Of a stretch of DNA of 64,000 nucleotides, positions 1 to 64,000 are shown piece after piece. Within the stretch, counting starts at the first letter, position 1. Every line of letters starts with the position of its first letter. A program made the position numbers and the translations under genes. The notes beneath the pieces were generated by a model, which was given only the letters and a program-made list of their open reading frames with translations, was not told the origin of the DNA and ran no database searches. Source of the stretch: Paramacrobiotus metropolitanus (lineage: Eukaryota; Tardigrada; Eutardigrada; Parachela; Macrobiotidae); assembly GCF_019649055.1 (NCBI RefSeq), contig NW_026570305.1:124001-188000 (forward strand). The letters run 5' to 3'.

Positions 1-185
1 TCATTCGTTCCTTCATGACTGTGCTTACAACGTTACCAAGGCAAGGGAGATGGATACAGGCTTTGCAGAGTTGCTTGTGTCCATTCTAGACGATGCCGGT
101 CAAAGGAAAATCAGCAGGGTTTAAGAGACTACGGTGGTGTAAACTTGGTTGAGAGTTGTTGCGAAACATTTAAATCGCTAACAGA

Positions 186-420
186 GTAGACATTTTGTAA
201 ACATTTCAGATCTTATTGCGCCCTTATCCCAGTAGGGAACCGGCATATTAGTGGCATGTACCGTGACTACGGTTGCGAACGTAACGATTGTTCCATGTGC
301 TAGCTTATACCGCCAAGAGCCGACATACTACGACTACTGCACGTACTTGTACAAAGAAAATTCCCGTTGTATGAACAAATAAGATAACTTTTGATTCCGT
401 AAATGGGAACCACAAACTGT
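186..420. repeat. Segmental duplication, copy 1 (partner at about 5560-5775)
   Basis: This stretch aligns in the same orientation with the DNA just upstream of the GT32-like gene. Shared blocks in the same order include 'acattttgtaaac', 'agggaaccggca', 'acggttgc', 'gtacaaagaaaattc' and 'cataaactgt/cacaaactgt'. Small indels separate the copies, so the duplication is old. No coding sequence is evident in it. It shows that the left edge of the window and the 5' flank of the GT32-like gene share ancestry. Confidence 0.7.
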
Positions 421-639
421 TACATAATCATAAATTAGGAAACAATACTATGAACAATACTACAAGTCTTGTTTAATTACAGCCCAAACGGTTCGATGGA
501 GATTGGGTGGGAGAGACCGGTGGCGTATAAACCGCATCGCCGAATGCTGATTGGGGCGGCGGGGAAAAGCGTTCTGGAAAATCTTCATGCGGTCGCCGAC
601 ATGAATTTTGAATAAACCAGTTCACATACAGGATGATTA

Positions 640-909
640 CATTACAAAATTTAATGTACAAGCACATTCACGACAAACGTGCACGATGTCAGTTCCGTCT
701 ATGTATTTATAGCGTGCAAAACGCATAAAATTAGTAACGGTCTCATGGTTTTTTTGTACTGGATCAATACAGCAGACAGGAAGCGATGATGTACGTTCGT
801 GATCAGACCCGGCGACGGGCGTTCCCGTTGAAAACGCGCAACGCAGACATCGTAGCGAGAGTGTGAGCGGTGGATACATTGAGCTGCTTTCCATCCTTAA
901 TTTAGACAA
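640..909 (-). CDS. Possible exon with zona-pellucida C-terminal-like pattern
   Basis: This open frame on the minus strand has a Cys pattern resembling the C-terminal half of ZP domains: a 'LPVCCIDP' segment, then 'FMRFARYKYIDGTDIVHVC' followed by 'RECACT'. ZP-C domains typically have a Cys-x-x-Asp-Pro start, an F-x-x-F strand and then V-x-x-C....C. A second minus-strand frame at 473-610 is Pro/Ser rich and could be the next exon, but no convincing donor/acceptor pair links the two. I see no signal peptide or clear start. The call rests on pattern alone; it could be a chance ORF or a decayed exon. Confidence 0.25.
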
Positions 910-1235
910 GCAGCCGTCTGCCGGTGATACATCCTCGAGTGGGACGCTGGCAACTATTCTAGCAGTTGTTGCCAGCGTTGTGTTTATGATAAGGATGCTT
1001 ATTACGCTTTCCGTCCTCTGTGGAGTATCAATATGAATCCATGCGTAATTTAAACAGTACGTGCTGTAATCACATAAGGACTACTCTACAGACCGTTAAA
1101 CGTTCATTCGATTGATTGAACTTTCTAGAAACGAGAACCAGAAAAGGTACGCAGAATTCGTATAAACGTCTCATGAAGTTTGTGATTTTGTGCACTGCTC
1201 TCAAACACCGGCTATCTTCGTAAACCTTTTCCGAA

Positions 1236-2260
1236 ATGACGGCGGCATGTTATAAACGGAATTTTCCCAACACCATCCGCCAAATACTCTGTGAGCTGGT
1301 CCGTGGAAAGAAGCTGACTGTATTGGTGCTGATTGCGATAACTATGTTCTGCCTGTGTTTGCTCAACTTCCAAAGCGAGCCGACCGACCCGCTTCTCGCG
1401 GTAGCGCTCAGCCGATTCCGTGCCAACATCGCGGACGTCTTTGTGACTTCTTTGACATCTCCGGTAACGGTCGTCACGGCCTACTACCACATACCCTCCA
1501 AAAAGGACAAGACCACGTACATGCAGTACATGCGCAACTTCCTCCCGGAGATACCCTGCTTTCTGTACATTTTCACCGATGCCGAATCGGCGCCGGAATT
1601 GCTGACCTTGCGCGCACCCCATATGAACCGCACACGTCTGCTGATTATGGAGCTGCACGAATTCCGGGAGTACTCCAAGATGGATATGTGGCGGCGTATT
1701 AAGTGGACCGATCCGGAGACCTACCACACGCCCGAGCTGTACCTAGTGTGGAATGAGAAATGGCGGTTTGTCCAACGTGCGATACAAGAGAACGTCTTCC
1801 ACTCCGAGTATTTTCTGTGGTGCGATGTGGGATCGTTTCGAGCGCCGGAGCATCTTCCCGTCTTGCGCGCTTTTCCTGATCCAAAAGTAGTTGCGGCGCG
1901 ATTGACCGATCCGAAGAAAATCACGCTCTTGATGCTGCGTCCGTTTAATGCCAGGACGGAATACGTCGATGGTAACGGAGTACCGTCGGCGATGCTGCAG
2001 AAAGGGCAAAGAAATCACATCGGTGGCGGCATCGTTGCTGGCTCGAAACCGGCCTGGGAGATATGGATTTTGAGCATTATTATGCAATGCAGAGGTACTT
2101 TCTAGAGCATGGCCTGAACGCGGGAAAAGACCAGAATGTGATGAGTGCTGTAGCGCTGCGCTATCCGCAGAACGTCCAAATGATCACCCCGAAGCCGTAT
2201 TTCGACGGTCGAGGAGACGAGTGGTTTTATTTACAGTACTACTTTTCTGTGATTGATTGA
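1236..2260 (+). CDS. HtrL/YibB-family type II membrane glycosyltransferase-like protein, with a frameshift
   Basis: The first ATG (1236) opens a frame with a short basic tail and one membrane anchor at about residues 26-46 ('LTVLVLIAITMFCLCLL'). A lumenal HtrL/YibB-like domain follows: 'VTAYYHIPSKKDK' and 'CFLYIFTD', then 'VWNEKWRFVQRAI', 'FLWCDVGSFR' with the acidic D-x-G site, and 'GGGIVAGSKPAWEI'. The frame then diverges and stops at 2105. The family's next segment ('EHYYAMQRYFLEHGLNAGKD', then 'QNVM') continues in a different frame from about 2063 to a stop at 2260. No GT-AG intron fits at the switch near 2061-2066, so a short indel is most likely. It is either a young pseudogene or an assembly error. 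HtrL/YibB proteins have a GT-A-like fold and no proven substrate in animals. A GT92 identity is unlikely because GT92 motifs are absent. Confidence 0.75.
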
Positions 2261-2705
2261 CGACTGATGAATCAAAAGGTTAAAGGTTATCGTTTCGGCG
2301 CCATATAGTACTACCCGACCCGGACCATATTCGTACGTTTCAGCGGCCAGCATATTGTCATTCATTAACGACACTACCGCCAAATCCGTTGCCGCCCCTT
2401 ACCCTCAATGTACACGATATTGGCCCGGTAAAAACTCGACGGCAAAAAAAAATCCTTCAAGTGTACTCTCAAGAAAGGTTGAATAGTGCATGATACTGTC
2501 AAAAAATGCTTGAAATAATTTAGCACTGAACTGTGTTTTGTTGAGTGGGATCGATGAATAAAACCACATTCCAGAGAATTCGTGAACTACAAATATATCA
2601 AATTAGGCGTAGCACTTGCGCAAACATAACCCGAATTCCCGTTGAATATATATATTCTTACACCGACGTCATCGGCAAAGTTTGCAACTTCAAGATATTT
2701 TCGAA

Positions 2706-5547
2706 TTAAGGTTTAACTGTAGTTGGGAATACGGCGATCAAAGCCTTCCGGCCTTCTGCCAAAATGAAATGCAGCATCTCCCAGTAAGTGGAATTCTTGG
2801 CCAACTGCACCGTATTTTTCTCATTTTCGTCGCAGCCGTGCCAATACGCATGCCATGCCGGTATTTCCTTGTAGCGTATAGGACCCTTGTAATCCCAGGA
2901 ATGGTTACCCATCTGGTAGTCCACAAAGAAGTTCTTCTGATAGTCCTTGTTTTTGTTATAAATCTCCCACGGAACATCCGCACTGTTGTACAGAACAGGA
3001 GGGTCACGATAGTCGTCGCGATAGCGGAGAAGGACGTCATGGGTATACGGGTGACCTTTGGGGCAAGCGATGAATCCGCTGTTCATGAAGTGGTCTTCGC
3101 GAGTCAGTAAGCACTGGTACTTCTTGTTTTTCCAGTCCCGCAACAGTTCTGCGAAAAAACGAGACCTTTGTATTCCATATTCAGGGAAACTTTGCAGTAA
3201 TATAAAACAATCCGCTTTAGTTTCGTAAAAGCAGCAAACCGCGTACGCGTAATTCATTGAATATTGGTCTAAACCTTTATTCGGCAATCGGCAGTAGCTT
3301 CCGTAAAAATAAAAATGCTTTTCGTGGTTTTTGAATTCAGACTAGCGTTCGTTTTGAACGTTAAAAAACTCAAATGATTTTTTTGTTTACTTTACAATGT
3401 ATATGATTATTTTTAATCGACTTGTTTGCGATAACGTCTTGTTTCTTACAGAGTAGAACAAACTACCGTACACTATAAGATAAACGGGCATGTTTCATAA
3501 GTGTTCTGTGTTTCAGTATCCGGGAAACAGCGTCAGGTACAGCCGTCCAAAATGTTCATAATCATAAAAAAATAATGTATTTTTATGAAAAATGTAACTG
3601 AACAACTCTAATTCAGGTCCTCTAATTCAGACAAAATTAAAAAGGTGATGTCTGTCTGTCCGTTACGGAAGTAAGAAATGACGTCATACAAGGAAGTAAT
3701 GTCGTCATATAAGGAAGTAAGTAAAATGATGTCATATAAGGAAGTCGGAAGTTGCGTCATATAAGGAAGTAAAAATGATTTCCACAGAAAGGTCACATCA
3801 AACCAAAAAGGAGCAATAGTCACCTTAAAATTCGTGATCTCCCGCATACACTTTCTTATTAGTCCCGCTACCTGCCCTTTTGAAAAGTTGGGCATGAGTC
3901 TGGCAGTGGATATATTATTGCCGAAAAAACATCGTAGGTCCTGTTTAGCTTTGACCCAGAAAAATCTAGGTTTACCTGCTCCTCTATTCCTATGTTCGGC
4001 GTACGGGACAAAGCTGCCAAGAGTAATATAATAAATTACAGCAGCTTGAGTTGGCGACCCAAGCAGTAAGTTTTAACGCATTTTTATACTTACAGTAGCA
4101 TTACAACGCAATTTTTTGCTATTGTGTGCACACAATGAGTGTGGCGGCACTACAAGCGCAGAATCGCTTAGACCAAAGGGAAGCGTAGTACAAAAAGTCT
4201 CTGCGCCCCATTCTGAACAATTTTTGAATAACAGTTTCTAAAATCAATAACAGTTCGGAATTACATATTTCAGAAAATTCTAAACTTTCACCAAACTAAA
4301 AGAATAATTATTTTCAAAAAAAAGCTGTGAAGTGACTTTTTGTGAAATGAATGCGCATCTCATTTAGAATAAATAGAAGTAATTTCCGTTGGGGAGAAAC
4401 TGCATTTTCACTCTGGTAAAAAAGTTAGGTCACTGTTTTTATGGTGACAGGAGCAGCGTGTTGAAAATGTCAGGTCGGCAGCTTTTTTCTTTAAAGAGGG
4501 GGGTCATTATTACTGGTCACATGAGTATGTCGAAATGTGTTCGAAATTTGCACAAATGAAAGGGTTTCGTTTTGCTTGAGCATGCACTAGTAAGAAATTA
4601 CGGTTTTTCCTTGAAAAATTAAGTTTTGAGATTAAAGTATGTATGATCACTAGGAATCATTTCTGAAGTTAGAAACTTTATAAATGTTTTGACACTATGA
4701 GAATACTTTTATTAAAAGACGGAACTTTTTCACGGATAACGGAAAAGGATAATAAAATCAGTTTAAACACAATGGTTAAGCGACTAAGCTGCGCTCCGGT
4801 CTGCCAATGCACGCCAAAGTGCATTTTCCTAGTAAAAAAATAATGTATTTTTATGAAAAATGTAACTGAACAACTTACAGCATTTCCCAACTTACCCACC
4901 ATCTTGGGCAAATGGAATACGTCACTATCCTGCACGATGCCGCCGTACTGATACGCCACACTGTATTTGGTGACATCCGCTTCGTGTTTGTAGAACGTAA
5001 TGCGCCGGCCACTGAGATGGAAGCGCTGTCTCGTGTACACCAGCTGTATGAGTGACCAGTCCGTAATCATATCACAACGGCCGAACGGCCAGTAATCGGG
5101 GTAATTGGTATGGATGTAAATCTTGGACGGTTTGACGTACAGCATAATCGATAATATGCTAATGCAGTCGATCCAACAGAAACTGTGACTGTCACCATGG
5201 GGCAGGCCAAAATAGAAGCGAACCAGATGTACTGGTAAGAAAGTGTCATTTTGCGGAAGAACCACGTCGTTAATAATGTTGGGCAGAGGATTAACGATGA
5301 GAGGCTCGGTTAATGGATACTCTTCCACATCTTGGAAGGCCACGTCGACGGCATATGCCGGGTACACCAGGGAATTAGAAATTCCGTCCTTCAGCGATGT
5401 GTTTGCGACCAGTGTCCATCGATTATTCGGATTGGTCAGGTATAGTACGGTTTCACACAGAATGAACACAGCAGTGAGTGCTGCGGTTATTTTGATGAAA
5501 TGACCGATCCAGTTGCTAGACTGCATATTGGCTGTCTGCTTTAGCAT
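2706..5547 (-). CDS. GT32-like (DXD sugar-binding) Golgi glycosyltransferase, two exons
   Basis: Exon 1 is 5547-4896 and exon 2 is 3148-2706. The donor GTAAGT follows 'ATGGTGG' and the acceptor is TTTTTTCGCAG; both are phase 1 and join cleanly to give 364 residues. The protein starts with a short tail and a membrane anchor at about residues 17-38 ('IKITAALTAVFILCETVLYL'). The catalytic core shows 'ADVTKYSVAYQYGG' followed by 'DSD', the Gly_transf_sug layout in which DXD binds the metal and nucleotide sugar. After the splice come 'EDHFMNSGFIACPKGHPY' and 'WHAYWHGC', which match the N-x-G-F and distal His regions of GT32 enzymes such as alpha-1,4-GlcNAc and alpha-1,4-Gal transferases. The donor sugar cannot be told. 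The 1.75-kb intron holds repeats listed separately. The 5' flank is a duplicated segment shared with the left edge of the window. Confidence 0.85.
3565..3607. repeat. Exact 43-bp direct repeat, copy 1 (copy 2 at 4833-4875)
   Basis: The 43 bases from 'taaaaaaataatg' to 'ctgaacaact' recur without a mismatch at 4833-4875. Both copies lie in the single intron of the GT32-like gene. Copy 2 is 20 bases inside the intron from the donor. The 1.2 kb between them may be an insertion flanked by a duplication, or the repeat may result from a recent copying event. Confidence 0.9.
3664..3772. repeat. Short minisatellite, unit about 'gtcatataaggaagt'
   Basis: Four imperfect copies of 'gtcata(t/c)aaggaagt' are spaced by 4-13 bases, with related 'ggaagt' fragments on either side. 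The array lies in the GT32-like gene's intron and does not touch the splice signals. Confidence 0.85.
4833..4875. repeat. Exact 43-bp direct repeat, copy 2
   Basis: Identical to 3565-3607. It begins 20 bases downstream of the GT32-like exon 1 donor (minus strand) and so occupies the 5' end of the intron. Confidence 0.9.
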
Positions 5548-5559
5548 TCAGGCCAGTAG

Positions 5560-5775
5560 CAGAATAAACATTTTGTAAACGTTACAGATTTTGTTGCGAC
5601 TCTTTATCCAAACAGGGAACCGGCACTGAGGCATAATATACGGTTGCAAACACAAAGATTGGTATATCAGTTAAAAAGTACATACGTACAAAGAAAATTC
5701 GCCTATTGTTAGTATGAATGACTAGAATAACTAAGATCTTCTCAGGAAAACCATAAACTGTAGCGTAATACGTTG
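5560..5775. repeat. Segmental duplication, copy 2, in the 5' flank of the GT32-like gene
   Basis: Partner of 186-420. It ends a few bases upstream of the GT32-like start codon, so it probably includes that gene's proximal promoter or 5' UTR. The rest of 5776-7399 contains only short ORFs without recognisable domains, and I see no gene in it. Confidence 0.65.
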
Positions 5776-7399
5776 GGAAATGAAATATGATAATTAAGAT
5801 CAATGTTAAAAAAATAATACTAAAAATCTTGGTCAATCACAGCTCCAACTGTACCAAATAATTTAACGCCCAAGACATATCATTGGAGTTAAATGCGCCA
5901 AATCGCCGCTACTCGACTGCCGGTATTGTAAAATGCCCTGGAGTAACGGTAAATATGAAGCACGCCGACCCTGAACTGCAGTACTACACAAATTGGGACA
6001 TCGCGGCAAATTTGCCCAAACCGCGTCGCATGCTTGTAAAACATGGACGCTACTTTTACTGCCTTTAAATTCGTTTACTCGCAAACAATAGTGGCGTGAA
6101 GAATTGGCATTCCATAAATATAACAAACAGAACATGGTTGACATAGCTTTGCCGCTCGTCTGACCGCATACGGCATGCCGCATGGCCTACATCGTAGCGT
6201 AACCATGTGTCCTTAAGCTAGTACAAACAGTTTACATGGCTGTTGATTGCGAATTGTATTCGGCGCATTGGCATTTTACCCTGCTGGCCCACAACGTCCA
6301 CCACGGAGTACACATGGTACATCAAAAAATGAGCATATACAAGTATAAGTCGTGCCGACTTAGCATGTTTCTGTTACACTACACTGAAGTGTAATACAGT
6401 AAATGTTTTTGTTAGCTTACGCGTTCAGTGAACAAATATGACACATTGCAGACTGCTAGAGTGCCACGCCCTTGTCCACTTAGCGTGGTATCGGTCATTC
6501 ATTTACACGACGGCATATGCCATTGAGCAAATAAACAAGCGGAGACGACGAAGCCATTAGTGTACCTTGACATTTCAAAGAAGATCAAACATTGCACTCC
6601 GGAAATCTCACTGTGCGTTGTTAAAGTGTTACACACAATAATATGTAATATGTACCAATGACTTCTAGTTCGTAGTTCGTACTGCGAACATCAGACTAAC
6701 GAGTGCGTTATGCGCGGTTGCACTTCAGTCTGCCGTTGCTGCCGCTGATTGTTTTGTCCCCTCGATCGCTTCAGATCACGAACGGGGTAATCCGATCCTT
6801 GATTAGTAAATATTCTTTCAAACATTACTACGTATGGAGTAAGTGTAACAACGTTCAGTCCATCAAAGTGGCCCTGTTACCGTAGTCTGCATGTACAAAT
6901 TATAAATACATGTCTTTGTAAATAATTTAAATTGATAATAATTATTATATTATACATAACTGAATGGACATAACTCAACGTATTTCAGTTGCAATGGTTT
7001 AGAATATGACCGTTATTCTCTTTGTGAATGTGAGTCACTGTGCCGTTCATTATGACGTATTAATCTGTTGATTTGGTATCCGTTCCATACGACTGTGTGT
7101 TCATACTTCCGTTCTTAATTTTTCCCGTTCACTGGAGGAGTATGACAGGAACACCGAAAAATTGCTTCAAGGTCATCGTTTAGCAATCCTTGAAATTAAG
7201 CCTGAAATGCATGTGTTATCAAGGAAAGTTTAAGTATTGTTGTGCTATGCTGGCTGTCGTCATGAGTCGGCGATCTTCCTAGATTTCATGCAGACTTTTG
7301 GAACTTAATCCTGTGATACGCATGTGGCTGCCAGATCAGTGCTGCCCACGGGATGACCTTCCACTGGACACTCATTGACGGACTCTATTTGTACAGTCA

Positions 7400-7560
7400 T
7401 AACAGTTCTGGCCCGTTATCGCTTCGTAAATGGATGTTCATGTGCATAGTTTTACCATCCGTATTCTGCCACCAATGCAGCGATCTCATGGCTCGGTGTG
7501 ATGGTTTACTGGAGCAGCAAATATCGTTAGGACTAGGAGGAACTAACAAAGCCTTACCGA
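7400..7560. repeat. Duplicated block upstream of a GT92 gene (inverted partner at about 27170-27340)
   Basis: The block contains 'cgtaaatggatgttcatgtg', and then 'gtgatggtttactg' and 'caaatatcgttagga'. The reverse strand of 27170-27340 carries the same elements in order. It lies roughly 250-400 bases upstream of the GT92 exon in both loci, so the duplication covered 5' flank as well as coding sequence. A short in-frame hydrophobic stretch ('MFMCIVLPSVFC') may be a first exon with a signal peptide, but no donor of the right phase is clear. Confidence 0.6.
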
Positions 7561-7796
7561 CATGGCTGATGAACGAACAAAGGACATACGGTCGCGACCG
7601 TATTTGCCGGTACAGTAATCGCGAAAAATTTGCCCATGCGAAAAATTTGCCGGTACAGTAATCATGTCGCGTTTTTGTGGATACGTACACATATTGGTGT
7701 AAATAACCAAGTCTACTTTTCGTTTATTAAAATGTCGCCCAGTTACAATTGGAGGAATATTTGTTAGCTTACATTAAAGAAGTATTTTTTTGTCAG

Positions 7797-9145
7797 AATA
7801 TGCTTCGCAATACAGAATTGTTTACAGTGCCTTAAACGACAGCGGACATTGCTTGAAACAGCTCGACATCAGCTGCTCGCATGCCGTTTTAACCCAACAA
7901 GTTCAAGTGGCAGGCAGCCAATTTACCGCCGACCTGTTATTGCGCATGGCTGACCTTTGCAGCTCTTTCAGCAAACAACTAATGCCCCTGGAAATAAAAC
8001 CTAAATATTTCTTGACGGCGTGTGCCATGATTAAGAACGAAATGAAAGTACTGTTGGAATGGATCGAATTCCATCGCATCCAAGGCGTGGAACACTTCAT
8101 CTTCTTCGACGACGAGAGCAGTGATGATGTGTATCTTCTGCCAAGGTTATACGAATCACTGGGCTATCCAGATTTGGTGGAGATTATCCCGCAGAATTTT
8201 CGCCGTCGCAGCCGCCCCGGCGACCACTCCTACACCGACCACGACCAAGGTCAATGGCAGGCGTTGAACCACTGCAACAGTCGTATGCGCGGTGTCAGTG
8301 AGTGGTTACTGGTCAGCGATGTGGACGAGTTCATGTTCTCACCCCGGCATTACACTATCGCTGCCTTCCTCCGCAGCCAAGCCGACGACGTCAGTCAGTA
8401 TAGCGTAAAGGTCATTCGCTTTGGGTCCAATAAGGTGCAGCGAGAGAACCGCGTCCGCTTGTCACTGAATGCGTATAACAGCCGCGTCACTGTTGTGCAC
8501 GAGATCTTCAACGAAGACATACTGCTGACGTCACGAAATCCCAAGCGGGCACCGTTTCCTGATGTTGACCCAGATTTTCCACAGCGATTCGACGAGATTT
8601 GTGCTCCAACAGGGAAAGGTCAGGGGTGTGGGCATGCGGTGGGGAAATCGATCTGGCGAGCGGATCACTGTGGACTGGCGTCCGTGCATTCCTGCGGAGT
8701 GGATCCGCTAGAAGGCACAGCGTATCCCGCTTTGGACATTCTGCGAATTAATCACTATGCGTTCCGGTCGAAAGAGCATATGGATAACCAGCCCAAGCAC
8801 CAGATGGGAGCGATAAAAGGGTCAGCGTATGCAGCATTCGATTCCGTATGGTTTTCTCTCGTCGATGACAACTCAACCAAACCGTATCGGCAGGAACTAC
8901 TCAAAAGACTGAATGCCATACCCACAACTGCAGTGTATCACAGAGAAATGCTTCCCTTCGGGCGGAATGCTGATGTGGAAAAACGTTTTCTGCTTAATGT
9001 TGTTCTCATCAGAAATTCGATTCGTTGCGTGTACATTGCCACGGTCTATATCGTATGCAGTGTTGCATTTTTGTGGTTCTTGTCCAAGCTAAAGAAGAAA
9101 TGTCTATACTACTCTAGGAAATTCTCTATTTTTTGCTGCGGATAG
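7797..9145 (+). CDS. GT92-family glycosyltransferase, main exon
   Basis: The exon is preceded by a strong acceptor (TATTTTTTTGTCAG, ending 7796), so an upstream exon probably supplies the start; the first in-frame ATG is at 7946. GT92 (DUF23) landmarks are all present: 'CAMIKNEMKVLLEWIEFHR', 'FFDDESSDD', 'GQWQALNHCNSRM', the metal site 'SDVDEFMFSP', 'TSRNPKRAPFPD', a Cys/His segment 'CGHAVGKSIW' and 'LRINHYAFRSKEHM'. A C-terminal membrane segment follows ('YIATVYIVCSVAFLWFL') with a short Lys/Cys-rich tail. GT92 enzymes characterised in nematodes and birds are galactosyltransferases acting on N-glycan fucose or galactose; the substrate here is unknown. It is very close to the 17679 gene and to the pseudogene at 26053-27094. 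An ATTAAA at about 9281 could be the poly(A) signal. Confidence 0.88.
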
Positions 9146-9760
9146 TTTCTGGGCGGGTACGCTTTCCGGCATTTTTTCTGCTTCACTTCTTGCATATGTT
9201 ATATATTCTAAATGTGTAATTCATTCATGAATACAAGCGAGGAAAACATTTAAGTAATTTTCAAGCCAGAATGGCGGAGATATTAAAGTGTACAGGTGCA
9301 CAGATTACCCGGTGAAACTTTATTTATGAGGAATTATCGGTCAGTGCAGATGATGCAATCAACAACTGCACGCACAGTCATTTTATAATGGTGATTGATA
9401 TGACAACCGAGTAAAACACGTTGGGAAGCCCCAGCCAGATATCATTAATCCCAGCCCGTTTTCCTAGTCCGTGCTGACAGGAAAGACAAAGGATGCATAA
9501 CATGAGCAAGGTTGCACAATAACAATGAAACAGCGAAAATATTTGCAGCCATTCAGAATTGCTGGGGTGAGTGTAATTAAAGGACGATTTGCTTGCTAAT
9601 CGATGTTAAATTAGGTAGACGCAATCACTTGGCCTCTCTATCTAGACTGCACTATTGTAATCAGATCCTGCAGCACGGAATTTTTATTACAATTCTTCCA
9701 TTAATCATCATATCATGCTCCAGCTGGACAACAGTACATCCATAAGCAATAACAGAACAA
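9146..9760. other. Intergenic, no gene seen
   Basis: AT-rich sequence between the GT92 gene and the retroelement fragment. It holds a possible 3' UTR at its left end and no coding, RNA or repeat structure that I can support. Confidence 0.5.
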
Positions 9761-10990
9761 TTACTCCCGTTGAGCTAGCTTAAAAGCAAAGAACACATCC
9801 TCGTTGTCAACCATGTCATTAAACCATGTCATTAAACGTTCCAAGAACGGAGACCGCGTTTCCCCGTTGTATCTCAATACTGATTTTCTGGCGCAAAAAC
9901 TCTCCTGACCGAGGATTACCCGTACAATCGCAAATCTTTCGCGACAGCTCCTTGAAGAATTTCTTTGTGAGCGGTCCAAATGTGCCCGTGGTTTCGATAG
10001 CGATCGGCTGTACTACATATCGGTCTGCAAGTCCATCGTACTTTCCCAGCTTATGGTTTTCGCGTGCTTCCGCTGCACTTCCCGGCACCCGTGACGTCCG
10101 GGCGATGTACGTTTGAGCGAACGTGTCTGCCACTGTCACATCCCATACTAACGGCTTCCCATTTTTCCAAGGGAAAGCGGTAACTCCATCTGGTCCTTTT
10201 CCATCTCCTCTGTCCAGTCCCAGCGGCTCGAGGGACGATGGTATTCGTGCAGAGTTGAAGGCTCGCTTCGTCACATCATTCAACACGGCGTGAACGCCAT
10301 GTCGTCCTTTCGCTAACTTAAACACCAAGCCATGGTGTCCCAGGCTGTCCACTACGTTACCGCAACGGCATATGTGCTGTTGGCAGACTGGGGCTCCCAA
10401 CCGTCGCGCAACGGCTATGCGTAAGTGGGCCTCCTCCAATAGGTTTCCGAAGAGTGATACTGGCAAAGCTGACAACCAGGCGCGCGACTCCGATGAGGAT
10501 GCAGCCAACAGGCGGGCAGAGGTAATTACGTCGGCATTCTCCATCATGCGGGATGCTGTCTGGGTGTGTTGTGGTGTAGTCCAAGCGGACTGGAACCTGC
10601 GACTTTCTGTGCGTGGGGGTTCGGTAGAGAAGCGGGATGTCCATATGTCTGTCAGGTGGTTACACCGGTCTCTGATGGCTTCGTTGCGGGTGACATTACA
10701 CACCATGTCGACAGCACCGTGGGCTGATGAGGTGTAGGCAGCTAATGCCACTTCCGTTGCGCTGATTAGTCCCAAGCCTCCGAATTTCGTGGGTAGCGAT
10801 GCTTGGTTCCATACTGTGTCTGAAATTGCTACATTGGTCAGCTGTTCCGCTTTAGATCGGATGACATCGTCGAATTTCCGTAATTCTTCGGGATACTGCC
10901 AGCAGGGAGAAGTTCTAAGAACATATAACAATTTCGGCAGCGACAAACAATTCTTTAACAGATCAGATCCTTGTCTTGACCTATTTACGT
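9761..10990 (-). mobile_element. 5'-truncated retroelement: reverse transcriptase C-terminal region
   Basis: The minus-strand frame encodes the part of a retroelement polyprotein that follows the polymerase core. It reads 'LPKLLYVLRTSPCW', 'NQASLPTKFGGLGL', a zinc-finger-like Cys/His stretch 'CQQHICRCG' then 'LGHHGL', then 'GPDGVTAFPWKNGKPLVWDV' with the D...D-x-T pattern of a PD-(D/E)XK-like fold. It ends with 'LRQKISIEIQRGNAVSVLGT'. No polymerase YxDD core is present, so this is the 3' end of a larger element. A 13-bp tandem duplication ('catgtcattaaac' twice, at about 9812-9837) shifts the frame, so the original C-terminus ('NEDVFFAFKLAQRE', ending 9761) is now out of frame. Four related pieces occur elsewhere in the window. 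Confidence 0.8.
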
Positions 10991-11231
10991 ATCACGCTAG
11001 CTATCCATCAGCCAACTGTCTAATGCTCACAACCCCATTGATATTACTTTCAGTCGAAATTTTCCTCCGACCTGATTGCTTGACTAATTGCTCGATGTTT
11101 TGCACACCGCACCTAAGGCAATAGCATATCAATCAAGTACTCAGTGACCTTCAGCGAAAAAAACTTCTGATCCCCAAACCCACATCCGATTATCTCAAGC
11201 AAATTTAACGGTCATTTCTTACACCCCAAAA

Positions 11232-12395
11232 ATGACTGGACGTGGCAACCGAGGACGGCAGCCAGCGAAGAGCGCGCCCGGGACATCCAACAGAGCGAAA
11301 CGGACTACCGCCGCCAGTAAGCCCCCCACCACAGCGAGCGACGCGGAAGCTCCGGAACCGACGGTGCAATCGCTCGCGCAGCAGCAGAAAAAGCATCAGG
11401 AACAGCTGGATAAAATTCTCGCCGCAATGGAGCGCCTAGCACCACCACCCCCACAGCCGCCACAGGCAGCACCACCAGCACCACCAGCACCGGAACCTGC
11501 TCTGCCGCCATCAGCACCGGAGAAAGTTCCAGATCCATCGGCACCTCGTACACTGTCTCCATCCTCCAACCTGCAGATCCAGATTGGTGACGACTTCGAA
11601 AGAATCGTGCACCAGACTGATCACATCGGACACTCCACTAACCGCAAGCGTAAACGCAGTCCAAAAAAAGGTAAGCGTAGCAGCTCGCAATCATCTGTTA
11701 GCAGTGAATTATCGGACACACTACCAGCACGTCTGCCGGCCGGCGAGCGCCTTGGGAGACGTCCAGACGTTTTCAGCCGACTGGGGCCTCTGCGGGGAAC
11801 TGCCGCCGGAAACGCAGCCATTCCCCCCTTTCCGCACCATTTTCCGTCGCAAGACAAAAAGCTCGTGAAGAAGCTGCTCGACCACACTGAATACATTGAT
11901 CTGGACTTACTCCTGCTGAAGAACCGCGTCGAAAAACCAAAGAAACTGGATTACAAAATGCCAATGGTGTTCGATAACGGAAAGGTCACCATTAAGCCGG
12001 AGGACGGGAAAGTCCGGATTACCTGTTTCACATCATGGATGCGCGCTTTCGGCGTGTTTGCCAGCTACCGCTCTCACATTGCACCGGAACTAAGCACCCG
12101 CTTCTACAAGTACATGGACATAATTGCATCGTACGTCGAGCGTGGGGTTCCGACCGCCAACTGGCTCGAGTACGATCGACAGTTCCGCGCGCACATGACT
12201 GGACATCCGTACGATTTCGACCAGTGGACCCATCAACACGAAGATACGTACATTGAATGCATCCAGAACGCATCGCACGCCGAACGCGAACCGTCCCCGC
12301 GCCCGGAAAAGCCGAAGCAGAAAGACGATCGCTGCCGAAACTGCGGAGGGACAGACCATTACATCAGCAGCTGCCCCGCACCGCGGAAAGGTTAA
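11232..12395 (+). CDS. Gag-like protein of the DIRS-like element, interrupted by an in-frame stop
   Basis: It starts at an ATG in a basic N-terminus, followed by a Gln-rich helix and a Pro/Ala-rich linker (residues about 65-105) and a Lys/Arg/Ser-rich patch ('NRKRKRSPKKGKRSSS'). A capsid-like helical part follows ('SWMRAFGVFASYRSHIAPEL', 'RGVPTANWLEYDRQFR'). A CCHC knuckle ('CRNCGGTDHYISSC') lies just before the TAA at 12393. The same frame continues past the stop with a second Cys/His module ('CRNYNYGNCPTPC', 'HACASCDDRKHRTATC') up to a TAA at 12566. The first stop therefore looks like a nonsense mutation that cuts off the second finger. Confidence 0.75.
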   Translation: MTGRGNRGRQPAKSAPGTSNRAKRTTAASKPPTTASDAEAPEPTVQSLAQQQKKHQEQLDKILAAMERLAPPPPQPPQAAPPAPPAPEPALPPSAPEKVPDPSAPRTLSPSSNLQIQIGDDFERIVHQTDHIGHSTNRKRKRSPKKGKRSSSQSSVSSELSDTLPARLPAGERLGRRPDVFSRLGPLRGTAAGNAAIPPFPHHFPSQDKKLVKKLLDHTEYIDLDLLLLKNRVEKPKKLDYKMPMVFDNGKVTIKPEDGKVRITCFTSWMRAFGVFASYRSHIAPELSTRFYKYMDIIASYVERGVPTANWLEYDRQFRAHMTGHPYDFDQWTHQHEDTYIECIQNASHAEREPSPRPEKPKQKDDRCRNCGGTDHYISSCPAPRKG

Positions 12396-13047
12396 CCGGT
12401 ATACGGGCAGCCCTTTCGTGCCGCTCCCGCCGCAGACGGGGAAATCTGCCGTAACTATAATTACGGAAACTGCCCAACACCGTGCCGCGCCGGGAGAGTC
12501 CACGCCTGCGCCAGCTGTGATGACCGCAAGCATCGGACGGCCACCTGCCCGAAGCTGGATAAATAAAGAAGTAACAGTGCTGGCAAAGGCAACCACACCG
12601 CTACAAATTAGCGCCTTTGCCAGACTGCTTGCTCAACATCCTTACTCCACATTAACGTCATTTATATCCACCACACTTACAAACGGTTGCACTATCTACT
12701 ACAGCGGTCCCCAGAAAGCACGCTCCACACCAAACGCCGTCTCAACACGCAAGCACCACGCTGCGGTTACGCGTACCATACGGAAAGAGGTCGATGCTGG
12801 CCATACCATCGGTCCTTTTCCTGACCCACCCTTGCCGCACTTTGTCTGCAACGCCCTCGACGCACGGCCAAAGAAAGACGGTAGCATTCGAACCATCCAG
12901 GATTTATCCCAGCCGCACGACGACAGTGTAAACGATTACATTGACGTCACGCAACTTCCTCTGGTATACTGCACCGTTGACCATGCAGTATCCATCCTAA
13001 CGGAACTCGGCAGAGGCGCACTCATGGCCAAAATGGATGTAAAATGA
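12253..13047 (+). CDS. Partial reverse transcriptase of the DIRS-like element
   Basis: This frame is offset from gag and overlaps its end. The recognisable domain begins around 12600. It shows 'TNGCTIYYSGPQKA', 'VTRTIRKEVDAGHTIGPFPD', 'CNALDARPKKDGSIRTIQDL' and 'GRGALMAKMDVK', which are the RT N-terminal region and the start of motif A in DIRS/Ngaro elements. It then ends at a TGA, so the YxDD motif and everything beyond are absent and the product could not be an active polymerase. The first 100 or so residues are the gag zinc-knuckle region read in another frame and are probably not translated. Confidence 0.7.
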   Translation: MNASRTHRTPNANRPRARKSRSRKTIAAETAEGQTITSAAAPHRGKVNRYTGSPFVPLPPQTGKSAVTIITETAQHRAAPGESTPAPAVMTASIGRPPARSWINKEVTVLAKATTPLQISAFARLLAQHPYSTLTSFISTTLTNGCTIYYSGPQKARSTPNAVSTRKHHAAVTRTIRKEVDAGHTIGPFPDPPLPHFVCNALDARPKKDGSIRTIQDLSQPHDDSVNDYIDVTQLPLVYCTVDHAVSILTELGRGALMAKMDVK

Positions 13048-13329
13048 GCGGGTACGTTACAGAATGTAAATATCAACGCGAACGCTTGATATAGTATTTT
13101 GGTGCTGCTGTATTTTCCAGGAAAAAAATGGAATAGTTACAATTTCATGTGGAAAAGTTACTTGTTGCTTTGTCATACTACGTATAACATTTTTTTCGTA
13201 ATACGTATCTTTAACTTACTGACTGCCATTGCGTGGAGCAAGGTAAAATGCACTCGCAATAAATACGCATAATCGACTGGAACTTCCTTACGTCAATAAA
13301 TTAATAAGATTTACTGTGCTGCGATATAA

Positions 13330-13352
13330 CCACTGATATTCTATATCAGTGG
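13330..13352. repeat. Perfect hairpin, 10-bp arms and 3-base loop
   Basis: CCACTGATAT (13330-13339) and ATATCAGTGG (13343-13352) are exact reverse complements around TCT. The tandem 'ggccagtggccagt' follows immediately. It lies between the truncated DIRS-like element and the thrombospondin-like exon and could mark an insertion boundary or an excision scar. Confidence 0.85.
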
Positions 13353-13355
13353 CCA

Positions 13356-13740
13356 GTGGCCAGTACAGTTTCCGAAACGCGCCTTGGAATGCAGGCTGTG
13401 CACAAGGATACGAACGATCTGCATCACGAAATGAAGCTGCTTCTGAGGGAGATATCAGGATTTGCGTTGTATGATCGAGCAATGCATACTCTGCGCACTA
13501 AAGTACAGACATATTGCTTCTACAGAAATCAACCACACGAAGCAAGTCTTCGGCATTTCCCTACCCAAAACGGGAAGAGTATTTCCAAAATAATTGGTTG
13601 TGTGATGTAGAGGATAAACCGGATCAGTGTGCAACAGATCCTTGTTCTCCGGGTGTCCAGTGTCAATCTCTGGATGACACATGGTGCGGCCCATGCCCGT
13701 CTGGATGTACTTGTAACGGACAATGGTTACTTGTCAGTCA
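13356..13740 (+). pseudogene. Decayed thrombospondin/COMP-like coiled-coil and EGF fragment
   Basis: One frame gives a short heptad-like stretch ('HKDTNDLHHEMKLLLREI') resembling the oligomerisation coil of thrombospondins. Another frame, about 150 bases on, gives 'DQCATDPCSPGVQCQSLDD' followed by 'TWCGPCPSG', the hallmark of thrombospondin type EGF repeats (C-x-P-G-V-x-C...CGPCP-x-G). After this the usual aromatic-Thr-Gly-Asn-Gly ending reads 'CTCNG', with two Cys substitutions. The two parts are in different frames with a stop between them, so this is either two exons with a short intron or a decayed copy. No flanking exons of such a gene were found. The EGF identity is fairly secure and the coiled coil less so. 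Confidence 0.5.
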
Positions 13741-13889
13741 GATTAATGCAGTCCTAAATCCATGCCATCAAAATGGGCTAACTGGAAAAATAAAAACTAC
13801 AGTAATAGACTCTAGCAAACAGTGCACAACCGTATACAATACAAGTATTCTGTTTCACATGCTCCATCACCGAATAGTTATTTGTTGAA

Positions 13890-16800
13890 ATTAATAAGTT
13901 TGTTAAGTTTAAACTAATAATATTAATCAGTTTATCATAGCCGGAAGGTAAAACCTGTCAAGAATGGATGGGAAGGTTCACTTTTCTTAAAAAAATTTGC
14001 AGCATTTTCTGCAGCTGTGTTGGGTTTGCCGTGGGTGCATAATTCAAAAAAGATTACAATGATACATTTTGCATGTATTCTGAGGTAACATGCACTTCTA
14101 CATCTCCATCGACGGTAAAACTTACTGTACGTGGTGGGCGACGAATCCAGCTTGAGCTAAGGCTATGGCTGATGCCAGATACCCTGATCGTTGCGAGAAG
14201 TGCATTTTCCGTCCATTTCGTGCGCTTCTATGTCGCATAGAAGCGTAAGAAATGGGCGGAGAATAAAGCAGCGACCACGGTAGAGTTGTCGAGGACTGGG
14301 ATGGAATGCCTGTAGTCCGATGTGGCTGGAATGCCAAGCGCGATAATTTCCGCATCTCCGTTATTAAGTGAAGCGATCATAAATGCCACAACGGTGTCGG
14401 AGACAATTGCGATACTTCTGTACTTATTGTATCTGGTCAAAACATACATTTTTGGTCCGTAGAGCAGATCGTAGCTTATAACCGTAGCTTGAGCGCACTT
14501 GCGCAGTCTGCGGAAATAAAAACCATGGCAAACCTTTACACTGGGGTGATCCGACCGATTTTCGATCCCAAGAAAAGTTCAAGGGTTATGGTGCAACGTT
14601 ATACGTATAATGTTGTGGAGCTCGAGCATTATTATTAGGCTGTGCCGTGTACTCATTGCGCTTATAGGCGAAAAATATCCTCCATTTCAGAAACGAGAGA
14701 TTTTAATTCTGATGTAGTCAGCTAATACTGAGTGCCCAGTATTCTGCGATGCGATAAATTTACAAGGACTTGTAAGCGATGTAAATTTACGTAAGCACTA
14801 CTGTATACCCGTACCGTACCGCTGTTGGACGGTGTGTATGTGGCAGTCGAGCAACCACTTCAGTTTTGCATATAAATTAGGTAAAAAACAACTCAGATTT
14901 GCAAGTACCTACCTGATTCACACGATTTTTAAGTCGCATATTGTACGTGTGCCACAATTACGATAATTATTTATCGCTCTGTTGCAATACGACTACGACT
15001 GTGCCTTTGATATTATGAGATGCGGATTACATAATGCGCGGTCATAAACTTCATGAATTCACTCCATCTGCACCAGACAAAGTGTTGAGCGTATAATGAG
15101 CAGTATAATAAACCAGTCACAGGTACTTCTAACGGTCTGAAATAAATCAGGCACTTGAGCCAAAGGCATTCCTCCGTTAAAAATGTAACCTTGGTCAACA
15201 GCTGATTAAGCATAATATGTGCACTAAACAGGTAGCTAGCAGCTTGCATTACACCAATGCTTGTTAGGTTCTTATGTACTGTTGCCAGCCAGTGTGTGGC
15301 GTTACTTTTACTGTTTTTACTGTTACTTTTACTGTTACTGTTTTTACTGCTCGGTGTTTCGAAGGTCCAGCTCCTTTGCCTCTCTATTTTCCCGTGTATT
15401 TATTACTGCCATGGCAAAGCCCGCCTTAATACAAATTTCTTTGTGTAGTATAATTTGTGGGAGGGCAGCCGAATTGTTTTTAATTTTACTTTAGATATGC
15501 GTACTATCCTTTCAAGTGCGCCCATTGACGATATGCATCCATCCAAAGTTTTGCATGAATGTATATCTTCGATGGATGCTGGATACCGCAGCCAAGGCCA
15601 GTTACTGAACAATTTTATCCGATCACGTGGCATCCTGAACAGCAAGTATTCAAATCCAGTCCATTATTCATTTAATATCCAAATCCATTATTTAGCAAAT
15701 GTGCGCAAATGTTTTCTATTCCGCATTCGGTCCTTCATCCGTTGTAGACAAATTTGTTTCAAGATTGCAGACTTTGTTTCTGTTCGTTGCCATTCTACAC
15801 TGCGAACCCATCAAATCGAATACATATAATATATGTACATATGTACGAGTATATATAACTAGCCAGAACAGTACGAGCCTTTAATAACTGACCCCCGTGG
15901 CTTACATGCTTGCATTTAATCGTGTGGTCCACTGCTGTATCCAATACTAGTACTTGTGGCCGTTGTGGGTAGCGAAACCCCGGCTCGACTTGTGGGCTCT
16001 ATTCTGCGCGGAACAAAATTCATTTGTCAGCGTAACATAGAGTGACATTACTGCTTTGTTTATCTTTAACAGTGACAATAACGATTTTGGATGTTTTTTT
16101 AATGTTTAAAAATTTGATGCTTTTAATTAGTGTAAACCTGCGCAGGCGATTTGTTATGTATGCTGGCCGAAGCCGAATAAAATCTCTTTAACAGAAGATG
16201 ATAATTCATTCTATTACGACTGCGAGTAGAACGGAGTTTTTGCTCAAACCCTACCGAGTAGTTACCCTACTATGTACCTCATGCGCTGACGTGTTCGTAA
16301 CTTTGTACGTTTTATGGCCGACGGTCTTTATTTTGCACAAGCATTTCCTTATTATTTCCATTATTTAAATAATTAACTCAATTTTCACTACGGCATATGC
16401 GAAACGACTGTTGGGAAATAATAATAAGAAGCCATATCCATACGACCATACAGTTTGACAGTAGTGTCGCCGTAGAATCTGATTCTTACTGATTGTCATT
16501 GGTAACAACTCAACCAAAACAGACATCCTGAACAGTCTATTGGAACCTGAATCCAATTGGTTACGAAGGTACCTCAGATGTTCTGTAAATTTCTGTGATG
16601 TAAAATCAGGAGATGACCCAGTACTGCCTCGAACGGCAGATGGTTGGAATTTTTTTAGTCTAGCTCTTGCGCTGGTGATTAAACCTGTGTTCGTGCATTC
16701 GCGCCTTGAGTTTATGTGCTACTCTGCCATTGTACTTGAGATCAGCTGGGTTATTACCCACGGATCATCGAGCCTTTTTACCGACGTGGTACGCGTGTGT

Positions 16801-17678
16801 ACCCCACTCCACTAGCGGCAGCTTAGAAGTTGTCATTACAAAGGTTTGGAAGAATAGGAAATAAAGATAAATAAAGTTGTCTAAATATATTACAAAGGTT
16901 TGGAAGAACAGGAAATATTCCACCGAAGCGGACCGCTACCGAATAAATGCAGTTCTTTAGTACTAGAGTAAAATATTAACATTACCCTAAAACATTGCAC
17001 CTAGAAGGGTGTAAAGTATGGAGGACCGATTACAGTTTAATTAAAATGCGGTAGATATCTAATGAAACTGTTTAGACAGTATGCAATTTTGCTCAAAATG
17101 AGGTGGTTCAAAACTAAAGTTACAAAACCAAAGGCAACGCCCAGAACAAAGTTGCAGCCGAAGGACCAAGGCTGCACGCTGTTATTCACTGTAAGCCTAG
17201 GCGAGCATCGCTCATAAACTGACCATGAGTCATAATAAATTACGTTAGAATGACAATTAATTCGCCAGCAAGAGTTCAAATTTTTTTCCACTATCTTAAA
17301 CGCTGCCTCAAGAAGGCCGCTTATATGTTCATTAATAAATCGATGACTCTGCTTTTCGTGATTAAAACATTTGTTAGCAGTTGAGCAATCCAGAAAGCGT
17401 TCGTCGCCGCATTAAATTTTTATAACCCATGTGACCGTATGCAATTTTAAATCTCTTACCACTTCAAAAGCAGACAGAAGGTATGCTTACTTGCTTACCA
17501 CGTGCACTGCAAAACGTTACACAATATTGCCTGCTTAGCGTTTTAACCTGCATCAATGTTGCAATATGCATAATTAATATCCGTCCACTAAACGCGCTAC
17601 ACTGAACCGAACCGTCTCCGGCATACCAGCCGCAAGGCAGGAACTGATTGTGGTCTGTCTATACCGAATCTTTCGAAA
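13890..17678. other. Long intergenic stretch with a microsatellite and a short direct repeat
   Basis: I see no gene that can be supported here. Minus-strand frames at 14122-14449 are open for about 75 codons but match nothing I recognise. A TTTTACTG-type microsatellite is at 15301-15349. A direct repeat of about 28 bp ('ttacaaaggtttggaagaa') occurs near 16834 and 16889. The final 150 bases should contain the promoter of the next GT92 gene; no clear TATA box was seen. Confidence 0.5.
15301..15349. repeat. TTTTACTG microsatellite
   Basis: 'ttttactg' and 'ttactg' alternate for about 50 bases. The ORFs here give Leu/Phe strings and are repeat artefacts. Confidence 0.85.
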
Positions 17679-18890
17679 ATGGCTCGGACCAAAATTCGAA
17701 AACTTTTCCTTGCTGTTACGCTATTACTTTCCTTTTGTACTCTGGTCCTGTCAGGCTCGGAAGAAAAGAAATACTTCTTGACTGCATGTGCAATGATTAA
17801 GAACGAGATGAAAGTACTTTTGGAATGGATTGAATTCCATCGCATTCAGGGGGTTGAGCGCTTCTTCTTTGTGGAAGACGAGAGCAGCGACGATGTGTAT
17901 CTGCTGCCGCGGTTGTACGAATCACTGGGCTATCCCGATTTGGTGGAGATTATCCCGCAGAACTTTCGCCGTCGCAGCCGGCCCGGCGACCACTCCTACA
18001 CCGATCATGACCAAGGTCAGTGGCAGGCGTTGAACCACTGTAACAGCCGGATGCGCGGTGTCAGCGAGTGGATGCTGGTCTGCGATGTGGACGAGTTCAT
18101 GTTCTCCCCGCAACACCACACCATCGCCGCATTTCTCCGCAGCCAAACCGACAAGGAAATCAGCCAGTTTGGTGCAAAGGTCATCCGCTTTGGAACAAGC
18201 GGTGTGCAGAACGAGAACCGGGTGCGATTGCTGCTGGACCCATTCGAAGACCAGATTGTTGTTGCAAATGACGTTCTGAATGGGGATATATTGCTGACCT
18301 CGCGTAACTCGAGGCGCGCGCCGTTTCCCGACGCTGACAAGGATTTCCAGCAGCACTTTGATAGAATTTGCGGCTCGACCAAGAATGCCATTGACTGTCA
18401 GCACGCAATCGGAAAATCGATCTGGCGGCCGGATAAATGCGGCATGGCCGGTGTTCATTATTGCGGAGCGGATTTAGTTGGAAAGACAGTGTATCCACCG
18501 TTGGAAGGTCTCAGAATCAATCACTACGCTTTCCGTTCGCGAGAGCACATGGAGAATCAACCGAAAAATCAGATGGGAGCGATTAAAGGCGCAGCGTACC
18601 GGTACTTTGATGCTGCATGGTTTTCCTTTCTCGAGGATAATACCACGGTGCCGTACCGCCAAGAATTACTGGATAGATTGGATGCTTTTCCTACGGCTAC
18701 CATCCATCACACAAAATTGACGAATTTTGATTGGAATTCTTCCGATTCTCGCTGGGGTAACAGCACGTCTGATAGCCTCTTTGACTTTGCAAATCCTGAA
18801 AGTCCGGATCAGATTGCCTACCGTATAGCTTTTTACGTTATTTGTATCTTTCTGCTATGGTGGATGGTCTCATTCGTTAAGGCACTGTAG
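17679..18890 (+). CDS. GT92-family glycosyltransferase, intact single-exon gene
   Basis: An ATG at 17679 opens a 403-residue frame with a signal peptide or anchor ('LFLAVTLLLSFCTLVLSG', residues about 9-26). The GT92 domain follows: 'CAMIKNEMKVLLEWIEFHR', 'VEDESSDD', 'GQWQALNHCNSRM', 'CDVDEFMFSP' (the DXD metal site), 'HAIGKSIWRPDKCG' and 'LRINHYAFRSREHM'. A C-terminal membrane segment ('YRIAFYVICIFLLWWMVSFV') ends the protein. Having hydrophobic segments at both ends is unusual, since typical GT92 enzymes have only the N-terminal anchor. The coding sequence is very like that of the 7797 gene through the catalytic core but diverges at both ends. An AATAAA at about 19166 is a possible poly(A) signal. 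Confidence 0.92.
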   Translation: MARTKIRKLFLAVTLLLSFCTLVLSGSEEKKYFLTACAMIKNEMKVLLEWIEFHRIQGVERFFFVEDESSDDVYLLPRLYESLGYPDLVEIIPQNFRRRSRPGDHSYTDHDQGQWQALNHCNSRMRGVSEWMLVCDVDEFMFSPQHHTIAAFLRSQTDKEISQFGAKVIRFGTSGVQNENRVRLLLDPFEDQIVVANDVLNGDILLTSRNSRRAPFPDADKDFQQHFDRICGSTKNAIDCQHAIGKSIWRPDKCGMAGVHYCGADLVGKTVYPPLEGLRINHYAFRSREHMENQPKNQMGAIKGAAYRYFDAAWFSFLEDNTTVPYRQELLDRLDAFPTATIHHTKLTNFDWNSSDSRWGNSTSDSLFDFANPESPDQIAYRIAFYVICIFLLWWMVSFVKAL

Positions 18891-21359
18891 CATCTTTAAG
18901 CTAAATTAGCAGTACATGTACACCACCCGGCTAATGTAAAATTCGATTTATCTTACTTGTGGTTGGGGACTGTGATATAACATTTGTGTTCCTGGAAATT
19001 TATATACTGTACTATCTGTAGACGGAGAGGATTATTATGGCTTTGGTCATATACCTGCATTCGGCGGCAGGCTTAATTAACACCCATCAGACTTTTAGAC
19101 TTACTTTACGGATAGAGAATATGTACGCATCTAAAGATAATGCAGCATGAAATTTTCTGTTTGAATAATAAACTGTAGCAGAAATTATCAAACTATTGCC
19201 GGTAGAACATTGCAGTAAATTTCGACACTTCGCTAACTTTATGCAAGCGTAAGATTTGTGGTTAGAACAAAATGTACATATTTTGGAGTTTTGGTTTATT
19301 CCTTGCTTTGAGATTTTCGGTGTTGCCGGCCCCGCATGTAAGGAATTTTTAAATGAACTGGGTGCACGACCGAATGATGCTACTGGAGAATGACGATCTT
19401 TCGAGTTCTTGCTGCAGTGTCTTAGCACTGAAATTTAACAGGGGAATACGCTCTCTGTGACGTCAACTGTTCCTCGTTTTGGCAGTTTTAACTTTAAATA
19501 ATGTTTACCTTGTTTCATAGTATTTTTGAAAGTGATGTTTAAAACGCTGGCTGATAACTAAAACAATAAAAATTTGGTGATTTCGGCAGTGTCCTTTTGT
19601 TATCTAGTCATGGGGGCAAGAAGGCGTATCGCGCGATCCTTAATTAGCCACAAGGTAGTTCGGAAGGACTATGGCCAGTCTGTTATACGGCAGCTTGATC
19701 TTGCCGTCCCTATGCCGTTGACTTGATAGCTGTTGCATCAACACGTAACTTCTCTCCAAATAAAATCATTGCACTTTCCTGGAATCTCCTTCGAACGGAC
19801 AGCAGTAATCCAGAAGGAGACCTGAACCAGTGAAAACGCTGTTGCACATGCAGTACATCGACAATGGAGAAGCTGACGACAGATGGACACAGACTGCGCA
19901 TAAACATGCAAACCGGCTGCGTTTGTTCGAAACAGCAGAAATTAAGAAACCAGATTATTAAGAATTGACCAGATTATTAAGAATAACCGCTTATCAAGAA
20001 ACTTCAGATACCTGAAGGCTACGTTACTTTCTCGAAGGAACTCACTAATTTATACTGCAAACGACGCGGAGTCTTGAAAGGTTACGCGGATCAGATACGT
20101 AGAAGGTTAAGAAGATGAAAACCAATTATCTAAATTAATTAATTTCCCATTTTCGTCACCCATGAGGGCTCTACAGGAATGTGTATCTAGAGGAGGAGGG
20201 CGGCCGTGGCAAGTGGGAAAGAAAATTTGAAAAACGGCAGAAATACGAGTAGTCTTGCGGATATTATTGGATGAATATCCTAATCGTAAGCTGCTGGATA
20301 GCTACAACGACGCTTCCGCCGACGCTAGTGAAGCGGATACAGGGCTAAGGGAACCCTTACAAGCAAGCGTGAAAATAACGGGAAATAATTGTGGTGGACT
20401 GCATACAGCGTGTGGTGTAATTAAATGTGGATTTATGCTATGGGATATTAATAACGGAAAGATCTGCGTATAAAAACGGTGCGGCAGCTATAAAATGGCC
20501 GTGCCTTAAACCGCGTCCAAATAAGAAGGATTGCATGACAGTTTTTCCCCAGGTACACATACCGCTTCGTATGCTGCGGAGTGTTCCGTGAATTTTAAGA
20601 ATTAACATTTGTTGAAGATGCACCTGATCATTATTCACTTATTTAAATAGAGTACATTATGCAGTAAAACCACTGCAGCCGATTTCGTAGCTTGTGGATT
20701 CTACAAACGGCGTCTGATTTTTATTATTATTAAAACATCAACTTTGGTGTAATGCACTTTAGGTGTGTGATTTTTGATGCTGTGTACTTGTGATGCTTAC
20801 CATTCAGGCTGATTCAGCTACAACGCCGACTGATGTATTGCAATAACTATGTATTTGGGCTCCGCATAATATCTCCTTTACTCAGCTACTCCAGATTTGT
20901 GGTACTTAGTACTACTTACTCTGGACTACATAGATTTACTTAGACAGTATTACATATTATGGTAGACAGTGTTACATAAAACGTTACTGTAGTCAGATCT
21001 CACGACAACTGTACAAGTGCTATCTGCTACCATGACAAACTGGTAATTATCAATAAATAGATAATTCCGTAGATAATTCCGAATGATATTTATGATGGCA
21101 TAATTTGTACTTACGTTATTTTTAGAAAATTGGGGGCACATCGGCTGGTATAGAAACTGTTGCTTATTCAGTTGGATTTATATTTTAAAGCTGCGTACTT
21201 AAATTACCATGTGGAGAAAATTACTAACTAAGTAAAGGGTATTCACAAATATTTTATGACAAACCGGGCAGAGATGAACTAACCCGAAACCAGTTTACTG
21301 AAGACCGGGGTTAAAATTCGTCATCAGATGCTCTTAATTGCTAGCATTATCGCGCGGCA
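18891..21359. other. Intergenic, no gene seen
   Basis: AT-rich sequence with only short ORFs that lack domain features or codon bias. A small direct repeat ('accagattattaagaat') lies near 19950-19980. No RNA gene or transposon end was recognised. Confidence 0.5.
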
Positions 21360-21983
21360 TCAGCGCGTCTTTTTCTCAACACTGATGATGGGATGTGTCT
21401 GCGCATCCTTTTCGGTATATACACAACAACTGCGATGCAGCCACCGCGTGGTCCCCACGGGCTCATTGCACTCGATATGTGAGTCATTCAGGCAACTTCC
21501 GGACTGTATGGTCATGGTATTGTTTCCCCAATCCCTGTCGAATTTACAGCAGTTCCGCAAGTACCGGACACCAAATATTCCGTAAGGAAAGGGATGTGTC
21601 GCCGGGCACAACATCTGCTGACCCCTCTGCAGGGCACCGGCATCACACTCCCGTCCTACTTCCAGAAAGATTTTGGGTTTCAACGCTTGAACAGCTTCGG
21701 CGACCTTCGCGCCGTATTTTTCACTCTTTCGACCGTCGGGAATGCGAGAATACCAGGTGTCGTCCAGCACTTGGGATTGGCTAGATGTGGCCACTCCCAG
21801 CTCGATCAACCGTTGGACATGACTGGTGGAACGCCATGTGTGATCGTCGGCGCGCAGAGCGTCCATGCTGGGAGTGAGGACATTCATCCGGGGCGACAGG
21901 CATTCCGTAATGTTGGAGCGGTCACAGTAGCGCCGACCGCTAATCAACGTCACACTGCTCGATTCGCTACATGCCACGGGCCT
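21360..21983 (-). CDS. Exon of a Cys-rich, secreted-type protein
   Basis: A strong acceptor (a T-rich tract ending TTTTGGCAG) precedes the exon at 21983. The first part is low in recognisable features ('CSESSSVTLISGRRYC' onward). The second half is a compact Cys domain: 'CPATHPFPYG', 'LRNCCKFDRDW', then 'SGSCLNDSHIEC'. This pattern (CP-x-aromatic-P....CC....SxxC.....C) recurs in many secreted invertebrate proteins, often next to lectin domains. The upstream exon with the signal peptide was not found, and the 3' end may be a stop at 21360 or an earlier donor. It lies 700 bases downstream of the divergent GT92 gene on the same strand, but phases give no good splice between them. The function is not known. 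Confidence 0.5.
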   Translation of the reverse strand, partial: RPVACSESSSVTLISGRRYCDRSNITECLSPRMNVLTPSMDALRADDHTWRSTSHVQRLIELGVATSSQSQVLDDTWYSRIPDGRKSEKYGAKVAEAVQALKPKIFLEVGRECDAGALQRGQQMLCPATHPFPYGIFGVRYLRNCCKFDRDWGNNTMTIQSGSCLNDSHIECNEPVGTTRWLHRSCCVYTEKDAQTHPIISVEKKTR

Positions 21984-22710
21984 CTGCCAAAACAGAAAAA
22001 ACATCAAAAAATATTCATGTAATTAAAAGTGGAATGCTTTTCCTGGTATTATAGCCTCATACATTCGCGGTAGGTTGACAATACCACGTATGGTCTGGAG
22101 TCTGGACGTGTACCGTAGTATTCAGGGAATCGTATCTGCGCCTTTTTTATACTGAACCTCAAACTGCGGATGATGTCCTTCAATTTCATGTCCTTCAATT
22201 TCACATAAGTTGGAAGTATAGGCCATACCGCGTATGTTATTTTCGTGCAAGTTTGATCTTTATCGTCAAAATTATACCGATTAAGGTGAGGTTTATACCA
22301 GTGTCAATAAGATAATAAGGGAAAAGGTTCGGTGCATACAAATTATAACCAAATTCATGTTTAATTGCTACAGCAGACGTTTCACTTTCACTTGAAATGT
22401 GAATCGAAATCAGCTTAAAAGTATTTTTAATAAGGTTCAAATCTGAAAGCAGCCTTCATACTATTTTAAAATCATTTTACATTTTAGAAGAACGCTGTGC
22501 TTGTATGTAGTTGTATGTGGTTCTGGTTGTGATTTGAGCTCATTGTTATGTGCCTTTAATTGAAGCAAAGTTCGAAAAGGATCGGATAATACATGAATTC
22601 AGATGCACAGCACTGCGTTAAACCTGTTTGCCAATTAATCCTCCATATTTCACCATCAGTGTGAAGTTGTGAACAAATCGTTTGGTTTTACACTGATACA
22701 AAAAAGTGTT

Positions 22711-23706
22711 TCAAAGTGCGCAAAGTGAAATTTTTAGCAGATACTCATGAATTTGCGTCCCAGTAGCGTGGCATTCCCTTTGTAAGCGGTGCATGCTCGC
22801 GGCCTGCATTACATCACGATCAAGGAACCGGCAGTATGACAGTACCTTTTTATCGCTGTCTTTACACGCTTCCACGTCTTCGAACTTATCATCCAGATTC
22901 CGATGCGGTGCCCGCCGAGTGTTTGTAGTCAGAACCAGTGGATATGTATCGGAAGAATTGCCCCACGGCTCATATAAAAGATCCACACCCCCGGAATATG
23001 AATCGGGCGATACCCAGGAGCGAAAGATATTTTGCTGACCCGAAGTGCCGAACTTGACGCTGGCGATCTGGATGGCTGTGGCGTCCGCACCGTCTTTCTC
23101 CAGAAACTCCTCGATGGAGTCATACTTATTGGAATAAGTAAAATGTCCAGCGGTCGTGAAGAGCAGCCAATCCGACTGGCTGCGATAGCGAATGTAGCAG
23201 TCGACCATGGCTAATGTGGACGTTCCTGAATAGTCGCTACTCTCCTGGTTCTTCCCGAAAAACCGTGCCGGTAGCACCCGGATGGTCACGTTAGCGTTGC
23301 GGGATTCGTACAGCAACGGAATGTACTCTACGAGATCGCGGCTGAAATAGTTGTATAGAACAAAATGATCTGCACCCTGCAGACGGTGGAACTCGATCCA
23401 TTCGATGAGATAGGGAATCTCGTTATGTACCATCGCGCACACCGTCAAGGAATACAGGGACATGTCGCCCTGGAAGCCGGTTGCCGCTGCGCTATCCCCT
23501 TGTATTAAGCGCTGGTACGCGGCGTTTTTAACGGTGGTAGTGGACTGGAAGAACGGCACCGTAATGCTGCGAATACCGGTGACGTCATACGACGAGAACT
23601 GCAGGATGACCAGTAACGGTAGCAGGATGAAGAGAATGATCTGAAACGCCCGAGATTGTTTCACAACTGTCCATAGAGCTATTCCTGAGCTGGATACAAA
23701 CGCCAT
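22711..23706 (-). CDS. Divergent GT92-family protein lacking the DXD motif
   Basis: The first ATG is at 23706; an upstream GTG in frame is not a likely start. The protein has a tail, a membrane anchor at about residues 22-40 ('IILFILLPLLVILQF') and a GT92 domain with 'LTVCAMVHNEIPYLIEWIEF', 'GADHFVLYNYFSRD' and 'LTTNTRRAPHRNLDDKF'. Where active relatives have 'DVDEF', this protein reads 'FTTAGHFTYS', so both metal-binding acidic residues are gone. The C-terminal 'INHYAFRS' segment is also missing before the stop. It could be a pseudoenzyme, or a downstream exon may be unrecognised (a weak donor lies near 22745). The frame is otherwise open and the anchor is well formed, which argues against simple decay. 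Confidence 0.75.
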   Translation of the reverse strand: MAFVSSSGIALWTVVKQSRAFQIILFILLPLLVILQFSSYDVTGIRSITVPFFQSTTTVKNAAYQRLIQGDSAAATGFQGDMSLYSLTVCAMVHNEIPYLIEWIEFHRLQGADHFVLYNYFSRDLVEYIPLLYESRNANVTIRVLPARFFGKNQESSDYSGTSTLAMVDCYIRYRSQSDWLLFTTAGHFTYSNKYDSIEEFLEKDGADATAIQIASVKFGTSGQQNIFRSWVSPDSYSGGVDLLYEPWGNSSDTYPLVLTTNTRRAPHRNLDDKFEDVEACKDSDKKVLSYCRFLDRDVMQAASMHRLQRECHATGTQIHEYLLKISLCAL

Positions 23707-23742
23707 GTTCGGCGATGCTATACCGTTGCTACTGCCACGCAC

Positions 23743-24797
23743 GTTGCGACTGCCAACAATTAAGTGGAGCTAGCTGTCAACGATAATCAGATGAATTTAC
23801 TGAACCGAGCGAAGGCATGGCGGGTCGGTATACGGCAGTTCAGTATTGTACAAAAAGGCTAGAAACGGCACCGTACCTGTTTATGTGCGTTGCTCTAAGT
23901 GCGTGGTACTGAAGTACCGCTAGATGCCATTAGCGTTAAAATATTAAATCAGTTATCTAGTGCCGTGATATGCCGCACCGAACCGGGTCCGCTACAGCTT
24001 ACTGGCAGCTTGGAAACAACAATTTTGGCGGTACATACGGCAGTTATACAACTTACGTATACTTACTCGAAATATGCTCCGGCCGATGGAATGGGCTAAC
24101 TACTAATACAAACTCGAACTCATTCGGCATTCTGCTTTACAATTCTAAAACACTCAAAGTTCTGCGCACCTCGACAGTAAATAAAACGGATTCCAGCCAT
24201 TAATTTACTTATTCACCTGACAGCAAGAATGTCCTAATCCGTGGGCTGCGTAGAAGACGGTACATCGCATAATTAGTGTTGCACGCGAGCCGGAGCAGCG
24301 GCGTGCAGTAGAGGCGGAAACGCTACTGAATTAAATGCTTAATTATGCTTAAGTGCATGTGCGGCTGTGCCTAATTAACTAACATTAACTTTATTTAACA
24401 GAGTCAAAACCAAAAACATAGTTTAAAAATTTTTATATTTAAAATAAAATTAGTCAGAAACTGTTGGTAGGGACTGATGAAGTTAGTCAGGACCACTTTT
24501 TATTATTGTTGATCAGCTGGATTCTGGCGGGGATTTAAGAACAGGGTGTTTTTTTGCCTGTATGCAGGCAAAAATCTTTACAGCTTTTTATTTTCTGGGG
24601 TTGTTTTGCAGATACAAAGTTAACAATACTTACTTACAGTACGTCGTACGTGTAAAAACCGTCTCCGGTTTGTTAGCATACGTACTTCTATACGATGGAC
24701 ATTGTTATTACTGTATTAGTTTTTTTACTGTAGCGACTATTTATTATTATTGTCAATTTCACAGAAAAATTTCACATTAACTTCAGAAACGATCACG
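23743..24797. other. Intergenic, no gene seen
   Basis: AT-rich sequence upstream of the divergent GT92 gene. It presumably includes its promoter on the minus strand, but no motif stands out. Confidence 0.45.
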
Positions 24798-25135
24798 TTA
24801 AGCATCAACCGACAAAGGCGGCCTGATCACAGAGAAAATTGGGTCTAAATTTGCCCCTTGTGGTGCTGTCGCTAAGATCGATGCCGCATTTCCTCGTTGG
24901 ATTTCGATGCTTATCCGCTGGCGAAGAAATTCCGTGGCTCGTTTTTCGCCGGTTTCCTGTCGTATCATCTGGCCGAATTCCGTTATCGTGCGGACAGCAT
25001 CCGGTCCGGGTGGTCCGAGTGTCTCAAATCCAAGAGCACGAAACACGTAGTCCTGCCCGATATCACGATATTTCTCGATCTTGCTCTGCTCGGCCTGTAC
25101 TGCTGCAGCCCCTGTATTATCCTCAGTATCAGTAT
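24798..25135 (-). mobile_element. 3'-terminal retroelement fragment (RT C-terminal region)
   Basis: The minus strand encodes 'GAAAVQAEQSKIEKYRDIG', 'ALGFETLGPPGPDAV' and 'LRQRISIEIQRGNAASIL', the conserved end of the same element family as at 9761 and 28270. Similarity begins abruptly at about 25135, so the copy is strongly 5'-truncated. Its last residues ('FSVIRPPLSVDA') match those of the tiny copy at 38907, so these two belong to one subfamily. Confidence 0.8.
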
Positions 25136-26052
25136 TGCACGAAACACCAAAACGACGAAAACGACTGTTCTGGTTAACATCGCGTGAAAGTTCTTCGAAA
25201 CACGAGTTTTTGACGTACAAAATGACGATAAAACCGAATCTAAAATTACATTTGCAAAAAAACGCAGAAAACATTTATTGTAAGTGTCTCGCCATTATCC
25301 CTGACATCCCATATGCGCAATAACACATGCTGCGTTTACTGACAGCGTGCCTGCAACTCTTGCTCTGTTGGCGACATGGTACTCGTAATTACGGCAATTT
25401 TTAAAAAGTGTAAGAAGTGGTTTTGATGTTATGACTGTGATTTTCCGATGTTGTGTAATGCATTCATTACAATGTCATACACGTACACGTATCTATATAT
25501 TGTTCTTTTCACAACGCCCTGCGTTTAACGCGGCGTTATACTCGTAGTCTCGTACTACGTAGTCGTGGAAAACATGTTCTACGAATAAAATTCCTCTTTT
25601 TGTGGATGTTTGGTACATACTTATAAAACATTCAGTTTCCTCAGGATGAAATATTTAAGATAACTGTACCAACATAATTTTTTTATTTTGTAATTTATAA
25701 CCGCAGCATATAATTTTAAGTGCGATAATTTTACTTAATTTCAACTGATAGATTTGGTAAGTGCCATGCACCTGTAAGTTTTCCTTAAAAACGACATAAA
25801 CAATATGAAAGTGCGTCAACAGACATCAGCAACGCGAAACTGAATGCGTTTCCTCCCAAGTCAATTACGGTTCGAAAAGTTTTCTCCGGTCAGCTTAAAC
25901 GAACTTATTGACTGTCATTCGGATCGATGAACGGAAAACACTGTGACGTTTGTTGCAGAGGTTAACTTTATTAGTTTTACTAAGACTGGCTGGAGAACAC
26001 AATCACGGAGATTCAAGATATTAGGCATAAATCTGCCGCGAGGCTTATCCGA

Positions 26053-27094
26053 CGCTGACCCTTTTATCGTTCCCATCTGGTGCTTGGGCTGATTATCCAT
26101 ATGCTCTTTCGACTGGAACGCATAGTGATTAATTCGCAGAATGTCCAAAGAGGGATACACTGTGCCTTCTAGCGGATCCTCACCACATGAATGCACGGAC
26201 GCCAGTCCACAGTGATCCGGTCGCCAGATCGATTTCCCCACCGCATGCCCACACCCCTGACCTTTCCCTGTTGGAGCGCAAATCGCGTCCAATCGCTGTT
26301 GAAAATCTGTATCAATATCAGGAAACGGTGCCCGCTTGGGATTTCGTGACGTCAGCAGTAGGTCTTCGTTGAAGACCTCGTGCATAACGATGACGTGACC
26401 GTTACACGCATTCAGTGACAATCGAACCCGGTTCTTCCGTTGCACATTATTGAACCCAAAGCGAATGACCTTTACGCTGTACTGACTGACTTCGTCGGTT
26501 TGGCTGCGGAGAAAGGCGGCGATAGTGTGGTGCCGGGGCGAGAACATGAACTCGTCCACATCGCAGACCAGCATCCACTCGCTGACGCCGCGCAGACGAC
26601 TGTTGTAGTGGTTCAGCGCCTGCCACTGTCCTTGGTCGTGATCCGTGTAGGAGTGGTCGCCGGGGCGGCTGCGGCGGCGAAAGTTCTGAGGGATAATCTC
26701 CACCAAATCGGGATAGCCCAGTGATTCGTATAACCGCGGCAGCAGATACACATCTTCGCTACTCTCGTCGTCGAAGAAGTTGAAGTATTCCACGCCTTGG
26801 ATGCGATAGAATTCGATCCATTCTAGCAGAACCTTCATTTTGTTCTTTATCATGGCGCACGCGGTCAAGCAATATTTGAGTTTTTATTTCCGAGGGCATT
26901 AGTTGTTTTCTGAAGGAACTGCAAAGGTCAGCCATGCGCAATAACACCTTGGCGGTAAAAAACTCGGTTCCAGCCACAGCTTGAAAATTTCGATTCAAAG
27001 CGGCGTGCGAGCAGCTGGCTTCGAGATTTTTTAGCATTCGTATGCATAGTCTGTAGGCACTTGTATTACATATTAAATTTTGCAGTTCAAACAC
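26053..27094 (-). pseudogene. GT92 pseudogene, inverted copy of the 7797 gene
   Basis: The minus strand matches the 7797 gene from the N-terminal 'SCSHA' and 'LLRMADLCSSF' segments through 'DVDEFMFSP' and 'LRINHYAF'. Two defects are clear. A one-base insertion at about 26877-26885 throws the N-terminal part out of frame with the catalytic part. Homology then ends abruptly at about 26053, within 'IKGSA', so the last 90 or so residues and the C-terminal membrane segment are lost. The catalytic core is otherwise open and highly similar, so the duplication is recent. It could still be transcribed but would not give a full enzyme. Confidence 0.85.
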
Positions 27095-27169
27095 CTTCCC
27101 AATTTTGCAGCGCTAATCGAATTATACACACAATCTCTTACCGGCAAATTCTCCCAATGGAACGACCGC

Positions 27170-27340
27170 TGCTCGGTCGTGCATCCTTATCCCAATTGCA
27201 GGAATTTTATTAATGACTCCTAACGACATTTGTTGCTACAGTAAGCCATCACATTGCGAGATGAGATTGTTGCAAGTGCGACAGGGTGTGGATGGAAAAC
27301 ATGCACATGAGCATCCATTTGCGAAGCCGCAGTAGGTTAC
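27170..27340. repeat. Duplicated flank of the GT92 pseudogene
   Basis: Inverted partner of 7400-7560. On the minus strand it carries 'cttcgcaaatggatgctcatgt', shortened here to its shared core 'aaatgga', then 'gtgatggcttactg' and 'aaatgtcgttagga'. It shows that the duplicated unit extends several hundred bases beyond the coding sequence. Confidence 0.6.
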
Positions 27341-28269
27341 GGCTATTGGGGCTGTACGGGTGCTGTCCGTCATGCACATTTAGAGCGGATGGCCATCGCT
27401 TAATCCGCACTGATACGACAGCCTCAGCACCCATGCGTATCGCAGAATAGTAACAATGGGAACGTCCGTCCGTACGTCTAGGCAGATTGCCGACTCACGA
27501 CGCAGGAAGGCATCACTTCTGCTTCTCACGCCTCAGTAGCCAACGACTGAAAATTATTGCCTCTTATAGTACTCAATCAAGCGGTTTAAGCCTTAAAAGA
27601 TTTTTATGACAATGTCAAACCTGTTAACAATTCAGCAACACTGATGTATTATGCAACAAACAATATGGGCGCGGTAAAAAAAGAGTGGATGCAAAATGGA
27701 CAATTATGCCATGATGAACTGTAACAAAAATTGTACTTATTACAGTTTTTGCGGTAATAGGGCACTTGGATATAAACGTTGGTTTGATGATATCTACTGC
27801 ACAAGCTTTTAACTGCGCGAATGATGTTACATGAATGCTAAGGAGCCGATAATCGGACAACCCAGTTCGTGTTCTTGCCGCTTGCGATCGATCAAGATGT
27901 CCAAGACTCCAAGCAATCAACGACGGCAGAGGAAATGTAACCAAATACACTCATTTGCTTCCGTACCTTGACATTCACAGAAGACCAAACAATGCTCCGG
28001 ATGTGTCATTGTGCATTGGTTAAAAAGCTATTGTACGCTCAGGGTATTATGGTTGTTTATTTGCACAACGACACACTCCGTGATTACAACGTAGTTGACT
28101 CACCATCAGGTGCGTACTTGTACATCGTACACGAGTACGATGCTTTTTTACTGCACGGAAGACGATCTTCTCCACATCCAGCGATAGCTGCGATGAACGC
28201 CCTGCACTTAATTAAGTAGTACTGTATATTGGACCGAGCGTAGTGACGTCCTCTATGCTCTAGTCATCA
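27341..28269. other. Intergenic, no gene seen
   Basis: Unremarkable sequence between the GT92 pseudogene and a plus-strand retroelement fragment. No supported feature. Confidence 0.45.
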
Positions 28270-29632
28270 ATTACTTGACAGTCCGTTCAAGGACCCCCAG
28301 CTCCGCGTGGTGTCAAGCTCAACTCTAACCTTGCTAGGCGCCCCGGTGCTGGATAATGCAATTGGTGAAACTCTTTCCGAAAAATCAAGCGCCATAAAGA
28401 AAGCCTGCGAACGGTTACAACTTCTTCCTCGCCACCACGCACTGTATCTACTTAGACACTGCTTGGGTGCACCGAAGATAATATATGTGCTCAGATGTTG
28501 CAATGCTTGGAAAGATTCGAAATTGCTTTATCAAATCGACGAGTCACTGCGCTCATGTTTTCAAGAACTCAGCAACGTTCGGGCAAACCATGATGACTAT
28601 CCATGCTGGCGACAAGCGACACTTCCGGTCAGTCGAGGAGGTATTGGCATACGTCGTGCGGAGGAATTAGCACTTCCAGCCTACTTGGCTTCGATTCATT
28701 CCGTATCTGACTTGTTGTCATCGATGCTTCCTCACCTTCCGGCAGTTAACACTTCAGAAGCAGTGGAATTGTGGAAAACCAAAGCCCGCGTAACAGAAGT
28801 TCCAGAAGTTGGTTTCCGGAAGCTCTAAAAGACATGGGACTTGCCGCTTTGTAATGTGTCGGCTTCTGTTTTATTGGACCTGTTTCGGGGTGACGTCGTT
28901 AATACAGCTCGTTTTCTCGCTCAGTCCCGACCCGAAGCCGGTATTTGGTTGAATGCGCTTCCCTCAGCCCACATCGGTAACCTCCTCGACGATGAGACGA
29001 TTAAAATCTCAATCGGTCTTCGTCTTGGAGCGGATATTTGTGAGCCCCATAACTGTACCAAATGCCAGAAGCGCGTTGACAAGTTAGGACACCATGGCTT
29101 ATCGTGCAGCTACTCGGCCGGTAGGCACGCGCGCCATGGAGGTTTAAACAGCATCGTATGTCGTGCGTGCGTTTCAGCCGGTGTTCCCGCTAAGCTGGAA
29201 CCACGCGGTACATCCTCCACAACAGATCAACGCCCTGACGGTTGTACAACTTTCGCCTGGAAAAGAGGAATGTGTCTGGCCTGGGATGTGACGTGCGTTG
29301 ACACAGTGGCCTTTTCCCATCTCCCATCGACGTCAGTTACGGCTGGAGCTGCTGCTGTACAAGCAGAAGATAAGAAGTCCCGACTGTATGCGTATCTGCA
29401 AGGGCGTTATATCTTTTCTCCCATCGCCTTTGAAACGATGGGCCCCTGGGGCCCGTCGGCTATCGCCATCGTGAAGGAGTTGGGCAAAAGACTTCAAGAG
29501 CATACAGGAGAGCGTCGATCGCATGAGTTTTTACGTCAACGAATATCGCTGGAGATTCAGCGTGGAAATGCAGCATCTATCCTTGGCACAATGGACGGAG
29601 TGGATAGTTTAAATGAAGTTTTGCTGTTGTGA
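28270..29632 (+). mobile_element. 5'-truncated retroelement, longest RT C-terminal copy, with an in-frame stop
   Basis: One plus-strand frame is open from about 28270 to 29632 except for a single TAA at 28826-28828. It starts in the RT thumb ('LLGAPVLDNAIGETL', 'HHALYLLRHCLGAPKIIYVL') and continues with 'RQATLPVSRGGIGI'. After the stop come 'CEPHNCTKCQKRVDKLGHHG', 'RPDGCTTFAWKRGMCLAWDV', 'FETMGPWGPSA' and 'LRQRISLEIQRGNAASILGT'. The polymerase catalytic motifs lie upstream and are missing. Because the frame is otherwise clean, this copy is young. The fixed 3' end and variable 5' start across copies fit target-primed reverse transcription, as in LINEs. Confidence 0.82.
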
Positions 29633-31209
29633 ATAAGATAGCGTTTTTCTTTCTTTCTTACCTGAACTGTGCAATTATTATAAATACATTTGCCGGGAAT
29701 ATTAAGGACCGCGTACCCAATACAACGGACGCAGAAAATCGGCGGACCGTCGGACCGACATCGGATGATTACACTGTAGCACTTTATAAAGCGCTGAGTA
29801 AGCACAGCCTAGTCGTCACCTACGGGTCGCTATTACCGCTTCGATACTCGACGGCATTTGAGTCCATAGAGGGTTGAGGCTATTATTAATTTTTCTTATT
29901 TTCAGTTGTATGACGCCCTCGTTCAAACCCTGTGACTTATATAGTCCAAGCAGCATTTCTATGTTTTGATCTTAGTCCGTTACGCCGAAGTTTTCGATGT
30001 AACCTGATCGATCTAAAAAGTGACAAAACAAAAAGAGGTAAAATTATTTTCGAATTAGAAAATGTCGGGATGCGGAGTAAAAGAGCGTAGCAACTTCGAC
30101 AAACCTAACGATCAAGTTACAGCCTCGCTTTGCCTGCCATAATAATGCACCGAATTTTTCAGTTTTCGTTTTTGCGGTGTAACAAAGTGTGAGATATGCC
30201 TCGACCTCGTACAAAGGACGCGCGCTTGTCCCTAGCGACGCTGTCCGTATTGTTGCTGACAAACAGTGTCAGCAAAATCAGTTGCTGTTTTGTGAGCTAC
30301 GATTCACGAATAAAGCGGTACTATTCCCACATATACCACACAAAGGCTGCAACAACATGCGCGATACACTTTAAATTACACGGGACGTTAGAATGTATCT
30401 GGAAAGTGTGTAACTGCATAGAATTATGGTACATATATGATAGTACATTCATAGTTCGTACCTTCGTATCGTTTATGAGAATCCGTAACGAAGTAATTCT
30501 AAAGACTGCTTGCGCTTTGAGAAGTGCTTTGTTAGGAAATTTACGCAACATCGCATTTATTTACTTTTAACGATTTGGCTACTTTCTAGACAGAAAGCTG
30601 GAGCCGATGTACAATTAAATTATCAAGCACAAGTGGCTCTCGAGTTTGTTGTTGCAAAATATGTGCTAAACAGACAAGGCACATGTGCGAAATACTGCCA
30701 ACAGTCTCACATACAGATTTGACATATTTTTGTGAGATTAGCTAATATTTTATGCAGTTCACCGTCTACACGCAGCATCCATTGCGTTCAACCGCCTTTA
30801 AAATTTGACATGCGACTATGAGTATTTGCACTAGTCTGTGACGGGTAACTTATGTGTATGGTGAGCAAATCTATGCAGGAAAGGAATTAACTAACTACAG
30901 TACTAGAAAAATGCACGTTTGCGATGTAAACCGGATTGCCAAGGCGTAATTTGCGTTATTGTTTGCTGTTACTTCCATAACGAGGCTCCGTAACGGACAC
31001 AGATGCATTTTTGCATTCGTACGGAATTAAGAGGACCTGCGCTACGCTCCGGTCGATTAATTTTTGTACCTAATGTGGATTGTTGGATACCCTTACATAT
31101 TGTACCACAACTTTTACATGAAGAGCGCTTGGCAGAAATCTTTTAATTTTGGAGTGCTTTTTTATTTTTATTTTGTTGCCACTTAAAGTGACGCCGTGAC
31201 GGACTATTA
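29633..31209. other. Intergenic, no gene seen
   Basis: AT-rich sequence with several 60-120 codon ORFs on both strands, none with a domain, splice context or codon bias. The 3' UTR of the retroelement may occupy the first part. Confidence 0.45.
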
Positions 31210-32169
31210 CCCGGGTGGCCGAACAAAATGTCGGTCTGCTATTTTGGTTTGTTTCTCGCGAACCATTTGCCCTACCGTGAAATAGTTAGAGTCGTTCGAT
31301 AGTAAATTTAATTAACTACTAGAAACAGTAAAATTTATTTAAAAAAATTAATACATGCTCATTAACAACGGTGCTAATTAAAAACGTGTGGAAATTTATT
31401 TTGTCCCAGCTCGCAAACTTTTGAATCTGCGGATACGTTTTTCCAGCACTGAATATTTTAACTTTTTCAGTTGATTTATTTAGCGAAAACATTCTGCTTT
31501 TCAAAGAAAAAAAAGTTGTTGGCATGGTGCTTGCTCTTAATGAGCTATGCAGTTCCCGCATTTGGTAGCTTTTCGAAAAACTGCAAGTTTTTTGTCAGAT
31601 TTTTTCGCTTGTTTTTGGGAAAATTTTTTGCTGCGAAACAGGCTGCAACCAGATAAGTCGATTTGGATGATAAATGTAGCTAAATGATTGGTCTTATAGA
31701 AATACGTTTAAGCCTTATCAGTTTCTGAAGCTTCGGAGAGAAATTTATTTTTAAAACACCCGCTAGCTGATTTCACGAGAATCATATGTGCGGAGTTTTG
31801 TGCTTACCGCTTCTGGCCGAAACACATCCAGTAAAGGTCACAGTTTTTTACAAGGAAAAAAACAAGAAACATTTCCTCTAACCGAAATAGTAAAGTTACA
31901 CCCATGAAAAAACTTCGTCGAATAACGGCGATTTTAAGTTCAAAAATGCCAAATCTGAATTTGGGTTTCCGGGACATCACCCAACTCCACCCATTTTTTC
32001 CAAAGAATTTGCAAAAAAATGCAAAACTTTGTATAATGTTGGTTTTTCTTATTTTTTTATATGGAACGAGCACTGCTCATTCAAATGAAATTAGAAAACT
32101 GTCAATTAAAGGCTGGATGGACTCGCAACACTTCAAAGGAACAGACCGACATTTTGTTCGGCCACCCAG
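31210..32169. mobile_element. Non-autonomous TA-flanked inverted-repeat transposon (mariner-like ends)
   Basis: Terminal inverted repeats of about 28 bp, 'ccgggtggccgaacaaaatg' onward on the left and its complement on the right, enclose 960 bases. A TA lies on each outer side (31208-31209 and 32170-32171), the target-site duplication of Tc1/mariner elements. The interior has no transposase. Internal stretches ('tgatttcacga', 'aacaggctgcaa', 'aaaaacaagaaac') match the larger element at 48564-50625, so this is an internally deleted or diverged relative. Confidence 0.8.
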
Positions 32170-32171
32170 TA

Positions 32172-33439
32172 CTCAGCAGTACTTTGCATTTGGACCCAGC
32201 ATGATTATGTCAACATCACGGCGAGGTAAGTCAGAGAATTTCTGATCGTCCCAAGAAACATGATTATCATTACTTAAGCTGAGTTTCTACTCGTTTGCAC
32301 CCCTCTTGGGAGAAATAACACCACTGCGGACTCGTAAACAGTTCTATAGTGTTCGTTACTGCTTTTGGTGCTCAAAACATTGAACTTCACCGATTTAAAC
32401 TCAAAATGTGCGCGCAATAACCGGCTGCTGTACTATCACCGGAAAAAGTTTGGAAACTTGGACGCGTCAAATAATTCACCTATCTGTCCGACTCCGACCA
32501 AATTTACCATTATGGTAAATCTATATCTTAAGATCATTCTGAACCATTTTGGTGATGATACCTTAAAAAACAAAGATGCAATGAATTTTCGAAAATTTCA
32601 AACTCTTATAACTTGGTCAATTTACATCTGAACAGCTTCATTTTGGTTCAGAATATGTATGGGAATTTACTCCATGTGATGGAGCGATCAAACTTGGAGT
32701 CGGATAAAACACCGATTTATTTGCCCAACATTTTCCATTTTGAGAAAATGACTTTTTTGTGAACGGTATAGACTAAGCTGGACAGCAGACCTATTCTTGG
32801 TGCCAGTGCTGCGCATCCTGTTGTGTCCCGGCCTCTTCGGGTCACGTATTGTTTCAGCTGAGCAGGAATGACTCTCTGACACTCAAGCGCCAGTGGTGAA
32901 TGGAGACAGAGATGAAAACAGGGCAATAAATTTCATTGTTCTACCTGATCATTTATGATCGCGCGTGTATCTTCTGGTTCTTAAACAAACATTTGCTGCC
33001 GCTGATAATTTCGTGGCTGGTGGTCAGCAAACTTGCCATCCCGTCAGAACAGAGTTGTCTTCTCTTCTGCGCAGTATTAAAACCTTGTAAAAGGTTTCTG
33101 CTCGATCATAGTTTTTAAAATAGGTAACGGTGTGCAATTTTTTCATAAAAGCTTGATTCATATCAGTAGATAGAGAAATGAATTCTCTATCGATTCCTGT
33201 ATAATTTAAAATGGCGTTATGTGAGTAGAAATTCACCTTAAAAGTCCAGTACAGCAGAATTCTTACGGTTAGGCAAGATTAGGCAAAATTGCTGAATTTT
33301 ATTTGAACGGTCAAAATTTGAGTGCCAGTCGTAAGCCGTGAGAAGGATTAACGACAAATGGCTCAGTGCTGATAAGTGCCGGAACAGGAAACGCTCGTAT
33401 CATCAACTTACAGTTTTTATCCAGATCTAAAAAGCCACG
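32172..33439. other. Intergenic, no gene seen; possible poly(A) signal for the MGAT4 gene
   Basis: No gene is supported. On the minus strand an AATAAA lies at 33303-33298, about 140 bases after the proposed stop of the MGAT4-like gene. The last 150 bases (about 33290-33439) are duplicated downstream of the second MGAT4 copy. Confidence 0.45.
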
Positions 33440-36400
33440 CTACAGTTTAACTAAAATCATGTCTTGGTAAAGTAAAGGCAACATATCTTTAGTGTGGCGC
33501 ACAGCCTGGCCCAAAATTCTACGAAACAACGGTCTTGGAGTTGAAAGGGTAACGTAGGTCCATGCTAACTTACCTCACGCAAAATTACCCAGTTCGGACT
33601 TTCTTTCGTCATTCGTATCCTTATGGCCGAAATCAGTTCGTTTGGCCTTAGTGATCCCTGGGCAGTACCGTGACGAAAGCGTCCCACTTCTTTCCAGTTA
33701 GTCAGCGAATTATCGATGGTGACCTCTACAACTGCGTCGCGCAACTGATCGGCCGGATGGTCCGCGTCCCCCGATTTAAATACAAATGATGAAACGCTGC
33801 TGCGAGCGAGGAATTCAATAGTCAACGTATCAGATGCTCGAGGCGTGAGTGCCCAAAAAAAGGTCTTTCCCCGGTAAGCGTTTTCAAGGGTATGCGGCTG
33901 GTACATTGTCAGTGTCGACCAGATGCGCCTAGCAGGCGGATTGTCTTTATGTGGCACAAACGAGCTGACATTGCCGAAGTCGCCTTCCTGCACAAAGAGT
34001 GTTGGGCGTTAATACAGTTCTACGAATAAGTCTTAAATTCAAAGTAATGCTGGTTTCAGTGCACCGAATTCGTCTCTAAAAGTCACAGTAGGTTCAGTAG
34101 CTGTGAAAGAACTGTGGAAGTAGGATGCCGAAAAACATCTAATAGCATGTTTCTGTCTATGTCCTCGCTGTCTGATATTTTAAGCTTATTGCTTGTCTCG
34201 CTTATTGCTGACTCCAGTGCGATCATCCTTTTCCATATAGCTGGTAAAACCAGCTTTCGCAACCGCAACAAAAGCATTGACTCATGGTTAATGCATGTTA
34301 TGTTGCCTATATTGCATAGCATCATAATGGCCTTTGTGTTTTCATGTTATTATTTCTTGATGCTGCTGTGATACTTTGCTTTTTTGTGTGTTTTCTTCAC
34401 TGTCTGAAGTCTAGTGAAGGCAACCGCTCCTCTGCAAGGATAATAAAAGTCCATTATTTGTACTGCTTGCCGCAGTTGGCCATTATACTCCGGTAGTCCG
34501 CTATAAGCATCGGCTCTTGTTCGGAGCAGCCTCTTTGTTGTTTTTCTGATAATTTGTTGCGAAAACTACGGATTTGTGCCATTTTAAATGCCGACTGCCG
34601 AGCCAAATTAAAATAAGAAGAAAAGCTTGATTTCATTTTTCCTTGATTATGGGGATGCATGCTTCGCGCACCATCGTCTATTACTCGATGGGCGTTGTTA
34701 CTGCATTCAATCCGTCTACTGCGGTAAAAGGTAAAATCAAATCTACGCTCTGCTCTGCGCATCAGTGTCTTTGTGCCGGTGGAAAGCCGTTACTGACTTA
34801 CTGTGACTGCTTTAAATTAGGTAGTATTAAGAAATATCCCGGCGAAGGCCGCGAAGTTTGCCAATGCTTCGTGTTGCCGCACCTGCCATAGCTGCACTTT
34901 TCCATTAAAGGATGACTCTCGTCCGATATGTTGGAATAAGGCAGGCCGAAATTTTTTTATCGCTTTCTTCATCGCTTTGGGGCAGTACTCTGTTTCAGTT
35001 AGCTCTTCCAAGCAAACTTTAACAAAAATGTAGTTACTAAGCAGCCAATCAACAGGCTTAGCGTCGTAAAATAGGATGATAAACTCAACGAACGCCGGCA
35101 GCTCTCTAGAATAGAACAGTTTTCCTGAAAAAAATGCAAAGACTTGTTGATATTGATTAATCTTCAGTTGCATGCAAGCGTGCGCGAGATCGCCAATGGG
35201 TACACCAGACTCCATAGCAGAGAAATTGTGGTGATACCCTACATAGGTCAAGGAACTTATAAGCCCAGTTGTGTGCTTGAAATTAACCGCTGTGACGACC
35301 AGGATACTTCATCATGTTTTACCGATGAAGCCTAAACTAGCGAAATCCGCCAAGAGAAAGTCATCGCCTGCTGCCAGTGAACGTTTTATCGTCTGGATAT
35401 AATCCGGTTTTGTGATCACGTCGTCCTCTAGCTAAAGACAGTAAAACAGGCTACCGACGTTGTAGTATGCACGAAACACATTGTACATTTATCACAGTAT
35501 TAACCAGACACTACTGCTACAAAATTAATTATAAAGTTGTACAATTGTACTACCCATGTGGCCATGTCCCATTTAAGTACTGTACTGTACAGTACTTGTC
35601 AGTGCCAAAGTGATTTCAGACACTTTATAATATGTCTAAATACAAAAACTGAAAAGAGGGCCATAGACTTACAACTGGTAATCGAAACCCTCCTGCCAAC
35701 ACTGGAATTACTCCCGAAAAACTCTTCATAACCGAACTGATATTTTAGTAGCGATAAAAAATTAGGGATTCCCAAAAATCCTTTCGCTGACTGGGAGAAT
35801 TGCCACCAACCTGTAGATAATACTTTCCTTTCCGTTGAGAATACGCCATTAGATAAGCAAAATCCAACGCCTGCTTCGCTCGCCATCTGCAATGCGTTCA
35901 AATATGCAGTGCTGTACGCAGCATAGTAATGGTATTGTTACATTACATTATTAGTATTAGGCTATTATCAATACATTAGATGGAATCTTTTACTATGGAG
36001 TAATTATGTTACCGGTTTTTGTAACTATACCTGAAACGGTTCGGAGAATCACCTAGCGTAGGCGGAATTTTGTCGAGGTCAGGGTAGTAGTTGAGTGAAG
36101 GTGCCAGAATTTCCAAGACGCTTGCCTCAATGTAGGACAAGAACGTCGTACGGATGTCGTTAATGAATGCATCCGCAGCAGGCAGATCGACGGTGTCGGC
36201 TACCATCACAACGATTACGACATCGCTTTCGTCGCTGGAATTTAAGTTATACAAGAGCGACTCCAGCGCGTAGTTAATGTAGCTCTGCTTGGCTCTGCGG
36301 ACTGTTGGTACACCGATTACCAGTGAAACTGTCAAGTGATATGATAATTATAAAATTTCAGTGTTATTACTCGTATTAATTTTATCGTTAGCAGTAAGGC

Positions 36401-37301
36401 TGTCGGTTACAAGTGAGGAGGTTTCAAGGCTTACCTCCTTCTCGATTACCTCCGATGTGTATTCGAGGAGCAAGACTCTTTAGATTGCCAGCAAGATGTG
36501 GTAAGCGATGTGTTAAAATGGGAATTTCAAACAGATGTCGACCACTTGAAAGATTATTTGCGCATTCAGTAGAATATACCACTCCCTGATTGCCGACTTT
36601 CGGTGGCTGTTGGCACATATGCAGCAGGCTGGACTGGTTTTCTGGAAGCAATTTTTTCCTTTAAAACTTTATGAGCCGTAAGTAATACAGCAATATCTCC
36701 AGTAGAAGTGCTCCGTGTTGGTTTTGCTTACCACGTTTTTCTAAATTTGTCTAAAAATCTGGTTGTTTCCCTCGCATCTACCGGTACATAAGCAGCGCCA
36801 TCGAATGATATCAGACATTTTTAGTTATTTAGCCATAAATTGGCCAATAATTAAATACATGTACCAATAGCCATATAAATAAAGCTACAACAAAAAGCAA
36901 TTCTTCTGCCCTTTCCTGATCAGGTACAATTTGCAGCACACCAGTACTCCGTCATTAATTATAGCAGTATGTAGAATTACTCGGTAGACATCTACTAAGT
37001 GTTGTTTGGTGCACCGGTGCCCGTGGCCCGTGGGTACGATAAAACAACTCTGAAGCACCGTCTTATTCTATTGGCATGCGCGATATTATTATTTACCAAC
37101 ATTAAAATCGTGGTTTATTCCGTTACCGCTTATATCGAACCGCAGCTCCCGGCTCCAGTCCCTTGTGTTGTAGAATGCATATTTCAGCATGGTCAGCGAC
37201 ATAATAATGGCTAGTCCAAATTTACACCAGATTAGGACATCCTTTGCCCGGACCCGGACATGCGAGACTTTGCACCAAGCAGATTTACTCCGGCAAATCA
37301 T
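33440..37301 (-). CDS. MGAT4-like N-acetylglucosaminyltransferase (GT54), copy A, eight exons
   Basis: Exons on the minus strand: 37301-37127, 36641-36435, 36328-36031, 35886-35811, 35431-35323, 35124-34883, 33987-33574 and probably 33505-33440. All junctions are GT-AG with matching phases, giving about 528 residues, near the usual MGAT4 length. Exon 1 encodes the tail and membrane anchor ('FGLAIIMSLTMLKYAFYN'). Then follow 'ILTHRLPHLAG', 'VSLVIGVPTVRR', 'LAPSLNYYPDL', 'RWRAKQALDFAYLMAYSQRK' and the acidic 'LEDDVITKPDY' site spread over exons 4-5. After these come 'KPVDWLLSNYIFVKVC', 'FRPALFQHIG' and a C-terminal module with 'WALTP' and 'DADHPADQL'. MGAT4 enzymes add the beta-1,4 GlcNAc branch to the alpha-1,3 mannose arm of N-glycans in the Golgi. 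The last exon is the least certain part. Confidence 0.92.
35575..35597. repeat. Perfect GTAC-rich palindrome in MGAT4 copy A intron 4
   Basis: AAGTACTGTAC and GTACAGTACTT are exact complements around one central T. The matching intron of copy B has the flanking sequence but not the palindrome, so it arose after the duplication or was lost from B. Confidence 0.85.
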
Positions 37302-37711
37302 CCCGAAGCCGTGGGCGAACAGTTGTACAACATAAATCACTATCCTAAGTTCCTAACGTATATGAGTCGTCAATTATCTGTTGTAGATATTCAGGCAACC
37401 ATGAACAGGAAAGTACGCGTAATTAAAAAATACTGGTAATTTAGATGCTTATTAACCAGCGTGTTATTACTGAGAGATGTTTTAACTGGTGAAAGTTACC
37501 GTATTGCATAAAAAATCAGAAGATCAACCGCTGCACTGCAGATATTTCTTTTACTCAAGTACATGCGTGGATATATCACAGTTCCCGCTTTGCAGTTAAA
37601 ATAATTACTGAATAGTGCGTGAAATTGGTTTTCCGTGCAAACCGCAACGGTGCCAAACTGGAAGCTGCATATTTTTAAAGACCCCACACTTGCTCGAAAT
37701 TCTGTATGCTT

Positions 37712-37777
37712 AACCGTTCGTTGCATCGTGATGGCCGTTCAGGCAAAGATAAGCCGGAAACGCGCATAGTTCAGTTA
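37712..37777. promoter_or_regulatory. Conserved upstream block of MGAT4 copy A (partner 60820-60885)
   Basis: About 66 bases containing 'cgttgcatcgtgatggccgt' and 'tcaggcaaagat' are retained upstream of both MGAT4 copies. They are 411 bases from the start codon in copy A and 128 in copy B. The sequence next to it differs between copies. It could be a promoter element, a 5' UTR exon, or simply the surviving edge of the duplication. Confidence 0.4.
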
Positions 37778-38906
37778 AACATTAATTCTAAGAATTTCCG
37801 TTTCATTGTGATTCGTGAGCACTGCTTTTCTGATGTATTCACAGAAATAATAGCTTGCCATATATTCCAATTAACTACAGCTTTTGAGGACGTTGTTGTA
37901 GGGCATGTGGTTAGTTACGAAAATTCATTAAACAAAATCGGTTAATGGTATCTCGGTCGCACAAATGATTGACAATTTGACACTGATAAAATTCGATTTT
38001 TTTCGTGTTTTGCTAATTTGAAGTATGTGGATTCATATTTTGCTCACCATTCACCAGCAGCACTTCATGCGGCGGGCTTTATTTGCTTATTGCACGACGC
38101 GATTTTTGATTTGTTTTTCGCTGCCCTGTATTATTGGAACAAACCGAATTTGCTGAAAACTAAATTGTTGAAACGTTTAGAGCGTGTGGAAGATCCGTTC
38201 TTCTCCATTGCATCCGCTGCACTTCCGGTTGTTCATTTTGTGTTATTGTAAAAATTTATAGTTTTTTATTCTGCATAAGTGATATGGGGAGTTTCTACCA
38301 TGAAATTAGTCATTTCTATTATAAGTTCAATTTAACACATGGAGGCCAAAATATGAAAACGTAAACTCAAAGTACGAAATTCAAAGTAATACTGTAGATT
38401 CCCAAGAAATACAAGTGCTCCTGTAAATTCTGTGCTATCATGCTGCGTAGACACATCTGCCTGAAACACACCACTATAGTAATTCCAGTAATTATTATTA
38501 CTCGCGAGTCAAAATTTTAATGCGATACTTGTATTATTTTGTTTTGTCAGCACAAATCTGCACGTATACAACCTTTTGGTCTCGCCAAGATACAAAACTG
38601 CTTGACCTTGCTTTGACACTGCTTTGCGTGAGTGTTTCCGATTCAAATCTGCTTACACACAGTGGGCCACAAAATGCTGAGATCAGTTTAAAGGAATTCT
38701 AAAGTGTAGAAGTACTTACTGTTTTTTTTGGATATTTTGTATCACTTACGGCTTATAAGCTATGCTGCAATCAGTGACCGCAGAATTAAATGTGACTCAC
38801 TTGCTTTATTTTGGTTCCTGTTCAGATTCTTGTTTTTTTTCTATCAGAACGTTTTTAATTCAGAAGATATTGATTAAACATCTGAAAACAGAAGCATCAC
38901 ACAGCA

Positions 38907-39023
38907 TCAACAGACAGCGGAAGCAGGCGGCCGAATCAGGGAGAACATTTGATCCAAATTAGCCGAGGCTGGTGTCGTTCGCAGGATGGATGCCGCATTT
39001 CCACGTTGAATTTCGATGCTGAT
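38907..39023 (-). mobile_element. Tiny 3'-terminal retroelement fragment
   Basis: The minus strand reads 'ISIEIQRGNAASILRTTPA' then 'LDQMFSLIRPPASAVC' and a stop. It matches only the last 38 residues of the 24798-25135 copy. Similarity ends sharply at 39023, the shortest of the five truncations. Confidence 0.75.
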
Positions 39024-39550
39024 GGTTCTTGTTTATGGTACAGAGTATGCACATAGTATTTTTATCTCATTGTTTGCAAGATTAGTTGCCAGACGCTGGT
39101 TGTTCGCAGGATTGGCGCGAGCCGGGAAAGCGTTTATCTTTTGGAGTACTTCTGCCAGATGGAGCGCGAAGCTAGCGAGCAGTTTTTGTAAGAAGCGCTA
39201 TAGCTGAAAACGAATAAACAGGTTTGCCTTGTATCTGTCAGCCCAACCCATGGAGTTTGCCACGGGGAAGTCTTTATAACATTTTATAATCTACCGTACC
39301 TATAAATTTCCCAAAAGGGTACCATTGCTCGTTTTGAAGTACCCAAATCCGCAAGTTACGGAAGTTGAACCGTTTTGGCGGGGCGGGTCGCCATTGCTGC
39401 CCATTCTATGGAGACTACCTTACCGTTAGAAAAAGCAAGGCGTCGGTATTATTAGAGTAGACTACTCTGTGCCCACGACAGCCGCCCATACCGCCGCCTA
39501 CCTGGTTGACTCAAGCTCAAGCACAAATATCTTGATCTTCGCCAACAGCG

Positions 39551-39619
39551 GCGATGGCACAGTGGCTGTGCTACATGGATCTCACTCGGTAGCCAGCGGT
39601 TCGATTCCGCTCCATCGCC
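39551..39619 (+). other. tRNA-like sequence, possible SINE head or tRNA pseudogene
   Basis: GCGATGG (39551) pairs with CCATCGC (39612-39618) as a 7-bp acceptor-like stem. AGCGG-TTCGATT-CCGCT makes a perfect T-arm containing a textbook Pol III B box (GGTTCGATTCC, 39598-39608). 'TGGCACAGTGG' resembles an A box. However, the middle folds as GCACAG-TGG-CTGTGC rather than as normal D and anticodon arms, and no 7-base anticodon loop is evident. A tRNA-derived SINE head or a decayed tRNA is more likely than a working tRNA. Confidence 0.4.
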
Positions 39620-40826
39620 ATTTTTGCGAATGCCTCACGGAACCGCCCTCTTCGCTGAGATCCCCACGGACAGCCGACTTAGGCTGACTCTGTAACAGTA
39701 TTTAATCAATGACCACCATACTGCGCTCTGTATAGTGTTTAAATGATATAATGAATTTTGGTTTTAGCGCGTGGACTTACACTGGGAAGCAGTGCGTACC
39801 GGACGATTGATTTGGGATCACGTTCATTAACTACGGATACCGGATAAGGTTTCTTGGATGTAGATTTTACTTGGCTAGAAGCGGCCAATTAACGTCCACA
39901 TTCACCAAACTTTTTCGGTCATTTTCTGTTGTGGGCAAGATACAATGACGACTGGCACATCCTGTACGTTATTGCATTAAATCTGTTCTTTCCACCACAA
40001 ATCGTCTCCTGCGCACGTCGTTAACCTGGTCACCTGATGTGCTTATCTGCTTAGCTAACGTAGATCGTCTAGGAAGCCCGCCGAAGATGAGCATACTGAG
40101 ACTACGAGTACAGCTGACCCTCGCTGGAAAAGCGACCGACCGGAAACCATATGCATGACACAAATTAGGTACAGTACTGTAGTCGTTTCGAAAGTCGTTT
40201 TGAAAGTTTAGTGACTCAACCGGTACAACCATTTCTTCATATATACAGAGTACTATATGACGCGAATGCACCATTGTTGAATTGGTGGCTTTTGCCTAAC
40301 AAAAGAAACTTTCCATTAATGAGAGAACTACACCCCGTGTATTTTATCCGGAAGGACAAGAACCATCCAGTCTGCGACGTTACTGTTCCGCCAGCTGTTC
40401 TCGACTCGAGATCCAAACACATCCGCAGGATGATATTCGTCAACTCGGCAATGGAATTCTCACGACGACTGGGGGCTGACAGTAATTGAGGCAAAGGTCA
40501 CGCACCAGTTTAGCTTCTTGCGCAGATATTCCCGCACAGCCACAGTCGCATTGCCATTGAAGCGCAGAAGGCTTCCGGAAGCACAATTAAGGTGGAGAAT
40601 GCATCCGAGTCTAGCCGGAACAAGTACGTACATGGCCGGCATGTCAGCATGTCAATCGAGTTTCGCATGGGGATTGCTTCCGAACGCATGCAATACCATG
40701 CATATGGTAGATTAAGGGAGGTGGCCCGGTACATAGTACCAAAGAGGTGTACATGCACGACATCTTTCACTTTCGCGCACTCGCAAACTCTTTTTTCGCT
40801 TGTTCTATGACATTCTGTAGCCATAT

Positions 40827-41208
40827 GATTTGTATACACGGGCGTGAACATCGTTTGTGCGCGCAACATCCGGTTCGGAAATCGTGGCTGTTAGAAAATT
40901 CCAGAAAGTTTAAATGCATTCAGTTGTACCAAAAGTGTCCTTATGGACCGATCTCTTTTAGATTTTGCAGGTAAATGCAAAGAACCACGAAGATCGTTTT
41001 TGCACCGATTCACTGTTCTCGCACGTTTATAAAATTTTAAAATGAATTTCATGGCCATGTGCATTTACATGCAAAATTTGAAGAAAATCGGTCCATAATG
41101 AGAATTTTGGTACACCTAAATGAATTTTTTTGGGAATTTTCTAACAGCCATAAGTGCCGAACCGGATGTTGCGCGCACAAACGGCTTTCGCGCCAGTGTA
41201 TACAAATC
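40827..41208. mobile_element. Foldback MITE with long imperfect inverted arms
   Basis: GATTTGTATACAC at 40827-40839 and its complement at 41196-41208 bound the element. Inside, arms of about 150 bases pair ('cgtttgtgcgcgcaacatcc', 'tggctgttagaaaatt' and 'ttatggaccgat', with their complements on the other side). The centre is a single-copy spacer of about 60 bases. There is no coding capacity. Whole-length pairing is typical of foldback or palindromic MITEs. Confidence 0.8.
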
Positions 41209-41307
41209 GTCTGCCGCGGATGTCTCTGGTATCTACTTTCGGGAAATACAAGCAAGCGGAAGTTGAATTCAGCGGAAAAAATCTTTTTAGCCTAGTACTA
41301 AACTTCG

Positions 41308-41985
41308 CACCCGGACATTTGGGAGTGTGACATTTCGCCGCAATTAAATTCGACGCACGATTTTTCGCCGCGAAGAAATTTCGCCGCGGGAAATTTTGAC
41401 GCTGGGACACTTCCTTTAGGGACAATTAGCATTGAGACATTTTGACTTTGCGACATTTGGACGCAAGACGTCTGGACGCGGACACTTCGCCAAAAAAGCA
41501 TTCGGCACGCTTAATTTTCGCAGGTTTTCCGGGTTTCTTGGGATGTTTTCTTAAGTCTTTTGAGCTTCTTAAGTTGTTCTAAAGCTATTCTTAGGTTAGC
41601 CTTAGATTATTCTTAGGCTATTCCTAGGTTTCTTAGGTTATTATTATTCTTAGACTATCCTTAGGTTTCATAGGTTATTCTTAGGTTTCTTGTGTTATTT
41701 TTAGGTTGTTCTTAGGTTTCTTAGGGTTTTCTTATGGCTCTTAGGTTTTCTTAGGTTTTCGTAGGTTTTCTTAGGTTTTTTAGGTTTCTTAGGTTTCTTA
41801 GGCAAAATGTCTCGTCGTCGAAACGGCCGGACGACGAAATGTCTCGCGGCGTAGAGCCGCGTAATGTCCTGCCGGTCAAATGTCCGGCGACGAAGCGTCG
41901 CAAGGCGAGATGACCTTGCGGCAAAATGTCTGCGACCAAAAGTCCTGCGACGAGTTGTCGGCGGCGAAATGTCGCGGTGCCCTAA
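41308..41985. repeat. Composite repeat: two inverted 'gacatttcgcc' blocks around TTAGGTTT repeats
   Basis: The left block (about 41308-41510) repeats degenerate units such as 'ggacatttcgccgc'. The right block (about 41805-41985) repeats the complementary form, 'gcggcgaaatgtc'. Between them, 41575-41805 is a run of 'cttaggttt(t)' variants. The GC-rich blocks contrast with the AT-rich surroundings. TTAGG-type units resemble arthropod or nematode telomeric repeats, but the degeneracy and internal position do not favour a real telomere. Confidence 0.75.
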
Positions 41986-42558
41986 ACTTGTAGTACAATA
42001 CTGCCTTTGCAAAATGACCTCGCTGCTCGTAGGTCGTGCATACAGTATACGACGGTAAATTAACGAGTGCATGCAATGTTGCCCACTTTCTCATCCAGTT
42101 CAAGCGTACTGAAACTACTGTACAAACGAGCATATCAAATATACCAGCTAAGTCGTTTATAAATTACTTATCTTTGTATAACGAACATCTTATCGGGCGA
42201 CCAGGGACTCAGAAGTATGCTATCAATGTCGCCGTGACAGGTACACCTCGTACAATGCTGATAACAGCGGCGGTCAACCGGCTGCGACGGTTTCCTTACG
42301 GTTTCCCGTCCGCCAAACATTTCCGACAGCGAAACATAGACGCAGATCGATCTGCTGCTCTCGTTTTGTAGCGTTTTGATGTCGCATCCGTTTCATTGCT
42401 CTTGACGATTTTATGTTTGCATTCTTCGTTTTTGTTTTCGGTGGAGCTCACCAACTCGAATGATTAAAATCACAATTAATTTCTAAAACTGAAATAACTT
42501 TTTATTATGAAATTTTGTATTTTCCTAATATATTAAGTAAATTGAGTACAGAGTCATC
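41986..42558. other. Intergenic, upstream of the beta-1,4-galactosyltransferase
   Basis: No gene seen. It contains the presumed promoter of the next gene, with no clear core motif. Confidence 0.4.
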
Positions 42559-44563
42559 ATGAAGAAAACTGTGGCGACTTTCTTGGAACCAATGACACGT
42601 TTCCGGTTAAAGAAGATTTTATTATTGTACTGCCTAAGCGGATTGTTTGGGATTTTCTTTACATTATTTATGTTCACCGCCGCTTATGCGGCATTTTATA
42701 CACAGGAGCTGTGTCCACTTGTATCTCCCCATTTAAAGGGAAAGATTATGCCGCTGTTAGTCGTATTATCCGATGCGCAAATTGCGCACACCAATCCGGA
42801 AGTACAGCGCGGTGGGCACTACGAACCGGCGGAATGTCTGGCTAGGTCACGCGTAGCCATCGTTGTCGCCTACCGGGATCGGGCAGAGCATTTACGTAAC
42901 CAGACCACTTTTTCCTTATTTACCTATTAACTTTTGCGTCAATGGTAGCTTTTCAGATTTATTGCAATATAGTCGTTACAATATTCTGCTTATTTTTCAG
43001 AAATGTTTTAAGAAATCTCCATCCAGTGCTTCAGCGCCAGCAACTGGAATATACGATCTTCGTGGTAGAGCAATCAGGAACCGGGGTTTTTAACAAAGGC
43101 AAGCTGCGAAAACACTAATAAAAGTTTTCTTTATAAACACTAAATATTCGTTTCATAAAACTTTTATTTATAAGATTTATTTATTTTTATTTTAGTTGTT
43201 TCGATTATAAAGCCACTATAATTTTACCTGGAACGTTATTGCCTCACTTCATACGCAGTTCATCATCGTTTAATAATACTTTTATTATCTGCAGCCTACT
43301 GCAGAAAATTTTGGGTTCTAGGGCAGTGCAGAAATTAACGTGATTTTATTTTTATTTTATATAGCTCGTGCTACAATTAATTGAGTAATACTGCAAGCTA
43401 ATACCAGTATCATTTTGGCTAGCACCGAAAGTTGCCATCAGCTTAATTCAAGAATGCCTATAAGATATGAATATTAATTTATGCTGCAGGTATCCTCTTC
43501 AATGCCGCTTATATGGAAATCAACGCCACCCGGCGTTTTGATTGTTTTGTCTTTCATGACGTGGATGTTTACCCGGAAGACGATAGGAACTCGTATGCAT
43601 GCCGGTCACAACCGACGCTGCTGGTGGCCGCCATGAGCAAGTTTGATTATCAGCCACTGTATTCGGATTATTTCGGGGCGGCGGTTACGCTGCTGGTGTC
43701 GCATTTTGCCGAAATCAACGGCTACCCAAATTTGTACTGGGGATGGGGTCAGTCAAATTTTCTAAATATACAAGCGTCGAAAATACTTAAAACAGTGCTT
43801 ACAGAAGAACAAATTAAATTAAAAATCTGAAGGTTTACGTTTCACAATAGTACAGTATTTATATATAGTTAAATTTTTACATTATACTTTGCATTTTTAT
43901 TGTATTTTGTTTTTTATAATGTCGCATGTTTATAATGCAGCTAACTGTTATCTAGTACTATATAGTAATCTTTGTATCAGCTAATCACTATTTCTGGCTT
44001 CTGTAACAAGAATTTTCCAAAAATACGATATACATACACATCCAAAAATACGATATACACATTTGTTTTTACAATTTTATTTTTGCTATAGGTAGTACAA
44101 TTACTTATAATATTTTTGATATAGGTACTAGGTATTATTAGCAACATTAGTTTTTTGTTGTACAATTATTCTACGTACATCAATATGTAATTATTAATCG
44201 TTTTATTATCTGTTGACAGGCGGTGAAGATGACGATATTGGATACCGGGTAAAGAAGCGATTCGGTAACATCTCCACGGTGCCGTTGGACACCGGTCGGT
44301 ACACTATGGTGCCGCATGGCAGTGATCAAGGCAACCCGAAAAATCCTCTCAGATTTGATTTGGTTAACGAATCGCATCTGCGGTATAAAACCGATGGCCT
44401 GAACAGTTTGAAGTACACCCTGGTGGCCACCGAGCGCCGGCCGCTGTACACGTGGCTGCTGGTGGATGTCGGGAAGCCGACGCCGGAGGAAGAACGGGCG
44501 ATGAGGGAGGCGTTAGAACGACCCCGATGGGATGCCGACTACATGGGCTATGTTTTTAAATAA
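42559..44563 (+). CDS. Beta-1,4-galactosyltransferase-family (GT7) gene, four exons, exon 2 damaged
   Basis: Exons are 42559-42895, about 43001-43115, 43490-43747 and 44220-44563. Exon 1 has the tail, an anchor ('CLSGLFGIFFTLFMFTAAYA'), 'GGHYEPAECLARSRVAI' and 'YRDRAEHL'. Exon 2 carries 'RNLHPVLQRQQLEYTIFVVE' and 'GVFNKGKL'. Exon 3 carries 'FVFHDVDVYPEDDRNSYAC' (the DVD metal site), 'MSKFDYQPLYSDYFGA' and 'YWGWG'. Exon 4 completes the signature 'WGWGGEDDD' and runs to the stop with 'DGLNSLKYTL'. Exon 3-4 splicing is perfect. In exon 2 the acceptor leaves the frame one base off, and no GT donor follows 'GKLRK' before two stops. Either this is a young pseudogene or the assembly has errors here. 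The family transfers Gal or GalNAc to GlcNAc-type acceptors. Confidence 0.85.
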
Positions 44564-45351
44564 ACTATTTTTTTTTGTAATTTTTAGTACAGATAGACTG
44601 GCATTTTGTACTTTAAATTATTTGGATCTGTGAACCGTTAAGACAGCTAATATAAAAGCGCAGTGTGATGGTTGTTGATGTTTGTTTTTATTGTTTTATT
44701 TATTGTACACCATGGCAAAATGTATTAAGTACTGTACTGTATCAGTATGCGGTGAACATTGAGACAAGTCTGCGAAATACTGTAAATTATGTAAAACTGC
44801 ACTCATATTAAACTTGGAAAATTAGTAAACAATAATTAATAGCAATTATCCGTAATTAAGACTATTAAAAATTATCATTCATCCACAATTATTTCTGGAT
44901 AGCGCCGGGAAGTGGTCGGTAGTAACTCGTACTCACAGTACTTAGCTACGGCTATCGGCAGTCGCCATATCTACCGCTAGAGTAGTAAGCCTGCATTTGT
45001 TGAATTTCTCAGCGAAAAAGGAAAAAGGTAACTTTCACACCGGCGGTACGCCATGCGTACAGGCCGTTAAAATCGAAACTCACTCGTTGGAGCGAGTTTT
45101 GAGCCTTTCTGCAAAATTCAATTTTCAGAGTCTTTTCAAAAGACTCTTTCGAATTCTTTCCTCAGTTTGGTCGCCTCAGGCTTTGTTTTGCTTTTAAATT
45201 CTGTTTTTTTTTATCCGGGAGTGACTGGTCGGCAGTTCGGCAGAGGTACAGCAACTTCCGATTTAATTTGATTCGGATTTCACTCATTTCAGTCCGTAGG
45301 CGTGTGTTGCACGGCATAATCTCCGTCCCTCGTCATGACTGCCACCACACG
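44564..45351. other. Intergenic, no gene seen
   Basis: AT-rich spacer between two same-strand glycosyltransferase genes. An in-frame ATG at 45268 lies upstream of the fucosyltransferase start, but the one at 45352 better fits a short cytoplasmic tail. Confidence 0.4.
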
Positions 45352-46976
45352 ATGGGACCATCGCTTTCTCGACTCCTCACATACCTCCCGAAAGACTGCC
45401 GTCAGTCTCGTCTGCGCACGCTCCTGCTGATCTTATCCCTCTTCTCCATCACCACCCTCCTCTTCCTCTACACCCGATGGACCACCCAGCCCATCCTCCT
45501 CCCCTCTCTCCCGCCCCACACCAAGCTCATCCTCTTCTGGACCCCCTACTTCAACGACCCCCCTCCCCACCTCCACGACGACCTCTCGCACTGCCCCCAC
45601 CCCGCCTGCCACCTCACCACCGACCGCCGCACCCTGCCCAACGCCTCCGCCGTCGTCTTCCACATCTTCGACCTGTACGCCGCCCAGTACGACCTGCCTC
45701 CGGGCCCCCGCCCCCCGGGGCAACGCTACGTCTACTTCTCCCTGGAGGCCCCCACCTACCCCAAGAGTGTCGACCTCCACCAGTCCCCCTGGGACGGCTT
45801 CTTCAATCTGACGTGGTCGTACCGTCTGGACTCGGATGTCGTGTCTGATTTGTACGCGCGGGAGATGGAGGTGCGGGTGGGGATGGCGTGGCGGCATCGC
45901 GGGATGCTGCGGGGCCTGCTGCGCGGGAAGAAGAACCGGGCGGTGGTGTTTGCGTCCAATTGTAATAGTGAGAGTGGACGGGAGGCGTATATTGAGGAGT
46001 TGCGGAAAGTGTATCCCGTGGATGTGTTCGGGAAGTGTGGGGATGGCGAAGAAGAGTGCCCCGGAGGGGATCGGGTGGGGTGTATGCTGAGGGTGATCGG
46101 GCAGTACAAGTTCTATCTGGCTTTTGAGAACAGGTAAGGGGTTGGGCGGCTTCGCTCAGTACTGAAAATAACTGTAATTTTTGATTTAATAAGCGATTTC
46201 CGTATCGAATTCTGTTTTATATTAAAAATAACTATAGAAATCGGTTCTATTTAATTAATATAAAAATTATGAAATCGAAAATATTTTTTATAAAAATATT
46301 TTGGGAACGGCAGTATATTACTCGTTTGCGTACTGCTTAACGTTTGCTGTCCTCACTTCACCGGCTAAGACAGGAAGCCGTTGCACTACAATGTGCGTTG
46401 TTCGTGTTTGTACTGGTATGCTACGAGTGCGCATGGTCCAATGGTGTTTGCAGTTATAATAACTTCGTCACTGATCACGTTGAGTCATGCCAGAAATAAT
46501 TGTCAGTTAACAGTCCACTTTTTTTTTGTGTAAATTTCAGCATTTGCCTGGACTACATAACGGAGAAATCCTACCGCGCTCTCAGCGCCGGCAGCGTCCC
46601 GGTGGTCCTGGGCCGCGGGCAGTACGATCTGCAGTTGCCCAACAACTCCTTCATCCGCACGTCGGACTTCAACAGCCCGGCAGAATTAGGCCAATATCTC
46701 CAGAAACTCAGCGCCGACATCGAGCTGTACGAAACGTACTTCCTGTGGCGCTTCCAACCGGTCACGGCGTGGTTGCCGGAGCGAATGGACCCGCGGAATG
46801 TCTCCGTGTGCCGGCTGTGCGAGATCCTGCACACCCCCGGGTATCACAGCGCCAGTGCGGCGCGCATCGGCGATTGGTGGCTACAGGACAGCGGGTGTAT
46901 GCGGACGTATCCCTGGTGGGATGGGCTGAATACCGCCTGGGGGAAGTTGGGGCGCGCGGTGCGGGGGGTGGTTTGA
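45352..46976 (+). CDS. Alpha-1,3-fucosyltransferase (GT10), two exons
   Basis: Exons are 45352-46133 and 46541-46976, joined by AG|GTAAGG and TTTCAG|C in matching phase to give 405 residues. The anchor is 'TLLLILSLFSITTLLFLY' near residue 25. The stem is Pro/His rich. GT10 motifs follow: 'RYVYFSLEAPTYP' and 'FFNLTWSYRLDSDV', then across the splice 'YKFYLAFEN' and 'SICLDYITEK', then 'ALSAGSVPVVLG', 'FIRTSDFNSPAELGQYL' and 'YETYFLWRF'. This is the alpha-1,3-FucT signature, including the 'FEN...C.DY.TEK' GDP-fucose-binding block. Such enzymes fucosylate the N-glycan core or LacNAc in the Golgi; which one is not clear. Exon 1 is extremely C-rich in its first 400 coding bases and G-rich near its end, unlike every neighbour. 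Confidence 0.93.
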
Positions 46977-47653
46977 ACTACGGGATAGCTGTGATTTCGG
47001 TGCATTTCGAGAGGTCTGGTGAACGTATCGGTGGAAATTGCCGGTCGTTATTAGTGAATTGTTTTCCTCTGGAGACTCAGGTGAGATCAAAATTGAGTAT
47101 AAAATATTTTTTTTGTACTTTCTTTGGAGTCGGAAATGCGTGATAGCAGATTCGGAGAGTTGGTCATTTGACGTTCGCCTGGTCGAGTGAGTCTCGATGC
47201 TTGTTCGCAGATTTTCTGGAAACTGAGCCTAGAGTAAATTGTTGATTTTCGTTGTCAGAAAAAAAATTATGCAGAAACCGGCTTGTACATAAGCACAGAT
47301 ATCTTATGTGAATTCAGTAAAAAAAGAATTTATTAAAACACGAGCTATCAGTTTGGAAACGAAATATACGGTTATGGTTTGAAAAATAATGGCTATCACA
47401 AAAAATGTGCCTTCCATTTGGATTTTATTGTACGGGAAACAGGAAACTATTCATCACAATAAATGGCGGTAAAATGCTTTTTGTACGTACCGTAGGTACA
47501 CAGTACTACATATTTGTACCTGCGCAGCTGCGCTCCTACACATAAAACGGAAAAAAAATTATCCAGAATCCCAGATTAAACATCCGAATAAAGTTTATGT
47601 ACCGTAACAACATACGCGTAACAGTCTTTAGCTGCTCAGCGCATTCCCCGTGG
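46977..47653. other. Intergenic, no gene seen
   Basis: Region between the convergent 3' ends of the fucosyltransferase and the coiled-coil gene. It must hold both 3' UTRs. No motif is clear. Confidence 0.4.
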
Positions 47654-50600
47654 CTATTTTTTGGAATGTTCCAGCAGCAGTTTGAATTTCTGGAGATCGG
47701 CTTCCTGTTCAATATGGGCCATCTGCAGTTTGAGCGCGCGATCTTTATCCGCTTGCTCCCGTTGCGCTTCCGCCTGTTCGCGTTGGAATTTTTCTTGTGC
47801 TACACGCGCCTCTTTGGATTCCTGCAATCGCCGGCGCTGAATTTCATTGGACTCGTTCAAGGCGACAACAATCTTCGACAGCATATCAGCAATCGCTCCG
47901 CCTCCATCGGTCGAATTGGACAGCCGTAGATTTTTCGGCAACAAGGGGTTGGCTGCAATTTTTCAAATTAATGGAAAATAATACGTACTCGTAACAGAAG
48001 CTATGAGTAGAAGTACATGGAGTACTAATGGTAAATGCTTAGTACACGTTGCAAAATGTCAAGGATTGTTGGCAACGAGGATTAAAGAGTAAAGACTAAG
48101 GTCGCTGGATAATCTTTCTGTTGACATAATCAGCAGTTGTACAGTGCAACATTCAACTGTTGATGTATTGTTGAACAGGTATAAGTACATACTTGTAGAC
48201 CAAAATGTTAAACTATACTCTAGATTTTAGTTAATTTCTAATTGTAGATATTATAATATCTATAATATATGACAGAAATACATGGAAGAATCTAATTACA
48301 GTACGAGGCAAGCGACAGCTCTTTCCCATCGCTTGAGTAAATTTTATCACTTTCCCTGCTGCATCTTACCCGAGGCAAGCGACAGCTCTTTCCCATCGCT
48401 TGAGTAAATTTTATCACTTTCCCTGCTGCATCTTACCCGTGTGCAGGCGCTCACGGGATACTGATATCGTATCCATTGTAATCAGTGCTTACTGAGCCGG
48501 CGATAAAATCTCGCCTGCCGTGCTCTTCTCTATATTCTTTATCAGTTTGCTCAATCAATTATACCGGGTGGCCCAAAAAAATGGCGGTCTCCGTTTTTGT
48601 TTCGCTGTTTTTGAACCGCTTGTCGTACCATAACCGTTTTGGATTCTTTCAATTACAAATTTTATTAGCTACCGAAATCAATAAACAATTTTCGAAAAGT
48701 TATGACACGCTCGTGAAAAGCTGCCAACTGAAGTTGTTCTGGAAATGTAAAGTGACCCAGCTTTTTTGCTATGATCTCAAACTATTTCAGTTTTTCAATT
48801 GTTTCATGTAGCGACGGCCGTTTCCTTTCAACATAAAAAACGGTTTCCATGGAGCACTCAATGGGGAAGCAATGCACTGGATTCACTTTTTTGAAAAAAT
48901 GCCGTTTTTGTTCAATTTTCGACTTATTTTATTAAATTTTTTACTGCCTGACAGGCTGCAAATCATAAAATGTCTTTTTAGTGCTTAAAATTATTTAAAT
49001 TATTTAATTCCGTCAGTTTCAACGATCAATTCAAGGGCAGCAGACACTCACCACAACAACAATTCTCCAGAATACACAGTATTTCAGATCAAGCTTTAAA
49101 CAATAACACAGCAGCTTTTAAACAAGGATACATCAGCGTATTTAAACACCACAACTCAGTATACCCACCCTCACAAACACATTTGTCGGCCAAATCTCAG
49201 GTTCCAAAATTTTTTTCGCCATGTCTTTAAACGTACCAATGCGGGCAAATGGAAGATCGTCTATCTCCACGAGCAGGAACGTACACTCACAAATCTTGTA
49301 GGAACTCTACATCTTCCAGCTGTTTGGCAATGAACGCATTATAGTCCTTAACACTGTCAAACTTCGAATCCTCGACCCGTGGTATACCTCTCACACAAAA
49401 GTCCGCATGGGGCTGGTGCTTGGCTTGTAGTGTTTCTGTCAGTTCTCTCGAGGGTCCCTCACTCGTTCCAGTACGCGTGCCACGCACAACCTTCGGTGCC
49501 TTCTTGATAACTGAAGCGTAAGACTGTGATTTCATCGCCAGTGTAGGATGGTTCGTGGATGTGGTAGGGTTCTTCGATTGTGACTGGGCAAGCTGTCCTT
49601 TTCCGAATTTCGCAGGGACAATCCTCTTTGGGCTCCAGACTTTACCCGCCTGTTTCAAGCCAGAAATGTCTTCCGAATAGTTTGTCACTCCAAAATGTTC
49701 GTCAACAGTTTTCACATAATCGGGGTCTTCCTTCATGTAATCATCCATCCCATTCCATTGGTGACCAACTGCACACTCAACCAGAAACACTCTTTCACAG
49801 AGCTCCTCCACAGTTTTATCAATCGATTCCACATTAACCAGGGACGGAGGTGCATCAGGGGAGTGATGAGCTACAGAAGAAGACGACACATCGGCGTGCT
49901 GAGCCAACTGCTCTGTTAGAGTCTTGTTGAGGGCCGTCAGCTGCTCCACTTTCTCATTCAGGATTTCCACAAAGCTAACCAAAGTTTTAAACTGAGGTAT
50001 AAATTTTGTCCAAACAACATTTGAACCATTTAAGTCATACAGAGAACGGGGGAAACTCATTTTCACAAAATATTCAAAAAATGTTGTTGGACTGCTGTGA
50101 AGGCAAAGTTTGATTTAGGCAAAGGCAAAGTTATAGAAGGCAAAGTTTGATTTATAGAAGGCAAAGTTTGATTTAGGTACTCTCTTTTTGTGTTGGTGAA
50201 TTCATTTTCGAAAAAGCTGCTAGAGGATTTCACGAAAATTTAATCTGCGGCGTTCCAGCTCTCTAGTTTCTGGACCGAACGCGGTGACCAGAATACCGTA
50301 TCTCTTTACGTTAAAAAAACAAGGAACAAACCCTCTACTCGAAACACTAAAGTGATCAATTTTAATCTACTAAGCTGAACAATAGCAATTTTTAATTCGC
50401 TAATGGGAAAATCCAAATTTTCGGCTCTGGGACACCGTCAAAATCCACCTATTTTATTAAAATAATCCATTACAAAGTTGAAACTTTGTGTACGGTTAGT
50501 ATGATTAAATAATTCTATGCTACGAACATTGCTCTTTCGAATGAAACTATAACGAAGCCCATCCGACGTTGGGCGGGGCCAGTACACCATAATAAACGAG

Positions 50601-51399
50601 ACCGCCATTTTGTTGGGCCACCCGGTAGCTGCAAACCGACGTGACGGCTGAAATCAAGTATCGCGTGAGCGCCTGCACACGGGTAAGATGCAGCAGGGAA
50701 AGTGATAAAATTTACTCAAGCGATGGGAAAGAGTTGTCGCTTGCCTCGTACACAGAACGTACTACCGAACATTCTTGGGGGCGAACAACCACTCGCGAAC
50801 CACCGTGTTAGAGGGCCAGTTTTCTGGAGTAAACATAACGATTATCCAGTCCTTAATCTTTATTACTCGTTACCAATAATCCAACACTATAAGTCTGTAC
50901 ATTTATAAATCTGTAACCGTACGAGCACAGAAGTTAAAACTAATAGAAGATTTGTTACTCTACCATGTACAGTTTTGTTTAGCATGCACCACAGATCACA
51001 ATGTGCAAGTGATACATGTCGTGCAACTGTAAAATTAATTCACAAAAATCTGACTTAGGATTATTATATTTTCGACGTTTTTCACTTGGGATAAGTTAGG
51101 TTGTAACTTAATTAAAGAATGCATACTTGTACGTACTACCAGTTATTTCATTTTCTTCTACATACCTGAAGCCAACTAAATTATAACACAGACATGGTTT
51201 GTACTGATTACTTACCTAAAGCGGCGTAATAAACTGTTGCCGGTTTGCTGTCCGGCATAGGCCTGAATCTTACGTCCCTTTCCGGTGTAGATAATTCGAC
51301 ATCTTCATCAGATTCAACGGCTCCATTATCGGTATCTGCAAGCGAACGAACGTGCATTGTAAACTGCCGTTTCGCGACAACAAACTTGGACATCGTCAT
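47654..51399 (-). CDS. Small coiled-coil protein gene with a transposon-filled intron, two exons
   Basis: Exons are 51399-51216 and 47952-47654. The donor GTAAGT after 'GCTTTAG' and the acceptor TTGCAG before 'CCAACC' are both phase 1 and give 160 residues. The N-terminal exon is acidic ('AVESDEDVELSTPERDV') after a basic start. The C-terminal exon is a long charged coiled coil ('QRRRLQESKEARVAQEKFQR', 'EQAEAQREQADKDRALKL'). I do not recognise a named family. Similar coils end many Myb/SANT-like proteins, and two Myb-like ORFs lie just upstream, so a link is possible. The 3.26-kb intron contains an entire inverted-repeat transposon and its flanking repeats. An extra upstream exon cannot be excluded. 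Confidence 0.7.
48304..48437. repeat. Exact tandem duplication of a 67-bp unit (left outer arm)
   Basis: The unit from 'cgaggcaagcgacagctc' to 'tgctgcatcttacc' occurs twice in a row without a mismatch. The second copy plus the next 24 bases ('cgtgtgcaggcgctcacggg') pair with 50658-50751. The arm lies outside the TA-flanked transposon and begins right after a GTAC. Confidence 0.92.
49287..50060 (-). CDS. ORF inside the transposon: coiled coil plus ORF1-like region
   Basis: The frame opens at an ATG (50060) and runs for 257 residues. It has a heptad stretch ('FVEILNEKVEQLTALNKTLT'), a Ser/Pro linker, a Lys-rich middle ('SYASVIKKAPKVVRGTRTG') and 'ADFCVRGIPRVEDSKF', followed by 'VKDYNAFIAKQL'. 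The 'V-x-G-I-P' turn after a basic linker is reminiscent of RNA-binding ORF1 proteins of non-LTR elements. Immediately downstream another frame continues with 'CTFLLVEIDDLPFARIG' and 'MAKKILEPEIWPTNVFVRV', so the original protein was longer and a frameshift or intron lies near 49290. I do not recognise a transposase. Confidence 0.5.
   Translation of the reverse strand: MSFPRSLYDLNGSNVVWTKFIPQFKTLVSFVEILNEKVEQLTALNKTLTEQLAQHADVSSSSVAHHSPDAPPSLVNVESIDKTVEELCERVFLVECAVGHQWNGMDDYMKEDPDYVKTVDEHFGVTNYSEDISGLKQAGKVWSPKRIVPAKFGKGQLAQSQSKNPTTSTNHPTLAMKSQSYASVIKKAPKVVRGTRTGTSEGPSRELTETLQAKHQPHADFCVRGIPRVEDSKFDSVKDYNAFIAKQLEDVEFLQDL
50100..50177. repeat. Minisatellite 'ggcaaagtttgattta'
   Basis: Three to four imperfect copies of 'aaggcaaagtttgattta' with 'tagaa' spacers, inside the TA-flanked transposon and just upstream of its ORF. 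Confidence 0.85.
50658..50751. repeat. Right outer inverted arm (partner of 48371-48462)
   Basis: Reverse complement of the left outer arm with only a few differences ('gagttgtcgc' here pairs with 'gcgacagctc'). It ends at 'cctcGTAC', mirroring the 'GTACgagg' on the left. Only one copy of the 67-bp unit is present here, against two on the left. Confidence 0.9.
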
Positions 51400-51729
51400 T
51401 TATGACGGCTTTTCCCATTATCAAGGAACTAGATCTATAATATAACTACAAAAAAGCTGAGGCATCGAGATTGGAAAAACCAGAACTTAATAAAAAAAAC
51501 CGTAAACGCCATTAGATTCAGCATGTTCAGAAACTGTGTCACATGCATTTTATTTCTTAAAAAAATTATTTAAACCTGTCCCACCGATGCCGGCTTCGGC
51601 AGAACTGGCTTCGGTAAGGCTTTCAAGGTGACCTTGAGAATAATAGCAATGCCAGTTGCTTAGTCGTACAATTTCTTTAAGAATTACATCGCGTATTACA
51701 CAAGTAACAAGAACAACAATCCTTGACAT
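51400..51729. other. Short intergenic stretch upstream of the coiled-coil gene
   Basis: Presumed promoter region of the minus-strand coiled-coil gene. It contains 'ccggcttcggcagaactggc' and 'ggcttcgg', a small imperfect direct repeat, and nothing else that I can name. Confidence 0.4.
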
Positions 51730-51923
51730 TCATTGCCGTTTAGCTAATTTGAAGGCAAAATACACATCCTCCTTCTCCACCATGTCACTAAAAGTACCGA
51801 GAACAGATACTGCATTTCCTCGCTGAATCTCGATACCTATTTTCTGACGCAAAAACTTCCTGAACGAGGGTTTGCCTGTACAGTCACAGATCTTTCTCGA
51901 CAAATCCTTAAAGAACTTAGAAG
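51730..51923 (-). mobile_element. 3'-terminal retroelement fragment, same subfamily as 9761
   Basis: The minus strand reads 'FFKDLSRKICDCTGKPSF', 'FLRQKIGIEIQRGNAVSVLG' and then 'EKEDVYFAFKLAKRQ' and a stop. It retains the C-terminus that is out of frame in the 9761 copy. Similarity begins abruptly at about 51923. Confidence 0.8.
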
Positions 51924-52089
51924 TTAGAACATTATTTTATTATAGTGTTAAGTATGTACTACAATAAATTTGCAGTATTTTATTTGCAAACATGTTGAAT
52001 TTTAATCGCATGATTGCTGTTCAAATGTTCAATTTTTATATGCCTAAAAAATCCGATTCCCTTGGTTGAATTAGCCCAGATTTCGAAGG

Positions 52090-52470
52090 AAACAAAAGCC
52101 AGTGAACAAAACTGCTAAGGCAGTGAGTGACCCAGCTATCGCCACTGTCCAGTGAACAAAACGAAATCACTAGCTGAGTGATGACCGAGCAATAAATCAC
52201 TACCCTAGGTGAACAAAATTGCTAGATGAGTCAGTGACTGAGCTACCACCACTGTTCAGTGAACAAAACTAGATGAGTAAGCGACCGAGCTAACACCACT
52301 GTCCACTGAACAAAATTGCTAGGTAACATCGTTAGTGAGTGACCGAGCCACCACCACTGTCCACTGAACAAAATTGTTAGGTGACACCGTTAGTGAGTGA
52401 CCGAGCTACTACCGCGGTCCAGTAAACAAGGTTGCTAACTGAGTGAGGGACCGAGCTAGACTCCGTGCCT
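52090..52470. repeat. Minisatellite array, unit about 60-65 bp
   Basis: Six or so imperfect units share 'ccactgtccactgaacaaaa', then 'ttgctag' and 'gtgagtgaccgagct'. Spacing varies by small indels. The array lies between the retroelement scrap and the first Myb-like ORF, on its 3' side. Confidence 0.88.
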
Positions 52471-52542
52471 AAGAAGTTCTACAATAACTGCTAAGGCAGT
52501 TAGTGAATTTACTAACGAATTACTGCAAATGGAATGATTTGT

Positions 52543-53229
52543 TCAAAGCGGCCGTGGATCACAAGAAACGCGGAGGCGAAGCCGCAGCGGTTTCTTGTAC
52601 ACAATAACCAGGGTTACAAGTACTACTCTAGGTTTACACTCAAATGCGGTATCAAAAGGTTCAACCGAGCCACTCGAGTGAGAGCGCGATGCTGATGGTG
52701 CCTCTAGCGGCAGTCCATTTCCGCTCCCGCGAGCAGGTTGCACTGCCGTCAAATCGCCACTGTCCGTCCCGCTTTCGCGCTCCCGCAGTTCCATCCCTTC
52801 ATTTCTGTCCTTGGCCGCCGCCTGTGCACGCAGGAGGGCCTTCCACTGGATAATCTGGTGCACCAGTTGGTCCTTCTCCGTCCAGCTGGCCGGGGTTTTC
52901 TCTGCTGGCGGACCGTGGGGATGCGCGCGGTGGAAGGCTTTGATGGAACGACTGACCATCTCTTGCAGGGTATGGGCTGGCGTTTTCAGGGATCCGGTGT
53001 AGTTCATCGGCACACCGTTGGCGCGACACATGCCCACAATTTTCCTCCACAAGGAACCCGATTCCTTGGTATTTTCCTTGCACTGCCAGGGGTTCACTTT
53101 CACAATGATCCGCAGCTTTGCCAAAGACAGCTGTTCATTTTCAGCCTTCGTTCGACGAGTACGATTCACACCGTTATCCATGCTACATCCACGAGGGTTA
53201 TCACACGAAAGGCCAGCAGCAGCGGACAT
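52543..53229 (-). CDS. Myb/SANT-like domain ORF, copy 1
   Basis: An ATG at 53229 opens a 228-residue frame. The core has 'KAENEQLSLAKLRIIVKVNP', then 'SGSLWRKIVGMCRANGV', 'TPAHTLQEMVSRSIKAFHRA' and 'EKDQLVHQIIQWKALL'. The order (L-x-x-x-V-x-x-N-P, a W helix, then a Q-rich third helix and a basic end) resembles trihelix or Myb/SANT-like DNA-binding domains common in transposon-derived host genes. It is clearly paralogous to 54327-54764. The last 30 residues are hydrophobic and basic and may be read-through of a missed splice site. I cannot name a function; DNA binding is inferred. Confidence 0.55.
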   Translation of the reverse strand: MSAAAGLSCDNPRGCSMDNGVNRTRRTKAENEQLSLAKLRIIVKVNPWQCKENTKESGSLWRKIVGMCRANGVPMNYTGSLKTPAHTLQEMVSRSIKAFHRAHPHGPPAEKTPASWTEKDQLVHQIIQWKALLRAQAAAKDRNEGMELRERESGTDSGDLTAVQPARGSGNGLPLEAPSASRSHSSGSVEPFDTAFECKPRVVLVTLVIVYKKPLRLRLRVSCDPRPL

Positions 53230-54326
53230 TTTTTAAAGAAAATTGACAAAGTACTGTACGAGTACTGGAGAAGTTGGTTTCGAAAATTAATATTCTACCC
53301 TGCACTGCAGTAATACGATAGGGATTTGCAGGCGCATTTGATCCATAATCAGCAAGTAGCCTGTTGATCGAAAAGCTTCTCTCTACTCGTGAGATACTGT
53401 ACTTCAGCTGTTCTGCGATGGTTCTGTTCCAGACTGCATAAAGTTGCGAAGCGCATGCTCATGAGCGCGTCAGTGTGATGTTGCCCCTTGGCCTGGGGCC
53501 TTAGCACGGCACAGAGACATGACAGAACAAAAGATCGAGCAAATGACCATTGACCAGACACTGCATGATGGACAGCTTCGAGGCAGCGTTCTTGTTCGAG
53601 GCGAAATATTCACAATGAAAAATGTTCATGAACAAATTTTATTTTTATTAAGAGTTTATAATATGTGCACAAACTCTTATTAGCTGTGTTACTACCCTAG
53701 CTGTTATTAGTTGTTGTTTCACAACTTTGTTTACCTTCATCTTGACTGTCCACGGTTTTGTTCGGATCTGCGAGAATACTGCCGCCGGAAGTATTTGGAT
53801 TACGGGTGCTGGTACCTGACGGTAAAAAATCAACCCGGTTTTGCTGGATTTGTTATTGCAAATTTATTGTTACACATACTGAGCACTGCTATCCCGGTTC
53901 TGTCTGGGGATAAGTTTTTATCGTTTCTGCATACCAGTTTTAATTAATCTTAGGATAAATTACGATTGCACGAGTAATTTAATACGGTACTGGATGTACA
54001 ATGTACTGGATAGCGTGTCATGCAGCTCACACATAAAATTTCCCGGCATGTATTGTATCTGTACACGCAACAATGCTTATAAGTTGTAATGGAGAGGATC
54101 GATGCCCTCGCGTATACTAACTAATTTGTATATTTTTCATATACGTATAAGTACTGTATTTGCGTATTTTTTCTTTGGTCATATTGGGTACCAAAACTGC
54201 TGCCCGATGAATTCAAAGCCCGGGCCCTGGCGCAGTATGTTCGGTCACTTTTTTGGCCGTTGAGTGATGACTTTGGCCATTCTGAACATATTGACGGTGT
54301 GTGGAATAAGGGCTTTTCTGTACCCC
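53230..54326. other. Spacer between the two Myb-like ORFs
   Basis: No supported gene. A plus-strand frame at 53711-53947 is open but unrecognised. The spacer is presumably the promoter region of the 53229 ORF. Confidence 0.4.
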
Positions 54327-54764
54327 TCATTGATCTACTCTCTGCAACCCGTTTGCCATACCTTCTTCTCGCTCTTTGTAAACGGTTCCTTTTTGGGGGA
54401 CACGCTTCTGCGGAGCGTCTGCTTTGTACTTCATTAACTGGCGCACCAGCCACCATTTTTCGGGCAAACTTTTCTCCTCTTCTCCCGCCGAATGGTAATT
54501 CGGATACTTCGTTTTGAACTGCTTCATGAGGCTGAACACCAACTCCTGCAGGGAATGGGCGGCTTTTTTATCGCGCTCTTTTGCTGCCTCTTCTTGATCA
54601 AATGTAGTGGGCATCTTCATATCCGACGCAAACAGGACATTATTTTCGCGGCACATATTCACAGTTTTTTTCCACAACGCACCGGCTTCCGCTGTTTGTG
54701 GCTTGACTTCAAATGGGTTTACTTCAACAAGGATCCGTAGTTTTTGAAGGGTCAACTGCTCCAT
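54327..54764 (-). CDS. Myb/SANT-like domain ORF, copy 2
   Basis: This 145-residue frame repeats the copy 1 layout: 'MEQLTLQKLRILVEVNPFEV', 'AGALWKKTVNMCRENNV', 'AHSLQELVFSLMKQFKTKYP' and 'LPEKWWLVRQLMKYKA'. The same frame extends upstream of the ATG through 'NPRSAPITKSE', which also aligns with copy 1, so the true start is probably further up or in another exon. The two copies lie head to tail 1.1 kb apart and have diverged considerably while keeping open frames. That suggests selection and not recent decay. Confidence 0.55.
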   Translation of the reverse strand: MEQLTLQKLRILVEVNPFEVKPQTAEAGALWKKTVNMCRENNVLFASDMKMPTTFDQEEAAKERDKKAAHSLQELVFSLMKQFKTKYPNYHSAGEEEKSLPEKWWLVRQLMKYKADAPQKRVPQKGTVYKEREEGMANGLQRVDQ

Positions 54765-55739
54765 TTCCGACTTTGTTATGGGTGCGCTGCGAGGATTTTC
54801 GTTAACGGCGGCAGTAGACGTACCTTCAATACATTTCGCATAAAAACGGGGAAGAGTGGGATTTTTGCACTACGTACATAGGTACATCGTAAACTAGTAT
54901 ATTATTGGCGACACTTAAGATTCCATTAATCGAAGCACAAGTGCCGCAATTATTTTTACGAAATCGCAGTGTTGGGCAAGTAAAAAATCATTCTAATTTG
55001 TATAAACATGTTTTACCAGCATGAGGGTTATCCGCAGGAATCTCCATGATAAGAGCGTAAGGCCAATTGCAAATAACCAGTATGATGCAGATGTTAGCTC
55101 CGCGGATAATTCGTATGTTCTGTATTTTGAAAAGTTTCAGTACTTCTACATTAAAATTTTGTAACTGTGCATGACTGCATGTTGCAGAATGCACAATAAT
55201 CCTTTAGCGTTTATAGCTTTGGCATGCGCGGTTTTCTCAGCATCGTGACTCTGAAAACGTTTGCCCCTTTCTGTGTCATTTTAAAGAACGGTTAGCAGGA
55301 TCCAAATACCAAATGAAAGGCAATTTGAACCAGGATACCGAGCATCGCAGACGACGGTGAGCGGGGGAAAATAGGTAGGTTTGTTTCAGGCAGGTTATCA
55401 TTTGAATATTGTTTGGTTTGTAAAGCTGAATTGGAATGGTGCGGTCACTTGCCAGAGAGATGTCGCAAACTCATTAATTTACGGCTTTGAAATCAGCAGC
55501 GCTCAGGTCAGGTGTCAACCACTTTGTCATAAAAATCCCCTTCTGCCACGAAGCGTCATGGGCAGGGTTTAGGACGTTAGTTTTACTAACCCCGATACGA
55601 CGACCGCTTCGTACATTGCCAGGACATTGCAGCAAGGTTGCAGCCATGGCAAAGAGAAACGAAAGGTTATCGTTATTAATTTCGACAAAGCATATTACGC
55701 GCTAAAGCAGAGGCTGTGCGTTGACTATTATTAAGGTAT

Positions 55740-56360
55740 GTTACGTATTTCATTAAGGTATGACCCAATGAAAATAAAGGTACAAAAGATTAAAGCTAAA
55801 ATATAAACATGGTATTTCGTATAACGGGCAACGGAACCGGCTGATACTGCTCGAAATATTGCTAACCCAACGACTGAAGATACCACAGGAAATACAACGC
55901 TATATATACTGAACCGCTCGTACAGGAACAGGAAATACAAGAGGCGGGACAACCAAGCACATACTCGTACATACCAATACATGAGACAGGAATCCCCCGT
56001 TACATTCGATAGGCAGAGAAGATGATATTAATTTTTCCTTACATGCGTCGCGGTTTAATGCATCTGAACCGACCCGAATACCGCTCAACACCAAAACCAT
56101 ATTCTGAGGTCAACAGAAGGATCGCGGTATAGGTATTCTCGGTATCAGCATGTTTGTAACGGCCGGATTTCCGCTCCAACACAAGATGGCTGACCGATAC
56201 TCCGGGAAGGCGCAGCGAGAAGTGCAGTAGTCTGGATTTCGTGGGTTTCTTTTTGCACTGAGACTTGAACAGAAGATATCTCCGACGCTAGAGTTAGAGT
56301 TTACAGTGACGATAGTTTCGGACGAGTCTCGTGTGTCTTGGTGCACGTGGTACATAATAA
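55740..56360. repeat. Segmental duplication, copy 1 (partner about 60955-61400)
   Basis: Long colinear similarity in the same orientation: 'tatgacccaatg', 'cgataggca(g/a)agaagatgat', 'ctccgggaaggcgcag', 'gtttcggacgagtctcg' and 'gtgtcttggtgcac' occur in both, with indels between. Short ORFs do not share a frame between the copies, so it looks non-coding. The two copies bracket the second MGAT4 gene. Confidence 0.8.
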
Positions 56361-57194
56361 ATTAATAAATACTGTAGCTATCGCAGTTGTAAACAGCTGA
56401 ATTGTAAAAGTGGAAGGTCGGGTCAGCTGAACGTTCCCGCTCTTGCTCGTGCTGTTCTCTTGATGTTTTCGATAATGCCTATATTTTTGAGCTGTCACGA
56501 GATTGTAGTGGCTGTTGTGAACTTTGTGCCGAACAAGGCAACTGTGGTAACAGTATGCAGGTTTTCTCACGTTGCGGAGGTTTAGTACTTTAGTTTGTTT
56601 GTGCGCTCAGCAGCCGGTAATAAGTTAAAGAGGGCGGTATCAGAGTAGTGGGAAGAGTTAGACCATACTGAAGTCGTAGCATCAGGCTCTTGAAGGAACA
56701 AAGCTAGCGGTATGTTTATTTACCAAAGTGGTTTTTGTTCCAGAATTAATCAAGCTTACTAACTTTCCTGTGCAAATGTGGGTGTATATACGGTCTAATT
56801 TAATCATTATACAGATTTTATACAGACATATACGTTTTACAGTGCCTCAAGTCTTTTACTCAAACAGAATATTTGCAACTACAGATAATCCAGATTACTA
56901 ATAGGCAATTCTGAGAAGCACTTCCATGCAGCAGTGGTTGACAGGAAACGATGCTACTGTCTGTTCATCTATTATTTATCCGGAAATCTAGTGTCAACGG
57001 TCAGCTTCCGCAAGAGGTCATCACCAGGTCACTGCTGAATTCATTTCAACGGTCAAAATTTGAGTGCTGACAAGGATTAACGACAAATGACTCAGTGCTG
57101 ATAAGTGCCGGAACGGGAGACGCTCTTATCGCCGTCAACTTACAGCTTTTATCCAGATCTAGAAAGCCACGTTATATTTTAACTAAAATCACGT
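56361..57194. other. Intergenic, 3' side of MGAT4 copy B
   Basis: No gene seen. The part from about 57030 on matches the sequence downstream of MGAT4 copy A. The AATAAA found there is not conserved here. Confidence 0.45.
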
Positions 57195-60100
57195 CTAGGT
57201 AAAAAAGGCTAGATATCGAGTATCTTTAGTGTGGCACACAGCCTGGCCCAAAATTCTACGAAACAACGCAATGTCCCTTCTTGTAGCTGATAGAGTAGCG
57301 TATTTCATGCTGACTTACTTCGCGCAAAATCACCCAGTTCGGACTTTCTTTGGTAATTCGTATCCTTATGGCCGAAATCAATTCGTTGGACCTTAGTGAT
57401 CCCTGGGAGGTACCGTGATGAAAGCGTCCCACTTCTTTCCAGTTAGTCAGCGAATTATCGATGGTGACCTCTACCACTGCGTCGCGCAGCTGATCAGCCG
57501 GATGGTCCGCGTCCCCCGATTTAAATACAAATGATGAAACGTTGATGCGAGCGAGGAATTCAATAGTCAACGTATCAGATGCCCGAGGCGTGAGTGCCCA
57601 AAAAAAAGTCTTTCCCCGGTAAGCGTTTTCAAGGGTATGCGGCTGGTATATTGTCAGTGTCGACCAGATGCGCCTAGCAGGCGGATTGTCTTTATGTGGC
57701 ACACACGAGCTGACATTACCGAAGTCGCCTTCCTGCACAAAGAGTGTTGGGCGTTAATACAGTTCTACGAATGCTCAAAGCGTCTCAAATTCAAAGTAAT
57801 GCTGGCTTCATTGCACCGAATTCATTTCTAAAAACCACAGTAGGTTCCGTACAGAGTAGCTGTGAAAGGACTGTGGAAGAAGGATGCCGAGGAACATGTA
57901 CTTGCATGTTTCTGGCTCTGGCCTTCGCTACATGATGTTTTACGCTGTTTTCCTTACTGATGACAGCAGCGCGATCGCCTCCCAACCTTTTTCCTTATGA
58001 CTTATGAGTAACTCCAGCTTTGGGCAACCGCAGCAAAAGCACTGAGTCATGGTTAAGGCATGTCTATGTTACCTGCTAGCATGATATTATTATGTTGCCT
58101 ATATTGCATAGCGTCTTAATGGCATTGAATGCAGGACGCGTCTTACTAACATTACTAACAATAACAAAAGTGGCTGTCCGCGAACAGACTCAAGAGGTAA
58201 AATCAATTCTATGTTCATTCTACTCTGCGCATCAGTGTTTTTGTGCCGATGGAAAGCCGATACTGTGGCTGCTTTAAAATTTAAATTAGTAGTATTAAGT
58301 AATAAGTAGGATCTAGGCAAAGTTTGCCAGTGCATCGTATTGCCGCACCTGCCATAGCTGCACTTTTCCATCAAAGGATGACTCTCGTCCGATATGTTGG
58401 AATAAAGCAGGCCGAAATTTTTTTATCGCTTTCTTCATCGCTTTGGGGCAGTACTCTGTTTCAGTTAGCTCTTGCAAGCAAACTTTAACAAAGATGTAAT
58501 TACTAAGCAGCCAATCAACGGGCTTAGCGTCGTAAAATAGAATAATAAACTGAACGAACGTCGGCAGCTCTTTGGAATGGAACAGTTTTCCTGAAAAATG
58601 CAAAGACTATGCAGAGAAACTGTGGTAATACATAGGTCAAGGAACTAAGCCCATTTGTGTGTATGAAATTAACAGCTATAATGGCCAGGATTTTTACCGA
58701 TGAAGCCTAAACTAGCAAAATCCGCCAAGAGAAAGTCATCGCCTGCTACCAGAGAACGTTTTATCGCCTGGATGTAATCCGGTTTTGTGATCACGTCGTC
58801 CTCTAGCTAAAGACACAGGAAAACAGGCTACCGACGTTGTAGTTTGCAAAACATTCTATTACCTATGTGGCCACGTCCCATTTACTTGTAATAATTTCAG
58901 GTACTTTACAATTGCTATAAAAATTAAAAAAGAAGACTATAGATTTGCAATTGGCAATCGAAACCCTCCTGCCAACACTGGAATTACTACCGAAAAATCC
59001 ATCTTTTAACCGAACAGATTTATTAAGAAGTGCTTTTGCTATAAATCTCGTTTTCTTAGTACTCAATTTGTGGCTACATGTGATACCATTAAAGGTCGGT
59101 TTACATTCATTTGCGATAAAAAGTTAGGGATCCCCAAAAATTAGGTATTTGGCAGATCGTGCTGATTGACAGAAGTGCCACTAACCGGTAGATAATACTT
59201 TCCTTTCCGTTGAGCATACGCCATTAGATAAGCAAAATCCAACGCCTGTTTCGCTCGCCATCTGGGATACGTATAGATAATAGATATGCAGTACTGTACA
59301 CAGCATAGTGAATGCGAGCGTTACATGGCACCTTAGTATGATCATGAGGCTGTTTTCATACATTAGATGGAATCTTTTACTATGGAGTAAATTATGTTAG
59401 CGGTTTGCCATTCTACCTGAAACGGTTCGGAGAATCACCTAGCGTAGGCGGAATTTTGACGAGGTCAGGGTAGTAGTTGAGTGAAGGTGCCAGAATTTCC
59501 AAGACGCTTGCCTCAATGTAGGACAAGAACGTCGTACGGATGTCGTTAATGAATGCATCCGCAGCAGGCAGATCGACGGTGTCGGCTACCATCACAACGA
59601 TTACGATATCGCTTTCGTCGCTGGAATTTAAGTTATACAAGAGCGACTCCAGCGCGTAGTTAATGTAGCTCTGCGTGGCTCTGCGGATTGTTGGTACACC
59701 AATTACCAGTGAAACTGTCAAGTGATATGAGATAAAATTTCAGTGTTATTACAGTACTCGTATTTATCGTTAGCAGTAAGGTTGCCGGTTACAAGTGAGG
59801 AGATTTCAAGCTCACCTCCTTCTCGATTACCGCCGATGTGTATTCGAGGAGCAAGACTATTTATTTTGCCGGCAAGATGCGGTAAGCGATGTGTTAAAAT
59901 GGGAAATTCAAACAGATGTTCACCACCTGAACGATTATTTGCGCATTCATCAGAACACACCACTCCCTGATTGCCGACGTTCGGCTGCTGTTCGCACGTA
60001 TGCAGCAGACTGGACTGGTTATCTGCAAGCAACTTTTCTGTTTGAACCGTAAGTAATACAGTAATATTTCCAATAAAAGTGGTCCGTGCTGCGTTGCATA

Positions 60101-60692
60101 CAGAGTACTACGTTTTTGTTTTTCTAAATCTGTCTCAAAAGTGGTGGGTTCCCTCGCATCTAGTCGTATATAAGTAGCATCATCTAATAATATCACATAT
60201 CTCTAGTTAATTAGCCATAATTCGAATACTAGTAATACTCCAGTAAAAAGCCATATAAATATAAAGATACATCAGAAGCATTCTTATGACTGTGCTTTCC
60301 TGATCAGGTAGACTTTGCAGCTAAAAGAAATATCTATAATATTAGCATTATGTAGCACTATTCAGTAGAGTAGTACTAGTAGTAGTACTATTCGGTACCT
60401 AAGTGTTGTTGGGGTACAATACCGGTACCCAAGGGTACGATAAAGCACCGTCTTAAAATTTTAGCATATGAGATATTATTATTTTGCAACATTAAAACCG
60501 TGGTTGTTTTTCATTACCGCTTAGATCAAACCGCAGCTCCTGACTCCAGTCCCTTATGTTGTAGAATGCATATCTCAGCATGGTCAGCGACATAATAATG
60601 GCCAGTCCATATTTAACCCAGATTAAGACACCCTTAGCTCGGACCCGGACCTGCAAGACTTTGCACCAAGCAGATTTACTCCGGCAACCCAT
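57195..60692 (-). CDS. MGAT4-like N-acetylglucosaminyltransferase (GT54), copy B, eight exons
   Basis: Exons are 60692-60518, 60022-59816, 59714-59417, 59261-59186, 58806-58698, 58590-58349, 57732-57319 and probably 57242-57195. Exons 1-7 have exactly the lengths of copy A, and all phases agree, giving about 522 residues. Domain order and motifs are as in copy A ('MSLTMLRYAFYN' anchor, 'VSLVIGVPTIRR', 'YYPDL', 'KPVDWLLSNY', 'FRPALFQHIG'). Differences are few but one is notable: the residue before the acidic 'LEDD' site is Pro (CCG) here and Gln (CAG) in copy A and in vertebrate MGAT4. The donor after exon 7 is GAA|GTAAGT instead of GAG|GTAAGT. The terminal exon differs most. Intron 4 is the same length in both copies, while introns 5 and 6 are shorter in B. 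Confidence 0.92.
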
Positions 60693-60819
60693 CCCGAAGA
60701 ACGTGGGTTAACAGTTTTAGACTATAAATCACTATCCTAATGTATAATTATACATATACGTGCGAATAATACGTCATTAACCATCTACTACCTAGCAACC
60801 ATAATCAAGGAAGAACTTA

Positions 60820-60885
60820 GCCGCTCGTTGCATCGTGATGGCCGTTCAGGCAAAGATAGGCCGGAAACGTGCGTAGGTCAGTTAA
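60820..60885. promoter_or_regulatory. Conserved upstream block of MGAT4 copy B
   Basis: Partner of 37712-37777, located 128 bases from the start codon. It keeps 'catcgtgatggccgttcagg' and 'aaagataggccggaaacg'. Confidence 0.4.
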
Positions 60886-60954
60886 CTTTAATTATGTATT
60901 ATAATGTTATGCTACTTATTACAGGTACTTTAAATAAAAAAGGTATCTAACGTG

Positions 60955-61400
60955 CTTCATTAAGATATGACCCAATGTAAGTCAAGTTACAATAGATAAA
61001 AAGCTCGAACATAAACGCAGTAATTCGATAGGCAAAGAAGATGATATCAGTTTTTTTGTCTTACATGCGGCACGGTTTAAAACTTTAATGCACCTGAACC
61101 GATCCCAAATGGTGCTCAACACCATAACCATATTCAAAGGTCAACAGTAGAAGCGCAGTACGAGTGTTTTTGGGTCCTTGGTATCAGCAAATTGGTAACG
61201 GCAGAAGTTCCTCTCCAACACGGCATGGCTGACCAATTCTCCGGGAAGGCGCAGCCGGAAGTGCAGCAGCCTGGAACTAGATTTCGTGGGATTCGTTTTG
61301 CAATCAGACTTGGACGAAGATACCTTCGTCGCTAGAGTTCACAGTGGCGGTAGTTTCGGACGAGTCTCGGGTGTCTTGGTGCACATCGCACGCACTATTC
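60955..61400. repeat. Segmental duplication, copy 2
   Basis: Partner of 55740-56360, located upstream of MGAT4 copy B. Similarity fades at about 61390, soon after 'gtgtcttggtgcac'. Confidence 0.8.
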
Positions 61401-62518
61401 CTTCCTTTCCTTCCTTTTCTTGGGATCGGGGTCTCGAATGGTCTTCAGCAGTTCAGCGGTATCTTGCTTACGTCTTGGCGGCTTTACCACTTAGCTCGGG
61501 GCACATTTGCGTTTACTGCTGTAATAATGCCTAACGTAATTGCGAAATAAACCTTTCGGGGAAGTAGAATCCGGAATTTTGCATCGATTCACAACTCGAG
61601 ACTAAAAATGATTTCGTTGTCAGTGCAGCGGCAGCCTGATGCTCGAGATATGATGGAGAATCTGTGAACGTGAAAAGGAAGCGGCGACACCGATGTACTG
61701 GATTTGCTGGCATGAAACGGAGACCGTTCCCGGTTTGTGATCCCTGAAAAGACCGCCAACATTATATTGCATTTTGAAACAATATTTTGAATAAGTTCTT
61801 TCTTTTAATTATACTTCGCTTTTGCTAACAAAGGATACTGAATCGCATTATTCTGTGTATTCTGTAGTATATGTGCGAATGACCTTTGGTCATTTCCTTT
61901 AATATAAGGGATCGTTCAGAAACTGTAAAGGTGGCTTCCACGTTTTTATTGTTATTCTTACTATTATTTCGAACTAGATTGTACAGTATATAAAACGTTT
62001 CACGGGTCCGTTTAACACACCTGCTTTCGAGCTGCGCGCTTTCCCCAGCTACGCTTTTCGTCACGTGGCTACTTTCTCCACTTGTGCCATATATATCTGT
62101 GGAAGCCACTGTTTTAGTCAACACATTAACAACTTGTAAGTTGCCAGCTATAAGTTATAAGTTGGTAATATACGAATTCCGAATTCGTATGCTTCGGAAT
62201 TCTGAAACCTTTGCTAAAGGCAAAACTTGCATATAAATAGCTATCAAGTCAAACGTCTGACCTTGCAACAATACGCAAAAAGAAGCAAGAAAGTGCAAGA
62301 CAGAGAAAGCGGAGTTGTACAAAAGCTAAATAAAAAAAACAAATAAAAAAATCAGCACAGAAGGCGGAAGCAGAAAGATGTCGTTAAAACTATAAAATAC
62401 TTGTCAAAAGCAGAACAGCGTTTCTAACAAAAATAGTTATACGCAAATCTTTGGGCGTTGGATCACAGTATCATCTGAAACTTTGAATAGAAAAGGAGAA
62501 AGAGCCTGGCAGTAGCAC
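61401..62518. other. Intergenic, no gene seen
   Basis: AT-rich sequence with short ORFs only. It may include the 3' UTR, or a last exon, of the GT92 gene to its right. Confidence 0.4.
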
Positions 62519-64000
62519 TCACTTCACTCCGCCGGTGGAGTTGAAAATACTGCGATACACCGTATTGACCGTATCTGTCAACCGTTGGAGCCGCGCTAAT
62601 CCGAAGAAGCGCTCCATATCCACATCGACCAATGGCGCACCGGCCCCAATCAGGCCCTCACTGAAATGCAGCACCAGCGTCTCCTCGGTGTTGGCACCCA
62701 CCAATAGACGCGTGTTGGGGCGTGACTTATGGATGAAGTGCACGCCCGCTTCCAGCACGCAGCGCGGCCGGCAGATGTACTTGGTGCGTTCGTTGATGTT
62801 CCAGATCTTGGAGTCGCGGTGTAAATGGCGTACGAGGTGCTGGCTGATGTCGCCGGGTGGGGCGGTGGCGCTGAGGGAGGTTTTGACGGCGGCGTGCCGG
62901 ACAGTGACGCAGTCGCGGGATCCTTTCTGGACGATAGCGTCCAGACCGGTTCCGTGTTGAGAAATGATGTATTCATCAAAGTCCACTGGAAGAATTAAAA
63001 ATATTATGTATTTTATTGTTATTTACAAATATTATTTAATTTTTATTGCACTAACTTTCGTACCCACGAAATAGTAGCGCTTATCTTTATTTTAAAAACC
63101 GATTCCGCAATTTAAAAAAAAATTTTTAGTTCGTCACATTTGACTAATATGTACATATTATTTCAGCCCAGATCCCAGCTAAATTGCAGTAACTGTGTTA
63201 TAATTAGTCATTAATCGCCCTGACGCATTACAGTAACATTTATTGTTGTCTGCGTAGAAGTATGTGGAGGTAATTAAAAATTTTATTAAAGGTACTCGCA
63301 TATAGCGCCGGAAGATGCTAAAGATCGGCAAGCACAAATTCTTACATTCAGCAGTATTTCACATTCGAAGACGAAGTATGGGCGCTTATAACACGCCGCG
63401 TGCAGCAAAATTAATGTGGTTACCTTTTGTGCTCAAGCGAAAAAAAAATTTTCATCTTTATTCAAAGATAAAAAATTGAATATGTACAAACTATATAAGC
63501 GCATCTCGGATTTTTACATACCAACAACAACGTAATCGAAATATCGGTAAGCCTTCATCATACACTCGTTGACGGCCGCCAGCTGACCGTTATAATGCAT
63601 CTTCCGCTCAATCTCCACCGGTATCGTCCAGTTCCCCACCTCCACCAACTCTCGATCTTCATAATACCGCAACACCCTCAGCACTTCCGCCGTCACATTA
63701 GAAAAAAACGGACTCGTATAATACACCGGGATAAAAAACTTGGACACCCCCATAATCCGGTAATACTCCACCCACTCCACAATACGTTCCGGACGGACAT
63801 CCTGCCCGAAAATAACCGGACCACACATCGCCATGCTCAGCGCCGGCGGATCCACGGCGGGAGGCGGGGCCACGTCGAGCTCCACGGATCCGGAGACACT
63901 CCGCATCTGACACTGTAGGGTCATCCGAATGGTCCGCGTAAAATCGGCGTACTGCCGGACATCGCACGTCAGAGTGGCGGCGGTGTACGGCTCACCGTGG
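62519..64000 (-). CDS. GT92-family glycosyltransferase, two 3' exons, 5' end outside the window
   Basis: Exons are 64000-63522 (continuing beyond the window) and 62985-62519. The donor G|GTATGT and the acceptor TTCCAG|TG are both phase 1 and rebuild 'VVVVDFDEYI', the GT92 DXD metal site, across the junction. Upstream are 'MCGPVIFGQDVRPERIVEW' and 'YYRIMGVSKFFIPVYY', and then 'NGQLAAVNECMMKAYRYFDY'. Downstream are 'ICRPRCVLEAGVHFIHK' and 'LVLHFSEG'. This belongs to a different GT92 branch from the 7797/17679 pair, more like the general animal DUF23 form. The frame ends at a TGA that overlaps a good donor (GTGAGT), so another exon downstream is possible. Confidence 0.88.

Follow-up and report, generated by a model that had tools for sequence, protein, structure and literature searches.

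To our knowledge, the genes of animal glycosylation are usually deemed scattered, and only tandem clusters of a single family are found among them. The 64,000-nucleotide stretch of the tardigrade Paramacrobiotus metropolitanus analysed here (the window, part of a contig called C85 below) raises the question of why an animal chromosome should hold glycosyltransferase (GT) genes of many families side by side. A sequence-only reading had described eleven GT loci of six unrelated families as most of the recognisable host genes of the window, and had offered two explanations: selection for linkage, or a gathering by chance where duplications are frequent.

Gene Content of the Window

Pfam scans of the open frames agreed with the eleven loci, their six families and their positions (Table 1). 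All the matches above cut-off were GTs, in the 46 frames scanned out of 81 of at least 110 aa, so that GT loci indeed make up most of the recognisable host genes. The families are unrelated as Pfam and CAZy families; at the level of the fold the term is less apt, the GT-A fold being common to several of them. An Rfam scan of the window at gathering scores and a tRNA search both gave 0 matches. In our preferred reading, the window forms the core of a GT gene bundle. Interspersed with the GT genes are frames whose zinc-knuckle or reverse-transcriptase matches stay below threshold.

Table 1. Glycosyltransferase and related loci of the window (positions are counted from its first letter; C85 coordinates refer to the contig).
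Feature	Position	Strand	Evidence or remark
Second GT32-type gene, 3' end	1–121	+	C85:123002-124121, mostly left of the window
HtrL/YibB-family gene	1236–2254	+	PF09612 E 2.3e-10; TIGR02192 E 1.5e-13
GT32-type gene	2709–5547	-	PF04488 19.6 bits, frame 4678-5547
GT92 gene a, one open frame, DVDEF present	7778–9145	+	PF01697 E 6.8e-21; alignment
GT92 gene b, one open frame, DVDEF present	17592–18890	+	PF01697 E 5.9e-22; alignment
GT92 gene c, two exons, DxD replaced	21363–23769	-	PF01697 E 7.3e-14, frame 22711-23769
GT92 copy d, 3' truncated	25915–26883	-	PF01697 E 5.3e-19
MGAT4/GT54 gene 1	33565–36347	-	PF04666 E 3.8e-24; PF23524 (MGAT4A_C) E 1.3e-31
GT7 (beta4-galactosyltransferase-like), three exons	42541–44563	+	PF13733 E 1e-13; PF02709 E 6.2e-11
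GT10 alpha1,3-fucosyltransferase-like, two exons	45103–46976	+	PF17039 E 2e-26; PF00852 E 7.6e-28
MGAT4/GT54 gene 2	57256–59739	-	PF23524 E 3.4e-32; PF04666 exons above cut-off at C85:182349 and C85:183413
GT92 gene e, with introns	62519–64000	-	PF01697 E 4e-6 (C-terminal exon); extends outside to C85:188413

The HtrL/YibB match of Pfam spans the frame 1224-2105 on the forward strand, and tblastn with three paralogues placed a frame shift near 2069. With 41 bits the locus exceeds the curated cut-off of PF09612 (24.1), and with 51 it falls far under the NCBIfam equivalog cut-off (264.9); judged by these profile scores, it is a member of the family and not the bacterial equivalog. In an alignment it showed 20-29% identity to nine bacterial and viral-contig rows, which gives no sign of a recent transfer. 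In a collection of genome contigs, E. coli htrL as query found 10 YibB relatives and the tardigrade alignment found none. The predicted structure is a weak model (mean pLDDT 51), whose best 50 listed matches were mostly nucleotidyl-sugar or GT-A-type enzymes with Z of only 5.2-7.1. Searches by sequence for solved structural relatives returned nothing convincing for YibB or for GT92, whose predicted structure had a pLDDT of 37.

The GT32 locus of the window has two recognisable coding blocks, one from 5547 to about 4850 with a DSD motif and one at 3341-2709, the reverse-strand frame 2706-3341 being its C-terminal exon; both blocks also occur in paralogues on the contigs C85, C72 and C37. It stays below the curated cut-off of PF04488 (23 bits), and we call it GT32-like for two reasons: it carries the DSD motif, and the paralogues nearest to it, C37:344753 (60% identity) and C37:373108 (57%), both exceed that cut-off. 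The genome holds 22 loci of clear similarity, this one included. The second GT32 gene, whose first part was recovered also by the genome-wide protein search, shows 41% and 33% identity to its exons (blastp of C85 frames). In GT7 both Pfam domains, Glyco_transf_7N and 7C, are above cut-off and the translation carries DVD and GEDDD motifs; in GT10 the N- and C-terminal domains are both above cut-off, and FUT9 (E 2.4e-12) was the sole solved chain matching the first exon with E ≤ 0.001.

All five GT92 loci are above the PF01697 cut-off, and a DxD-type motif is present in a, b, d and e. Gene b has a hydrophobic N-terminal stretch, as judged by eye; gene e has a DFDEY motif in its translation and an N-terminal exon at C85:187526-187834. 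Gene c, whose C-terminal exon is the reverse-strand frame 21360-22022 according to the family profile, has no DVDEF: it is GT92 by profile and may be inactive. Copy d is an inverted copy of gene a (26052-27031 against 8828-7856, 88.7% identical DNA); its match stops about 100 residues before the ends of the paralogues, and the N-terminal part is encoded in a different frame, features of a probable pseudogene. At least two of the eleven loci are thus damaged (the YibB frame shift and the truncation of d), and a third, gene c, lacks the DxD. As to the two MGAT4 copies, both have PF04666 and PF23524 above cut-off and an LEDD exon (35318-35479 in gene 1, 58693-58821 in gene 2). A loss of the metal motif, considered for these copies, was ruled out by this exon.

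Extent of the Locus

The contig C85 carries 18 GT loci of seven families; a GT10 lies apart at 15 kb, and the remaining 17 are spread from 98.6 to 230.4 kb. Those outside the window include GT11 and the second GT32; GT11, the seventh family, came from the flank, outside the window that gave rise to the test. The flanks also hold HSP70, kinase and GPCR frames: six GPCR frames occupy C85:191.7-228.6 kb, a YibB is interspersed with them, and a GT92 lies just beyond.

Four more GT loci (GT32, YibB, YibB, GT7) lie at the end of the contig C72, at 279,979-302,006. They were considered as an independent second cluster, which was ruled out, as C72 and C85 overlap or are inverted duplicates: C85:8.0-92.8 kb matches C72 from 89.4 kb down to base 1, inverted, over about 85 kb. 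The identity is 93-98% in most of the sampled pieces, with lower values in one piece (87%) and along some 890 bases close to C85:67-68 kb (77-89%); a comparison of C85:1-1500 with C72:95.5-98.5 kb gave no match. The two contigs likely join, and the merged locus probably contains about 22 GT loci in approximately 437 kb, after removal of the GT10 at C72:82k, which was taken for an allele on account of 95.9% identity across 1455 bases. Six HtrL/YibB loci were found in the genome, all but one of them in this locus; the broken fragment at C85:120.5-121.1k was left out of the counts. GT10 copies 97-99% identical to each other were also observed on the contig pairs C40/C164 and C14/C176.

Clustering in the Genome

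Genome-wide searches (170 Mb) found 164 GT loci, which belong to nine families. In the genome-wide permutation of GT density that the sequence-only reading had proposed, run with a null of uniform gene placement, 0 of 20,000 block permutations reached the observed maxima for the six families: all six together in a single 64 kb stretch, where the null never exceeded 4, and 12 GT genes in such a stretch, where it never exceeded 9. Loci of different families lay within 64 kb of each other in 95 pairs for the six families (114 loci), where the null averaged 3.8 (0/20,000), and in 114 pairs for the nine families (164 loci), where 8.6 were expected; in the latter set a single 64 kb stretch held seven families, with at most 4 under the null (both 0/10,000). 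The merged locus, with 22 loci in 437 kb, compares with 0.41 expected and a null maximum of 14 in 3,000 permutations. Removal of the likely haplotig contigs C294, C176, C164 and C411 left the result unchanged. The concentration of GTs is not due to chance.

Outside the locus, unlike GT families stood no more than 10 kb apart at 5 places against 0.72 expected (5/10,000 permutations); the excess was weaker when pairs were counted, 5 against 0.9 within 10 kb (136/10,000) and 12 against 5.8 within 64 kb (695/10,000), and at 437 kb there was none (17 places against 17.1). Trypsin genes, the single control family, showed no attraction to GTs, with 3 pairs within 10 kb against 2.1 expected; this set of at least 112 loci is an undercount, derived from the best 150 of 162 matches, with 150 of 449 first-look candidates scored. 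None of the 150 listed was on C85. The largest family counted, GT31 (32 loci), was found on neither C85 nor C72, and the locus therefore does not attract every GT.

Some of the counts depend on how weak matches were treated. The 25 GT32 loci comprise 22 strong hits of the protein search, a further two that were weak (C4, C63), and C234:84893, found by Pfam alone; we dropped protein hits confined to approximately residues 190-289, most of them apparently intron read-through, together with three weak ones (C29:140k, C9:1495k and the second piece of C37:339k). Among the 24 GT7 loci, seven (on C3, C5, C6 and C112) match PF02709 only, were not found by the GT7 protein and may be other transferases. 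A search with PF02485 gave 2 weak matches.

Duplication History

MGAT4, GT92, YibB and GT7 have clearly undergone local duplication, and some of the bundle members are recent local duplicates. The second MGAT4 gene is a segmental copy of the first, 23.4 kb apart, in DNA pieces 77-90% identical; their dN/dS is 0.18 and 0.20 in two exons and 1.17 in a third, which has 7 changes. The AU test, run for three families, rejects a single clade of local genes in GT92 (p 1e-9) and in GT32 (p 4e-4) and does not reject it in GT7 (p 0.31). The bundle is not one tandem array. The trees omit short sequences (GT92 of C144, C197 and C85:187k, and one GT10 piece at C85:15k). Several duplicate pairs look constrained: dN/dS was 0.09-0.20 in nine of the ten computable comparisons (13 were tried), four of the nine including a damaged copy and several having dS > 1. 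A GT32-GT92 pair at C37:39.7-44.2 kb was rejected as a block copy of the window pair, since orientation and tree position differ.

Possible Origin and Function

The alternative of selection for linkage or chance stood up in part: mixed clustering goes far beyond chance, and a region prone to duplication accounts for it only in part, because GT92 and GT32 comprise several old lineages and unlike GTs adjoin elsewhere too, which trypsin genes do not. For the same reasons, the old lineages and the GT-GT neighbours elsewhere, selection for linkage is somewhat favoured over chance. The explanation that we prefer, with a probability of about 45%, is a fast-evolving bundle for the decoration of outer glycan chains, formed by local duplication and by retention of unlike GTs. 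Such a bundle would grow by local segmental duplication and loss, in a birth-and-death process, and its unlike genes would stay close through joint expression in cells decorating secreted or cuticle glycoproteins. MGAT4 branching, galactosyl-type (GT7, GT92) and fucosyl-type (GT10, GT11) transfer and GT32 would suit a stepwise outer-chain assembly in the Golgi. The benefit of linkage might be shared chromatin control or, alternatively, the co-inheritance of whole glycan haplotypes where glycan-binding microbes or lectins exert selection; co-regulation seems plausible.

A study on two other tardigrades (PMC12167791) describes complex N-glycans with an unusual Fuc-alpha1,3-GlcNAc end, which gives the bundle a sense as a pathway; galactosylated complex glycans are lacking in both N-glycomes, so that GT7 and GT92 fit badly in this scheme. 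Against the bundle also speak the loci that are broken, at least two of eleven, and the one without DxD, as do the absence of GT31, the GT7 genes compatible with a single local origin, the weaker excess of pairs outside the locus and the MGAT4 exon with a dN/dS of 1.17.

Quite possibly, however, linkage brings no benefit at all: an ancestral GT linkage may simply persist, duplicate and export copies, on chromosomes that shuffle locally. The trees show local genes of several lineages with dispersed relatives, as from a source, local duplicates and broken copies are frequent, and a comparison of two tardigrades (PMC5531438) reports linkage retained while gene order was lost; indeed, a neutral history of an old array losing copies would yield identical trees. 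One array leaves unexplained the five separate places elsewhere with unlike GT neighbours, and the trypsin genes, likewise numerous, show no such pattern toward GTs. That the region is nothing more than a repeat-rich stretch collecting any expanded family seems distinctly unlikely. The GPCR frames with their YibB and GT92 neighbours, the sub-threshold zinc-knuckle and reverse-transcriptase frames and the local copies of four GT families would suit it, but the matches above cut-off in the scanned frames were all GTs, the trypsin control showed no attraction, GT31, likewise numerous, is absent, and neither GT92 nor GT32 derives from a single duplicated lineage here. An assembly artefact is hardly credible: uncollapsed haplotypes do seem present (the C72/C85 match, the twin GT10 copies), but the window loci all lie on one contig of 634,842 bases of what appears to be a published long-read assembly and dropping the likely haplotig copies changed nothing. 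Contamination was likewise rejected, given the introns of several genes and the animal-looking HSP70, kinase and GPCR frames of the flanks.

A stronger form of the preferred explanation, which we consider unlikely, would make the whole ~437 kb an animal glycan super-locus, a co-regulated domain holding much of the outer-chain assembly line of a lineage and all but one of the HtrL/YibB loci found, inherited as glycan haplotypes that pressure from glycan-binding microbes would keep in flux. If the mixed bundle is real, animal gene order can reflect a glycan pathway, the partners of orphan enzymes such as HtrL/YibB and GT92 could be sought among their neighbours, and the odd Fuc-alpha1,3-GlcNAc glycans of tardigrades, present on some drying-induced proteins (PMC12167791), would become easier to approach.

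Comparison with Known Systems

A mixed-family gathering of GTs is unusual for an animal. A literature search of titles and abstract openings found no mixed-family GT cluster in a tardigrade or other animal, which does not establish absence from print. The vertebrate FUT3-5-6 and UGT1 clusters are tandem arrays of one family. UDP-glycosyltransferase clusters are reported for Hypsibius dujardini (PMC5531438). All of these share local GT duplication with the present locus but contain one family each, whereas seven are mixed here.

A similar animal case is the oro bundle of sponges (PMC12833800), in which unlike enzymes from common animal families are spread over a large chromosomal stretch with other genes interspersed, as here. 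The unlike enzyme genes of the tardigrade are likewise gathered beyond chance (0/20,000 and 0/10,000 permutations). However, oro is conserved among producers and five of its proteins were assayed, whereas the tardigrade bundle is known from sequence and, unlike oro, consists of glycosyltransferases or probable ones throughout.

In bacteria, htrL of E. coli K-12 adjoins waa, and the core locus OCL5 for LPS/LOS of Acinetobacter (PMC4172580) also joins an HtrL/YibB member to mixed GTs, as in the window. These bacterial loci are compact, whereas the tardigrade genes lie on both strands, kilobases apart, many with introns; a glycan super-locus would be their animal counterpart in logic.

A mixed cluster beyond chance

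Pfam scans bore out the sequence-only reading of eleven glycosyltransferase (GT) loci from six families in the window (ten and five, respectively, without YibB), as well as the dominance of GTs among its recognisable genes: in the 46 of 81 frames of at least 110 aa that were scanned, all matches over the curated cut-off were to GT families. The GT32 locus scored below the Pfam cut-off, yet it is among 22 clearly similar loci genome-wide, and the seemingly unassigned frames 2706-3341 and 21360-22022 are extra exons of GT32 and of GT92 c, respectively. YibB carries a frameshift near 2069, GT92 d duplicates GT92 a in inverted orientation and is cut short at its 3' end, the DVDEF motif is missing from GT92 c, and the LEDD exon is retained in both MGAT4 copies. 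The window corresponds to C85:124,001-188,000, its GC content varies between 0.38 and 0.53 per 2 kb block, and 24,903 genes have been predicted for this species, about nine per 64 kb (PMC8277472).

Features of the window and of related contigs of the same genome
Feature	Position	Remark
YibB	window 1236-2254 +	
GT32-type gene	window 2709-5547 -	
GT92 a, b	window 7778-9145 +, 17592-18890 +	
GT92 c, d, e	window 21363-23769 -, 25915-26883 -, 62519-64000 -	
MGAT4 genes 1, 2	window 33565-36347 -, 57256-59739 -	
GT7	window 42541-44563 +	
GT10	window 45103-46976 +	
Probable retroelement remains	window 9819-13047 and 28247-29632	
Frames, DIRS-like by eye	window 11148-13047	zinc knuckle below cut-off
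Frame resembling the 11148-13047 frames by look	C85:113772-114665	
Self-inverted (palindromic) stretch	window 40827-41208	382 bases, 75% identity
67-base unit	window 48304-48439	two perfect tandem copies
67-base unit, further copies	window 50657-50751	inverse orientation, 95-98%
Two frames with 'LRI.V.VNP' in common (by eye)	window 52543-53232 and 54327-54869, minus strand	nothing above cut-off in Pfam
AAA/kinase-like, protein-kinase, HSP70 frames	C85 91.6-96.0 kb	left of GT loci
Six 7tm_1 receptor frames (loci L005-L009)	C85:191,671-228,564	right side; YibB gene among them, GT92 just beyond; also among them one glycine-rich and one astacin-like frame, the latter below cut-off
GT32, YibB, YibB, GT7	C72	all inside 22 kb
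GT31-GT11	C5	<10 kb apart
GT92-GT31	C12	<10 kb apart
GT32-GT92	C37	<10 kb apart
GT92-GT31	C67	<10 kb apart
GT11-GT92	C197	<10 kb apart

To evaluate the role of chance, 169,799,020 bases in 533 contigs were searched, and exon matches were merged into loci before counting (GT92 24, GT10 31, MGAT4 4, GT7 24, YibB 6, GT32 25; added later, GT31 32, GT14 1 and GT11 17). In the null model each family's own runs were moved as rigid blocks to random positions on one circle of genome length, and within-family tandem duplication was thus kept. The genome-wide permutation of GT density that the sequence-only reading had proposed gave a concentration beyond chance: for six families, 95 cross-family pairs lay within 64 kb (null mean 3.8), and a single 64 kb stretch held up to six families and 12 genes, against null maxima of 4 and 9, each in 0 of 20,000 permutations; for nine families, there were 114 pairs (mean 8.6) and seven families in 64 kb (0 of 10,000). 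The six-family permutation is biased, because the window itself picked the families; the GT11 gene, from the flank scan, and the mixed places outside the locus are free of this bias. On contigs other than C85 and C72, members of unlike GT families lay less than 10 kb apart at 5 places (0.72 expected, 5 of 10,000 permutations), with 5 versus 1.6 at 25 kb (220 of 10,000) and 10 versus 3.6 at 64 kb (19 of 10,000). Counted as pairs, the excess was weaker (5 versus 0.9 at 10 kb, 136 of 10,000; 12 versus 5.8 at 64 kb, 695 of 10,000). No excess of places was seen at 437 kb (17 versus 17.1). Trypsin control loci (at least 112) formed 3 pairs with GTs at 10 kb (2.1 expected) and 8 at 64 kb (13.8 expected).

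Extent of the locus

C85 carries 18 GT loci of seven families, one of them a GT10 at 15 kb and the other 17 spread from 98.6 to 230.4 kb. C85:8,042-92,818 matches C72:1-89,371 in inverse orientation over about 85 kb, mostly at 93-98% in the sampled pieces (loci L114, L115, L017, L120 and L001 on C85; L116, L086, L117, L118 and L119 on C72). The match probably represents unmerged haplotypes at overlapping contig ends, and the two contigs likely adjoin on one chromosome; an inverted duplication is possible, and C85:1-1500 is without a match at the place on C72 expected from an overlap join. Merging C72 and C85 at their overlap gives 22 GT loci in 437 kb (0.41 expected; null maximum 14 in 3,000 permutations). 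They include all but one of the six YibB loci detected genome-wide, the exception being on a 33-kb contig, and none of the 32 loci of the large GT31 family. Window 32274-33208 and C72 302.9-303.9 kb (loci L012 and L013) share roughly 900 bases in which no gene is recognised, at 88-91% identity; the C72 copy borders the GT cluster of that contig, and the shared stretch is perhaps a mobile element. Near-identical GT10 copies were also observed across contigs (C40:37k/C164:233k, C14:574k/C176:13k and C82/C294; 85-99% in the main pieces). They are likely haplotypes left uncollapsed, and as such would inflate the gene-family counts of this assembly.

How the locus was built

Local copying is plain in MGAT4 (genes 23.4 kb apart, DNA pieces 77-90% identical), GT92 (a and d, 88.7% DNA identity), YibB (copies on C85 at 119, 120.5 and 125 kb) and GT7 (copies at 99 and 167 kb, 72% identical). 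In nine of 13 comparisons dN/dS was 0.09-0.20, several dS being over 1; four of these nine include a broken copy, namely GT92 d, the window YibB with its frameshift, or a YibB fragment. One MGAT4 exon, in which seven changes were counted, gave 1.17, and in three saturated comparisons the ratio was incomputable. The local members as a single group were rejected for GT92 (p 1e-9, 5 of 22 rows) and GT32 (p 4e-4, 3 of 22 rows), and not rejected for GT7 (p 0.31, 3 of 15 rows); the GT10 copies at 15 and 170 kb on C85 are non-sisters in the tree. Given these mixed lineages in GT92, GT32 and GT10, either several lineages would have gathered here or an old array would have exported copies, and the trees are compatible with both.

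The mixed GT cluster is real, bigger than first noted, beyond chance and more than a mere tandem array. Between the two readings of its maintenance, selection for linkage is slightly favoured over neutral persistence. In the literature searched, judged mainly by titles and abstract starts, no report of a comparable cluster was found.

Comparison with known systems

Pfam describes HtrL/YibB as bacterial and of unknown function. The htrL gene of E. coli K-12 has kbl on one side and rfaD on the other, where the waa LPS core genes begin, and in Acinetobacter an HtrL/YibB gene is located within an outer-core locus (PMC4172580). A weak structure model of YibB resembles nucleotidyl-sugar and GT-A enzymes. 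The tardigrade protein is treated here as a probable glycosyltransferase. YibB-like proteins, 23-30% identical to the tardigrade ones and with a comparable W-x-D-x-G stretch, are also encoded by IMG/VR viral contigs (loci L100-L102).

MGAT4 attaches a branch GlcNAc, enzymes of GT7 and GT92 transfer galactose-type sugars, and GT10 and GT11 add fucose. In two other tardigrades, complex N-glycans are described as lacking galactose and bearing alpha1,3-fucose on terminal GlcNAc (PMC12167791). The MGAT4 and GT10 part agrees with these glycans, whereas the galactosyl-type part would agree only if the present species departs from those two or if the enzymes serve a different kind of glycan.

DUF23 (PF01697) is the former name of GT92, and we take the C. 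elegans gene M03F8.4 to be GALT-1/GT92. M03F8.4 is required for the Gal-Fuc modification of N-glycan cores, and a Gal-Fuc glycan confers sensitivity to a fungal galectin (PMC2798750). Attachment of a bacterial biofilm to the C. elegans cuticle requires a DUF23 protein of the worm (PMC2727005). Because of these biofilm and galectin findings, we suggest that pressure from glycan-binding enemies may act on the locus.
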